A stretch of 64,000 nucleotides of DNA from Circinella umbellata (lineage: Eukaryota; Mucoromycota; Mucoromycetes; Mucorales; Lichtheimiaceae). Position numbers and translations under genes: made by a program. The notes below the pieces were generated by a model. It had not been told where the DNA came from. It made no database searches and was given only the letters and a program-made list of their open reading frames with translations. Positions 1-64,000 of the stretch are shown here, in pieces. The stretch is taken from contig JAIWNF010000023.1 of NCBI GenBank assembly GCA_025093555.1, forward strand, positions 434,001 through 498,000, given 5' to 3'. Every line of letters begins with the position of its first letter. The first letter of the stretch is position 1.

Positions 1-780
1 CTAAGGTGCATCCTGACTTAAACCGTCATTTTTCGAAAATTGAAATATTTTAAACACCCGACGGGTAATCATACTGTCACCAATGAGACTATCAAAATTC
101 TGCTGGCCATAGATAAGTCATATATTTTATAAAAAATAGGATAAAAAGAGATGATAGTGCATGTGTGTATAATGTTGAGAAATATGCAGTAATTTCCCTA
201 TTCTTTTTTCTTTTTCCTGTTGCTTGGGTTCATAATACCATTTGATATTTCTGATATTTCCCCAATATTTTCTGTCAGGTGGATGGGGTTATAACTTTAC
301 TTGGTTGCTATTCAACAAGAGCCTGGAAATGATTGGAATCTTTTTCGGTATAGATGATAGTATTTACATGCAATGAATATTTGAAAACAACTATTTTTTG
401 AGTTTTATTGTTGTTCTTATATCTATTTGTTTTTTATTGAGTGAAGAAAAATAGAACGGTAAAAGCTAGGAGCTACATATAAATCAGAGCACGAACCTTG
501 TGTAACCATAATTCATCCACTTTTATAGGTTACACACTGCTTATCCCTTTCTCGAATTATTGGCGTTACTTAGTAAAATATCATATTTTGACAAAACTTT
601 GACGTAACAAATCTCAATGGAAAATGACTTTTTCTAAAAACTGTTCCGTAACATCTCTTCAGAATACTTAAATTAACATATATTACGGCTCAAAAAGTTT
701 ATAGCTTCATTTCTGACAATTTTTTGTCAATTCTTATTCCACTCCATATTTTGACGGTTTAAGTCAGGATGCACCTTAAT
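1..780. mobile_element. Non-autonomous TIR element (MITE-like), complete
   Basis: The first bases and bases 753-779 are inverted copies of each other: TAAGGTGCATCCTGACTTAA continues for about 27 bp at each end. The roughly 720 bp between them has no substantial ORF and is AT-rich. A short imperfect TIR and a TA-like border fit a Tc1/mariner-type non-autonomous element. The left target duplication cannot be seen because the window starts at the element end. Confidence 0.8.
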
Positions 781-849
781 CCTTTAAACTTTTGAAAAAT
801 AAAACTGGGTCGTTATTTCAAATCCCTGTAAACTGTTCTAGTAGTTGAT

Positions 850-1795
850 CTATGAATTCAAGGATGAAATAATGTCACAGTGTAATAGTGACATATTGGG
901 TATGTAATTCTCCAATCCATCGCGAAGGCAGTCCCTTGTGCGCTTTTGAGCTTGAAGATCAGGGACATCTTCTTCCAGCAGTGAGATTGTGCGGTTGAAT
1001 TGTGAAATTGCCTCGTTACAAATAGTGTTAATGATATCTTGTCGTGCTTCTTCTTTGGAAGCTCCATCTTCAAACACACGTTTGGCAATTCCATACAATA
1101 GTTTATTAGTTGCGTCGTCCTTTTTCGGCATATGTAGTATCGATGGTTTCTGCTCGACCAGAAAGTGACTAATTGCTACCATAGGATTAAGTGGTTCCTG
1201 CTTCAAATATTCTGCTTTGGTTGCAGGACTAATAAATTAGAACTTTTGTATCTACCCTTTGCAATGCGCTCACTTGCTAAATGGCATTGTAAGTCAGGTC
1301 CTTGAATTATTGGCTCGTATTACAGATACAGAAGTCTACTGCAATTGGCAACACAGGCTTATGTTTTTTGATCATCAGACAATTTTCATTAAGGCAACGG
1401 AATAAAGTGCCATTAGCATTGTGTTGAATTCCGCTAAGTATTGGCGGTAATGTCTCTGTTTTTGCACGCTTAATTTGCACATAAAACACACGCGATCTTG
1501 TGTAATTCGTCCATTCCGTAGGCTTTGTGCCGTACTCGCTTTCAGCAAGTTTGCCTACACAAAAGAAAATTAATACTCTTTAATTCTTGACAAACATAGT
1601 GTTTTACATACCAATGAAACTTTTCACAATCAAATTAAATGACCAATTTATCGTTCAAAGATCCATTGACTCATCAAGTCCGTTCCTGGGGGCGTATTTT
1701 GCGGCAGGTACTAAAAGTCGTGCCATTGACCCTTCCTTACTACCCTGCTCTTCAAGTTGTATCTTTGCATAAATAATAATCTCTAACATATAATG
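850..1795 (-). pseudogene. Decayed multi-exon gene, unrecognised
   Basis: Three coding-like blocks lie on the minus strand. The first (about 1795-1610) follows a TTAG acceptor and ends at a GTATGT donor. The second (1556 to about 1305) starts after TTTTGTGTAG and joins the first in phase. The third (about 1224-850) ends in a stop at 850. The first block has an in-frame TGA at 1657-1655, where CGA would restore the frame. The 118-residue last block is helical and charged with no motif I recognise. The junction between blocks two and three does not resolve cleanly in phase. The gene abuts the TIR element at 1-780, so it may be an old transposon or duplicated gene fragment. No function is assigned. 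Confidence 0.45.
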
Positions 1796-2996
1796 ACGTT
1801 AAAAACCAGTGCTTTTGTTCGTTTTGAATAGCTTTTTCTTTTTGGTTCCGGAGTATAGTGATAATGAATTAACTTATTCAAAATATTGTACATGTAGAGT
1901 ACTCAGAGTTGAAATAAAAGTTATAAATAATGCGAGAGTTAATTAAATCTCTTTACCAAAGGAAAACCCCAAATGCCACTAGTAAAAAACCATAAAATAG
2001 ACTCAATAACTATTAAAAAAAGATGAAGAAGACCAAATTTGTAAGAATTTATAAGTCAAGTTAACATACATATCGTGTACTTTCATTAACGAAAAGTATT
2101 ACTTGCATTGGTAAAGAGGGTTTAAAGTAAAATACATTCATTATTAGTTGCCTGATAAATAAGAATAATATTTTCTATACATACATGTAATATTATTATT
2201 GTGAAGCCCATATATCATATTATCAAGTATCAATAGATAGCTATTAAGAACGGTAAGATAGTAAGGCATAGCCAAAGATGGCAAAGTCAAATTATAGGGG
2301 GGGGGATGGCCCGACCACAGGATGCTGTCGTATTTTCCTGGTAGCTAAAAAGAGAACAATAAGTTGTCAGTGGGCTGATTTTCTGACATGAAGATAACAG
2401 ATATAACAAGAAATATAAAAGACTATTTCTCTCTCTCGTGATTCCAATCTAAGTAGTTGTGCTCATAAAATTCGTTATATTCACTTCTCCCTTTCCCCAT
2501 CAACTTATTATTTTCCATTCAATCAAAAAGTAACATAATTGTTCGTATTTATTTCCCCTCTTTAAGACAGTATCAAAATATAGATTCAATAAAAAAGACT
2601 TTCTAGCACTGTTTTTTTTTCGTCGAAGTGTATGTAGTGTATCAAAGTTTAGAGTATTGTTATAATTATGCAGGACACTTTTTTCTAAAATATAACAAGT
2701 TACAAAAGACAAAAAGGATATACCTATGACTTTGCTCCCATTCTTTTTTTTTTTTCGTCATAATAGCCTGTTTATATCTCTCGATTTCAACTACTTAAAT
2801 ATGGATTACTAATGGGTTCTCAAAAAGTAACTTTCAGTCCATTGCGCTTCAATTAAACAATAGTAATGAATTATTGAAAAATAGCATTTCTTGGGAGAAA
2901 GCGATAGAGTCGGGCCATCTTATTAATTACTATTTTAATGAATCAACTACGTAAGCAATTATAAAAAGATTTCTCGGTGCCCATATGGTTCCACTA

Positions 2997-3141
2997 CAGT
3001 TGAACCCCGTTTTTTGCACAGGGTGAAATTTGGCTTGAAAGTAGTGCAAAAACCGGGGGCGTGCAAAAAGTGGCGTCGATAACATAGTAAAACTAAAGCG
3101 GGATTTTGGCCAAAAGGTGTGCAAAAGGCGGGGTTTTACTG
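2997..3141. mobile_element. 145-bp MITE with pogo/Tc1-like TIRs
   Basis: The segment starts CAGTTGAACCCCGTTTTTTG and ends with the imperfect inverse (GCAAAAGGCGGGGTTTTACTG). It is flanked by TA on both sides (2995-2996 and 3142-3143), as expected of Tc1/mariner/pogo insertions. It has no coding capacity. A related degraded piece with CAAAAACTGGGGGTC lies near 10810-10876. Confidence 0.7.
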
Positions 3142-5159
3142 TACTAAGGAGGGTGTTGCTGTAAATGATGATGTTCCCACCTATGAACAATGAGACTGTT
3201 ATTCCAATATGAGTATGCTCTAGATATGGCTCGTGCTCCAAGACCTGTGCTTGTCCTTTTCGTACAAATAATGTGCATGTACCGCTCCTTTTTGTACCCA
3301 AATGTATTGAATATAGCTTTAGCTTTGATTACGGTGACGAATTTATTCTCGTTTAATATGAGATGAGTATTTTATGATTAACATTTATTTGAACATTTCT
3401 TTAGAAATTGGTACTGCAAATCTATATTGAATAAATTTGGTCTTTGAGTATTTACAAGTAGTTCACCCCGTTTTTCTGATTCTATTCCTAATAGGTACAT
3501 TGGGCGTCTCCTTTCAGGCAAGTATCCTTTCTTTTTTGTCTTCTTTTTTTTTTTTTTGTAAAGTGGTACAAAGCATGCAAGTCCCTTGATTTTGCTCTCA
3601 GTAAGATATGCCATCAAATCAATATAACAACATTAGTGTATTACTCTTGTTGTATAATCAATAGCGTTTATCTTATTGGTGTTATGTATTACTACAGGTT
3701 TTTTTTTTTGCTTTAGTAATTAAAGTTTTCAGAGGAATGCATGTGGCAAAAAATAAATAAATAGAAAGTCTCATGTGTGTGCGTCCATAAGTTAAACTTA
3801 ATTGAAAGATAACTATAATTTGTTTTTGGTGTATATTCGAACATTAGAAACAGAGGTCCTTTTCTCCGTGTCAGGAAATTTGCGTTATTTTTTACCCTAC
3901 TTTTTAAACATAAAGAGTCCAAGTTGATTATATCGAGGTTCAAACGAGTTGTTGCCAGAGCAGTATGTTTTTATTAAATTACACATGTGTTATATACGGT
4001 ATGATTAAAAGAATAAACGATAAATTATTTGTCAGAGTCTATAGTTTGGTATTTCATTGACTGTAGCTAATGATAGCAGAACAAATGTCGCAAGCAATTC
4101 TTAGGTATACAAATAATTACATCAAAATAAGATAATAGAGCAAGCAGATATTTAATTATAGCAGAATAACGTTTTGTTCTTTTCCATTTTGTATTATATT
4201 GATATAACATTAAGATATAAAACAGTACTAATTTTTATCTATGATATTTAGCTAGAGTGTATATGTTATTATACAATACGTAATAAATATAAACTTGTAT
4301 AAAATGTACTTTAATATTATAGATTATTGATACGTAAATAAATAATAATGACAATAATACATCTAAATTATGATGATACAGTAGTATTTTTGTTACTCGC
4401 ATAAAAGTCCATGTTGATTTCAAATACGAACGTAAAAAAAATCTTTTGGGTTTATTTTCATTAGTATCATTAACTATTATACATGTTATTTTTATTTAAA
4501 AGAATCACTGTCATAAAACTATACTTGAAATACATATTCAAATAATATAATAAAAATGACATAAGTCATATCAGGAGAAGGTGTATTTGGTTATCCGGTG
4601 ATAGCGGAAAAATAGAAAGGAAAATAGGGGTGGCGGTGATTATACTTTTGGATAGTGGCCAATTTATAATAACAAGAAGTAGTACCATAACGAGGATGAA
4701 CGGATCGACAAGATGATTATTTGACGATAGATTTATAAGTGGTTCTCATTCTACTTGTATATAAAACATTTCACTCCTGATATTTGCTTTCAACCACCCC
4801 TTGATTTCCATGTTTTGACCCGAGATTTGATAATGAAAGTAGAAGATGTAATACAATTCATTATCATCTTTTTTTTTTTTACTGTATATCACTTATAGGG
4901 GCATAAAAATTAGGAGACATGGTAAAGACATAAACGGATTTTACACATCATGTTCATTTGCCTTTTTTTTTACTTTTTTTTTGTTTAAACTTTAATTTTA
5001 CAATCTGTCAATCTTTTTAAGAATAAATATTTTTCGCCGCTTTTATTTTTTTACAATATAAAAAGTATAAAGTATTAGGAATAAGGACCTTGCGTTTTCT
5101 TTTAAGAAAAAAAAAGGTTACGCGGATCATCACTGAGGGAGGGGGGCGAATCTTTATTG

Positions 5160-5167
5160 TATAAAAG
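5160..5167 (+). promoter_or_regulatory. TATA-like box of the lipase gene
   Basis: TATAAAAG lies 59 bp upstream of the chosen lipase ATG. Between them is a T-rich stretch, as in many fungal secreted-enzyme promoters. Confidence 0.4.
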
Positions 5168-5225
5168 CTGTTTATTTTTTTTTCTGCTTTCGTGTACATC
5201 ATTTTCATCAAAGAAAATAATAGTT

Positions 5226-6822
5226 ATGAAATTTTTAATTACTTTTTCTTTGCTTTCAATTTTCTTGCTTCCTTTTTTCACCGCTGCCTTGCCTACCCCA
5301 GATAATGTTCAAAAGAGCCCCCAAAAACAAAAATTAACTAGTGTTCGTCATGCAACAAAAGATGAAATTAGAGAACTTGAATTTTATACCTCTTTATCTG
5401 CTGATGTATATTGTTCTGATGTAATGAAACGCAAGAGATTGGATTGTCCACACTGTGATATTGCGATAGCACATGGGCTAACTATAATAGATACAATAAT
5501 TTCTGATGATTATGATACCAATGTTATGGTAGCAAGAAGCAATATTGATAAAGCTATCTATGTTGCTTTTAGAGGTAAGAAAGAAAAGAATGTTATATGC
5601 ATAAATATCCTTGTTTGTTACTCTACAAAGAATACTAATAACATAAAATTATATATAAAAAAAGGTTCAAATTCTCTTAAAAACTGGGGTGTTGTACGTA
5701 TAAAACTATATATATTACATATTATTTTTAGTATGATGACTAGGATAGTATAATTATTGTTTACTGAATATCTAATATATTATCTGAATATAAAAATAAT
5801 AGAATTTTAGAGCTGTACCTGTTCCTTATTATCACAATGTTGATAAAGCATATGTTCATCTTGGATTTAAAAGAGCTTATCAAATAGTTCAAAAACAATT
5901 GACAGCAATTATTGACAACCAGCTCCAAATACATCCAGATTATACTGTGGCTGTCACTGGGTAAGTAAAGAATCGAGTCTCTTTTTTATCAGACCGCCTT
6001 TAACTATATAATCATGATTTCAAAATTAATTTATCTTAATCACTGATAGGCATTCTTTGGGAGGAGCTCTCGCCCTTTTGAATGCTTTGGATTTACATGA
6101 AAGAGGTATTAAAAACGTTGAATTGATTACTTTTGGTATGTAATAAATCCAGTTTCTTTATATATATATATATATATATCTTTGGTCGAAAAATTTCTTT
6201 TAATGGGTTCTGAATAGTAATTGATATAATTTTTATACTATAAATATTAGGTCAACCACGTGTAGGTAATAAACAATTTGCTGAATATGTTGTCTCAACT
6301 GGAATTCCATATAAACGTGCAGTACATGCTCGAGACAGTAAGTTTATTTATTTCATATTTATTATATTTATGTACTTTATATTTATAAATATATAACTGA
6401 TTTTTTATTCTTTTACTACGTACTGTAGCTGTACCACACGTTCCTGATAATGCTTCACCGCTTTATAAGTTTTATCATGCTGGAGAAGAATTCTGGGACG
6501 ATAACGAATTATTTGGTAAGTGCTTTCCTGATCTTTTATATTTGTATGATAATAATACAAATATATTGCTACTTTTCTTTTTCCAATATTAAAATAAAAC
6601 GTAATACCTATTAACTTCTACAATTACTACTATTACCAGTGGTGTGCCCAAATGGTATTGAATCTAACAAATGCTCATCATCTCTCGGCGTTGGTTCATC
6701 ACCTCTTGATCATATGCGGTAAGTTTTTAAGACGAAGAAGGAGAAAACCTAAATTGAAAACTGACAGCTGTTTATATTTTATTAGCTACTTCGGTATCAC
6801 TACCGGTATTTGCATACCTTAA
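5226..6822 (+). CDS. Secreted class-3 (Rhizomucor-type) lipase, 8 exons
   Basis: Predicted triacylglycerol lipase secreted from the cell. Exons: 5226-5574, 5665-5688, 5813-5960, 6050-6135, 6251-6337, 6429-6515, 6640-6718, 6786-6822. All junctions agree in phase and give 298 residues. The start at 5226 opens a hydrophobic signal peptide (MKFLITFSLLSIFLLPFF). The fold is that of Rhizopus/Rhizomucor lipases: an FRG oxyanion strand, nucleophile Ser in GHSLGG, Asp in ARDTVPHVP, and His in LDHMRYFGI near the C-terminus, with paired Cys residues. Known relatives are about 360 residues with a propeptide; here the region between the signal peptide and the catalytic domain is short. The lid segment after KNW is also shorter than usual. 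The exon 2/3 join is the least certain: a donor at 5698 instead of 5689 also keeps the frame. A TATA-like box sits upstream. Confidence 0.9.
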
Positions 6823-7470
6823 GAATACATTACAAGGAAATAATATATATTAATCTACTGTATACAGTAGTACTTCTGAACATATTATATACTTTGTTCT
6901 TTTTCAATCACCTTAATATAATAACATATTATAAACAAATCTTAATATTAATCACCCTATATAATAGACACTATTACAAAAATGTCATTTCATCATTCCT
7001 TTATCGCTCCCCCCCCTCTTATTGTCTCTAAAAAAAGTAGTATTCAATAAAATTTTAACCTATCTTTACCCATTTCTAAACGACTTTTTTCAATATATTA
7101 TTACATATCAAGCTTTATACAGATAATAATCCAAGTTCCTTTAACAATATACTCAAAATTCAAAAATTAAACGTCCACTCGTTCCAAATCGGGAGGGAGA
7201 TTAAATAACGAAATGTGTTTAATATTAATTCACTTGTGGATTCTATCATTTACATGTATATAAACGAAACGTGCGTGGAGGTTTTTAGGATTATATAGAA
7301 TTGTATTAAACACCGCCAAAAAACGGCATGCTAATTTTATTTGATCTTTTAAAAGCATCAGTATCATGTGCTTATCAAGTTCTATGTTTCTTTGTGTGGA
7401 GTGATTTGGTTAAAAAGCGGCAAAAAAAAACATTAGAAATTTTTTCAATAATGGCAACATTTTCGATTTT
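6823..7470. other. Intergenic region downstream of the lipase
   Basis: AT-rich sequence with an AATAAA-type polyadenylation signal near 7045. No gene is supported. It ends at the outer edge of the left palindrome arm. Confidence 0.5.
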
Positions 7471-7656
7471 CAACAGCAGTTTCTGAAAAAGTGTCAGTGC
7501 TATTTTTGAAATATTCGAAAAAGACCATCTGCATGCGGGCAGTTCCAGGAAATGTTGCTTATTGTTTATATTTATTGTTATATATTCTACCTTCGTGGTT
7601 TCTTCTTGGATACTAATTATTTTGTTATGTTCTTGGCATTTGTAAATTTGTAGCAT
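7375..7656 (-). other. Small ORF (93 aa) crossing the outer edge of the left arm
   Basis: A 93-residue minus-strand ORF begins inside the left arm and runs past its outer edge. The right-arm copy (14178-14378) has the same first 62 residues and then stops after four different ones. If this ORF is real, the right copy was truncated at the duplication breakpoint, so the left copy would be the original. I recognise no domain, and a chance ORF is possible. Confidence 0.2.
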
Positions 7657-9903
7657 AGTTGATTTTACATTATCAATGGGGGTAACTGCAATAATGGATT
7701 GCGACAGGAGCTCTTTGTCATACGAACTTATTAGCTTCGCTGTTGTCGTTTACAAAGAAAGTTATTATTTTGCTTAGCTGTTTAGTTTAGTTGGATTGTA
7801 TATGTATGTTATGCACCACTGTAAAGTCAGAAAGACAGTGAAAACTTTTCTTGTAGTTAAGCTTATACATATATACTTAATTCAAATATCACACCTCCCT
7901 AGCTACTGTTTGCATATGTTGCTGTTGACCCAACCATTAAAAATCTTATCAATTAAAATATGTCAAATCATTGCGTATGCCATGGTAACCAGTAACTAAA
8001 TTTCTATCTTAGGTTTTACATTACTATATATGAACATGTAAATTACTATGAAGAGACGACAATATTTTTTTAAAACGATAAAAGAAAAACACTTTATTTA
8101 TATTATTAATAAAAATAAAATACAGAAAGAAAGAAACCATTCTAAGCAACAGCCCAATGGTACACAAACAACATGATAAAATATTTATTATAAAAAAAAT
8201 GCAATGCTCTTGGCCGCAACTTTTTTTTTCAAGAAAAAAGCTACGTGGACAGGCCCTACCACGTGGAGGTGGCATTGCGTCAGGACCCGACCTCCCCAGT
8301 GGGTAACTGGATCATCGGCCCTCTTTACTACCCAAAGATAGTAAAGAGTATAAATATACTTACCTTTTAAACTTACCTTTTATACTTACCTTTTATCGTT
8401 CGTCGCATCGTTCGTGGTATCGTTCGTGGTATCGTTCGTGGTATCGTTCGTGGTATCGTTCGTGGTATCGTTCGTGGTATCGTTCGTGGTATCGTTCGTG
8501 GTATCGTTCGTGGTATCGTTCGTGGTATCGTTCGTGGTATCGTTCGTCGCATCGTTCGTCGCATCGTTCGTCGCGTCGTTCGTCGTGCTGCGGCGCTGCG
8601 TCAAAAAAAAACAAAAAAAATAAGAGTAAGAATAAAGCTCGTCAAAAGTAATAATATGTATAAAAAGAAGAAAAAAATGGATAGAGAGAAAAAATATAGA
8701 AAATGGATAGATGATTCATTAGGGGAAGAAGGATAAAATGTTGAAAAAAAAGTAGTACTTATCTCGTTCGTTGTTGGTTGTTGGGGGTGTAAGGAAAAAG
8801 GAAAAAAAAAAAGAAAAGAACAGAAAAAAAAAAAAGCTCTGGAAAAGACTCTTTTTATGCTTTTTTTTTGAGCCCAGAACAATGGTAACATCATTGATCA
8901 TGCATCAATGCCTTTGTATAGCTGACTTTTTTTTATATGGTCCAGACAAGTAAAAACAAAGTGAAGAAGAAAAAGGGAATGATACTTTTAGCGATCTTGC
9001 CATGGTGACACACACGCATGCTTTACTTTGCATAAAGATCCGCTTAAAAAACGTTTACCTCACATTATTTAGGAATCTAGACCTTTAGTCGCGCAGGACA
9101 ATAAAATGAACGCGTGTTTTTGTTTTTTACTTTTTACAGTGCCGTTCTTTAATCGAATAACTGATCATTATAAAGAACATTGTTTTCAAATCTACTCCCC
9201 CCCACTCTTTTTTTGCACGCGTTCATCCTTGAAAATAATAATAATGATATGCTGGTTGTCTAAAAAAAACATAATGTACCTTTTTATCTTTGATGTGGAT
9301 TCATGAAGCAAAATCTTTTATGTTGCTATAAAAAGAAAGTAACTCTGTTTCAATATCGTTTGTATAGTTTGTTGGTGTATTCAGTGAGACACGACATGGT
9401 TAAAATAACGAGTACGTACGTAAAAATAAAAATAAAGATAAAATATAGTCTACTGGGTTATATATAATTGTATAGAAGAAAAGCCATTGTATATAAAGGG
9501 TATGGAATAATATATTCAAATTAATCCTGCTGGTGACAATCATAGAGTGTTCTATAATTATTGTTCTTATATCACAGAGTGAAAGACGTTGTTTCTACCG
9601 TTTTGTTATTATTTTTAATATAAAGATAGTTCTATCCAATGGATTAAAAAATAAATTTAATCAATTCATTCCTATGTAATATCGTGTTTGACTTTTGAAT
9701 ACAGACACAGTTTACAGTACCATGAATTCCATCTATGGTCTAATATAAATCTAAACTACGTAAACGGTAATTTCGAGAACTATGCATGAAGTTTATAAGA
9801 TCAATATTAAAAAGAAATCAGAGCATTGATAAAATGTTCATTTCTTCATTGACATATACGATAATAAAGGAGGACGATTGTTCAAATTTTATACAGTTAA
9901 TGC
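7471..9903. repeat. Left arm of a large inverted repeat (2.43 kb)
   Basis: Read in reverse complement, this arm matches 11761-14363 nearly base for base in every stretch compared. Examples are CAACAGCAGTTTCTG at the outer edge, the GAACAATCGTCCTCC block near the inner edge, and identical 66-, 67- and 83-residue chance ORFs. The main length difference is the 12-bp minisatellite. The outer edge is at the CAACAGCAG motif (7471) and the inner edge at about 9903. No transposase-like gene lies in the arm. Confidence 0.9.
8395..8586. repeat. 12-bp minisatellite, 16 units (left arm)
   Basis: Sixteen units of a 12-mer (ATCGTTCGTGGT and the variants TCGTCGC/GTCGT at the ends). Eleven central units are the GGT type and five end units are variants. 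The 12-bp period keeps several frames open on both strands, producing artefact ORFs such as (VSFV)n, (TTND)n and (IPRT)n. It is flanked on the left by three ACTTACCTTTTA-type repeats. Confidence 0.95.
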
Positions 9904-11760
9904 CGAAAAAAACCTTATGCTTTTAACATACATCATATTATACATCTAAAAATGTTATCTGAACTAGTGTATTATTAAGCTTATTATTATGAATAAAATC
10001 TATGTACATATGAATACTGAATTTTATAAGTGTACGTATCATGAAAAGACTTTGAGACTTATGGTTCTTAATAATGAAAAATTTGACATTCGTTTATGCT
10101 AGCATATATAAGCGCTTACAGTTTCAAACAAAGCTTTTACCCATAAAAGTACTACCACATGTCGGGCATTGCTAATAGTACATATAAATATCCCACATTT
10201 ATTTCTTCGGTTCTATTTTTACCTTTAAAATCTTTTACATATTAGTCTTTAACAATTACTGTAATAATTGACTGACAATAGTTTCTTTTAACATACGTAA
10301 AGTCTCTTAAAGTACTCATTATAAGATTTTTTTGTGGATTCAGACGTAATATTCCTCAATATAAGAACTCTCACAGCCCAAGTTTCTCTTCTATTTTTAT
10401 ATTATTATTATTCAAATACAACTAAATTATAGGGTATTATTTCTTCTTTACGTATTTTAAATCTTTATACGAATTACTCCAATCACAAGATGAATGTACT
10501 ATGTGGATGCGACAGCTTTTACTCACTTTTTACATACTATATACTTTCTATTATTGCCTTCACCCTTTTTTTCCCTTCTTGCCCTTGAGGTTTTTTTATA
10601 TCACTTTGCCTAACAGGATCGGACTAGAGCGGATATGTCCTATTTCGACGCAGCGTTCATTTAGTCATTTTTTTTTCTCTTTAATAAACTTTAATCTACT
10701 ATGTGGATGACTACTTTTTTTTATCAAATGAATGTACTAGATACACTATAATTTTTTCTTTGTAAATGCGAATTGTAGGGTTTATTAAGTGTTTTGTGAC
10801 ATTTCTTTTATAAAGTTGTGGAACCCGAGTTTTTCAATTTTTGGGGAGTGCAAAAACTGGGGGTCTACTGCACGGTATACATTTCTGAACAGGTATCTTT
10901 AATACTGATCACATTATCATTGAAAGCAACAAAAATACTATGAAAGCTAAGATTGAAACTCATTCATATAAATCAACTTCTATTAGCAATGTTTCCATGT
11001 GGTCAATGCTACGTAACACACAATCTCAACAAAAATAGTTTTTAAAGCCTATGAGCTACAAATACCAAATGATTTTTTTTCTAACATTTAAAATTATATA
11101 ATTGATATACCTTCTTTGTTATATAATATATAGCTCTGCTTATCATAACTATTAGAAAAAACCGAACGCTGTCCATTGGATTACTTGTTAAAAATAACTC
11201 GTTTAGTTAGATTTAGGTAATGTTAATCTCCCAGTTTCATAAGTTAAAAAAACGCGAACGGAGTTTTCAGTCATATCAATGACAGCTGTACGCACGGGCC
11301 ACCATGGTTGTCATGCAGTAAAAAAATTGTTTGTCTCCTTTTAAATCTTGTACCTTTGCAACCCTTAAAAAAGGCTACATAAATTTTCAATACCCTAAAA
11401 CAATCATTTTTGTGCTGATATTATCTTTACTAATAATATTGACAGTTGCAAAAAAGAAAAAGAAAAGATTAGTCAACTATAGCTTCAAAAATCGCTCAAT
11501 TAGACAATATTTTTAAAAATTAACGCTTTAATTTCAACCAATAAAATTACGAGCGTATGGATTTTTTATACGTAAACTAATTCGTTTCATTAGTTTTATT
11601 TGCAACTTCCATGATACACCTATAAAATTAGATATTTATACGTACATAGTTTATTCATAATAATAAGAGCACACTAGCTTAATTAAAATTAGATATATAC
11701 AGTAGTATGATCTATGTTAAAATCATATAACCTTTTTTTCTGTGGTTCCTTCTTTTCCCT
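9904..11760. other. Spacer of the large inverted repeat
   Basis: 1.86 kb of unique AT-rich DNA between the arms. It holds only short chance ORFs and a degraded MITE piece near 10810-10876. The phrase AATGTACTATGTGGATG occurs near 10494, and its parts recur near 10700-10740. No recombinase or transposase is seen. Confidence 0.6.
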
Positions 11761-14363
11761 GCATCAACTGTATAAAATTTGAACAATCGTCCTCCTTTAT
11801 TATCGTATATGTCAATGAAGAAATGAACATTTTATCAATGCTCTGATTTCTTTTTAATATTGATCTTATAAACTTCATGCATAGTTCTCGAAATTACCGT
11901 TTACGTAGTTTAGATTTATATTAGACCATAGATGGAATTCATGGTACTGTAAACTGTGTCTGTATTCAAAAGTCAAACACGATATTACATAGGAATGAAT
12001 TGATTAAATTTATTTTTTAATCCATTGGATAGAACTATCTTTATATTAAAAATAATAACAAAACGGTAGAAACAACGTCTTTCACTCTGTGATATAAGAA
12101 CAATAATTATAGAACACTCTATGATTGTCACCAGCAGGATTAATTTGAATATATTATTCCATACCCTTTATATACAATGGCTTTTCTTCTATACAATTAT
12201 ATATAACCCAGTAGACTATATTTTATCTTTATTTTTATTTTTACGTACGTACTCGTTATTTTAACCATGTCGTGTCTCACTGAATACACCAACAAACTAT
12301 ACAAACGATATTGAAACAGAGTTACTTTCTTTTTATAGCAACATAAAAGATTTTGCTTCATGAATCCACATCAAAGATAAAAAGGTACATTATGTTTTTT
12401 TTAGACAACCAGCATATCATTATTATTATTTTCAAGGATGAACGCGTGCAAAAAAAGAGTGGGGGGGAGTAGATTTGAAAACAATGTTCTTTATAATGAT
12501 CAGTTATTCGATTAAAGAACGGCACTGTAAAAAGTAAAAAACAAAAACACGCGTTCATTTTATTGTCCTGCGCGACTAAAGGTCTAGATTCCTAAATAAT
12601 GTGAGGTAAACGTTTTTTAAGCGGATCTTTATGCAAAGTAAAGCATGCGTGTGTGTCACCATGGCAAGATCGCTAAAAGTATCATTCCCTTTTTCTTCTT
12701 CACTTTGTTTTTACTTGTCTGGACCATATAAAAAAAAGTCAGCTATACAAAGGCATTGATGCATGATCAATGATGTTACCATTGTTCTGGGCTCAAAAAA
12801 AAAGCATAAAAAGAGTCTTTTCCAGAGCTTTTTTTTTTTTTCTGTTCTTTTCTTTTTTTTTTTCCTTTTTCCTTACACCCCCAACAACCAACAACGAACG
12901 AGATAAGTACTACTTTTTTTTCAACATTTTATCCTTCTTCCCCTAATGAATCATCTATCCATTTTCTATATTTTTTCTCTCTATCCATTTTTTTCTTCTT
13001 TTTATACATATTATTACTTTTGACGAGCTTTATTCTTACTCTTATTTTTTTTGTTTTTTTTTTGACGCAGCGCCGCAGCACGACGAACGACGCGACGAAC
13101 GATGCGACGAACGATGCGACGAACGATACCACGAACGATACCACGAACGATACCACGAACGATACCACGAACGATACCACGAACGATACCACGAACGATA
13201 CCACGAACGATACCACGAACGATACCACGAACGATACCACGAACGATACCACGAACGATACCACGAACGATACCACGAACGATACCACGAACGATACCAC
13301 GAACGATACCACGAACGATACCACGAACGATACCACGAACGATACCACGAACGATACCACGAACGATACCACGAACGATACCACGAACGATACCACGAAC
13401 GATACCACGAACGATACCACGAACGATGCGACGAACGATAAAAGGTAAGTATAAAAGGTAAGTTTAAAAGGTAAGTATATTTATACTCTTTACTATCTTT
13501 GGGTAGTAAAGAGGGCCGATGATCCAGTTACCCACTGGGGAGGTCGGGTCCTGACGCAATGCCACCTCCACGTGGTAGGGCCTGTCCACGTAGCTTTTTT
13601 CTTGAAAAAAAAAGTTGCGGCCAAGAGCATTGCATTTTTTTTATAATAAATATTTTATCATGTTGTTTGTGTACCATTGGGCTGTTGCTTAGAATGGTTT
13701 CTTTCTTTCTGTATTTTATTTTTATTAATAATATAAATAAAGTGTTTTTCTTTTATCGTTTTAAAAAAATATTGTCGTCTCTTCATAGTAATTTACATGT
13801 TCATATATAGTAATGTAAAACCTAAGATAGAAATTTAGTTACTGGTTACCATGGCATACGCAATGATTTGACATATTTTAATTGATAAGATTTTTAATGG
13901 TTGGGTCAACAGCAACATATGCAAACAGTAGCTAGGGAGGTGTGATATTTGAATTAAGTATATATGTATAAGCTTAACTACAAGAAAAGTTTTCACTGTC
14001 TTTCTGACTTTACAGTGGTGCATAACATACATATACAATCCAACTAAACTAAACAGCTAAGCAAAATAATAACTTTCTTTGTAAACGACAACAGCGAAGC
14101 TAATAAGTTCGTATGACAAAGAGCTCCTGTCGCAATCCATTATTGCAGTTACCCCCATTGATAATGTAAAATCAACTATGCTACAAATTTACAAATGCCA
14201 AGAACATAACAAAATAATTAGTATCCAAGAAGAAACCACGAAGGTAGAATATATAACAATAAATATAAACAATAAGCAACATTTCCTGGAACTGCCCGCA
14301 TGCAGATGGTCTTTTTCGAATATTTCAAAAATAGCACTGACACTTTTTCAGAAACTGCTGTTG
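11761..14363. repeat. Right arm of a large inverted repeat (2.60 kb)
   Basis: Inverted copy of 7471-9903. The inner edge is near GCATCAACTG and the outer edge at CTGCTGTTG. The arm is about 170 bp longer than its partner, of which 168 bp is 14 extra minisatellite units. Single mismatches occur, such as GCATTAACTG against GCATCAACTG at the inner edge, so the two arms are not simple copies of one read. Confidence 0.9.
13080..13439. repeat. 12-bp minisatellite, 30 units (right arm)
   Basis: Inverted counterpart of the left-arm array, with 30 units. The pattern of variant units at each end is the same as on the left (one plus three variants at one end, one at the other). The central run of identical ACGATACCACGA units has 25 copies here against 11 on the left. 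Only the uniform centre has changed length. Confidence 0.95.
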
Positions 14364-14391
14364 GCTCATGTTTATTGATATAAACATCAAA

Positions 14392-14658
14392 ATGGCAACA
14401 CAACTCGAATGGGAAAAAATAAGTTCTGGTTATAACAAAATAACCTCTAATATAAGTATATCCTTTGATAAAAAAAAAATATTAGCAAAAGGCACTGACA
14501 TTGGAATAGATCCACCGCGCTTATATTTCATAACATCAAGTATTTTGAATTCCATCTACTGTGTACCACCATCTTGTCAAAAAAAATGTGATGCTACAAT
14601 CAAACGTAGACTATGTATATTATTAAACTGTCCATGTAAGAAAATAAAGTTCACCTAA
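14392..14658 (+). CDS. Hypothetical small protein, possibly a gene fragment
   Basis: An 88-residue ORF beginning MATQLEWEKISSGYNKITSN lies just outside the right palindrome arm. It contains four Cys in its C-terminal third (CVPPSC, then CPC) and a basic tail. Composition is protein-like, but I recognise no family and no intron or neighbour supports it. It could be the 5' part of a gene broken at the palindrome junction. Confidence 0.3.
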   Translation: MATQLEWEKISSGYNKITSNISISFDKKKILAKGTDIGIDPPRLYFITSSILNSIYCVPPSCQKKCDATIKRRLCILLNCPCKKIKFT

Positions 14659-15938
14659 AAATGAACTAGACCATCTTCGAAAAAAGTCTCTGCAATCATA
14701 ATTGAAAATTTTTGTCGCTTATAACTGGAAAAACCAATCCTTTTTATAATTAGAAAATTTTCCCTCTATTGTAAAAGAAAATGTTCAGCTTATGTAACAC
14801 ATTTTTTTATGTTGTTCATGTATATTCCGATTTAATGTGAAAAAGTAGGGTGTTGTCTTAGCTATTAAAAACCGCCATGTATAAAATCTCTCAAGCAACA
14901 TCCAAAAAAAAAAAAAGTCATTTCACATATGCTGTTTGCAGCACGTTTGTTTGTATCATATAATGATTCATGGAACTAGTGTTTATTATTGCTGAGTCAT
15001 ACAATACTGTAGTAACGACAAAGAGATTAGTAAACGGATACTAATAGTTCCATTCAATGATACTATACATTTTTTTTCTTTAATAGTCATCATAGTATTA
15101 CATACTAGCGTGTCTTTGGTGCGGCTATCAAAACTTAACTCTTTCACAAGAGGTTTCTAATATAACAAATAAACTTTATAGAATTCATCGTAGCAAATAT
15201 GAAAAAGATGTCACAGATTCACATTCGTTTGACAGTGTGGACAATTGTTTATGAGGAATTTAGCTGACACACATTATGGCTCAAAAAATGTTGGAGATTG
15301 TTTTTTGGTCACCAATTATCTGACACAAGTGAGGAAACCAGTATATACTAATCCATCAAAATATTAAAAAGCTAACAATAACGTGGTACGTATCATACAT
15401 AGCATTACCAATAATAAGATAATGACTATAAAGAGCTAGAAGTAAAAACTTTTATGAATATGGTTATATATCAATAATTCTCTTTTTTGTCTGTCAAATG
15501 GAACGATTATATTTGAAAAGACCATTGGTTTCATAGAGACTAACAGTTTATAAGTAGCATATCATAATCGAGTATCTTTTAAAACTTCATTTGCTTTAAT
15601 CCATCAAATTTAATATATCAAGAAGTACGTACTTAGACTCGAAAAAGTTGATGTTTCGCAGTTTACAAAAATATTCTGTCACTTGTTGCACTATTGAACT
15701 CAAGAATATCAACGCTTCTATTGATGACTCGATATCACTTTACCCAATTACTACAACTTCATTTGGAGGGCCTGTTTTCAAGCTATTTGTAATTGTTGAC
15801 TATTTGACACAATATTTCACGTTCAGTCAAACACCAACTCCAAGTCGGGGAAGCATCTGCCATTATTTCAGGACACGCGAGTTTTTTTTTTATTTCTTTG
15901 ACTTTGTCCTTTTGTCCTCTTTACATAAACTTTTTCCA
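14659..15938. other. Intergenic region and MED1-like promoter
   Basis: 1.3 kb of AT-rich DNA with no supported gene. The frame of the next gene stays open upstream to about 15648, but that extension is Phe/Ser-rich and pyrimidine-rich like a leader, so I place the start at 15939. Confidence 0.5.
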
Positions 15939-18900
15939 ATGCAAAAGTCAACGGACGCAAAAAAATCAATCAGTTCATCGGTTTATGGTTTTCAACACCT
16001 TTTTTCTGACTTGGAAAAACGATGGTCTGCTTTAAAAAAAGAATCTCAATCACCTTCTGTAGCCAATGGTAACCGAAAGCATACACCCTTTTTCTGTCTC
16101 TCTCGCTTTTAGTACTATCTTTCTAACGACAATGTCAAACTAATACATACATAATATATATATATATATATGAATTTATAACGAAATGCAGAAGTACACG
16201 CTTTAGGACCAGTCAATTTGGATAGTGTACGACATCAATTCACAACGAGTATTGAATCCATCCGATCTATATGTACACAGTTTGAAACCGAAGTATTAAG
16301 CGATGTAAAAAAGATGGGTGCAGGTGCTGATCCAGCTTTTCGTAAACATTTGACACACTTAAAAGAACAAGCACAACTTGAAAGTACCGTCATGCGCGTA
16401 AAAGATACTTTAAAGAACACCAAAGATGTATTAGAACAATCATTAAACGATCGCGAAGAATCAAAGTCAATAGTTCAAACACGTAAACTTGAACGATTAG
16501 CACATTCAATGGGGTACTTGTTTATTTTTGTTTTTGTTTTCATAAACACATAACCTAATATATGGGTGTTAATTGTGAGTATTTGAAAAATATTTTTAAC
16601 TCAATGATCTATCCATTTAATTTGTGTATACAAATTATTCTAGCTTAATGCCATTTGTGGATACTTCACAAAGAAATGAGTTAGGAGAACAATATACAAC
16701 TATCATTCTTGGTGGTACTGTTATTGTAGTTGATGTAAGATAGAAGTGAATTGAACGATAAAAACGATATTTATTGATATAAAACAGGTTCAACCCATCC
16801 TAATTTTTGTTACTTCACATAGATTGATTTGGATAAATCCGGACAAGTTCTTCGAACTAAAGTTACTTATGTCTCTGAAGTTTTACAAAATGATCAAGAT
16901 GATAGAGTAAGTTCCTGTTATTATCTTTCATCAAAAGTTATGGAATAAACTGAATATTTTATTATAGCGTGTTCATATATGTCTGGTCTAACAAAAACAC
17001 GGTATACAACTAGGTTGATCAATTACTGGCACGAAATCTTCAATCAGAAAACTTTGAAACGTTTAGAAGGAATATAGGAGCGCTGGCGCTACTTGATCGA
17101 ATGAATGTGAAATATGCACCTGTCGACTTTTTTTTAATTATACGTGGACTAATGACAGATTTACAATCGATTTACAATCAAGAAATGTAAAAAATTCAAC
17201 TTGTTTTAGATATATTATAATAGAGGGGAACCGATGGAAGAATATCGTGATTTAACATCATTATAATTATGAAATATATTAGGCAACTTTTATCCAATGA
17301 TATTGCTAGTGTAATGATGGAAGGCCATGGAATACCAAATAAGCACTTGGATTATCCAGGTTTATCAATTTCATATTGGATTAGTAAAGAGCATTTCCTT
17401 GGAAGCGATTGGGAAGCAGTACAGGAAACTACTGAAAAAGGTATCTTATCTAGGACAATACGCTTTATCCTTTGGAAAAAATATAAAGAGGGAATATATA
17501 TAATTGACAAATATACACTATTTTTTTAGGTGAAAACCATCCATTATTACTAGAAACTGCTAAAATATTGATTTCATTTGAAGAATCTGAACGACCACAA
17601 TCGTTTATCCCACCAAATCGAAAACATTATATGTTGGATTTTGAGGAATCTATTGACTCAGTAAAAGAGTCTGAAAATGGGTATGAATAGCTGGATGGTT
17701 AGATGAATGAATAGAAGCGGGTTAAATTAAATGAAATAGAGTCCTCTGACACAAAGAAAAAAAATTGTATAGTGAACACTTGGATATTGTGAAAGAACGA
17801 ACATGGCCAAAATTTATGCAACCAATGCGATTCATTAAAATGTTACCAAGTTACCCTAATGTGAAACCAGTACCTATTCGATTCGTTGCCAAACTTGATC
17901 CACCAATTCCTGCTGCTGATGCTATTGTTCGAAAATTGATGATTGCCACAGAACTTGTAAATGACTGTAAGTTTGTATTAAATAAGAAAAAGCCTTCATT
18001 TCTCTCAAAACATATATATATATATACTAAAGATGATGAATTATATAGCCTTTTCAGTTGTGGAAAACACGCCATCTCCTAATATACCTTGTCTAGAAGA
18101 TTTGTTGGTAAGTGATGAACAAAAAAAAAGATCACATATTGTAATTAGAGATTACAGAACTTAACTTTATATTGGTATCTATATAGGTGAAAGATTATGC
18201 ATCCTCATTAAATTCAAATACTACTTGGACTATATCCCACGAAAATTCATCATCACAAGTATATAAATATATGCGTTCATCACCAACTTCGGGTAAAATT
18301 ATCTCGCGAGTTCCATTTAATCATCCAAGACAATTATATAACATTTTACAGGTAGATATTATACCGAGTTGCTCTTTTCTTTCATTGTCAACTGACAACA
18401 TCATGGCTTTGTCTGTTATATATCATTTTTCTTTAATAGTATCTTCGACAGCAACAAATGTTCAATACATTGTTCCAAAGTATTTTTAATGGCAAAGCAA
18501 AACAACAAGAAACTGGAAAAGGACTTGTTCTTGAACTTGACAAGATTCTCGAGGGTAAAGAATAATAAAAAAAAGACGAGTTGGACGATGTTTCGATGAC
18601 TTACTAAGACTCCTTATTTTTTTCAAAAATTATACTTATATAGAGAGTAAATTGGATGACAAGCTATATGTGGAAGTAGCAAGTGTCGATGCACCAGCAA
18701 TGATTCATCTTACAGTATCATTACCTCCATCTGCACGTTCTGACCGTCTTGTAATGTTATCAATTTCGATTGAAGTTCCAAAAGATACACCAGCAAAACC
18801 AATCGTACGGTTAGATCCTCCTTCTACTGGTGAACATGATCCTTTACATAGAATCGCATGGCAAGCAGATATCTTTGATGAAGATAAAATGACCCGTGTT

Positions 18901-19092
18901 ATTCAAACTGGATATAACATCCCACTTCTTGTACGCTGGCTTTGGAAACGAATAGAACAACATCCAAAAATGGATTTAATTGTACAAACATCTCGTCTTG
19001 GATTGAGACGGTCACGAAATGAAGATAGAACCCAAACACATTCACAGTATGAAAAGCGTATCAAAACAGAATTTGATAGCTTCCCTCATTAA
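15939..19092 (+). CDS. MED1: Mediator complex subunit 1-like protein, 12 exons
   Basis: Predicted Mediator subunit 1, a nuclear coactivator between activators and RNA polymerase II. Exons: 15939-16068, 16192-16513, 16644-16734, 16823-16906, 17014-17186, 17283-17440, 17530-17680, 17773-17966, 18058-18107, 18187-18351, 18440-18554, 18644-19092. All are phase-consistent and give 693 residues. Supporting features are the helical N-terminus with LGPVNLDSVRHQF, then VVDIDLDKSGQVLRTKVTYV followed by DQLLARNLQ and a LALLDRMNVKYAPVDFFLII segment, and later GHGIPNKHLDYPGLSISYW. This order matches the fungal Med1 domain as I know it. The C-terminus (18644 on) continues with mixed-strand sequence and a basic end. 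The start at 15939 gives MQKSTDAKKS, and the frame is open further upstream but looks like leader. Family assignment rests on motif recall, not a search. Confidence 0.8.
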
Positions 19093-19095
19093 TCA

Positions 19096-19126
<31 letters not shown>

Positions 19127-19160
19127 AAGCATGTTTAAGAAATGGTTTTTATGTTTTATT

Positions 19161-19655
19161 TTATTGTTGGATTCCAGTAGTACAACCTAAATCATTTATA
19201 AACTCTATTACAAACATTGAATTTGGCATTTTTGAAATCAATATTTTTGTTTGCAAAACACAAGTTGTTTTTCTGAAACCTATATTATAAATAAATGTTC
19301 TAGCTATTTCTGGTGTTGTAATAGCAATAAGAGTACTTAATTTCATTTTTATATATTATAGTTGAATAAAACTATAGGAAGCAGTAAGTCACTGATTTCA
19401 TTGGATCTAAAATAAGTAACAGATGATCAATATCAAATGCATAATTATAATCATCACTTAATACAAAAAATAAATAAATCCGTACACACCAGTGTGCTTG
19501 TAGTTCTTCTCACAAACTACCAGCAATATCCCTAAACTTTTTCTAATTAATTACTGAAACGTCATTAACCAGCGTATGATTTACAAGTTGTTGTTTTCTT
19601 TCCTTATGCATAACTCTAACTATAAAACCGTGACACAGCTGGGGTCAGAAGGTTA
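19161..19655 (-). pseudogene. Degenerate coding remnant, unrecognised
   Basis: One minus-strand frame from about 19655 to 19365 reads as protein-like sequence broken by stops. It includes VMHKERKQQLVNHT, KKFRDIAGSL, EELQAHWCVRIYLFFVLSDD and ILDPMKSVTYCFL, each separated by or ending in a TAG or TGA. A further 61-residue open stretch follows in another frame (19346-19161). The runs of plausible residues suggest an old gene remnant, but no family is recognised and a chance pattern is not excluded. Confidence 0.3.
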
Positions 19656-20176
19656 CATATCGATTTATATAGCAAGCAGTCAGAATATACACAGCCATGG
19701 TCATTAACACTTTATGTATCACTCGACTCCACGTATAAGAACATCTAAATATGAATAGATGGTATTTTGTATTATTGGTAATGTGTTATCTAAAGCTACC
19801 TTCAGAACATTCATTATTTAAAATTATCGCTGCTCTTCAATTACTTAATAAAATTGTGTGAAGCGTAGCTAATTCTCTATACGCTACTTTTTTAATTCCT
19901 TTATTTTTATCTTTAATCAAGACAAAGAATCTATATGAAAGAGTGTGCTGTTTAATTTCAAGACATGTGTAATACAGGTGGTTCTGTAACCTAGCAAAGT
20001 TCGTGCAACTAAAACAAATTTGGCTGGGTATGCAAAATATAGTAGGGGGGTACCTCCCCCAAAATCTCGCTTACATTTTGTACCTCTTTTTTCGAATATT
20101 ATAATATATATTAAAAAAAAAAAAAAAAAGGTTGATGACTTAGCTTTTTCTTTTCCTTTTTTTTTTACCAGCACAA
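19656..20176. other. Promoter region of the intersectin-like gene
   Basis: About 500 bp without a gene. It ends in long A and T tracts directly before the ATG at 20177. Confidence 0.4.
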
Positions 20177-23100
20177 ATGACCTATCGAAGTACTAGTGCT
20201 GACCCATGGACATCGCAACGAAATGGAGGTTATACTACTTTATACTCGACATTAAGCGATGATAGTGGCAATAGTAAAAGTTACGATGACTATAATAATA
20301 AAGACATTGATAAACGAATTCATGACTTGCGCAAATCAATTCGAGAACAAACTATTTTACTCTCTGTACTAGACGATGGTAACGACAATCAAGGAAACAT
20401 TGACGAACTTCAAAATAAAATACGTAATATATCTCAAGAACTTAAAAAACCTCTCGATAGTAATCAACAACAAACACGAGTTCGGTATGAGCAAAATATG
20501 CGACGACTTCAAGACTTAACTGATGAAGGACGTACCTTAAAAAAGGAAATCGATTATTTAGTTGATAGTGGCATTAAAAATGTGCAATCCGAATTAATGA
20601 ATGAAACAAACCGTTTAGAAGAGTTAGAATTAGAATTGGCTCGAATCAAACATCATGCCGACAATGACCCTATTCGTGCTAAAGCACATGCTATGATTGC
20701 ATCTAGACTTAATTCTCCATTGAATGATGTATATACAACTCAATTAGAAACAAATGCTCAGGAACGTAAAAAAAATATGGATCATATTACTCACGGTATT
20801 GAAGGACTTCAACAAAATGCTCGGCAGATAATACAAATTGATTTACCAGTTATGGATACTTATATCGACACGAATCAAAAGCAGAATCGTGATCGACAAA
20901 TGTTTGAAAAAGGATTATTTGTAGCGGAACCTGTGGCACGATTTATTGATTCGATTGAAAGTAGTAATACTGCTGAATTACTTAGAACAACGTCAACTAC
21001 ATTTGGATCATCACCACTTAGTTACGACAACCCAAAACCGAAATCGGCACCCATGTTTACTGCCATGGATCAAGAAGATTATTTATCCTATACACCTACA
21101 CCTCCACCTATCCCAACAACACAACGACCAGGTTCCCCACGATCTGCGGCTGATATTAAAGCAGAAGCGCAACGTCGGATAGAACAACGGAGACTTTTAT
21201 TTGTCAATAAATATAATCAGCAACGATCTACTGAGAACCTTAAAAGAAATTCAACAAAATCTGATGACTCCTCCTCCGTAGCAACAATTTCAGCAGAAGA
21301 AAAAGCAGCTCAAGAAAGATTACGCCAAGCAGAACAAGATGCAAGAGAACGTTTACAAATTGCAAGAGAACAACGCGCTAAAGCGAGACAGGAAGCTGAA
21401 GAGAAACGAAAGCAAGCACTTGCAGCAAGAGAAGCCGAACTGCTTGAACAAGAAAAACAACGTCAATTGCAAGAAGAAGAAGAACAAAAGGAAAGGGACG
21501 CATTAGCGGAAAAACGGAGGAAGGAAGAAGCAGAAATATTGGAACGCCGAAGAAAAGAAATTGAGGAGCATGAAAGACGTGAACGTGAATTACAATTAAA
21601 AAGGGAAGAAGAGGAAAAGGCTGCTGAAGAAGTACGTTTAAGGCGAATTCGAGAAGCAGCCGAACGAGCAGCAAAAGAGAAACGTCGTAGGCAAGAAGAA
21701 ATTGAGAAAAAAGAACGTGAACGTGAAGCAGCCAGGGTAGAGGCAGAAAAGCGACGTCGAGAATGGTTGGAAACACAAGAAAATAAGCGACGAGAAAAAG
21801 AAGCGGCTGCTAAACGAGAACAAGAGGAAATGGAAAGGAAAGAAAGAGAAGAGGAGGAACGACAAAGACAAGAAGAATTGGAAGAGCAGCGTCGAAAGCA
21901 AGCAGAAGAGGAAGCAGCAGCAGCAGCAGCAAAAGAGGCCGAAGAAGCTGCTCTAGCTCAAAAAGAGGTAGAAGTACAAATTGACGCCCAACAAAATACA
22001 ACTGCAGGAACAAGTGGTTATGGCGTCGATATTGAAGATGAAGTTGACTTTACCACTAGTAAGTAGATATAAAAGTAGAATTTTTTTCTTCACATAAAAA
22101 GATTGGGATCTGACATTTTGGAAAAAAATTAGTTTATAGAGTAAAATCATTGTATGAATATCATGGTGCTCGTAATGATGATTTGTCATTTGGTGAGGAC
22201 GAAATCATTAAGGCTCACCCACATAAAGAAAGTACAAGTGATTGGTGGTATGGATCATCTTTAACGACTAAGCAGGTTGGATTCTTTCCTAAAGCATATG
22301 TAGAAATTATTGAAAAAGGTAATGTTATTCTTATTTTCAAAAAGTAACAGCAAAGATTTAAACTGATTGTTTAAAAAAATAGCCTTTCGAGTGCGCGCAA
22401 TCTATGAATTTGCAAAAACTCGACAGGATGATTTAGCCTTTGTTGAAAATGAAATCATCATAGTACAACCTTTTCAAGATGATGATAGCGACTGGTGGTA
22501 TGGAACAAGTGAAGATAGCCATAATTCAGGCTATTTCCCAAAGACATACGTTGAAGTTATTAATCCAGGTAAGGTTTTTTTTTGTTTTGTTTTGGGAAAG
22601 AGAGATTAAGAGTTTTTTTATTGATTGACTAATTATTTGTGATAACAATAATAATAATAATAATAGGTGCTCCATCTATACAACTTTCTGAACCAACAAC
22701 ACTTACGAGTCCAATAACTACACAGCAACAACAACAACAACAACAACAAACTACTAAAATTGATGAACCTCAACGTGGCATGTCAGCTCCAAATACACCT
22801 GTATTAAAAAAACAGAATCTTACAGTTAGTCGAACAGATACAGCTAGACGGCGAAGAGCTACTAGTAATGCTGGTATTCTTGGAAGTAATGAAGTACCTA
22901 TTAGTAGAGCTCGTGCAATGTCTGTTCCAACACAACGACCTGGTAGCCCTGGAATATTAACTTGGGCAAGTACAATGGATGAAAAAGAATTAGAAGCCAT
23001 ACCAGCAGATGAACGTAAACGTCAGGAAACTATATTTGAATTGATTAGTACTGAAAAAACGTATTTAAGAGATCTTCAACTTGTAATTAATGTAAAGTAT

Positions 23101-24544
23101 CAATATTTTTGTCGTATGAATTGAATTTTGTTTTGTTTTATAACAAGTTTAGTTAATTTGAACAATATTCTTTTAGGTATTTTATGCAGATTCTGCTAAA
23201 TATTTATCACGTGATGAACAAGATGTGGTTTTCTCTAATATTGACGAATTATTACTCTGTAACACAGCATTACTTAGTGATTTAGAATCACGACAACAAG
23301 AATCAGGTGGTGTTATTAGTAATATTGGTGATGTTTTCCTTAAACATGTAAGTTATGTTAACTCTAATTATTTATTTAACGCAAAGTAAGATAAAATGAA
23401 ATTAAATATTATAATTCTATTATTATTTTATTAGGTTGATAATCTGAATAGTTATTCGACATACTGTCGTAATCAATCCTTTGCAAGCAGGTTCTTGCAG
23501 GATAAGAGACAACAAGATCAATGGTTTAATGTATTCTTAAAGGTATAAAAGTATATACTTAGAAATACCTTATGAAAATAAAAGTGATATATTATTAACA
23601 TCAATTGATTTATAGACTGCACAATCTCGACCCGAATGTAGAGCTTTAGATCTTTCTCATTTTCTTCTTGAACCTATGCAACGTATAACTCGATACCCAT
23701 TATTACTTCAAAATGTACGTAAACAAAATTTACTTGTCTATTTCTCTCTCTCTTTCTCAAAATTTCTTGTATCTACATTCTACTTATCAAGTATCTTTTT
23801 TAATAGATTCTGAATGCTACACCAAAAAAACATCCAGACTATGGTGTTTTACGATCAGCACTTGCTAAAGCTGAAAATATTTTACAACGTGTAAATGAAG
23901 AAACTAGACGATATGAAAACTCACAAAAAATGCGAGAGCTTAGTAGATTATTAGATATGGAAAATTATGGGGTAACTAACAAACTTAAATAGTTGGTCAT
24001 AAGTTTAAATTGTTTATTTTAGTGATATTAATAATATATATTTTTATAGCGCTTGGATGTACCAACACGAGAATTTGTTATGGAAGGTGTTTTATATAAA
24101 TCAAAAAGTGGTCGAAAACTTCATGGATATTTATTCAATGATGTATTTATTCTTACTGAACCATTAAAAGGTCTCAGTCCTGAAGGTTACCTTTATCGAT
24201 TGTATAAAGAGGTAATAATAGAGTTTCTTTTCTAATTGATAAAATGAATTGAAGGGAGAGTACACAATACTTTTTTCAAACTAACTTTATGATAAATATG
24301 ATAGCCAATGGACATTGATATGGTTACTATACGACAACAACATCAAAATTTGTCATTAAAGGCTTCATTTACCAGTAATACAAGTGGTAATTCCTCAGAT
24401 GATAATGTATTCCAAATTGTATATGGTTCAAATGTCATTGGAGTTAAAGCATCATCTGCTAGTCAAAAACGACAATGGATAAGTCAAATTCAACATTATA
24501 GTGCTTTACAATTAACATTACAAAGGCAAATAAGTGCATTTTAA
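20177..24544 (+). CDS. Intersectin-like SH3-SH3-RhoGEF-PH scaffold, 10 exons
   Basis: Predicted endocytic scaffold and Rho/Cdc42-family exchange factor acting at the plasma membrane. Exons: 20177-22058, 22133-22318, 22383-22568, 22667-23091, 23177-23347, 23435-23542, 23616-23714, 23807-23971, 24050-24211, 24305-24544 (1207 residues). The first 630 residues are coiled coil, with a long Glu/Arg/Lys/Ala-rich helix at about 370-600. Two SH3 domains follow, each almost one exon ([10 protein letters not shown]...GFFPKAYVE and [10 protein letters not shown]...GYFPKTYVE). After a poly-Q and Ser/Thr linker comes a DH domain, starting [20 protein letters not shown] and including [15 protein letters not shown]. 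The C-terminal PH domain contains [20 protein letters not shown]. Animal intersectins and fungal Pan1-type proteins have N-terminal EH domains; none is seen here. The poly-Q tract (22723-22748) is CAA-rich. Confidence 0.9.
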
Positions 24545-24741
24545 AAATCAATTGTGCAAATTAGATACCAAATTACGAAACAAGAATAAACTTTATGCAA
24601 AAAAAGGATTTCTTTAATGCATTCTAAAACAATTTTTCTTTCACCTGGGGATCGGATATGTAAAACTTAAAAATTTTCTAGAAAAGGGTTCCTTTTGTTC
24701 TTTTTTTTTTTTTGACAAACAGATAGAATAATAAATAAACA

Positions 24742-26287
24742 ATGGCATTCAAGTTTAATTTTACAGCAAGTACCATAACTTATTATTTATTGAATAAAAT
24801 AATATTATTAACCAATGTTTAGTACTAATTGGTATATTCGCTTATATGATTCTCTAAACACTTGTAGAGTGACGATTTAGATCTTGAAGAAGTAGATCAA
24901 AATTCAACTGAACAAATCGATTCATCGTTAGGCGATCTTTCTTTAGAAGAAAATGTTACTCAAAAAGTTCCTGCCCGAGAATTTGATATTAAGGCAAGTT
25001 TTTATTCTTATTTTTTTTCTATTAGACTATAACATATTAGCATACATATATATATGTGTTATATATTGATAGTTTGGGATGAAAATCATAAACAAAAAAA
25101 AATAGACATGTGTGTTACCAAGTCTTTTACAAGCCGATATTCTTGATGATATACCCAAGGTCGATAGACCATTATACAAACGAACGTTAGCTGACGTTAA
25201 GTTTCAAATAGCTGAACAAGATACATTAACAAATGATGTGGATAATGAAGAAGGCAAAATGGTGGAAATGCTTAATCTTAATAGTAATAGTGATTTAGTT
25301 CGTGGTGTATATGAAGGTGGATTTAAAACCTGGGAATGTTCGATTGATTTGGTAGAATATCTTTCACAATTGCCAAAGGAAGAAATTAGTGGAAAGAAAG
25401 TTCTTGAAGTAAGTTAAATCCTGCTAACATTATAAAAAAATAGACAGTAGTTACTTACTCGGATTTATTTCTTATTTATTCTATTAAGCTTGGATGTGGA
25501 TCTGCGTTACCTTCTTTATTATTACTTGCAAATGATCTTAACCACGTTGATGTACAAGATTATAATGATCAAGTAATTCGATGCATTACAATTCCAAATA
25601 TTTTATTAAACACAGTATTGACAGTTCAAGAACCATCAGCAGCAAATACAGAACCATCTGATGAAAAAGATGAGGAAGAGGAAGAAGAAAGTGAACCTTC
25701 AGATGACGAAGATGATGATGATGATGAAAAGGATCAGATTATCGGTGATAGTATTACTTGTGATGCTGAAGCGGAGCTTCCTTCTGATAAAGTTCCTGAA
25801 ATGTTAGAACGTGTTGCTGAACGTACACGGGCATTCGTTGGCGATTGGAGTGGATTACCTGTAAGTGTGCATATGGATATTCTATTTATTTAATAAGATA
25901 AATTATTAATTACATGTTAAATAGGCATTGGTACAAGATAAAAAATATGATATGATTATTACTTCTGAAACAATTTATTCAGAAGAAGCCTTACCTGCTT
26001 TAGTTGGAGCCATTCAAAAATGTTTACAAAAACCAGATGGTATTTGGTAAGTAATAAGATATTAGCTACATGGATAAACAGTATAAATAACCTAAGTTAT
26101 AATTATATATTATAGTTATGTTGCAGCTAAAACGATTTACTTTGGAGTTGGAGGAGGTATTTTACCATTTTGTGATTTACTTGATAAGTCAACAGATGAA
26201 GAAGGACATAAATTTAAGGTTAAAAAAGTGTTTGAAAGTAAAAGTACTGTTAAGCGTGAGATTTTACAATTAAAATGGGATATTTAA
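24742..26287 (+). CDS. HPM1: METTL18/HPM1-type protein-histidine methyltransferase, 6 exons
   Basis: Predicted SAM-dependent methyltransferase that in yeast and human modifies a His of ribosomal protein L3 (family knowledge). Exons: 24742-24765, 24868-24993, 25106-25408, 25489-25860, 25925-26046, 26116-26287 (372 residues). Motif I is KKVLELGCGSALPSLLLL. The family-specific ITSETIYSEEALPAL and AKTIYFGVGGGI segments are both present, as is the short MAFKFNFT start typical of the family. An acidic Glu/Asp insert (25660-25740) lies between motif I and WSGLP and is longer than in relatives I know. The first two introns only fit if they begin with GC: ACA|GCAAGT at 24766 and AAG|GCAAGT at 24994. 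Both keep phase 0, whereas nearby GT sites break the frame. Confidence 0.9.
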
Positions 26288-26510
26288 ACTTATTTGCACC
26301 TGACATTTTATTTCTTATTTTTTGCTGTATATTAAAAAAAACATTTTTTTATCCCATTTTTTTATTTTTTTTGACACGCACCACAAACTTATTAATACTT
26401 TATTTTTCATTATTTTTATGAAAAGTTGATGCAATCTTTATTACTATTATTTTAGTAGTGTTCAATTTACATTCTTCTTTATATTTATATTTCTCTATTG
26501 AATGTTCTAA

Positions 26511-29500
26511 ATGTATGAATCGCCACCACCATTGAAGTTCCCTTCACTTGCAATCATACGCAGACTAACTAAAAGAATTCTTGATGAATTGTCGGTTGAA
26601 GAGAATGAAATTCTACAAAGCAAACGAAGCAACATTGTTTTTAGACAATTTGACGGTGGTAATAGTCATGGTGGCGCTTCCTCGTTACAAAAGAATAAGC
26701 GTAAGACCAAGGTCACGAACGCTTGCCAAAACTGTAAAAAGAGTAAAACAGGTTGCGACGGATATTTACCTTGCGATAATTGCAGTAAACGATCAAAATC
26801 ATGCGAATACCCTCCTGGAGTTTCTCCACCTTTACGACCGCCACCCCCATCAACTAACAATCCGTTGCCAACACCTACAGAACAACTAACGGAACCTATT
26901 ATCATGATGTCACATGACGTTATTAGTAAAGCACCTCCAAAACCACCAGCATTTATGGTGAGTCGCTTCAGTACACAGCAACAACAACAACAAGTAGAGC
27001 CGCCACCGCCACCGCCACTACCATTATCCACACAGCAACAACAGCAACAACAACAACAACAGCAACACTATTTCCCTGTTCCGGAATCTGTTACGTTAGT
27101 AACCGAAAATAATGTTGATGTAACAACGCCGATTTCACCAACCCAACAACGACCACAAGCATGTACAGACCGATATGGACATTTTACAGGTGACACAACA
27201 TTTTTTATTCCACAACAATCCGCACCATTACCTGCTGGGCCAACAACATCCCTTCCAAACCGACCAAGTCTACCACCATTCCTGTCAGCTGACATTCAAA
27301 TTTCGCTTATCGATACCTTTTATACACACGCCAACCCCTTTTTTCCAGCAATCATGAGCAAAGATCAGATGTTTGCTGAGCTCGACTTGCTGCGCACAGA
27401 CCAGCCCTCCCAATTGTCTCAACTCTTTTTCCACGCAGTTTTTTCTCGTGCTGCAAGTTTAACTTCAGGGGAAGATTTTGTTCAACAACTTCAAGATACC
27501 CCTGAAGAAAAAACATGGTCTTCTATTAGTGGTACGTTATTATCGTCTGCATTTATAGCTCGCGACGATTACTTGGATTCACCCCATATTAGTACATTGT
27601 TGGCACTCGTTATCATGGCTAATCATTTTGAACACAATAAACTTGCCAAGAATTTACGAAAGGCATGGATGTTAATTGGTGATGCTGGAAGACTTGCAAT
27701 CGATATGGGTTTGCATCGATCATCACGTTTATTATTACATTCAAATGGAGAGGATGATGTTTATACCCAAATGTGTATTCGAACATTTTGGGCTGTTTGC
27801 GTTTCTGAACGAACAATGAGTATTACATATGGTCGGCCATCTATGTTTGATGATAAGGATATGTAAGCTGCTTATATTATTTTTTTTCGGGTATGAGTAG
27901 TATTTTGGTATAGTCAATTTATTTACATATTCACCTTTATTGATTCTATTTTTGGATTATAAAAAAAAATAGTGATGTTCCACCGCCAAAATCATTACCA
28001 AGTGATGATGAACATACAAAAGATTGGGTCGAAAGTTTAAGACAATTAGTCATTATGAGTAATATTGCTTGTCGTATCATGCGTTTTAATTATGCCGCGC
28101 AAACACAATTTTCAGGTCCACTCAGGGTAGCGTTATTTTTCATGTTGTAACAAAGTGGATAATTTGGAAAGATAAAAAAAAGACAAGAAAATATATAGGA
28201 ACTAAAGATGTCACTATTATTATTTTAGGTGAATGCTGCAGCTTCTACAATAGATTGTTGGATGTGCTCAGAGAGTGATAGTGATCTGGAAGATCGATTA
28301 CATCACGGTCTCGAAACAACGACTATGGATACAAGACGAAAAAGACTTGATGATTTAGAAGCATTGTATTTCTTTTCAAATCTTATCCAACTTCATAAGC
28401 CGTTTATGCATCAAGATGGTACTAACAAAGGCGAAGCTGGTCGACCGTCCTTTGTCGTATGTCATTTGGCTGCAATTGCTATAAGTTATATTACACATAC
28501 AACCCCAATCGCCGAACTTGCTGATATATGTAAATCACCACCAACATTATATGCTATTGTCAAGGCTTTACAAGTACATTTAGAAAATGGCTCCCGTCAA
28601 GGAGAATCGGATAGAACAATTGCGTTTAGCGAGATATCATTTGAACGAACACTGTCCCAATTACGAAAATTACCAGCCATTGTTCGACATCCAGACGATT
28701 CATCAATGCTTACTGAAACACTTGATTATATGGAACAAAAATATTATCAAAGAACAAATACAGTTGTTGCTGGTTATTTAGTTTCACGACACAGCCATGT
28801 AGATTCGCCTGTACCTACATTATGCTCTTCAAATGAAACATCAACAGTTACGTCCGTTTCATCAGTTGATGGGATACTGCACAATAATAACCATGTTTCA
28901 CCACATTCGTCATCATTATTACCATCAACAACAGTAATAACACAACATCAATTATTACAACAAGGAAGTGACTGGTCTTCTTCAACAACTGTTCCTACTC
29001 CTTCTGCTACTTCAAATAATTTAACTTTTGTAAATGTTGATCCAGCCATCAAAGGTTCCTCATTAGGAAAACGAAGATTACGAGAAACGAACATAAGCAG
29101 GAAGCTACCACCCTCAAACTTAACGCCACACAGTCATAAGTTTCGATCGAATCAACATCAAAAGACAGAACCTTTATTAACATCACCATCATCGACTATA
29201 AATAGTATCATGGGTACTTCACATTATCATTATCATCATCATCATCAAGAAGAGCATAATCATCATGTACAGCAGCAATTATCAACATCTCAACCAGTAC
29301 CAATAAACCCGTTTTATGACTTTATGTCAATGGATAACAATAATATTATGTATCAGCAAGGACAACAACAGCAACAACCAACGAAACAACAACCACCGAT
29401 AATATCACCCTTGACTAATGATACAAATAATATTAATAATAATAATAATAATAACATAATTACGACAACTACCATTACTTCGACCAGCTTAGATACCCAC

Positions 29501-29617
29501 CCTTCTCTTTATCCTGAAACACAAATAATACCCCAACGGCTAGAACAAGATCCAGATTTACCTAGTGCAATATTAAATGAAGAGTTATGGAGCACAACTA
29601 ATAATGGATACTGTTAA
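26511..29617 (+). CDS. Zn2Cys6 fungal-specific transcription factor, 3 exons
   Basis: Predicted nuclear DNA-binding regulator. Exons: 26511-27862, 27973-28126, 28229-29617 (964 residues, phase-consistent). The binuclear cluster at residues about 72-100 has six Cys in the C-x2-C-x6-C-x6-C-x2-C-x6-C pattern (CQNCKKSKTGC then CDNCSKRSKSC), preceded by basic KNKRKTK. Pro- and Gln-rich low-complexity sequence follows. The middle of the protein then carries the fungal transcription factor domain, with FYTHANPFFPAIMSKDQMF and later LAIDMGLHRSSR and RTFWAVCVSERTMSITYGRP, which is characteristic. The C-terminal third is Ser/Thr-, His-, Gln- and Asn-rich with simple runs. The target pathway cannot be deduced from sequence. 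An alternative start at a later ATG is unlikely because the frame is coding from 26511. Confidence 0.92.
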
Positions 29618-30507
29618 TAATAATAATAAAGCATTGTCATGGGAATTTATCTGGACAATAAAAAAAGAAAGCAATTATATATCGTTCTTGTATTTGTGGG
29701 TGATGACGGAGAGTAAGATGTGGATACCGTATTGGGTACTGCGTATCATTATAAATGTTCTTTTTCTTCTTTGATCTACAGTAAAACAAAAATTTCCCGC
29801 TAAACTAGTACCCTTGATATGTGAGGTTTCGAGGCTAAGCTGGCAGCTATGTAAAGAACATACTGTAAAATTAACTATAATCAAATGTACAAGATAAAAA
29901 GATGACAGTTTAAATAATGTAATCAGTTATAGTGATAAAAATAACAACATCTATAAATAGGATATAGTACATTGACCAACAATTTGATCAAGTAATTAAT
30001 TGACAAAAAAAAAAGGAAGATTTATCATATATACGCAGGAGAATAATGTGAGTAGCTGTAAAAATAAATAGAAATACATTGTATCAACAGCACAATTTCA
30101 TATCTAGTGGTGAAGAAGAAGTACATGGAGTTCAAGAAAAATAAAAAAAGCGGGGGATGCGATTTTTTTCGGGAAAGAGACTATATAACCAACAGTTTGT
30201 TGATCAAGTTTCATTTACGACAAAAATGATCTACGTATATAGTTTGATTGGTTACATAAAAGAATTGACCAGTTATAATTTTAGCAATCAGTAGAGTAAT
30301 ATTGTATAAAGTTTTGACTCAATAAATATTTGAGCAAAATCATCGGTTTAACGAATACTTGTTTAACAGATACCGATTTAACGGAAAATAGCTCTAATGT
30401 TAAATTCTGCAAGAAAACGATACGATAATAACAGCTTTGTACGTAATATACAATGAGTGATAATAGCAATACTAATAAAGATGATTGGATATGATAAGAA
30501 ATAAAAC
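29618..30507. other. Intergenic region between the TF gene and W copy A
   Basis: 0.9 kb with no supported gene; the short ORFs on both strands lack protein-like composition. It is the boundary between the housekeeping block and the mobile-element region. Confidence 0.5.
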
Positions 30508-32322
30508 TACTGCATGCTTTTTGTTTTTTTGTTGGTGCTTCGTTGCAAAGTATAATTGGAATAGGAAAGGTATAATGCAGCAGGAATTGTTTTGGAAACT
30601 TCACCATTAGATTTTTGTAAGGCACGCTTTTTTGCCTTAAGTACTGTTTTTCGAATTACAGTCTATTTTGTCTTTTATGAGTGGTACATATATATTATTC
30701 AAGTCAATATTAAATATACTCTCACCCGGAATCTCACTTACTTTTATTTGCAACATCGCTTTTAATGCGGGTGGTAATGACGTTACTTCGTGGAGAGATT
30801 TTGGCAGAGTGATAGACTTTAATTCAATTATACGATATATCTTCGGGTAAAGCAGATTCATCTTATATGTTGTCATGGCAAAACCCTGCACTAAAATACC
30901 ACATACCACTGGATTTTCGATACCAAGCTTTATCAAATCATCAATCTTCCATTTCATTTCTTTACCCATCTTTACTAGATCGGATTCAACAACATTGTTA
31001 CTATTTGCATTTGTTGAAGATTTACTTCAGAAGGTGCAGTATTATAATCATTTTGGTGACTGACAAAGACTACGAAACCAGGTTTGAACTTGGCATCATC
31101 GTCATCACTGCGCTTTCTTTTCCCACCAAGTTTTCCATTCGCCCTACATTTAATGTAAATATGTATATGTATGCTAATATTTGTATTTATTGTGTCAAAG
31201 ATATAAAGTTAGACTGAACCTACCACTGATATTTGAGTAATTTGTCAGATTGAAATACAGATTCGAAAATAACAGAAACAATATGATGAACAAACGAATC
31301 TTCAAGCTGAACATTGGGGGCACCATTAGATAAATTCAAAGCCCTGTTTCAAAACATTTTATAAGTATAAATATATACACATGTACAGATAGACAGAAAA
31401 ACTTACAAGTAATGTAACAAATTTGCTGCAATAGTTTCAACTTTATCTTGACTTTGGCGTGCTTCAACTAAAAATGGAAGCGTTATATCTTAGACAGCAA
31501 ACCAATCTGTACAGTGGTCAGTTTCCTAATTTTGATTTTCATATTGTTGGTTGTTAGCTCCTTAGATAAACACCCACATATAAAAATGTGTTGAAAATGA
31601 GTACATACATCAGACAGTTTGGAGCACCAGTTGATAATTTTTGAGTTCAAACTTACAGCACCATCACGTATTTATAGGTCACTATTGATTTTCTTTATAA
31701 TGCTTTCTAGGTGCTCACTAAACGAAAAAAATAAAAAATAAAGCAGATTTATATTATTATTATGTCACCAAATATCCAAAATAATTTGAGGCATATTAAA
31801 GAGTAAACTAATCTATGGTAAGTTACCCGTCATCATCAATTTCATTATCATCGTAAGTTCGTAAGTGTCCATGAATTGTGTAATACATGAACCTTTGTCC
31901 AACGCAAAAATATATATGTGATTTAAAGATCTATATATGTGTATAATATGTTACAAATAAATTTGATAATATTAGCTTGCCTGGTAACTTTTTAAAGTGA
32001 TTAAGTTAGATTATGTAAAAAAGACGGAGGTCTGATGCTCTTTTTGGGTTAATGGATTTTGAGATTCTTCAAAACTTCTGTAATGATTCAATAACATCGA
32101 AGCTTTTGACATTCCATTGTTCTTCATGAATAGTTGTTGTTGTTGTCTTTTTTGTGTCACCAAATGGACTTGGTTCCAATTCAGTCGATATTAAAGACTC
32201 ATCGCCGCTGTCATCATCACTAAGGATTTTTCCAAGTTCATAATCCAGAGTACGTTGAGGATGGTATGGATTAAGTATAGAATATAGGGTTAATTGAAAC
32301 TCCGCAATTTATCTTGTATATA

Positions 32323-35300
32323 TCTATATTATTAAAATAATAACTTTTACACAAAAAAGGAAATTTTATTAGTAAAACTTACTACTACACAAAAAAGGAA
32401 ATAGGACTGAGTTAAAAACTAATAAAACATTTTATTATCAGGTGTAATAATAAATAGCGTGTAAAATATAATACACTTATATCATAAGAAGGTGCAAAAT
32501 AGTCTTCTTTTAACTTTTTTTACCCAATGTCAACCTCCATTTGTAATTCTTGCGGTTTGCCCGGTCATCAACGCATTTCTCATCGAAATTGTCTTAACAA
32601 TCCGAATCGTTTGGCGATCGGCAATCATAATGAAACTAAAGAGCGTGAGTTTAACTTTGTTCAAACTTCTACTGCAATCAGTGCTCCTATTTGCTCCAGC
32701 TGTGGACAAGAGGGCCACCGACGTACTACGCACCGAGATTGTTTGAACAATCCAAATCGTTTGGCAATGCGTGATCGCAATAAGAATGAAGCGCGCGATT
32801 TGGAATTTATTCGAGAGTCCTCAGAAATCGCTGTTCCTGTTTGTTCGAGTTGTGGACAAGAAGGTCACAGGCGCGTAACACATAATGATTGTCCAAATAA
32901 CCCTAGCAACCGGGATGACTCAGAAACTGTTAGTTCATTATTTCTACAAATATTCTATATCTATTCTATTAGTGATTATTTAGCGAGTATATTAACGATT
33001 AATTATATGTTTATGGTATTGATTAAAGGCTCACAATGCTGCCCGTGTTTCCAGCAACACGATTCCAGAACGACATTCTCTTGGATCTATGGATAATGAA
33101 TGTACTCACTGTCACGCTCGGCTTTGGAATCAAGAGCGCGTTTCTTCAAGCTCCCTGAGCAGACCCCGATTTAACATATGTTGTCAGCAAGGAACTGTGC
33201 AACTTCCAGAACTAAGTCCCGCACCTACAGAAATAGTTCAAAGGCTTTATGGTAGTGATTCTAATTCTACACACTTTCGTTCTAATATTCGTGCCTACAA
33301 CAATGTATTAAGCTTTACATCACTTGGAGCTAATATCGATCATACTGTTGCTAATGCTCGTGGTGGAGCATATAATTTTCGTATCCACGGAAGCATGTAC
33401 CATAGCATTGGATCACTATTGCCTAATGAGAATGAGACACCAGCGTTTGCACAAATTTATGTGCTTGATAATTCATCTGCTGAAACTGCCAATCGGCATG
33501 CTGTTGCTCCTGTAACTCTTAATAATGCTGTACTCCAACAATTACAAAACATGATGCATCGCCTTAATCCATTCGTCACATCCTTTCAAAGTATGGCAGA
33601 AGTTTCACGCACTCATGGTATTGATAATGTAAGAATGGTAATTAGATCCGAAAATACTCCAGATCATAGACGCTATAACGCACCAACTGCCGATGAAATT
33701 GGAATTCTTATTGTCGGAAATGATGGAAATGAAAATGCTGGTACGCGAGATATCGTCCTGAGAACGCGAGCTGATGGCTTAGAAAGAATCAGTGAGATGC
33801 ATCGCTTCTATGATGCACTACATTATGTCTTACTTTTTCCCCAAGGTTAGTAACGTGCCATAAGCAGATTGCCTTTTTTTAGAGCCGTGTATACACTAAT
33901 AATTCAATGCTATAATAATATATTCAGGCGATGAAGGATGGACTATTGACGCAAGATTTGGCACCCACAAAATTACTGTGATGGAATGGTATAAATACCG
34001 CCTCATGGTCCGTGGCAATGCGAGAGAAGATAATTATTTACATCGGTTTGGAAAGTTGTTTCAGCAGTTTATAGTTGACATGTATGCAAAGATGGAAGCC
34101 AATCGTTTGGGATTTATTCGTCATAACCAAAATAGACTACGGACAGACCTTTATCGTAATGTTGTAGATGCTATGCATGTTGGTGATAATGACATGGCAA
34201 CTGTTGGAGAGCGTGTTATTTTACCATCATCATTTATCGGGTCCCCTCGGCACATGCAACAGCTATACCAAGATGCCATGAGTATTGTACGACGCTTTGG
34301 AAAGCCAGATCTTTTTGTGACGATGACCACAAATCCCAGGTGGCCTGAAATTGAAAATTCTCTTTTACCAGGCCAACGTGCTTCTGATCGTCCTGATCTC
34401 ACTACTCGCGTTTTTCGCTTGAAGCTAAAAGAACTTATAGATGACCTCACAAAGAATATGGTTCTTGGTAAAGTGGTCGGGCATGTTCATACGGTAGAAT
34501 TTCAAAAGCGTGGATTACCTCATGCCCATATTCTATTAATTCTTGCAAATGAGGATAAACCTCAAACTGGTGCTAATTGTGATGACATTGTTTCTGCTGA
34601 GCTTCCTGATGCAGAACAATATCCAGATGCACGGGCAACAGTTGAGCGTCACATGATCCATGGTCCATGTGGCCTTTTAAATCCTCGCTCTCCATGCATG
34701 GAAGATGGAAGATGCACAAAGCGCTTTCCTAAGGAATTTAATGATGATACGCAAATGAATGAGGATGGCTACCCAATATATCGTCGTCGTAATAATGGTA
34801 TATATGTTGTAAAGCATGGGAATAGAATTGACAACCGATGGGTAGTTCCACATAATCTGTACCTATGTACCAAATACGATTCACATATTAATGTTGAAAT
34901 CTGTACCTCCATCCAATCAATCAAATACGTTTACAAATACGTATTCAAAGGTCATGACCGCTCATCTGCTGCTATCATCCAACGTACTGGTACAACCTCT
35001 GAAATCAATAATGAAAATGCTGGGGCAGTTGATGAAATTCAAACTTTTCTTGACGCCCGTTATGTTTCAGCTTCAGAAGGATGTTGGCGTTTATTTTCAT
35101 TTTCTCTTCATAATGAATTTCCCTCTCATCAACGCTTGGCTATACATTTAGAGAATGAACATACAGTTCATTTTGAAGAAGGCGAAAATCCAGAAGCAGT
35201 TGTCGGACGTGTCCATGAAACTACATTAACTGCATGGTTCCAGTATAACCAACAACGTCAGCATGCCCGTCAAATCCTTTATCCTGATTTTCCAGAACAG

Positions 35301-38098
35301 CATGTATTTATTACACTTGAACGTCGCTGGAAACTTCGTGAACGTGGCTTTGGTGGTACTATTGGTCGCATTTATGCTGTCTCTCCACGCGAAGTACAAA
35401 AATATCACCTTCGACTTTTACTTTACCATGTACCTGGTGCAACTTCCTTTGATGATTTACGCACCATTAATATTGGAACTCCAGAGCAATAATTGTTGCC
35501 TTCATTTCAAGCCGCTGCGCGGGCACATGGTTTATTAACAGATCAGCAAGAGTGGAGTGATTGTCTTGATCAAGCAGCTACGTACCAGTACCCACGTGCA
35601 CTTCGGCATCTTTTTGCCATTATATTGGTATTCTGCCACCCTGAAAACCCCTATGCTCTGTGGTTAGGGCATCGAAATGATATGTCCGAAGACTTTTTAC
35701 ATGCAGCACGCCAAGATCTAAGCGATCCAAACTTACAATTTACAGATGCGATATACAACCAAGCATTGTTAGATATCGAATCTGTGTTAATTCCATTATC
35801 AAGGTCATTGCGTGAATTTGACGATTTTATCGTGCCAGAACCTGTACATGATGGTGCAAACATGGAAGAGCCACTACTGATACGTGAGCACCGTCAACTG
35901 TCAGCACGTCTTGCCTTATGACCAGCCCGCCAGTACGAATTTAATGATAATCAGCAAGCCATCTATGATGCTATAAACAACTCTATAGCTGCTCCCCAAC
36001 AACAATCAAAACTGCATTTTGTAGATGGTCCAGGAGGAACCGGAAAAACATATCTTTTTAATGCTATTCTTGAAAACGTCCGAAGAAATAATTCTATTGC
36101 TCTTGCTGTTGCTACAAGTGGTACTGCAGCTTTATTGCTTGATGGTGGACGTACAGCCCATTCAACATTCAAAATTCCATTAGAAACAAATGAAACGTCG
36201 GTATGTGGCTTTACTCCTTGCTCTGATACGGCAAGATTAATAAAATTAGCAAGCATAATCATTTGGGATGAAGCATCCATGATTAGTCGCGATGTAATTG
36301 AAACCGTTAACCGTAGCATTCAAGACATAATGCGTTCTGTGGATCCAGATCTTGAGAATATTCCCTTTGGTGGAAAAGTTGTTGTGTTTGGCGGCGATTT
36401 TCGTCAGGTACTTAATTTAAAATAAATAAGCTTATGTTAGTCAGGGATAAGAGTTCAGTGCTTTTGTTAATCAATTTGATAATACTTATATATAATATTT
36501 TGCAGGTTCTTCCTGTGATACCAAATGCTGAACGTCCTCAAATCGTAGCTCAATGTTTGAACCGATCTTCCATTTGGCGTCACATTGAAGTACACCATCT
36601 TCATATAAATATGCATGTTCAGCAAGCTGCAAATACTGTTGATGGTGCTGAATTACGCGAGTTTGCAGAATATCTCTTGCGTATTGGTAACGGCTCAGAG
36701 CCATTGGTGCCTGGCACTGAAGACCGAGTTCTTATTAGTCCCCATATGCTTATGCCACGCTATAATACATATGATCTGATTGATGCTGTATTTGGAGATT
36801 TGCATTCGCCTAATGTGAACATGGAATTCCTGACGAGCCGTGCTATTTTGACACCAAAAAATGTAGATGTTGTAGAGCTAAATAACCTGATACTTGATCA
36901 GTTTCCAGGTGAAATCCACGAGTTCAGAAGTGCTGACCAAGTAGATGATCCTGAAGATCAAATCCGTTATCCAACTGAACTACTTAACTCTTTTAATCCA
37001 GCAGACCTTCCCCCTCATACTCTCAAGCTCAAAGTTGGTTGCCCCATCATGCTACTTCGAAATTTAAACACTGCTCAAGGGCTTTGTAATGGAACTCGCT
37101 TAATTGTTCGATCTTTTCACCAATATGTACTTGAAGCTGAAATTGCCACTGGTCCACACACAGGCACAATAGTTCTTATTCCACGAATCACCCTTACGCC
37201 TTCTCAATCCCGTTCGCCTATTCAATTTAAAAGGACACAATTTCCTGTCAGATTGGCATTCTCTATGACCATTAACAAATCACAAGGTCAAACATTTAAT
37301 AGTGTGGGGCTTTATTTACCTGATCCGGCATTTACTCATGGTCTTTTATATGTTGCTATGTCGAGAGTTAGAATACCAACTGCTATCAAGATTATGCTCA
37401 ATCCAGAAAATTCTACTTCCTCTGAGCAGAATGGATTCCACACAAGAAATATTGTATACAATGAAGTCCTTATATAGGCAACCTCTGTTATTCTTTATCT
37501 CATTCATTTTTCTTTTCTCTTCTTGCTATTATCATCGCTCCTATATTAACTATTATATCTCTAACTTCTCTTTTATCTCTTACTGCACCTTTTCTTTCAA
37601 TAAATATGCTCCACACACATATACATACCAATAGACTAATATAGCCTTAAATATGTATTTTTTTTACTCCAAATAGCTTACAGGCGGTGACAAACAAGTA
37701 CAAATAATGCATCAAGATAACATAAATATATATATATATATATATTCACATATTACAAAAAATTTTAATAAGCTGTTCAAAACAGTTAAACATAAGTATC
37801 AATTGATTTTTTTTCTGGATGCCATATCATACATATATAACCATTTTCAAACGTGACTCTATTAATTTATGACATTATTATTATTATTATTATTATCATT
37901 TGTAATTTTTAAAACTAATGTCTGATATATTTTTTTATCTCAAAATGTATGATACAGCCTTGAATATCGTTGCTACCAGGCGCGAAGCGCCGTTAGGGGT
38001 CAAAGGGGGTTCCCCCCCTTTGCGACGCAAACCGCTAAATGACCCGGAGCGAAGCGAAGGGGCTCATTTATCCGAGCGAAGCGAGGAAGGGTTGCTAG
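32323..38098 (+). mobile_element. Helitron H1, complete, autonomous type but mutated
   Basis: Starts TCTATATTATTAAAATAATA, ends in CTAG after a GC-rich 3' region with a GGCGCGAAGCGCC hairpin, and is inserted between A and T, all Helitron hallmarks. It lies exactly between the GTATATA end of E1's left segment and the 5' end of H2. Copy B of E1 has those two sequences directly joined, so it is the empty site. It encodes a Rep/helicase protein with two nonsense codons. Confidence 0.93.
32527..37477 (+). pseudogene. Helitron Rep/Pif1-helicase with N-terminal zinc-knuckle repeats
   Basis: Rolling-circle transposase of H1. Exons: 32527-32928, 33029-33845, 33928-36407, 36506-37477 (1557 codons, all in phase). 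The N-terminus has three CxxCGxxGHxRxxHxxC units about 50 residues apart, unlike canonical CCHC knuckles. The Helitron N-domain follows, then the Rep nuclease with the HUH motif in RGLPHAHILL and the two-tyrosine helix KYVYKYVFKG. The Pif1-type helicase has Walker A GPGGTGKTY, Walker B IIIWDEASM and VVVFGGDFRQ, and ends with the INKSQGQTF and YVAMSRVR motifs. Two in-frame stops interrupt it: TAA at 35490-35492 and TGA at 35919-35921. Both are one C-to-T change from CAA/CGA sense codons, and everything else stays open. It is therefore recently dead, or read through only rarely. Confidence 0.92.
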
Positions 38099-38948
38099 TC
38101 TATATTATTAAAATTGAATTTTATACACAAAAAAGGAAATTTTACTAGCAAAAATAATTTTTACTACTACACAAAAAAGGAAACATGACTGAGTTAACAT
38201 TTTATGAGGTGTAATAATAAATAGCATGTGCTGTAAAATAAAAAATCACAATGTCACAATATCACAATAAGGTGCAAAATGGTCGTCTTTTAACTTCTTT
38301 AAACTGTATCGATATCTATTGTATTTCTTGCATTTCTTATCGAATTTGTATCAACGATTGACTATCATAATGACTTTGTCTAAACTTTTATTATCATACA
38401 ATTGTGTTTCTGTTTGTTCGAACTATCATATCTACAATTTTTTTCTTATCTCTAATGTACATTTTCTTTCAATATATATATATCAATAGAATAATATAGT
38501 CTTTAGCATGTATCGCGTTTTTTTTTTGCTCCAGATGGCTTACAGGTGTTGACAAACAAGTACAAATAATGCATCGATATCGGGGTTATATGTGTGTTTC
38601 TTCACACACTACAGAAAATTTAATGAGCAGTTCGAAACAGTTTAGAACAAAAGCATCAATTAACTTTTTTCTAAATGCCATACTACACATGTATAATATA
38701 TTCTCATAGATGATTTGATTGATTCACTACATTATTATTATTATTATTATTTGTGATTTTTTACACTGGCATCTATTATATATTTTTTTCTCAAAAAGTA
38801 TTATACAGCCTTGAATATCGTTGCTAACAGGCGCGAAGCGCCGTTGGGGGTCAAAGGGGGGAACCCCCTTTGCGACGCAAACCGCTAAATGACCCGAAGC
38901 GAAGCGAAGGGGCTCATTTATCCGAGCGAAGCGAGGAAGGGCTGCTAG
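38099..38948 (+). mobile_element. Helitron H2, non-autonomous, copy A
   Basis: 850 bp starting TCTATATTATTAAAATTGAA and ending GCTGCTAG. It shares the 5' ACACAAAAAAGGAAATTTTA blocks and the GC-rich 3' 110 bp with H1 but has no Rep or helicase. It abuts the 3' CTAG of H1 without any intervening base. Internal TAT and ATT microsatellites are present. Confidence 0.9.
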
Positions 38949-38950
38949 TA

Positions 38951-38990
38951 TCTATATTATTAAAATTGAATTTTATACATTAATAAAATA
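38951..38990 (+). repeat. Third Helitron-like 5' end (solo)
   Basis: Two bases after H2's CTAG, the sequence TCTATATTATTAAAATTGAA begins again and matches H2's first 28 bases, then diverges into E1's AT-rich interior. No CTRR end with a GC-rich hairpin is found for it before the E1 right end. It is either the stub of an older Helitron or a host site that H2 entered. Confidence 0.6.
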
Positions 38991-39237
38991 AAATGACAAA
39001 AAGGGAACATATAAAGACTTCACCTGTTGAAAGAAAAAAAAAAGAGAAGTAATAATTTTTTTTTATAAAAAAGATCATATTCGTGTATTAAATATAGATG
39101 ATAATAACAAAAATATAAAAATTGATGATAAAAATATAGATGATAATAATAATGAAATTGATAAAAATATAAAAACTAATAATGAAAATAAAGATAATAA
39201 TATTTCTATTAATTATACTGTTAAAAATTATAATGGT

Positions 39238-40170
39238 ATGATAGATAAAATATTTGAAAATTATAATATAGCAAGTATTCCTGAATTAAAATTTGCATTA
39301 AATTATTATAATAAAAAATTTATTGACGAAAATAAAAACATTAAATATTTTAATAAACAAGATTATTTATTATTAGATTATATTATATTAGAAAATAAAA
39401 TAAAATGTATAAAAATAAAGAATATTAAAAAGAAATATAATGATCATATAAATAAAATAAAAGATATTGATAAAGAATTAAAACAATTAGAAAGAGAATT
39501 TAATATTTATTATCATAATAATTTAACAATATGTAAAGAAAAAACATGTAAAACAAAAGTGGGAAATGATATATCTTATTGTAATAAACATTCACCACAA
39601 TATTGTGAGAGATGTAATTATATATGTAATATAAATGATAAAGCTGATAGATTATATTATAATAAAAAATATAATATTTTAAATTATTATAAAACATGTG
39701 CTCATGAAATATATTTTGACGAATATTGTAAAAATTATAAATTAGAAGATATATTTTATATTATTGATGAAAAAGATATGTTTTATAATACTAAAAAGAT
39801 ATTAAGTAAAAGTAAATATTTGAGTTTAAAAAAAGATAAAGAATTATTTGATGAAATTGAAAATATTAATGAATTACAAGAAAAAGAAATTTTAGAATTT
39901 TTAGAATATAATACTAATGATTATAATGACTTTACAAAATATAAGTTATATAATAGAATTAAAAGAAGTACTGATTTATTAGAAACATTTAATGAAAATC
40001 TTATTAATATAAAGATAAAAAGTTCGTTTTCTTCATATATAAGTAATATACAATTTAATGCTTTTAAAAAGTTTTTATATAAATTATTAAATATTGACAA
40101 TATTAAAAATAATAACATCATAAATATATTATATATAAATTATTTACCTTCATTGGATCTCTTACTATAA
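39238..40170 (+). CDS. E1-encoded 310-residue AT-biased Cys-containing protein, copy A
   Basis: A single uninterrupted ORF, extremely rich in Asn, Lys, Ile, Tyr and Asp, in DNA far more AT-rich than any neighbour gene. It has a coiled-coil-like N-terminal half, then a Cys/His cluster at about residues 97-135 (CKEKTC, YCNKH, QYCERCNYIC) that could bind zinc, a CAHEIYF...YCK segment, and a long helical C-terminus. In-frame open sequence extends upstream to about 39030, and a separate 19-codon ATG frame (from 38994) lies before it. The frame relation between the two depends on a T-run (9 T here, 10 T in copy B). I recognise no family. It is the only candidate product of E1. Confidence 0.6.
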   Translation: MIDKIFENYNIASIPELKFALNYYNKKFIDENKNIKYFNKQDYLLLDYIILENKIKCIKIKNIKKKYNDHINKIKDIDKELKQLEREFNIYYHNNLTICKEKTCKTKVGNDISYCNKHSPQYCERCNYICNINDKADRLYYNKKYNILNYYKTCAHEIYFDEYCKNYKLEDIFYIIDEKDMFYNTKKILSKSKYLSLKKDKELFDEIENINELQEKEILEFLEYNTNDYNDFTKYKLYNRIKRSTDLLETFNENLINIKIKSSFSSYISNIQFNAFKKFLYKLLNIDNIKNNNIINILYINYLPSLDLLL

Positions 40171-40384
40171 AATTATATAATGTCTCTGTATTCTATATTT
40201 GATCCGATGGTAGTCCCATGTTAAATTAGACCGAGAATCGTCATCAACTTCTTCAATACCATCATTAATCGGAACATCACCAAGCTCTTCTTCATTAATA
40301 CTATCAATATTATTGTTATTTTTGCTACTGCTGTTACTTCCACTACTGCTACCAACAATGGGCTCTTGGCTACTACTAGGACTA

Positions 40385-41106
40385 CCGTCACCGCTCGCTA
40401 TAACGATATACCCTATGAGACTAAAAGAGCATCGTTATATCGAATTATCACTATAACGAATTCTTGATCTGAGCTACAATGGTCAGGTAAAACCCTATCC
40501 ATATGTACTTAGCCTTATTGGTATCGATATGTCTTACAAAAAGAAGAACGCTCTAGAATACTATATTGTTCATACTGTAAATAAGCTATAATAATATGGC
40601 GATTGCTTTTTTCTCTTTGCATAGTTTCTTTTTATTAAATATGTCTTTTCGTATTAGTTCTAATTGAATTAGAACCAGCTCAGCACATATAATTAATGCT
40701 GATGGCCTATAGGGAAAAAATGCGCATACTTACTAAGACCCAAAAAACTGTTTATTCTTTATAAAGCCATGCAGGATAGCGGGTGGTGGGTTGGGTTCCT
40801 ACAGTGAGTGAAAAGCAAAGCTAGATTGTCATAAGGAATGGTTTAAGATAAATTTAATGTTCAAATCATTAAACTCTTGATAAATAAAATTAAAAAATGT
40901 CCAGCAATTACTATGTATTGTTTACTTTTTGAAAATATAACTATATTCTTTGTTCACTCAATATAACGATATTTTTGCTGGAACCTTGTTGGATATCACT
41001 ATAGAAAGTTAGTGATATTTCCCTGCTTAATCCGTCCTGGACCCTAAAACCCTATCGTTATATTGAAATGTCGTTATATCGAATATCGTTATAGTGAGCG
41101 GTGCAG
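40385..41106. mobile_element. pogo-like MITE inside gene W, copy A (722 bp)
   Basis: The subterminal inverted repeats are CACCGCTCGCTATAACGATA and its near-inverse at 41080-41104, with TA duplicated at 40383-40384 and 41107-41108. The CTATAACGA-type ends are typical of pogo/Fot1-like elements. Interior GATATAACGA phrases repeat near both ends, and there is no ORF. Joining the flanks with one TA restores an open gene W frame across the site. Confidence 0.8.
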
Positions 41107-41212
41107 TACTTCTTGTATTAACTATATAACTATCACCAATTATGATCTTGGAAGATTTGATATTCACTATCTTCTGAGATTCCTGGTGTGATTCGTCTTG
41201 TGATGTTTTTTT

Positions 41213-42354
41213 GGATCAAATATAGAATGTAGGGTATTATAATTTTTGATAATAAAATGTTCAATAAAGATATATAACTACTAATTATTTATTTTATTGA
41301 ATATAAAATAGATTGTGATTTAAAAGTCAATTTACTTATTTTTATCAATATTTTCTAAATTATTTTTGATTTCATTATTCATTAGAAAATTCATTTCATT
41401 TTTAATTATTTTTTCGTCAATAATATCATCTTTCAATGAATTATGTTTTTATCAATATTTTTGTAGCTATTTTTCTTTATTAATTGTATGTTCTATGATT
41501 TTTTTTTGAACAATTTGATTTTATAAATAATTATCCAATATATATTTATTATCTATATTTTCATCTTTTGATAATGAAAATAAAAAATCATCATTTTCTT
41601 TCATTGAAATATCTTTATATACCTGATTATCTCTAAATTTTTGAAGAACTCTATTTTGAAAACTAAATATACAATTGTAAATATAATTAACAAATTAACA
41701 TTTTTAAATTCAACATATATTTAAAATAAAAATTGAATTTTTATTTTTAAATAAAAAGATACTTGGAAAGTAAGGTAAATATTATTTACATTTACTTTTA
41801 AAAGAAATTAATTAATAAAATAAAAAAAACAAATTAAACTTTGTTTTGATTGGGTGCACACGATCTATTTTATTTAACTAATGGAATCCTTTTATTAAAT
41901 TTTTCATTAGAAAATTTAATTCATTTTATGTTTTCTTCTTAATAAAATTCAAAAAAAAACAAAAAATATTTGTTGGCCAACAAGAGGACAGTATCGACCT
42001 TATCGATACTAGTTGCATGCGTTTAGGTGTAACTATAAAAAATAAAAATAGTGTTTCTAATTTTTAGAAACACAACAGTGTAGATTTGTTGAAGTTAAAT
42101 AAACAAGTCTATAAATGATTAATTTCTTTAAAAAAAAACAAAAAACAAATTGTTTTTGTTCCTTGTATGAACCTACAAGGTTTTTTTTTGCCCTTTTTTT
42201 TTATCTCAAATTAAGTTAAAATAAATTAAGATACTGAAAATATTTATTTTTATAAATGATATTATTAAATAATTAAAGTTAATACAAATAAGATGAAAAA
42301 ATTAAAGTTTATTATGACGGAGTTTTAACTTGCCCTATATTCTATACTTAATCC
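41213..42354. mobile_element. AT-rich GGAT-ended element E2, copy A (1.14 kb)
   Basis: The left end is GGATCAAATATAGAATGTAG and the right end is the inverse of GGATTAAGTATAGAATATAG, so the two ends are related to those of E1 but in swapped order. It is flanked by GTTTTTT at 41205-41211 and 42355-42361, a 7-bp duplication. The interior is extremely AT-rich, with a decayed minus-strand reading frame (about 41760-41325) interrupted by TAA, TAG and TGA codons, plus four strong hairpins. Confidence 0.75.
41970..42190. other. Hairpin cluster in E2
   Basis: Four perfect or near-perfect palindromes occur within 220 bp of otherwise AT-rich DNA: TTGTTGGCCAACAA (about 41973-41986), GTATCGACCTTATCGATAC (about 41992-42010), the 23-bp GTGTTTCTAA-TTT-TTAGAAACAC (42051-42073), and CCTTGTATGAACCTACAAGG (42161-42180). 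The last is followed by nine T and resembles an intrinsic terminator on the plus strand. All are conserved in copy B. Confidence 0.7.
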
Positions 42355-42889
42355 GTTTTTTCTTGCTGCGGATAGGTATGATAATCGGCAGGCTAACAGA
42401 AAAAGATAGAGAATACGAGAGAAACATTCAATTAATCGGTGAATAATATTTTGTTGGTACTTTTCTTTCACAGCATTTATTAATATAGCCACCTTATCTT
42501 TGCAATCTTTAATGATTCGACCAATTCTTGACATGATTTTGTGGTTGGTCTCCTTTTTAAAGAAAGATTCAAGCAAACCAATGTACTCTTGGCATAGTTG
42601 TTTCAAAGATTTATAGTTCTTTTTGTTCTTATTCTCTTCATTCTTGTATTTACAGTATTCCTCCAATGACCATTGGTCGATTGGAATAGATTTAAAAAAG
42701 TCAGACATCTGAGGAGAAAGGATTTTTTTTAAGAATCATATAAGTCTGAGGAGAAAGGAGACTCACAATTGATATCCACATGATATTAAAAAAGTGACTC
42801 TGAAGGTTGTAGGAGTAATCGGTAATGATTGTTGAGGTACGGGTGCAGTATTAGGAGCTGCTAGTCCATAAAAAGGATACGAAATGTTC

Positions 42890-45299
42890 TATACCCGCAG
42901 ACATAAGATACATTTAGTTTTATATATTAGTACTAACACAAATAAATAATTATTATGTATATATACAAAACATACTGGCAGAATTTGGACATATGGTGCA
43001 GTAGATTGGCGACATATAAAATAGTCATATGCACCAAATACAACATGCAGGGAAGGATGGCTATCACGATAGTGAGAAATTAAATGTTTGCAAAGCATAA
43101 AATGACTTTTAGCATAAAAAGGACAGCCACACGTCTAATTCTCGATTGATGGCAAGTATAACTCCTCTGCATTAGTATTTTCTGATCGGTTACGCCTACT
43201 ATTAGATCCAGGTTCGCCACGACCAGTTTTTGTATGCCATTCACGAACAAATTCTAGTTCCAGTCTAGCTTTTGCATACGATTTACGATTTTTATTGAAA
43301 ATGTATAATGGATAGTAACTATCTGCTTCTGGATGATAATCCATACCAGATAGTCCAAACATGGTCGAATGCTATTGATAAGAAAATCTCTTTTAAGATT
43401 TCGCCATTGCGGTTCGATCATCATTGTTGTTTTGCCAATGGGAATAGCAACTCAGGAACTACATGCCCATCTCTTCCACTATGACACTTTATACCATCTG
43501 TTGTACAAATAGGCCCAAGCATCACGAAGGTTATGACCCTTACAAAAATTGTATGCCTCTCTGGCACAATAGGTATGAATATCATATGGAGTTGAGTACA
43601 CTACTGTATTCAGATTTACAATCAATTATTAATTTCTTTTGGGTTACATACTATATATTAATTATTAATTGAATATACAGTATTTGCTCATATATCTTTA
43701 TGTTCTTTAAATTACCTCCTCCAACTGGTATATTACTATGCATGTCATAATGTCTTCGCATCATTGCCACTATTATTTCGCGATGATCAGCACGTTCACA
43801 TCTTCTGCCTTCTCGATTTTCTGTCAGTTGAAATGAATGTTCTACGAAGGTGAAACGCCACATAGCTTCTTCGACATTATACTGCAGATCCTCCAACTTA
43901 TTCTTTGCCAACTGCAATTTCACAGCACGCATTAAATACCATAAGCATAAACGTACAGCTTCTTTACCAAACACATTCGCAATGGCATTTATCTGCCCCT
44001 CATCTTTATCTGTAAACATAAATCTCACTGAGCGCAGACCTCTTTCACGCAATTTGGTGAAAAATTGAGATATGAGATAAGAGCAAGTGGATAATTGCTC
44101 ATTAGTGGGATTAACAGCAGGAGGAGTCAATGGTACATTTGCTGTTATTGGTGTAGTAGTGGTTGTCGTGGTTGTCGTGTTTGTTGTGGTAGCGGTAGCA
44201 GTAGCGGTAGTAGTGGTGGTAGTCGATCTGGTGACGGATATATTGATGGGATTCATCTTTAGTAAGAAATATGCGATTGGGAATCCTATTCCATTCACTG
44301 TCGCAACAACTGCAAAAAGCTCATAACCTGTACAGTTTGTTTTATATGTTGAATCAACATGAAACTCTTCAACATCCCCCAATGTAGATATTGATCCAAA
44401 CAAAGGCATGACGAAGCCCAAAGCAGACTAGTTTTGACATGATTATCTGAATATCTGTTTTATTTATTCATTTATTTATTCGTTTATTTTCTTAATAAGT
44501 TACTATCTAGTTTGTGATCTCGACAACTACACCCTTCAATCATGTACCATGTTCGAAAATGCTGTACATTAAAATCCCTATTCCAAAATTAACTTACCAT
44601 TATAACGCCATGATCCACAGCTCTGTCCAAAAGCATACCAGCAGAAATAAACTGATCACAGTGAAGTCTATATTGATCCTCAAATGAGCGATTCCACCAA
44701 TAATAGATTTGTGATTGTTGAATTCGACCCAAGACACTGGGAAATCTTCCTAGTATGTCGTGATACAAGTCTTGGGCATCCATCCTGGCACAGTTTTGTT
44801 GGATATAGATTTTTATGTTTTCATGTACTGTGTTGTCAATTATAACAGGAGCAGCATGGTGTCCCGTTGAGTGCTCAATATTTATGTGGATGTATTCAAA
44901 GCGTCTCTCGATTAATCCTCAGATGAAGCCACCACAGTTGTATGTTTCCATCCTTGTGCGAATTCTCTTGTGACGATCATCTGAGACTTGTTACTACGTG
45001 TTGGCGTCTTGAGAGCAGTGGCATACAAATGAATTACTGTACTTTAACCGAGTGTCGTTTGTAAAATTTTGATAGTAATGGTATCCATCACGTTCCTGAA
45101 TGCATGTGCGGATGTGTGTTAACAGTTCCTGATCATCCATGGTTCGCATTCTGTCATCAAAACTGATATACGCATCAACCGAGTAACTAATTGATCTGTC
45201 GTCTCTAGTAACCACTCTGTTGCCTTCCATTTCCAAGCCTTTATGGTCGTCATAGCAAGAAGGAATTAACTCAATTGCTTCGCTCATAGTAATAAGCAA
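42890..45299 (-). pseudogene. MULE-type transposase gene, degraded
   Basis: Mutator-like transposase read on the minus strand. Order: an N-terminal DNA-binding region (45299 to about 44820, with NDTRLKYSNSFVCHC and METYNCGGFI), a helical RIQQSQIYYWWNRSFEDQYR exon (44783-44610), and the MULE core (44421-43720). The core has DSTYKTNCTGYELFAVVATV and FMFTDKDEGQINAIANVFGK, then AWAYLYNRWYK and EPQWRNLKRDF. A SWIM zinc finger CGCPFYAKSHFMLCKH (about 43135-43040) follows. In-frame stops at 44999-44994, 44921-44919, 43481-43479 and 43454-43452 kill it. A Thr/Ala-rich insert encoded by ACN repeats (44250-44140) separates the two conserved core halves and is not typical of the family. No terminal inverted repeats were identified. 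Confidence 0.8.
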
Positions 45300-46707
45300 T
45301 TCAGTCGGGATTGCTTTGCCAACATTGCTGTTTTATTTCGGCATGTAATATACGTTTTGTAAAAATCGTGCTTGCCACAAAACAATTTAATTGAGCGAAT
45401 GTATTTACAATCAGAACAAAATCTGGAAGTTGAGTTGTTGGTAATGGTAGTAGGATTCATTTTAATAAAATAATAGCAATAATAATAGTAATATTAAAAA
45501 TAATGATAATGATAATAACAAAAAAAAAATTTAGACGGTGTTACTAGTTTTGGTCTGGAGAATAATTGTTCCGAGTTCTGAAAACTCAACCTCCGGATCA
45601 CGTGACCAGGAAAAAAAGTAAACTTCTGGGTAGTCGTTTTCATCAGCTAATATAATTTTGGCTCATTTTTAAATCACGGTCCACTTTCAAAATCAAAACT
45701 CATTTTCATTTTTGGTGACCAAATTTAACTTTCAACGCTATATGGGAATATCAATTTGTCACTCTGTATTTTTTTTATAAAATAACGCTCTTTTCTTTTT
45801 TCCTCTTTTTAACTAATACACCCAAGCAACAATTAATTATATGGTTTAAAAAAAAGACGCGAATCCATTCAAAACAAGGTTGCTAAGTTAGTATTGGGGG
45901 TAAGTAATTATAGTGTTTATTTTTGTAAATATATCTACAACGAGCCAGTTTTATTAAAAAGTGTTATTTTGGACCAAAAAAAATTGTAGATTGTTTAACA
46001 AGAGTATAGTGGGCGGCTTGATGCACTTCTACAGAAGACTAGCCAGCTTTTCCCTGGGGATGTATACAACGTCTTAAAAGGCAGTGACTGTCGGCATTGC
46101 TGGAGCTCCTCGTCTCGTGTTTTGATTATTCGTGTTAGATCTTTAAGATAGGTGCTTTTTTTTTTGCTATTATTTGAAATAGATCTAACAAAGAGCTATT
46201 ACTTTTTTTACTAGGTTGCCATAGCAAAAAAAAATATCAAGTACAATGCTGAAGATGGGTGTAATTGATTGTGGATTAGCTCCCAGTGACCGGCAGCATT
46301 GGACACCATGATCAACTCATCATACTACTCATATGGCTGGTTAGCGATGAGGGGGCTCTTCAGCAATTATGTCGATATATTTTATTTCTATAAATAAAGT
46401 ATCATAAACACAATATCTCAATGATAATTAAGGAGTGGGCTATGGAAAAGAGGTAGTGATTTTTTTTTGTATGCTCTCAAATTCAGAGAAATTAAAAGCT
46501 CTCTGGAGACTGATTGTCAAATCAGCATAGGGTATCTGGCTTCAGCCAAAGAAATTATTTCCCAGTACAGTCTCTGCATGCTTATAAAACTTTCTGTAAA
46601 ATTAAATGTTTTACTAAGACTTGAACTTTTTGTTATCACCGCGAAAAATTTATTGAAAACTGCCATATATGAACCTCCGAACTCGAATTATAAGACAATA
46701 TATCGAC
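45300..46707. other. Intergenic region, no gene supported
   Basis: 1.4 kb of mixed composition. It holds an 81-codon plus-strand ORF (46467-46712) that may be an upstream piece of the next remnant. The GC-richer segment 46010-46130 is not recognised as any RNA gene. Confidence 0.4.
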
Positions 46708-47283
46708 TTTGATCACAAGCCAAAAGAAAAGAAACTACAACATTTCAGTAACATATTTTACGGACATCATGTTTTGAACCCAAGCACAGTCCGATGCGAG
46801 AATTGTGATGCTTTTTCAGAACACTAGAATAAAATAACAAGATACCCGTCATTTGTTTTGATATTTGCTGCCTTCACTAGTATTGAAGCCAACAAAGTCA
46901 ACTACCCAAATTTTACATACGACTTGTGTTTAGATAACGTTCACTACAGATTACATGGAAAAATATACTGCCCTTCCAAGTCCGGTAGTTACTTTTATAC
47001 AATTACAACTGTGGAACACAATGGTAGCCGAGTTTTGTTTCAATTGGATAACTTAGAAAAAGAGGCAAAACTTCTTAGAAGTGCTATATCATCAAGAGCC
47101 TTCCAGAAAATTCTGTGCAAATCAGACAAAACGGCGTTCGCTTGTTATATATTGTCTTCTGTTGATGAAAAGCATCCTGCCCACGATTTTCAAATCGAGG
47201 AAATAAAAAAGATGAAGGCTACACTTACGCCTACACGACATGGACGCTTTGATTCTAATAAGTATTTAAAATATTTTACATAA
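46708..47283 (+). pseudogene. Remnant resembling a ubiquitin-hydrolase-like domain (weak)
   Basis: One frame runs from about 46708 to TAA 47283 with a single TAG at 46825-46827. The sequence has a CxxC pair (VRCENCDAFSE), a hydrophobic YPSFVLIFAAFTSIE strand, then VHYRLHGKIYCPSKSGSYFY and SRVLFQLDNLE. The order CxxC, hydrophobic strand, Y-x-L-x-G-x-I-Y with a downstream aromatic strand recalls the C-terminal half of USP-type peptidases found in some fungal transposons. No catalytic His can be placed with confidence, so the family is a guess. A transposon origin would fit the neighbourhood. Confidence 0.3.
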
Positions 47284-49026
47284 TGTTTTGCTGTAACAAC
47301 TCTTATGATATGACAGCGCGTTATGCAGCATTGGCATCATAACAATAAGAACAAGAAAACAGGTCCAAGAGGTTCAGCATGACCAAGAAGTAGTAGTAGT
47401 AGTAACATGAAAATGGTGGAGGCTTTGATAAAACACCATGATAAATGAATGGGTATTTTAAAAGTCTGTAATTAGAAACATGATTGCAACCACAAAAAAA
47501 GGAATCCCACCTAGCAAAATCGAATACTTTGTATACTAGTTTAGTTAATGCACGAAAAAAAACCCAGCCACAACTGAATCGATAATCTTGGTATAATAGT
47601 CGATGATGGTATGCTAGTAATACATTGTATAGCAAATAAAAAGTATAATATTATTACCATTTGAATAGCAACAAAAGTTTGTTGTCAAATTAAGTAATTG
47701 TCTATCAAGAGGGGGTATTTAAAAAAAGTACTATGAGCGTAACATGGAAGAACAACAGCAATAGTGGCTGTACTAGGATTTGATGGCTTGGAATGACTAA
47801 CTGGTAATTGTATAAATATCTAATACATGTATAATAAAATGTTGGATGAAAAAGAAGCGTACTGAAGAAGATAAAAAAGAGGGATTGATAGGAAAAAGAG
47901 TTTGGAATAAAAATTCACGTAAACAAAAAAAGCCATCCTTTTTTTTGTGAAACAGAGAATAAATGCACCATCGTTTTTAAAGGTGTATCAAGGAATTAAA
48001 AAATATTCAGATTTGTTATGTTACTAGATGCTTTTGTTATTGCGACAATAATAAAAACTGGATATCATTATAAAATGATAGAGAATAATTTTGGTTCTTC
48101 TTATTATCATACAATATAATAAAAAGAGCAAGCCAATACTATTTATTACGATTATAATGATTGTTTTCATTTCTTTAACATATTTCTTTGACTGTGACAA
48201 GACTTCTCTTTTAGACAACAACAGGTAATATATTACGTTTTGATATGTGCATGATGACGATATTGGGTTTGATTATTTAAAAGTGTAGAAATAAAAAAGA
48301 CGCCGTTGGCGTCCGGGAAAGGCTTCTATACTCCAGATTTCGAGGGTATGTGGTCACAGACAAATATCGAATTAAAAGATTTCATCACTCACCATAAAGG
48401 AGTCATTTTTGAGTATTTACGCATTGTCTTTCTATATTAATTATAACTCGGATAATATTTATTATTCTCGTAATAATATAAAGCTAGTTGTAACCAACGC
48501 AAACTTATTTATTGACGCAATAAGTTTTTGTTTTACTGGATATTAGTTATAGTAATTGAAAGTTGTATTGAAATTTTCATTTATTTGGCTGTATGAAGAT
48601 GCTATTGAGATTGCAATAATTGAAGGATTTTGGAAATAAATTGTATTGTCATGATCTTTTATTATTAATTTTATCATGTGCTCTTGAGTCATTACATTGC
48701 CATGGTCTTTTATTAATTATGTTTGTCATTTTACATTGTCATGGACTTTTATTATCATGAGAAAGGAAAGAAAATAGAATATAATTGAGACTCCGCTAAA
48801 AGCGTGACAGACAGGCAGACAAACAAAGCAATTTCAAAAGGCTTTTCATACTCTGTATAGAAGCCTAAAAAGCGGCATCAACAAAATTCAAAATCAGTGG
48901 GGGAAAAAAAGGCTTGAGCATTTAAGCAAAAAACGCGTTCCTCCTCCTTTTTTTTTCTTTGTCACTACAAAAACCCTACAAAAACACAACTCATATATTT
49001 TCAATACTTAAAAGAAGCTTTTAATA
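47284..49026. other. Intergenic region with candidate MITE, upstream of gene Y
   Basis: AT-rich sequence with no supported gene. Within it, 48320-48866 may be a MITE. The last 130 bp before gene Y is the likely promoter, with long T and A runs. Confidence 0.4.
48320..48866. mobile_element. Candidate 0.55-kb inverted-repeat element
   Basis: AGGCTTCTATAC at 48320-48331 is exactly inverted as GTATAGAAGCCT at 48855-48866. A GACGCCGTTGGCGTC hairpin lies just outside the left end. There is no ORF and no clear target duplication, so this remains a candidate. Confidence 0.4.
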
Positions 49027-51930
49027 ATGACCAACATTCAGTGGTGTATCGATAATGCTGGAGTTCTCTCAATTAAATCTTTTGCTGATAATTTCGGTTT
49101 AACGAACAAAGAACAGGCGAACACCAGATACTCAAATATTTTACAATCAGAACAACTATCTACTCTTGCAAATGTAGCAGAACTGAAGGCTGCCTTTTCA
49201 ACTTGGAAAGACAGTAGTCTCGAAGCTGATTATTGGCGTGGTAAAAGCATGTCTGAATCTCGAAAAGAGACAGAGGCTGGATTAACTAAAAACGTGTTAA
49301 ATACAATGAAACGCATTGGAGAAGGGGAGGAAGAAAGAATCACGCAAAGAAGGTACTTTTGAACGTAATTTCAAGTGAAAAGAAAGAAAGAAACACAAGT
49401 TTAGTATTTTTTTACACTTACTTGTGGACGAATTACTGATCCAATTGTTGATAAGGAGGGTAACAGCAGTATTGATACACGTCCTGATACCAGTACACCC
49501 ACTATAACTGAAGCACCAACATCATCTACCGATCATAATTCTTCTTCAGCTGATATGCAATTACATCTGGATCATGGTTAGTAACAATCAAACGTCTATA
49601 GACAATGGATGTTGTATCCAACACATATTATTCATAAAGATAATTATTTGTCATTCTAATTATTAAAGTATAGCGTATCTTTAATTATGCTTTGCTGACA
49701 TTTCGTGTATTTCCCTATTTGGACCATGATTTATAAGAACACAGAAGTCTGTCTTCTATAATGATATAAGGTTACAGCTGCGTAGATATATCATATCGTC
49801 AACCGCTCAAAGTCTAATCTTAATATCATTAATCTTATATTCATAATTCACACGGCCATGACAAATATAAATCTTACGTATACACATATCAATATATCCC
49901 ACTGATAATAAGATTCATATAAATAGAGATAATATTTTATTTTAATAAACTTCAGTTCAATTATTGTTCTTTTGGGTCTCGTTGACTTTTTAACGTCTCT
50001 TTTATTTTATTATATTTGATTGATATAACAATGGATAGTAAATTTTTTATCTTTATATATATATATATATATATATAAAGTTACTGACAATAGTTTCATT
50101 GTGTATAGGTCAACTTAATGAGGAGAAAGGAATCATTGATCTGACATGTACCGATGTAGAAGAGCAATTTGAAGATGTGAACGGAGAAGATCGGGCATCT
50201 GACTATAGTGAAGAATTATCAGATGATGATTTGATGGAATACGATCTTACCTTACAAGATACGTCTTATTCAACCATTGACGACAATGAACGTCGTAAAA
50301 CAAAAGACATTCATGGTTCGGTTTTTCAAGAAAAATTAGTAGTTAAAGAAAAGGATAGTGTATGTATGAGGGAAAACTTATTTTTTTTATTATATAAATA
50401 ATTTGATTTGTCTACTTGCTGACACACATTTTTTGTTTTAATTTCGGGAATAGTGGTTCGTCAAGCAAGGAGAGAAATTGGTAAATATGACCAACATTCT
50501 TAATAATTATCGAACAAGATCACTTAAGGAAAATAAGAAGGATCACAAGGCTATTAGTTCTACACGAGCTTTGTAAGTAGCGATTTTACAATTGAATTCG
50601 GATGTATTACAGCTTTATGAACCTTAACTGACCATGATATTAATTTGAAACATTACAGAAGTTTAAATTGTGTTTATCTTAATACAATACGCGATCAATT
50701 GAAACCATATATTAAAGAAAAGCTTCATGTTATGTTTGAACGAAGCCAAGGTTTCGAAGCATTACTGGTACAGGTATTAATATGGTCTAAAACAGTTGAT
50801 AATGTAAAGTATTGGGTTATTTTTTTGATATTGGGGACATCCATTATTTTCTAAATGTTTAATTGATATAATTTATGTTGATAAAAATAGATCTTGAATA
50901 ACGAAACTCGGGACGAATTTATCTTGGAAAAAGCATTATTAGGATTTAAGACTCAAGCACTCGGTCTTAATAATACTTACATCACCTCATATGCATGAAC
51001 TATATATGATATTGCGAATACTCCATTCAAAAAGAATGACAAAGAAGTGAACGAAGACACACTAGTTCATTATATCTTACATTCACCATTACATTGGATT
51101 TTCGCCGCAGACAATCGTTTGGAGTATCAGTGGTATGATCAGGTGTTATTGTGATTATAGAGAGTCTTCAAATCTAACTTATTACTTATATATAGGGCGA
51201 ATGCGTCTCTTGATTATTGTAAAGGAAAAAAAGGCGAACAAAAACAACCCAATTTCACTGTCTATGCTGAAGTAAAGCGACGGCGATATGATCTATTTGT
51301 TGTTGAAGTGAAACGCGTTGGTGAACTGGAAGGTAGTGATCTTGTCAAGACTGGAAATATGCTTAGAGAAATGCTTTCGAAGTTGGTAATCGGCAAGGTT
51401 CCAAATCCAGTTGTCTTTGGTATGGTGATGAACGGTACGTTTTACGGATTCACTTGGAGATAAAGTATCTTTTAAAAAGAATAGGACTATAGATTTTAAC
51501 GGGTTTAAAATAGGATACAATTGTACAACATATAAACTACAATTAAATCATGCCTATGTGTTTGAATTGATCGAATTGAAAAAGTTTGATCTTCCCAGTC
51601 AACCACACAATTTCAAACAAATTGATAATGCAGTAGAAGGTTTAAATCAAATCAAGTATGTGACACTTTTTATTTAACACTTATTATACTTTATCTTCTT
51701 AATACTGATATTGATAATTATTTGGATGGCTTGACTATATATTTTAGACTTTGGTGTTACAAATGAAGGAAAAAATTGTTAAGAGATACAAAGACCACGA
51801 AGGTAACAACATTACATTTACAAAAATCCCAGATTCGTTTATTCCCCCTAATGCTGAATCAATTCCTAAATCCAGCGGCAAAAGAAAGCTCAAGACAAAT
51901 AAAAATAATGAATCAAGCACAAGTCAATAG
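49027..51930 (+). pseudogene. Gene Y: PD-(D/E)XK-like nuclease family member, probably dead
   Basis: Same architecture as gene W: a 100-residue basic helical N-domain (49027-49353, MTNIQWCIDNAGVLS...), a Ser/Thr/Asp/Glu-rich linker over several short exons (about 49460-50370), helical exons, then a nuclease-like core. Core exons are 50891-51132 (EDTLVHYILHSPLHW, ending LEYQW), 51196-51434 (NFTVYAEVK and RYDLFVVEVKRVGELEGSDL) and 51514-51655 (TTYKLQLNHAYVFELIELKK). A basic Lys/Ser-rich tail follows, ending at TAG 51930. The EVK motif is intact, but the strand where copy B of W has Asp (KADF) reads QPNF here. An in-frame TGA at 50996-50998 (CGA expected) and a phase mismatch at the last splice suggest inactivation. 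Function is unknown; a DNA-cleaving or nuclease-derived role is inferred only from the motif. Confidence 0.65.
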
Positions 51931-52656
51931 GTTGATTTTCTCCTCTGCTCTCCTCTCCTCTTCCCCTTCTATTTTTTACATATCCAAACTTTCCTTTCTC
52001 TTTTTTTATAGTGTTTATTAATGAAAAAAAAAGATAAGTAATAACAAATTATAAAGTAAAAAAAAAGTACATAATAATAGTAATAATCATGTCCATATAA
52101 TAGTTTGCACATACATATTAAAAATAAAGAAAACAAGTATTATATTTCATTCAGGTTCCCAAAAAAATTTTGGGTTCCCAGCTAAATGGGAACCCGTCGG
52201 AGTAATAACTTATGTTATCAGGCAAAACTTTGTCAAATAACAATTGTTATTTGACTTTGGGTTCCCACTGGTGCCACCCATAGTGTTATTAATTATAGCT
52301 TTGTACCGAAATGCATTATATTAAAAAAAAATGAATAAAAAACATAATTTTCTTATATATTTTTAGCCAATGTCTCTTTTCACCATATTACTAGTAAAAA
52401 CTATCTCGTTTCAGCCAAAAAAAAAACTAAGATAAAAGATCTTTTTATTTGATAAAAAATAAATAAAAAACCTCATTACATTTTTTCTCTTCCAAAATTT
52501 GTTTGTTGCCATACCAACACATCCATTCATTTCTTGAAAGACTTAATACAGTATCTTAAAAAAATCAAAAAATGGTCATTTTCTTCTTCGTATACATCAT
52601 TTTCCATTTTCATAAATAGCGTTACGACTAAATTACAATAGTAAACCATCATGTGC
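51931..52656. other. Intergenic region with hairpins
   Basis: No gene supported. It contains GGTTCCCA and GGGAACCC phrases at 52155-52197 and 52258-52270, and the perfect 24-bp palindrome at 52232-52255 (GTCAAATAACAA and its inverse). These may be a tiny hairpin element. Confidence 0.5.
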
Positions 52657-52800
52657 CTTCCATTATTGTGTGCTTTTACTTTTGTGCAACTTTCATTATT
52701 GCGTGATTTGGCTTCTTGCATGATTCGCATTATGGCGTAATTTAACTTTTTGCATGATTTTCACTATTGCGGGCTTTACTACCTTCAACATTGGGTGATT
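52657..52800. repeat. Degenerate ~34-bp tandem repeats with TTATTGCGTG phrase
   Basis: About four imperfect units, each with TTATTGCG or TTATGGCG followed by TTTTGCATGATTT-like sequence. They lie upstream of the Tc1/IS630-type transposase remnant and resemble the GCGCAAA array on its other side, so both may be parts of that element's ends. Confidence 0.5.
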
Positions 52801-53802
52801 TGGTTAGCACAAGTCGATGTAAAAAATTGTTATCCACAACGCTCTGTACTTCTAACAATATTGGTGGAAACGTATTGAAATCATCAGCAGCAAACAAGAC
52901 ATCTGATTGCATGTCATTTGCCTATTCCTTTGAGTGAGGCTGATATTGATCAACCGCGCTTGGTCCTAATCAAACAACAGAAAGAGTAAGAAAACAACAT
53001 AATATCATATACTAACAAAGTCTCGGTAACAGCTTACCAATAAGCTCTTTTATTATAAATGTTATGACATCAGCGTTCAGCAATACTGGTCTACTCATTA
53101 AGTCAGTTCTAGGGCGGTTCTTATATGGTAAAGTAAAAAGAAGAGTATCTGTGCTATGCAACGGCATTTCGATATAAAAAAAAAGCTGTTAGCAACAACA
53201 TAACTGGGTCTATTTGTGTTGTCGCTTGGCAATAAGTTAGACGAAAGGACAATAATGAATCTAATTTAGATAGTAGCATATATTATATAAAAGTAACCAT
53301 ATCATCATAGTCGATATTCTAGTATAATTTTAAGTAACATATCATACAGAAGACAATAGCAACTAATTAATAATCCAATCCAGGTTGAACAAGTTGTGTA
53401 GGAAGAAGAATAATGCGGCTACAATAAGTGTTAGCATCTCCCTTCACAGGAATACCTTGAGCTTTTTTTTATGAAAAAGTGTTTTATAGCCGAGTGGTCG
53501 CAGTATTCTTATATTGATCTCCTTACAATCGCGTAGATCACTGAAAAATTACATTAATCACTAAAGGCTTATACTGACGACCTGAAAACTACACTGGTTT
53601 ATAAACTTTATATCCATAGAGTAAAAAAATGTATTCCCCTTCTTCCATTTTTATATTTTTAAATGCAAAACACTGTATATTTTTGCGTTCCTATTTTTGC
53701 GTCGTACTTTTATCTATTTTGGCATTAAAAAAATGGCTCATATGCAATTTATTTACGAGTTTAATTGCATCGCTGATGAAATATTGACTCACAACTGTCC
53801 CG
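52801..53802. other. Region upstream of the transposase remnant
   Basis: About 1 kb with no intact ORF. It is AT-rich, ends in TTTTTGCG phrases (53678-53710), and is presumably degraded transposon sequence. Confidence 0.4.
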
Positions 53803-54187
53803 TTGAATGCCATGTTGGAACACGTACAGAACATTTTATCGAGTTTGGATATTCTTGATAAAAACAATATGAAAGGATGTTACTTGGTGGTGGACAACTC
53901 ACCCATCTATACAAATCAGTCAATTACTTGTCTTATGGAACAACGTGGCTATGAGTGTACTTATCTTCCCTTTCTCAATCCAATAGAAGGGTTTTGGTTA
54001 AATGTGAAATTAAGTATAATATGTGGCCAGCATTACTTTTATTAAGCTTAATATTATTATCATTGTAGGTATTCGAAAAGCCAAGCTAAGTGAGAAGGAT
54101 CAATTGACCCCGAGAATAACTAAAGCTGTTAAAAGAGTAACCAAGGATGACTATCAGATGGATCAAGCATGCAATGTCGTTTTTTGA
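53803..54187 (+). pseudogene. Tc1/mariner (IS630)-type transposase, C-terminal remnant
   Basis: Two exons (53803-54013, 54069-54187) encode the last third of a DDE transposase. CYLVVDNSPIYTNQ holds the second catalytic Asp, and YLPFLNPIEGFWLNVK holds the terminal acidic residue in the NPIE motif typical of this superfamily. The N-terminal DNA-binding and first-Asp regions are not found upstream. The splice joins in phase. GCGCAAA-type repeat arrays lie on both sides. Confidence 0.75.
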
Positions 54188-54289
54188 TGCTTGCCTTGAA
54201 AAAAAAGTCTTATAGCAACCTGCTGTAGATTTTTTTTTTGTTTTATAAGTAGCTTTCAATAAAATAAAAGTTAATACACATATAATAAA

Positions 54290-54925
54290 AGAACAAAATA
54301 CAAAGTTAGTAACGCAAACATAGTAACGCAAAATTACTGGCGCAAATTTGTTTCCCAAGCAATGCAAAATCTTTTGTGAGTAATGCAAAAAATTTAATAT
54401 GGAAATGCAAAGTCTCATTCTCATTGACGCAAAATTATTTCTGCTTGGCGCAAATGATTTGGAAAAAACCAGTAAATAGTCTAATTCATAAATAATAATA
54501 AACGCCAGTCTTTCGGATATACATAAATATAACCCAACCTATAACCATAACAATACCGGATTTTTAGACTGCTTTTGCGCATTGTAATTATATTTTTTGC
54601 GCACTTGCAATTTTATTTTTGCATACTTCATTAATTTTTTTTGCGCATATAAAATTATTTCGAAAATCAACAATAATGATAATGTTCTCAAATATATTTA
54701 TTAACAGCATTCAATATTAAGATTATTAATAAATAACTATATATTATAATATATTTTCTGAAATATGTGAGCATTGTAAGGAAGTTTATTTGTAAAAGAA
54801 AAAAAAGTTAATGCGCAAAAATAACATTAGGGTGTGCAAAAAAATTAATAGGAGTACGCAAAAAATCCAGTACTGTGGTACAAAGTCTTCAACTGTGCTT
54901 ACAAATTAATTTAGGTTAGTGCGAA
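54290..54925. repeat. Cluster of GCGCAAA/TTTGCGC iterons
   Basis: At least a dozen copies of (T/A)GCGCAAA-like heptamers occur, first as ACGCAAA/GCGCAAA (54310-54450), then as TTTTGCGCA (54570-54650), then again as GCGCAAA (54810-54860). They end in a TACAGTACAGG-type terminus near 54935. The flipped orientation in the middle suggests long TIRs made of short repeats. Confidence 0.6.
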
Positions 54926-55526
54926 AAAACCTGTACTGTAATTTGACTCAGCACTTTTGATACTGACATTGATCTTGCCTACTATTCTGCTGTCTTCTAT
55001 GTTAAAAATTTATATATTACCACGATTCGAAATATGGCTCGGAAATAGCTTATATAAAAATATTACGCTTTGTCTCCTTCATTTTTTTTTCTTTTTTAAT
55101 AATCATTGTGCATGTTTCATGTTTTGTTTCTACAGTACTAATATTATTATGTTATTTTTATCATCTCTTTGGCAGATGAATGTACGGATTAGCTTATTAT
55201 CAACTTTCACATTATTTATAGCTTTAAATTTAAACCTGTTTAACTAGTCTGATATCAATAATATAAATATATGATGTGATTATTTTTTTTTCTGTTTTAG
55301 GACCATGCATAAAAGCAACTGATTCATTGATGTCACATTTTTTTTTATTTTTCATATCTTAAAGAAATAATAGTTATGCAAAGGTACCATGACAAAATTG
55401 TAAAACAAAAGAATAAAATTAAACACAGCCATAGAGGAGGAATAAGGGGGTGGTCACTAGGGCAATCTAAAAGTATATAAAAAGCACGTAAAATGAGCCA
55501 GTTCACCCTTAATTCACGCATTCCAA
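54926..55526. other. Upstream region of gene W copy B
   Basis: No gene supported; AT-rich, ending in a TATA-bearing promoter. This sequence has no counterpart upstream of copy A. Confidence 0.5.
55474..55483 (+). promoter_or_regulatory. TATA-like box of gene W copy B
   Basis: TATATAAAAA lies about 50 bp before the ATG at 55527. Copy A loses homology exactly at the ATG, so this promoter belongs to copy B only. Confidence 0.45.
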
Positions 55527-55880
55527 ATGTCTGACTTTTTTAAATCTATTCCAATCGACCACTGGTCATTGGAGGAATACTGTAAATACAAGAATGAAGA
55601 GAATAAGAACAAAAAGAACTATAAATCTTTGAAACAACTATGCCAAGAGTACATTGGTTTGCTTGAATCTTTCTTTAAAAAGGAGACCAACCACAAAATC
55701 ATGTCAAGAATTGGTCGAATCATTAAAGATTGCAAAGATAAGGTGGCTATATTAATAAATGCTGTGAAAGAAAAGTACCAACAAAATATTATTCACCGAT
55801 TAATTGAATGTTTCTCTTGTATTCTCTATCTTTTTCTGTTAGCCTGCCGATTATCATACCTATCCGCAGCAAGAAAAAAC

Positions 55881-57023
55881 GGATTAAGTATAGAATATAG
55901 GGCAAGTTAAAACTCCGTCATAATAAACTTTAATTTTTTCATCTTATTTGTATTAACTTTAATTATTTAATAATATCATTTATAAAAATAAATATTTTCA
56001 GTATCTTAATTTATTTTAACTTAATTTGAGATAAAAAAAAAGGGCAAAAAAAAACCTTGTAGGTTCATACAAGGAACAAAAACAATTTGTTTTTTGTTTT
56101 TTTTTAAAGAAATTAATCATTTATAGACTTGTTTATTTAACTTCAACAAATCTACACTGTTGTGTTTCTAAAAATTAGAAACACTATTTTTATTTTTTAT
56201 AGTTACACCTAAACGCATGCAACTAGTATCGATAAGGTCGATACTGTCCTCTTGTTGGCCAACAAATATTTTTTGTTTTTTTTTGAATTTTATTAAGAAG
56301 AAAACATAAAATGAATTAAATTTTCTAATGAAAAATTTAATAAAAGGATTCCATTAGTTAAATAAAATAGATCGTGTGCACCCAATCAAAACAAAGTTTA
56401 ATTTGTTTTTTTTATTTTATTAATTAATTTCTTTTAAAAGTAAATGTAAATAATATTTACCTTACTTTCCAAGTATCTTTTTATTTAAAAATAAAAATTC
56501 AATTTTTATTTTAAATATATGTTGAATTTAAAAATGTTAATTTGTTAATTATATTTACAATTGTATATTTAGTTTTCAAAATAGAGTTCTTCAAAAATTT
56601 AGAGATAATCAGGTATATAAAGATATTTCAATGAAAGAAAATGATGATTTTTTATTTTCATTATCAAAAGATGAAAATATAGATAATAAATATATATTGG
56701 ATAATTATTTATAAAATCAAATTGTTCAAAAAAAAATCATAGAACATACAATTAATAAAGAAAAATAGCTACAAAAATATTGATAAAAACATAATTCATT
56801 GAAAGATGATATTATTGACGAAAAAATAATTAAAAATGAAATGAATTTTCTAATGAATAATGAAATCAAAAATAATTTAGAAAATATTGATAAAAATAAG
56901 TAAATTGACTTTTAAATCACAATCTATTTTATATTCAATAAAATAAATAATTAGTAGTTATATATCTTTATTGAACATTTTATTATCAAAAATTATAATA
57001 CCCTACATTCTATATTTGATCCA
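55881..57023. mobile_element. AT-rich GGAT-ended element E2, copy B
   Basis: Inverted counterpart of 41213-42354, with AAAAAAC at 55874-55880 and 57024-57030. Without it, the flanks read on in the coding frame (QQEKTSQDESHQ). The four hairpins are conserved (56055-56074, 56162-56184, 56226-56244, 56252-56265). A broken plus-strand frame (about 56570-56903) contains KFRDNQVYKDISMKENDDFL and ends in KNNLENIDKNK, with four stop codons inside. Confidence 0.75.
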
Positions 57024-57128
57024 AAAAAACATCACAAGACGAATCACACCAGGAATCTCAGAAGATAGTGAATATCAAATCTTCCAAGATCATAATTGGT
57101 GATAGTTATATAGTTAATACAAGAAGTA

Positions 57129-57850
57129 CTGCACCGCTCACTATAACGATATTCGATATAACGACATTTCAATATAACGATAGGGTTTTAGGGTCCAGGA
57201 CGGATTAAGCAGGGAAATATCACTAACTTTCTATAGTGATATCCAACAAGGTTCCAGCAAAAATATCGTTATATTGAGTGAACAAAGAATATAGTTATAT
57301 TTTCAAAAAGTAAACAATACATAGTAATTGCTGGACATTTTTTAATTTTATTTATCAAGAGTTTAATGATTTGAACATTAAATTTATCTTAAACCATTCC
57401 TTATGACAATCTAGCTTTGCTTTTCACTCACTGTAGGAACCCAACCCACCACCCGCTATCCTGCATGGCTTTATAAAGAATAAACAGTTTTTTGGGTCTT
57501 AGTAAGTATGCGCATTTTTTCCCTATAGGCCATCAGCATTAATTATATGTGCTGAGCTGGTTCTAATTCAATTAGAACTAATACGAAAAGACATATTTAA
57601 TAAAAAGAAACTATGCAAAGAGAAAAAAGCAATCGCCATATTATTATAGCTTATTTACAGTATGAACAATATAGTATTCTAGAGCGTTCTTCTTTTTGCA
57701 AGACATATCGATACTAATAAGGCTAAGTACATATGGATAGGGTTTTACCTGACCATTGTAGCTCAGATCAAGAATTCGTTATAGTGATAATTCGATATAA
57801 CGATGCTCTTTTAGTCTCATAGGGTATATCGTTATAGCGAGCGGTGACGG
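57129..57850. mobile_element. pogo-like MITE inside gene W, copy B
   Basis: Inverted counterpart of 40385-41106, with TA at 57127-57128 and 57851-57852. The gene W frame reads NTRS|SPSSS across the repaired site, showing a precise insertion into coding sequence. Confidence 0.8.
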
Positions 57851-58064
57851 TAGTCCTAGTAGTAGCCAAGAGCCCATTGTTGGTAGCAGTAGTGGAAGTA
57901 ACAGCAGTAGCAAAAATAACAATAATATTGATAGTATTAATGAAGAAGAGCTTGGTGATGTTCCGATTAATGATGGTATTGAAGAAGTTGATGACGATTC
58001 TCGGTCTAATTTAACATGGGACTACCATCGGATCAAATATAGAATACAGAGACATTATATAATT

Positions 58065-58997
58065 TTATAGTAAGAGATCCAATGAAGGTAAATAATTTAT
58101 ATATAATATATTTATGATGTTATTATTTTTAATATTGTCAATATTTAATAATTTATATAAAAACTTTTTAAAAGCATTAAATTGTATATTACTTATATAT
58201 GAAGAAAACGAACTTTTTATCTTTATATTAATAAGATTTTCATTAAATGTTTCTAATAAATCAGTACTTCTTTTAATTCTATTATATAACTTATATTTTG
58301 TAAAGTCATTATAATCATTAGTATTATATTCTAAAAATTCTAAAATTTCTTTTTCTTGTAATTCATTAATATTTTCAATTTCATCAAATAATTCTTTATC
58401 TTTTTTTAAACTCAAATATTTACTTTTACTTAATATCTTTTTAGTATTATAAAACATATCTTTTTCATCAATAATATAAAATATATCTTCTAATTTATAA
58501 TTTTTACAATATTCGTCAAAATATATTTCATGAGCACATGTTTTATAATAATTTAAAATATTATATTTTTTATTATAATATAATCTATCAGCTTTATCAT
58601 TTATATTACATATATAATTACATCTCTCACAATATTGTGGTGAATGTTTATTACAATAAGATATATCATTTCCCACTTTTGTTTTACATGTTTTTTCTTT
58701 ACATATTGTTAAATTATTATGATAATAAATATTAACTTCTCTTTCTAATTGTTTTAATTCTTTATCAATATCTTTTATTTTATTTATATGATCATTATAT
58801 TTCTTTTTAATATTCTTTATTTTTATACATTTTATTTTATTTTCTAATATAATATAATCTAATAATAAATAATCTTGTTTATTAAAATATTTAATGTTTT
58901 TATTTTCGTCAATAAATTTTTTATTATAATAATTTAATGCAAATTTTAATTCAGGAATACTTGCTATATTATAATTTTCAAATATTTTATCTATCAT
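58065..58997 (-). CDS. E1-encoded 310-residue AT-biased Cys-containing protein, copy B
   Basis: Identical to the copy A product except for one residue (LEREV here, LEREF in copy A). It is uninterrupted in both copies while the host gene around it has decayed. Here the upstream T-run has ten T, so the short ATG frame ending at TAATAA is in register with this ORF. The Cys/His cluster and helical ends are unchanged. Not recognised. Confidence 0.6.
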   Translation of the reverse strand: MIDKIFENYNIASIPELKFALNYYNKKFIDENKNIKYFNKQDYLLLDYIILENKIKCIKIKNIKKKYNDHINKIKDIDKELKQLEREVNIYYHNNLTICKEKTCKTKVGNDISYCNKHSPQYCERCNYICNINDKADRLYYNKKYNILNYYKTCAHEIYFDEYCKNYKLEDIFYIIDEKDMFYNTKKILSKSKYLSLKKDKELFDEIENINELQEKEILEFLEYNTNDYNDFTKYKLYNRIKRSTDLLETFNENLINIKIKSSFSSYISNIQFNAFKKFLYKLLNIDNIKNNNIINILYINYLPSLDLLL

Positions 58998-59287
58998 ACC
59001 ATTATAATTTTTAACAGTATAATTAATAGAAATATTATTATCTTTATTTTCATTATTAGTTTTTATATTTTTATCAATTTCATTATTATTATCATCTATA
59101 TTTTTATCATCAATTTTTATATTTTTGTTATTATCATCTATATTTAATACACGAATATGATCTTTTTTATAAAAAAAAAATTATTACTTCTCTTTTTTTT
59201 TTCTTTCAACAGGTGAAGTCTTTATATGTTCCCTTTTTGTCATTTTATTTTATTAATGTATAAAATTCAATTTTAATAATATAGATA

Positions 59288-60138
59288 CTAGCAGCCCTTC
59301 CTCGCTTCGCTCGGATAAATGAGCCCCTTCGCTTCGCTTCGGGTCATTTAGCGGTTTGCGTCGCAAAGGGGGGTTCCCCCCTTTGACCCCCAACGGCGCT
59401 TCGCGCCTGTTAGCAACGATATTCAAGGCTGTATAATACTTTTTGAGAAAAAAATATATAATAGATGCCAGTGTAAAAAATCACAAATAATAATAATAAT
59501 AATAATGTAGTGAATCAATCAAATCATCTATGAGAATATATTATACATGTGTAGTATGGCATTTAGAAAAAAGTTAATTGATGCTTTTGTTCTAAACTGT
59601 TTCGAACTGCTCATTAAATTTTCTGTAGTGTGTGAAGAAACACACATATAACCCCGATATCGATGCATTATTTGTACTTGTTTGTCAACACCTGTAAGCC
59701 ATCTGGAGCAAAAAAAAAACGCGATACATGCTAAAGACTATATTATTCTATTGATATATATATATTGAAAGAAAATGTACATTAGAGATAAGAAAAAAAT
59801 TGTAGATATGATAGTTCGAACAAACAGAAACACAATTGTATGATAATAAAAGTTTAGACAAAGTCATTATGATAGTCAATCGTTGATACAAATTCGATAA
59901 GAAATGCAAGAAATACAATAGATATCGATACAGTTTAAAGAAGTTAAAAGACGACCATTTTGCACCTTATTGTGATATTGTGACATTGTGATTTTTTATT
60001 TTACAGCACATGCTATTTATTATTACACCTCATAAAATGTTAACTCAGTCATATTTCCTTTTTTGTGTAGTAGTAAAAATTATTTTTGCTAGTAAAATTT
60101 CCTTTTTTGTGTATAAAATTCAATTTTAATAATATAGA
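59288..60138 (-). mobile_element. Helitron H2, non-autonomous, copy B
   Basis: Inverted counterpart of 38099-38948. Its 5' TCTATATT (60138) directly follows the TATATA of E1, with no H1 between. A third solo 5' end follows its CTAG after two bases, at 59285, as in copy A. Confidence 0.88.
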
Positions 60139-61953
60139 TATATACAAGATAAATTGCGGAGTTTCAATTAACCCTATATTCTATACTTAATCCATACCAT
60201 CCTCAACGTACTCTGGATTATGAACTTGGAAAAATCCTTAGTGATGATGACAGCGGCGATGAGTCTTTAATATCGACTGAATTGGAACCAAGTCCATTTG
60301 GTGACACAAAAAAGACAACAACAACAACTATTCATGAAGAACAATGGAATGTCGAAAGCTTCGATGTTATTGAATCATTACAGAAGTTTTGAAGAATCTC
60401 AAAATCCATTAACCCAAAAAGAGCATCAGACCTCCGTCTTTTTTACATAATCTAACTTAATCACTTTAAAAAGTTACCAGGCAAGCTAATATTATCAAAT
60501 TTATTTGTAACATATTATACACATATATAGATCTTTAAATCACATATATATTTTTGCGTTGGACAAAGGTTCATGTATTACACAATTCATGGACACTTAC
60601 AAACTTACGATGATAATGAAATTGATGATGACGGGTAACTTACCATAGATTAGTTTACTCTTTAATATGCCTCAAATTATTTTGGATATTTGGTGACATA
60701 ATAATAATATAAATCTGCTTTATTTTTTATTTTTTTCGTTTAGTGAGCACCTAGAAAGCATTATAAAGAAAATCAATAGTGACCTATAAATACATGATGG
60801 TGCTGTAAGTTTGAACTCAAAAATTATCAACTGGTGCTCCAAACTGTCCGATGTATGTACTCATTTTCAACACATTTTTATATGTGGGTGTTTATCTAAG
60901 GAGCTAACAACCAACAATATGAAAATCAAAATTAGGAAACTGACCACTGTACAGATTGGTTTGCTGTCTAAGATATAACGCTTCCATTTTTAGTTGAAGC
61001 ACGCCAAAGTCAAGATAAAGTTGAAACTATTGCAGCAAATTTGTTACATTACTTGTAAGTATTTCTGTCTATCTCTACGTGTGTATATATTTATACTTAT
61101 AAAATGTTTTGAAACAGGGCTTTGAATTTATCTAATGGTGCCCCTAATGTTCAGCTTGAAGATTCATTTGTTCATCATATTGTTTCTGTTATTTTTGAAT
61201 CTGTATTTCAATCTGACAAATTACTCAAATATCAGTGGTAGGCTCAGTCTAACTTTATATCTTTGCCACAATAGATATAAATATTAACATACATATACAT
61301 ATTTACATTAAATGTAGGGCGAATGGAAAACTTGATGGAAAAAGAAAGAGTGGCGATGATGATAATAATTTCAAAGCTGACTTTGTAGTCTTTGTGAGCT
61401 ACAGAAACGATCGCTATGACATTGCAGTTTCTGAAGTGAAGCCTCGGTTGAATGCAAATACCAACAATGTTGTTGAATCGGATCTTGTCAAGATTGGCAA
61501 AGAGATGAAATGGATGATCAATAATTTGATTAAGTGTGGTACTGAAAATCCAGTGGTGTGGAGCATTTTATTACAGGGTTTTGTCTTGACAACATATAAG
61601 ATCAATCTGCTTTACCCAAAGATATATTATATGATTGGAGTAAAGTCTGTTACTCTGCCAAAATCTCTCCACGAAGTAACCTCATTACCACCCGCATTAA
61701 AGTAAGTGAAATTCCCAGTGACAGTATATTTAATATCGACCTGGAAAATATAAACTTACCATTCATAAAAAAATAGAGCATAACTCGAAAAACAGCACTC
61801 AAAGCTAAAAAGCGTGCATTTCAAAAATCTAATGGTGAAGCTGCTAACTCAATTCCTCCCGAGTTATACCTTTCGCATTCCAATTACACTCTACAACTAA
61901 GCAGCAACAAAAAACAAGAAACAAGCAACAAAAAACATAGTAATAACAAGTAG

Positions 61954-64000
61954 TATGATAGTGTCATCTCTTATGGTATCATATCCATTTATACTTATTA
62001 TTATAGCTATTGTTATTCATTTTATTATCATTCTCTAGCATAGTCTTTCATACACATATCACCACGGCAAAAGGGATCATAAAAACCTATGAGTATCCAT
62101 GAAACTACTGATCTCCTCTGTGAAAAACGGGGAGAATCAATGAAAGACTATGATTTTGTGTAAGCATGGATATCCATTACATTGAATCCATGAATGTCAA
62201 TGAATAAATGTAATATATCTCAATAAAATTCATAAAAGACTTTGATTATGGTGCATTTCACCTGTAATCGCCGATAATTTTCATTAATTTCTAGAGGCTT
62301 CAGCTTCATACTAAATAAATATTTTGTAAATCTACACTTTAATTATCATTCGTAAGCCTATTTTGAACAATTATTAAAGTTTAGAAAGTTGTAAAAATGT
62401 TTTAAAAAAAAACTGAAGCTTGTCAATGTTGGTCAGTCAAAGCTAGATTTTGACCATTTTGGCTGGGCAAGACATAAAATTGAGAAAGGTAAAGACTGCA
62501 TATCGGAGTTCTCAAGCATAAGTGAAGCAAATCACGTGTTACCGGTTAGTAGGTGAAAATCTTAGAATGAGCTCCAACACAGTATCACAATATTGGAATC
62601 TAAGACCGTAATCTAAAGGTAATATAAGAAACTATAGAAACGAATTTTTAGTCAATTAAAAAATATACATATATTTGATAAATTTGCTGCTTTTAATATT
62701 AATGATCAAACAAATTAACTGTACTATATTCCTCATATGTTGAAAATTTATTACAGCAGTGTCTGTAGTTATTTTTTCCTATTGATTGAAGAAGAAAAAA
62801 AAATGAAGAATTTTAAGCGCTAAGCATACTATTATCAATTGCAGAATTGATTTTGCAAATAATCAAATACTAAAGGCAATGTAATACTAGGTAGAAAAGC
62901 TTTTCAATTTTGGTTTTATTCAAAGCACCACCAGCAAGAAAAAAAATCTACAATAGGGTGGAGGAGTCAATTCAAAGCTATAATATAAGACTGTTGAGCA
63001 ATCTAATGTATCTGTCTGCTTGAGTTTATTGATATATACTAGTGTTTCATTAGAACATTATCATACGATAAGCCTACAAAAGAAGAAGTAGAACTGATTA
63101 AAAGTATTAGAATAAGACACCTACTTAACTTTATTATGCTATAAAAGTGATTCTAAGTTATGTACTAGTAATGATTGTAAATGTTGTAGTTGGGTATTGG
63201 TGTGACGTGAATTTGAACAGATCGACTTTTGTTCTCCTTCTACTCTACCCCTTTTTTATTTAGTATATAAGTAATGCGAAAATATTTTGAATAAAAGCAG
63301 CTCTCTTTCACACATCAAATTTTGTCTCTGGTTTTGGCTTGGTTTTGATTTAGTAATACAAGGACGGTTATATCTGTATGTGATTAGTGATTGATCTCAA
63401 GGAAAGGAATATTGGATAAAAAGGAAACAATCGAATTAATTGATGGAAAGGAATTTATTATTATCTATAGTTTTATATATTGGAATTGACGATATTGTAA
63501 CACACAACCCATATAATATTATTTGTTCGCACCACTTATATTGGTATGTCACCTCCCCCTCTTGTTTTGTATGATTTGTAGTTAGCAATTGTTTCTTACT
63601 TATTGTATGTGTATTGGCTATTTTTATTAGTTATTTGCTTTAAGACCCGATCTCAACATAAACACAAATTACTAAATAAGGAAGCGGTTTTTTGAATTTG
63701 AAATAAAATAAATTATTGGCGATTACAGGTGAAATGCACCATATGTGATACTCTGTGAAAATCCATGAAAAAATATAAACGATGAATCCATGATTTACAT
63801 AAAAAGCTATGAACATCCATCCATATATGAAGTTGCATGATAATCCATGAAACATCTGACATTACAGCATTATGATCATATATGACTTGTCATGAAAATC
63901 CATGAATATATGAATATCCAGGACAACGTGTGCATAACCTTAAAAAATTAATCATGAAAATCTATGAAAATCCCTAAGTATTCAACATAAATTTTATCAA
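61954..64000. mobile_element. Inverted-repeat element, partly outside the window
   Basis: GGTGCATTTCACCTGTAATC at about 62252-62271 recurs inverted at about 63725-63744, with about 35 matching bases around it. On the outer side of each copy lies a field of CATGGATTTTCATG-like phrases (62085-62240 and 63755-63975). The 1.45 kb between the arms has no supported ORF. The right outer end lies beyond the window, so element type and target duplication cannot be set. Confidence 0.55.

Follow-up and report, generated by a model that had tools for sequence, protein, structure and literature searches.

How do two mirror-image copies of a gene come to carry the same insertions at the same points? This question is raised by a window of 64,000 nt (the whole stretch of DNA analysed here) from Circinella umbellata (assembly GCA_025093555.1, contig JAIWNF010000023.1, positions 434,001-498,000 of the forward strand), in which a left arm (30511-42711) is the inverted counterpart of a right arm (61927-55524). 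When two copies share their insertion points, it is easy to be misled, since such sharing need not imply that the insertions preceded the duplication. At this locus the boundary of a near-identical tract, the common and private lesions and the constraint on the outer exons make the order of events readable from one genome.

One gene in each arm

In a search for an uninterrupted homologue in other Mucorales, we found that the predicted C. minor protein INT45_011344 (P0010, 609 aa) matches all pieces in order in both arms (tblastn; E-values 2e-7 to 7e-98), with minus-strand matches in the left arm and plus-strand matches in the right. The right-arm matches cover residues 1-88, 79-115, 123-200, 199-323, 292-345, 344-423, 424-551 and 529-608. 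Those of the left arm are the same up to 423 and then cover 424-463, 464-553 and 554-601, the match being split after residue 423 because of a frameshift in the left copy. Three further weak matches per arm (E 0.02-0.69; five inside the elements E-a and E-b, one inside a Helitron) were excluded. A second protein, P0012 of Apophysomyces ossiformis, joins the N- and C-terminal parts, and four paralogues in the C. umbellata genome continue across the E-a site with no insertion. The initial annotation had proposed that the small ORFs scattered over each arm are pieces of a single gene, present twice in mirror orientation, and these homologues bear it out. We take the gene to be a member of a Mucorales gene family and the two copies to be paralogues. 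Its N-terminal piece has matches at these two places only in the 50.8-Mb assembly (three candidates scored).

The 127-aa ORFs at 42708 and 55527 do belong to the gene, but neither is one exon; each would consist of exon 1, a GT-AG intron that is read through and the edge of E-b. Removal of E-a rejoins the reading frame, as had been claimed, with two adjoining P0010 matches meeting at residues 199-200 across the site. The MITE junction holds as well: the matches overrun the edge of the element by a few bases, with seven residues (116-122) of a Ser-rich stretch unmatched. Three in-frame stops are common to both copies. Neither these stops nor the far greater divergence of the outer 0.6 kb had been described in the initial annotation. 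The public protein model BDC45DRAFT_535502 starts inside a Helitron and extends into the dead gene.

Table 1. Features of the two arms and the spacer, in window coordinates
Feature	Position	Strand	Remark
Left copy, last coding exons (nuclease-like part)	30511..31126	-	Outside homogenised block; P0010 residues 424-601 in three matches
Left copy, private frameshift	near 31023		P0010 matches
Left copy, middle exons and introns, three in-frame stops common with right copy	31127..32267	-	
E-a, left copy	32268..40205		TIRs; 8-bp target duplication matching 7/8
Autonomous Helitron, left arm only	32323..38098	+	At 5' edge of smaller Helitron; Helitron_like_N 9.5e-64, PIF1 4.5e-13
Non-autonomous Helitron nested in E-a, both arms	38099..38948	+	850 bp
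E-a ORF	39238..40170	+	310 aa
Left copy, acidic/Ser-rich exon piece	40207..40384	-	P0010 residues 123-200
Pogo-like MITE, left copy	40385..41106		TA target duplication
Left copy, exon piece between MITE and E-b	41107..41212	-	P0010 residues 79-115
E-b, left copy	41213..42354		1142 bp; TIR family that of E-a
Left copy, exon 1, intron 1 and first exon 2 codons	42355..42708	-	P0010 residues 1-88; right-arm counterpart
Unique spacer	42712..55523		12.8 kb
MULE remnant within spacer	43651-44421		
Third, distant family member within spacer	about 50924-51665	+	
Right copy, exon 1, intron 1 and first exon 2 codons	55527..55880	+	P0010 match
Right copy, predicted intron 1	GT at 55743, AG at 55868-55869		
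E-b, right copy	55881..57022		
Right copy, exon piece between E-b and MITE	57023..57128	+	P0010 match
MITE, right copy	57129..57850		Position transferred from left arm via arm alignment
Right copy, acidic/Ser-rich exon piece	57851..58028	+	P0010 match
E-a, right copy	58030..60193		With nested small Helitron (about 59288-60138), without autonomous Helitron
Right copy, middle exons and introns, three common in-frame stops	60194..61334	+	
Right copy, last coding exons, each open by itself	61335..61950	+	Outside homogenised block; P0010 residues 424-608; public model P0011

Mobile elements in the arms

E-a, E-b and the MITE occupy exactly corresponding sites in the two arms, in agreement with the initial annotation, which had listed three common elements. 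That list was incomplete, as the nested 850-bp Helitron is also common and an autonomous 5.8-kb Helitron is present in the left arm only. The left E-a is about 1.31 kb on its own and has been enlarged by the two Helitrons. Helitrons are recognised by a Rep/helicase, a 3' hairpin with a CTRR end and insertion between A and T with no target duplication; the 5.8-kb element has matches to the Rep/helicase domains, and its ends, read directly, fit this description. The MITE (722 bp) has TA at both ends and 27-base inverted end matches, and is too short for a transposase. Its TA target duplication and TIRs mark it as a Tc1/mariner-type element, with the pogo branch as a candidate label; the stretch has at least 26 matching places outside the window (40 of 120 candidates scored).

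E-a and E-b are elements with TIRs and 8-bp target duplications. Among 12 copies with two ends, the duplications match at 8/8 positions in six, at 7/8 in five and at 4/8 in one fold-back copy. When arm duplicates are counted once, four of seven insertions have perfect duplications and three have one mismatch, compared with seven or more matching positions in 0.12% of random control pairs. No pair of ends was found at 4 of the 10 E loci fetched (L038, L040, L041, L043). The TIR ends occur 31 times genome-wide, and a reversed control gave none. By these structural marks the E elements are TIR DNA transposons. The 310-aa ORF of E-a shows selection among genome copies. Pfam and NCBIfam, searched at E 0.1, and PDB yielded nothing for it, PHROGs yielded one weak match at 0.035, and its structure model had a pLDDT of 33. 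The E elements, a TIR transposon family of no recognised kind yet, are the most novel ingredient of the locus; their ORF is under selection and lacks a significant match in the libraries searched (Pfam, NCBIfam, PHROGs and PDB).

A mosaic of identity between the arms

Comparison of the left arm with the right revealed a sharp change in identity at 31127 (log-likelihood gain 82). Outside this point, at 30511-31126, there are 107 substitutions in 616 left-arm bases (about 17%). Inside it, the first 274 bases (31127-31400) carry 11 substitutions (4%) and the remainder of the middle exons and introns differs by about 0.4%, with 4 substitutions in 922 bases at 31401-32322. At 38099-42711 there are 7 in 4613 columns. 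Overall, the near-identical block has 11 substitutions in 5.5 kb (about 0.2%). The longest identical run is 1880 of 6398 columns, compared with a maximum of 628 and a mean of 265 in 2000 shuffles. The block consists mostly of introns, dead exons and transposons, whereas the diverged part is coding; had selection acted on the products of a single duplication, the opposite pattern would be expected. All common lesions that were found (E-a, E-b, the MITE, the nested Helitron and the three stops) lie inside the block. Outside it lie the frameshift of the left copy and, in the right copy, a 19-base deletion at one exon's end that the arm alignment shows to be absent from the left; each is private to one copy.

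In the outer exons, dS between the copies is 0.51 and dN is 0.14, with 41.3 synonymous changes in 111 sites and 49.7 nonsynonymous changes in 399 sites over three open pieces (dN/dS 0.26; Fisher p 3e-8). The largest open piece by itself gave 0.134/0.42. Outside the block, the copies diverged as working genes do. Taken together, the mosaic and the constraint on the outer exons argue that the inverted pair long predates the common possession of the lesions and that both members were long under selection. As to which arm was the donor, relative-rate counts of changes private to one copy were 29 for the left and 16 for the right (p 0.07), and the tree of the largest piece points in the opposite direction, with branches of 0.13 for the left and 0.16 for the right copy. 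The two copies were grouped apart from C. minor with support of 89/89, under the tool's mark of 95/80.

Order of events

We consider it probable that a lesion-bearing block was recently copied, most likely by gene conversion, from the broken member of an old inverted pair over most of its twin. The two paralogues would have arisen as a head-to-head inverted pair at about the time of the split between C. umbellata and C. minor, and both would then have remained under selection. Later, one copy would have acquired the three stops, E-b, the MITE, E-a and the small Helitron inside E-a, in an order that we infer. A tract that begins at the start codon and reaches about 31.13 kb (about 5.8 kb if the large Helitron is left out) would then have been copied over the other member, through non-allelic gene conversion or some comparable repair process that copies in one direction; of the possible copying events, conversion is the one we infer. 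Insertion of the large Helitron into the left arm and a small number of point changes would have followed. The sharp edge of identity, and paralogues older than the tract they share (dS 0.51 versus about 0.2%), are what non-allelic conversion would be expected to leave.

The two ends of the tract differ in what they reveal. Diverged homology flanks it on the outer side. On the inner side it ends 3 bases before the ATG, with a slight drop in identity (3 in 295 versus 4 in 4318, p 0.007), and upstream of the ATG only short, chance-like matches and no convincing diverged homology between the arms were found. Such an absence is expected for old duplicates and equally for a fresh duplication breakpoint. 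The loss of detectable homology right at the block's inner end would also fit a recent inverted duplication, in which the broken block was copied by template switching and attached, within homologous exon sequence, to the 3' end of a paralogue already in place. The assembly holds other long inverted repeats with very similar arms (C130, 100% over 3285 bases compared; C156, 99.8% over 3.6 kb; C151, 99.9% over 4.8 kb), and a further one lies at 7471-14363 of the window. However, a breakpoint no more than 3 bases from the start codon would be coincidental, and the step in identity at 31127-31400 suggests that copying took place more than once. We regard a recent duplication as rather unlikely.

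The initial annotation had placed the insertions before the inverted duplication on account of their identical positions in both arms. Such a history, in which a broken gene was duplicated and later conversion kept the inner part alone identical, is distinctly improbable, as it is contradicted by the outer exons, which would have drifted as dead sequence instead of showing a dN/dS of 0.26. It would survive only if the C-terminal part had been expressed independently, which is what the public model P0011 would suggest. Long reads are known to suffer from artificial palindromes (PMC6218980) and near-perfect long inverted repeats occur at three other loci of the assembly, but a false inverted copy is hardly credible here, given a 12.8-kb unique spacer, outer exons about 17% different and the 5.8-kb Helitron in one arm only.

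Relation to known systems

Copying from a broken gene to its neighbour, the event that we favour, is of a type already known, and the locus offers a clear, well-preserved natural example. In human pseudogene-to-gene conversion, such as that from CYP21A1P to CYP21A2, the lesions of a dead copy are moved to a living neighbour, and tracts are usually short; the C. umbellata tract, in contrast, is about 5.8 kb with three transposons. Ape sex-chromosome palindromes are likewise inverted repeats with near-identical arms, described as maintained by intrachromosomal conversion that is thought to counteract decay (PMC11168930), whereas the C. umbellata tract is dead and transposon-filled and the arm is only partly homogenised. 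The wtf genes of Schizosaccharomyces pombe, described as meiotic drivers with non-allelic gene conversion, also form a multigene family in a fungus, with pseudogenes and mosaics among its members (PMC6526906); the C. umbellata gene has no assigned function. Among the matches listed from the open-licence literature, there was no account of this locus or of gene conversion carrying transposon insertions from one inverted paralogue to the other in a fungus.

A wider reading seems to us possible, though doubtful. It holds that the recipient was alive until the event, a transposon-riddled dead copy having killed its working mirror twin by conversion, that such 'contagious pseudogenisation' via the genome's long near-identical inverted repeats is a recurrent route of gene loss, and that the E elements form a group of transposons whose transposase is of a new kind.

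As for the gene product, P0010 gave no significant family match, and its fold model was too weak to decide whether it is a PD-(D/E)XK nuclease. The motif of this fold is PD...(D/E)xK, and P0010 has PD, 17 residues and then ExK (P443-D444, E462-K464). K464 is invariant and P443 and E462 are nearly so, while D444 is absent from the listed conserved columns.

One gene, interrupted alike in two inverted copies

The assembly that holds the window comprises 50.8 Mb in 210 contigs, and a unique spacer of 12.8 kb separates the inverted arms, 30511-42711 (left, gene on the minus strand) and 61927-55524 (right, gene on the plus strand). When the first gene piece was used as a padded query, to admit full-length relatives, the single match among 22 candidates was INT45_011344, a predicted protein of 609 aa from Circinella minor. 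Aligned to either arm, it matched the gene pieces in order, and at the site of the TIR element E-a the adjoining matches join at residues 199-200 across the element. A protein of Apophysomyces ossiformis holds the N-terminal and C-terminal parts within a single chain, and one of Mucor hiemalis covers the gene from the E-a site onward. The E-a site is uninterrupted in four C. umbellata paralogues (contigs C204, C175, C176 and C141). None of this genome's paralogues covers the sites of the second TIR element, E-b, and of the pogo-like MITE; the support there is the C. minor protein, and both ends are linked by this protein and that of A. ossiformis. Together, the ordered matches, the joined ends and the four paralogues lacking the insertion bear out the initial annotation, which had taken the pieces for one gene, and its proposed search for uninterrupted homologues in other Mucorales succeeded. 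The 127-aa ORF that it had counted among the pieces does contain exon 1; judged from the C. minor protein and splice signals, it probably also takes in a GT-AG intron and the margin of E-b.

A family search with the gene's protein gave no named family at its cut-off, and the fold model was too weak to decide on a nuclease fold. The PD...ExK residues are present in the C-terminal part, with PD changed to AD in the right copy and PG in the left, and a nuclease-like nature of this part can be taken as a lead. One C-terminal exon has at least 21 matches in the genome, and the whole protein, searched by exon pieces, at least 65.

Divergence of the arms and order of events

If the gene had been broken before it was duplicated, we would expect arms of uniform age and freely drifted last exons. 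Going inward, however, the arms differ at 107 of 616 bases, 11 of 274, 4 of 922 and 7 of 4613, and their longest identical run spans 1880 columns, against a maximum of 628 in 2000 shuffles. In the outer exons, 111 synonymous sites carry 41.3 changes and 399 nonsynonymous sites 49.7 (dS 0.51, dN 0.14), so the inverted pair is old, with selection having acted on both members. The unequal divergence and the constrained outer exons speak against the earlier proposal that the insertions preceded the inverted duplication.

Comparing left copy, right copy and C. minor, 118 sites were identical in all and 3 different in all, while 29 were changed only in the left copy, 16 only in the right and 3 only in C. 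minor. The tree groups the two copies (support 89/89), and judged by the distances to C. minor the gene was duplicated around the time when C. umbellata and C. minor diverged. The left copy leans faster in relative-rate counts (p 0.07); branches in the tree of the largest piece lean the opposite way. Since the near-identical block, from the ATG to about 31.13 kb, differs by 0.2% against a dS of 0.51, we estimate, assuming a constant rate, that it was copied very recently, within about the final half per cent of the time since duplication.

Gene conversion, which would carry the block between the inverted paralogues, fits best with this pattern. It is favoured by the block's two end points, one within a homologous exon and the other at the ATG, where homology stops, together with a slight taper of identity toward both ends. 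The main rival is a template-switch duplication fused onto an already existing paralogue.

Inserted elements and other lesions

Relative to the C. minor protein, three in-frame stops are common to both arms. Two lesions are each confined to one copy and lie outside the block: the left copy has a frameshift, and in the right a deletion has removed 19 bases from the end of an exon. Apart from this deletion, the last exons of the right copy are each separately open.

E-a and E-b belong to the same TIR element family, which has 31 ends in the genome (none with a reversed control pattern). Among 12 copies with two ends, the 8-bp target duplication matches at 8/8 positions in six and 7/8 in five, and at 4/8 in a fold-back copy on C151. 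With arm duplicates counted once there are seven insertions, four perfect and three with one mismatch. Paired ends were absent in 4 of 10 fetched E loci. TA target duplications flank the MITE, which recurs at 26 or more other places. Inside E-a, both arms contain a nested 850-bp Helitron; only in the left arm is it directly adjoined by a second Helitron, 5.8 kb long, that carries Rep and helicase. The public protein model BDC45DRAFT_535502 (59775-61950) is chimeric, joining Helitron sequence to the dead right copy.

Searches of Pfam, NCBIfam, PDB and viral contigs found no significant match to the E-a ORF; PHROGs gave a single weak one (E 0.035). The ORF's dN/dS of 0.32-0.39, from comparison with three of six fetched copies, shows that it was under selection while the family moved, although the three now carry stops or frameshifts. 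It is possibly a new transposase.

Related genes, inverted repeats and the E-a ORF (window coordinates unless a contig is named)
Feature	Position	Remarks
E-a ORF, 310 aa	39238-40170 and 58065-58997	AT-rich, open in both arms
Third, distant family member	49027-51926, in the spacer	Matches 50924-51665; same orientation as right copy
Second long inverted repeat in the window	7471-14363	Arms about 2.4-2.6 kb, 96-100% identical by stretch
Long inverted repeat, L034	C156:526501-536500	99.8% over 3.6 kb; E elements inside
Long inverted repeat, L035/L036	C151	99.9% over 4.8 kb; E elements inside
Long inverted repeat, L021/L022	C130	100% over 3285 bases compared
Inverted neighbour pair, same gene family	C133:506379-507900	
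Inverted neighbour pair, same gene family	C178:217066-218779	
Inverted neighbour pair, same gene family	C173:142231-142895	
Inverted neighbour pair, same gene family	C13:617786-625219	

Other inverted repeats

The inverted repeats on C156, C151 and C130 may be real palindromes or assembly artefacts. An acidic ORF lies directly upstream of the matches of the third family member. The second repeat in the window has a spacer of 1.6-1.8 kb and a 12-bp tandem array.
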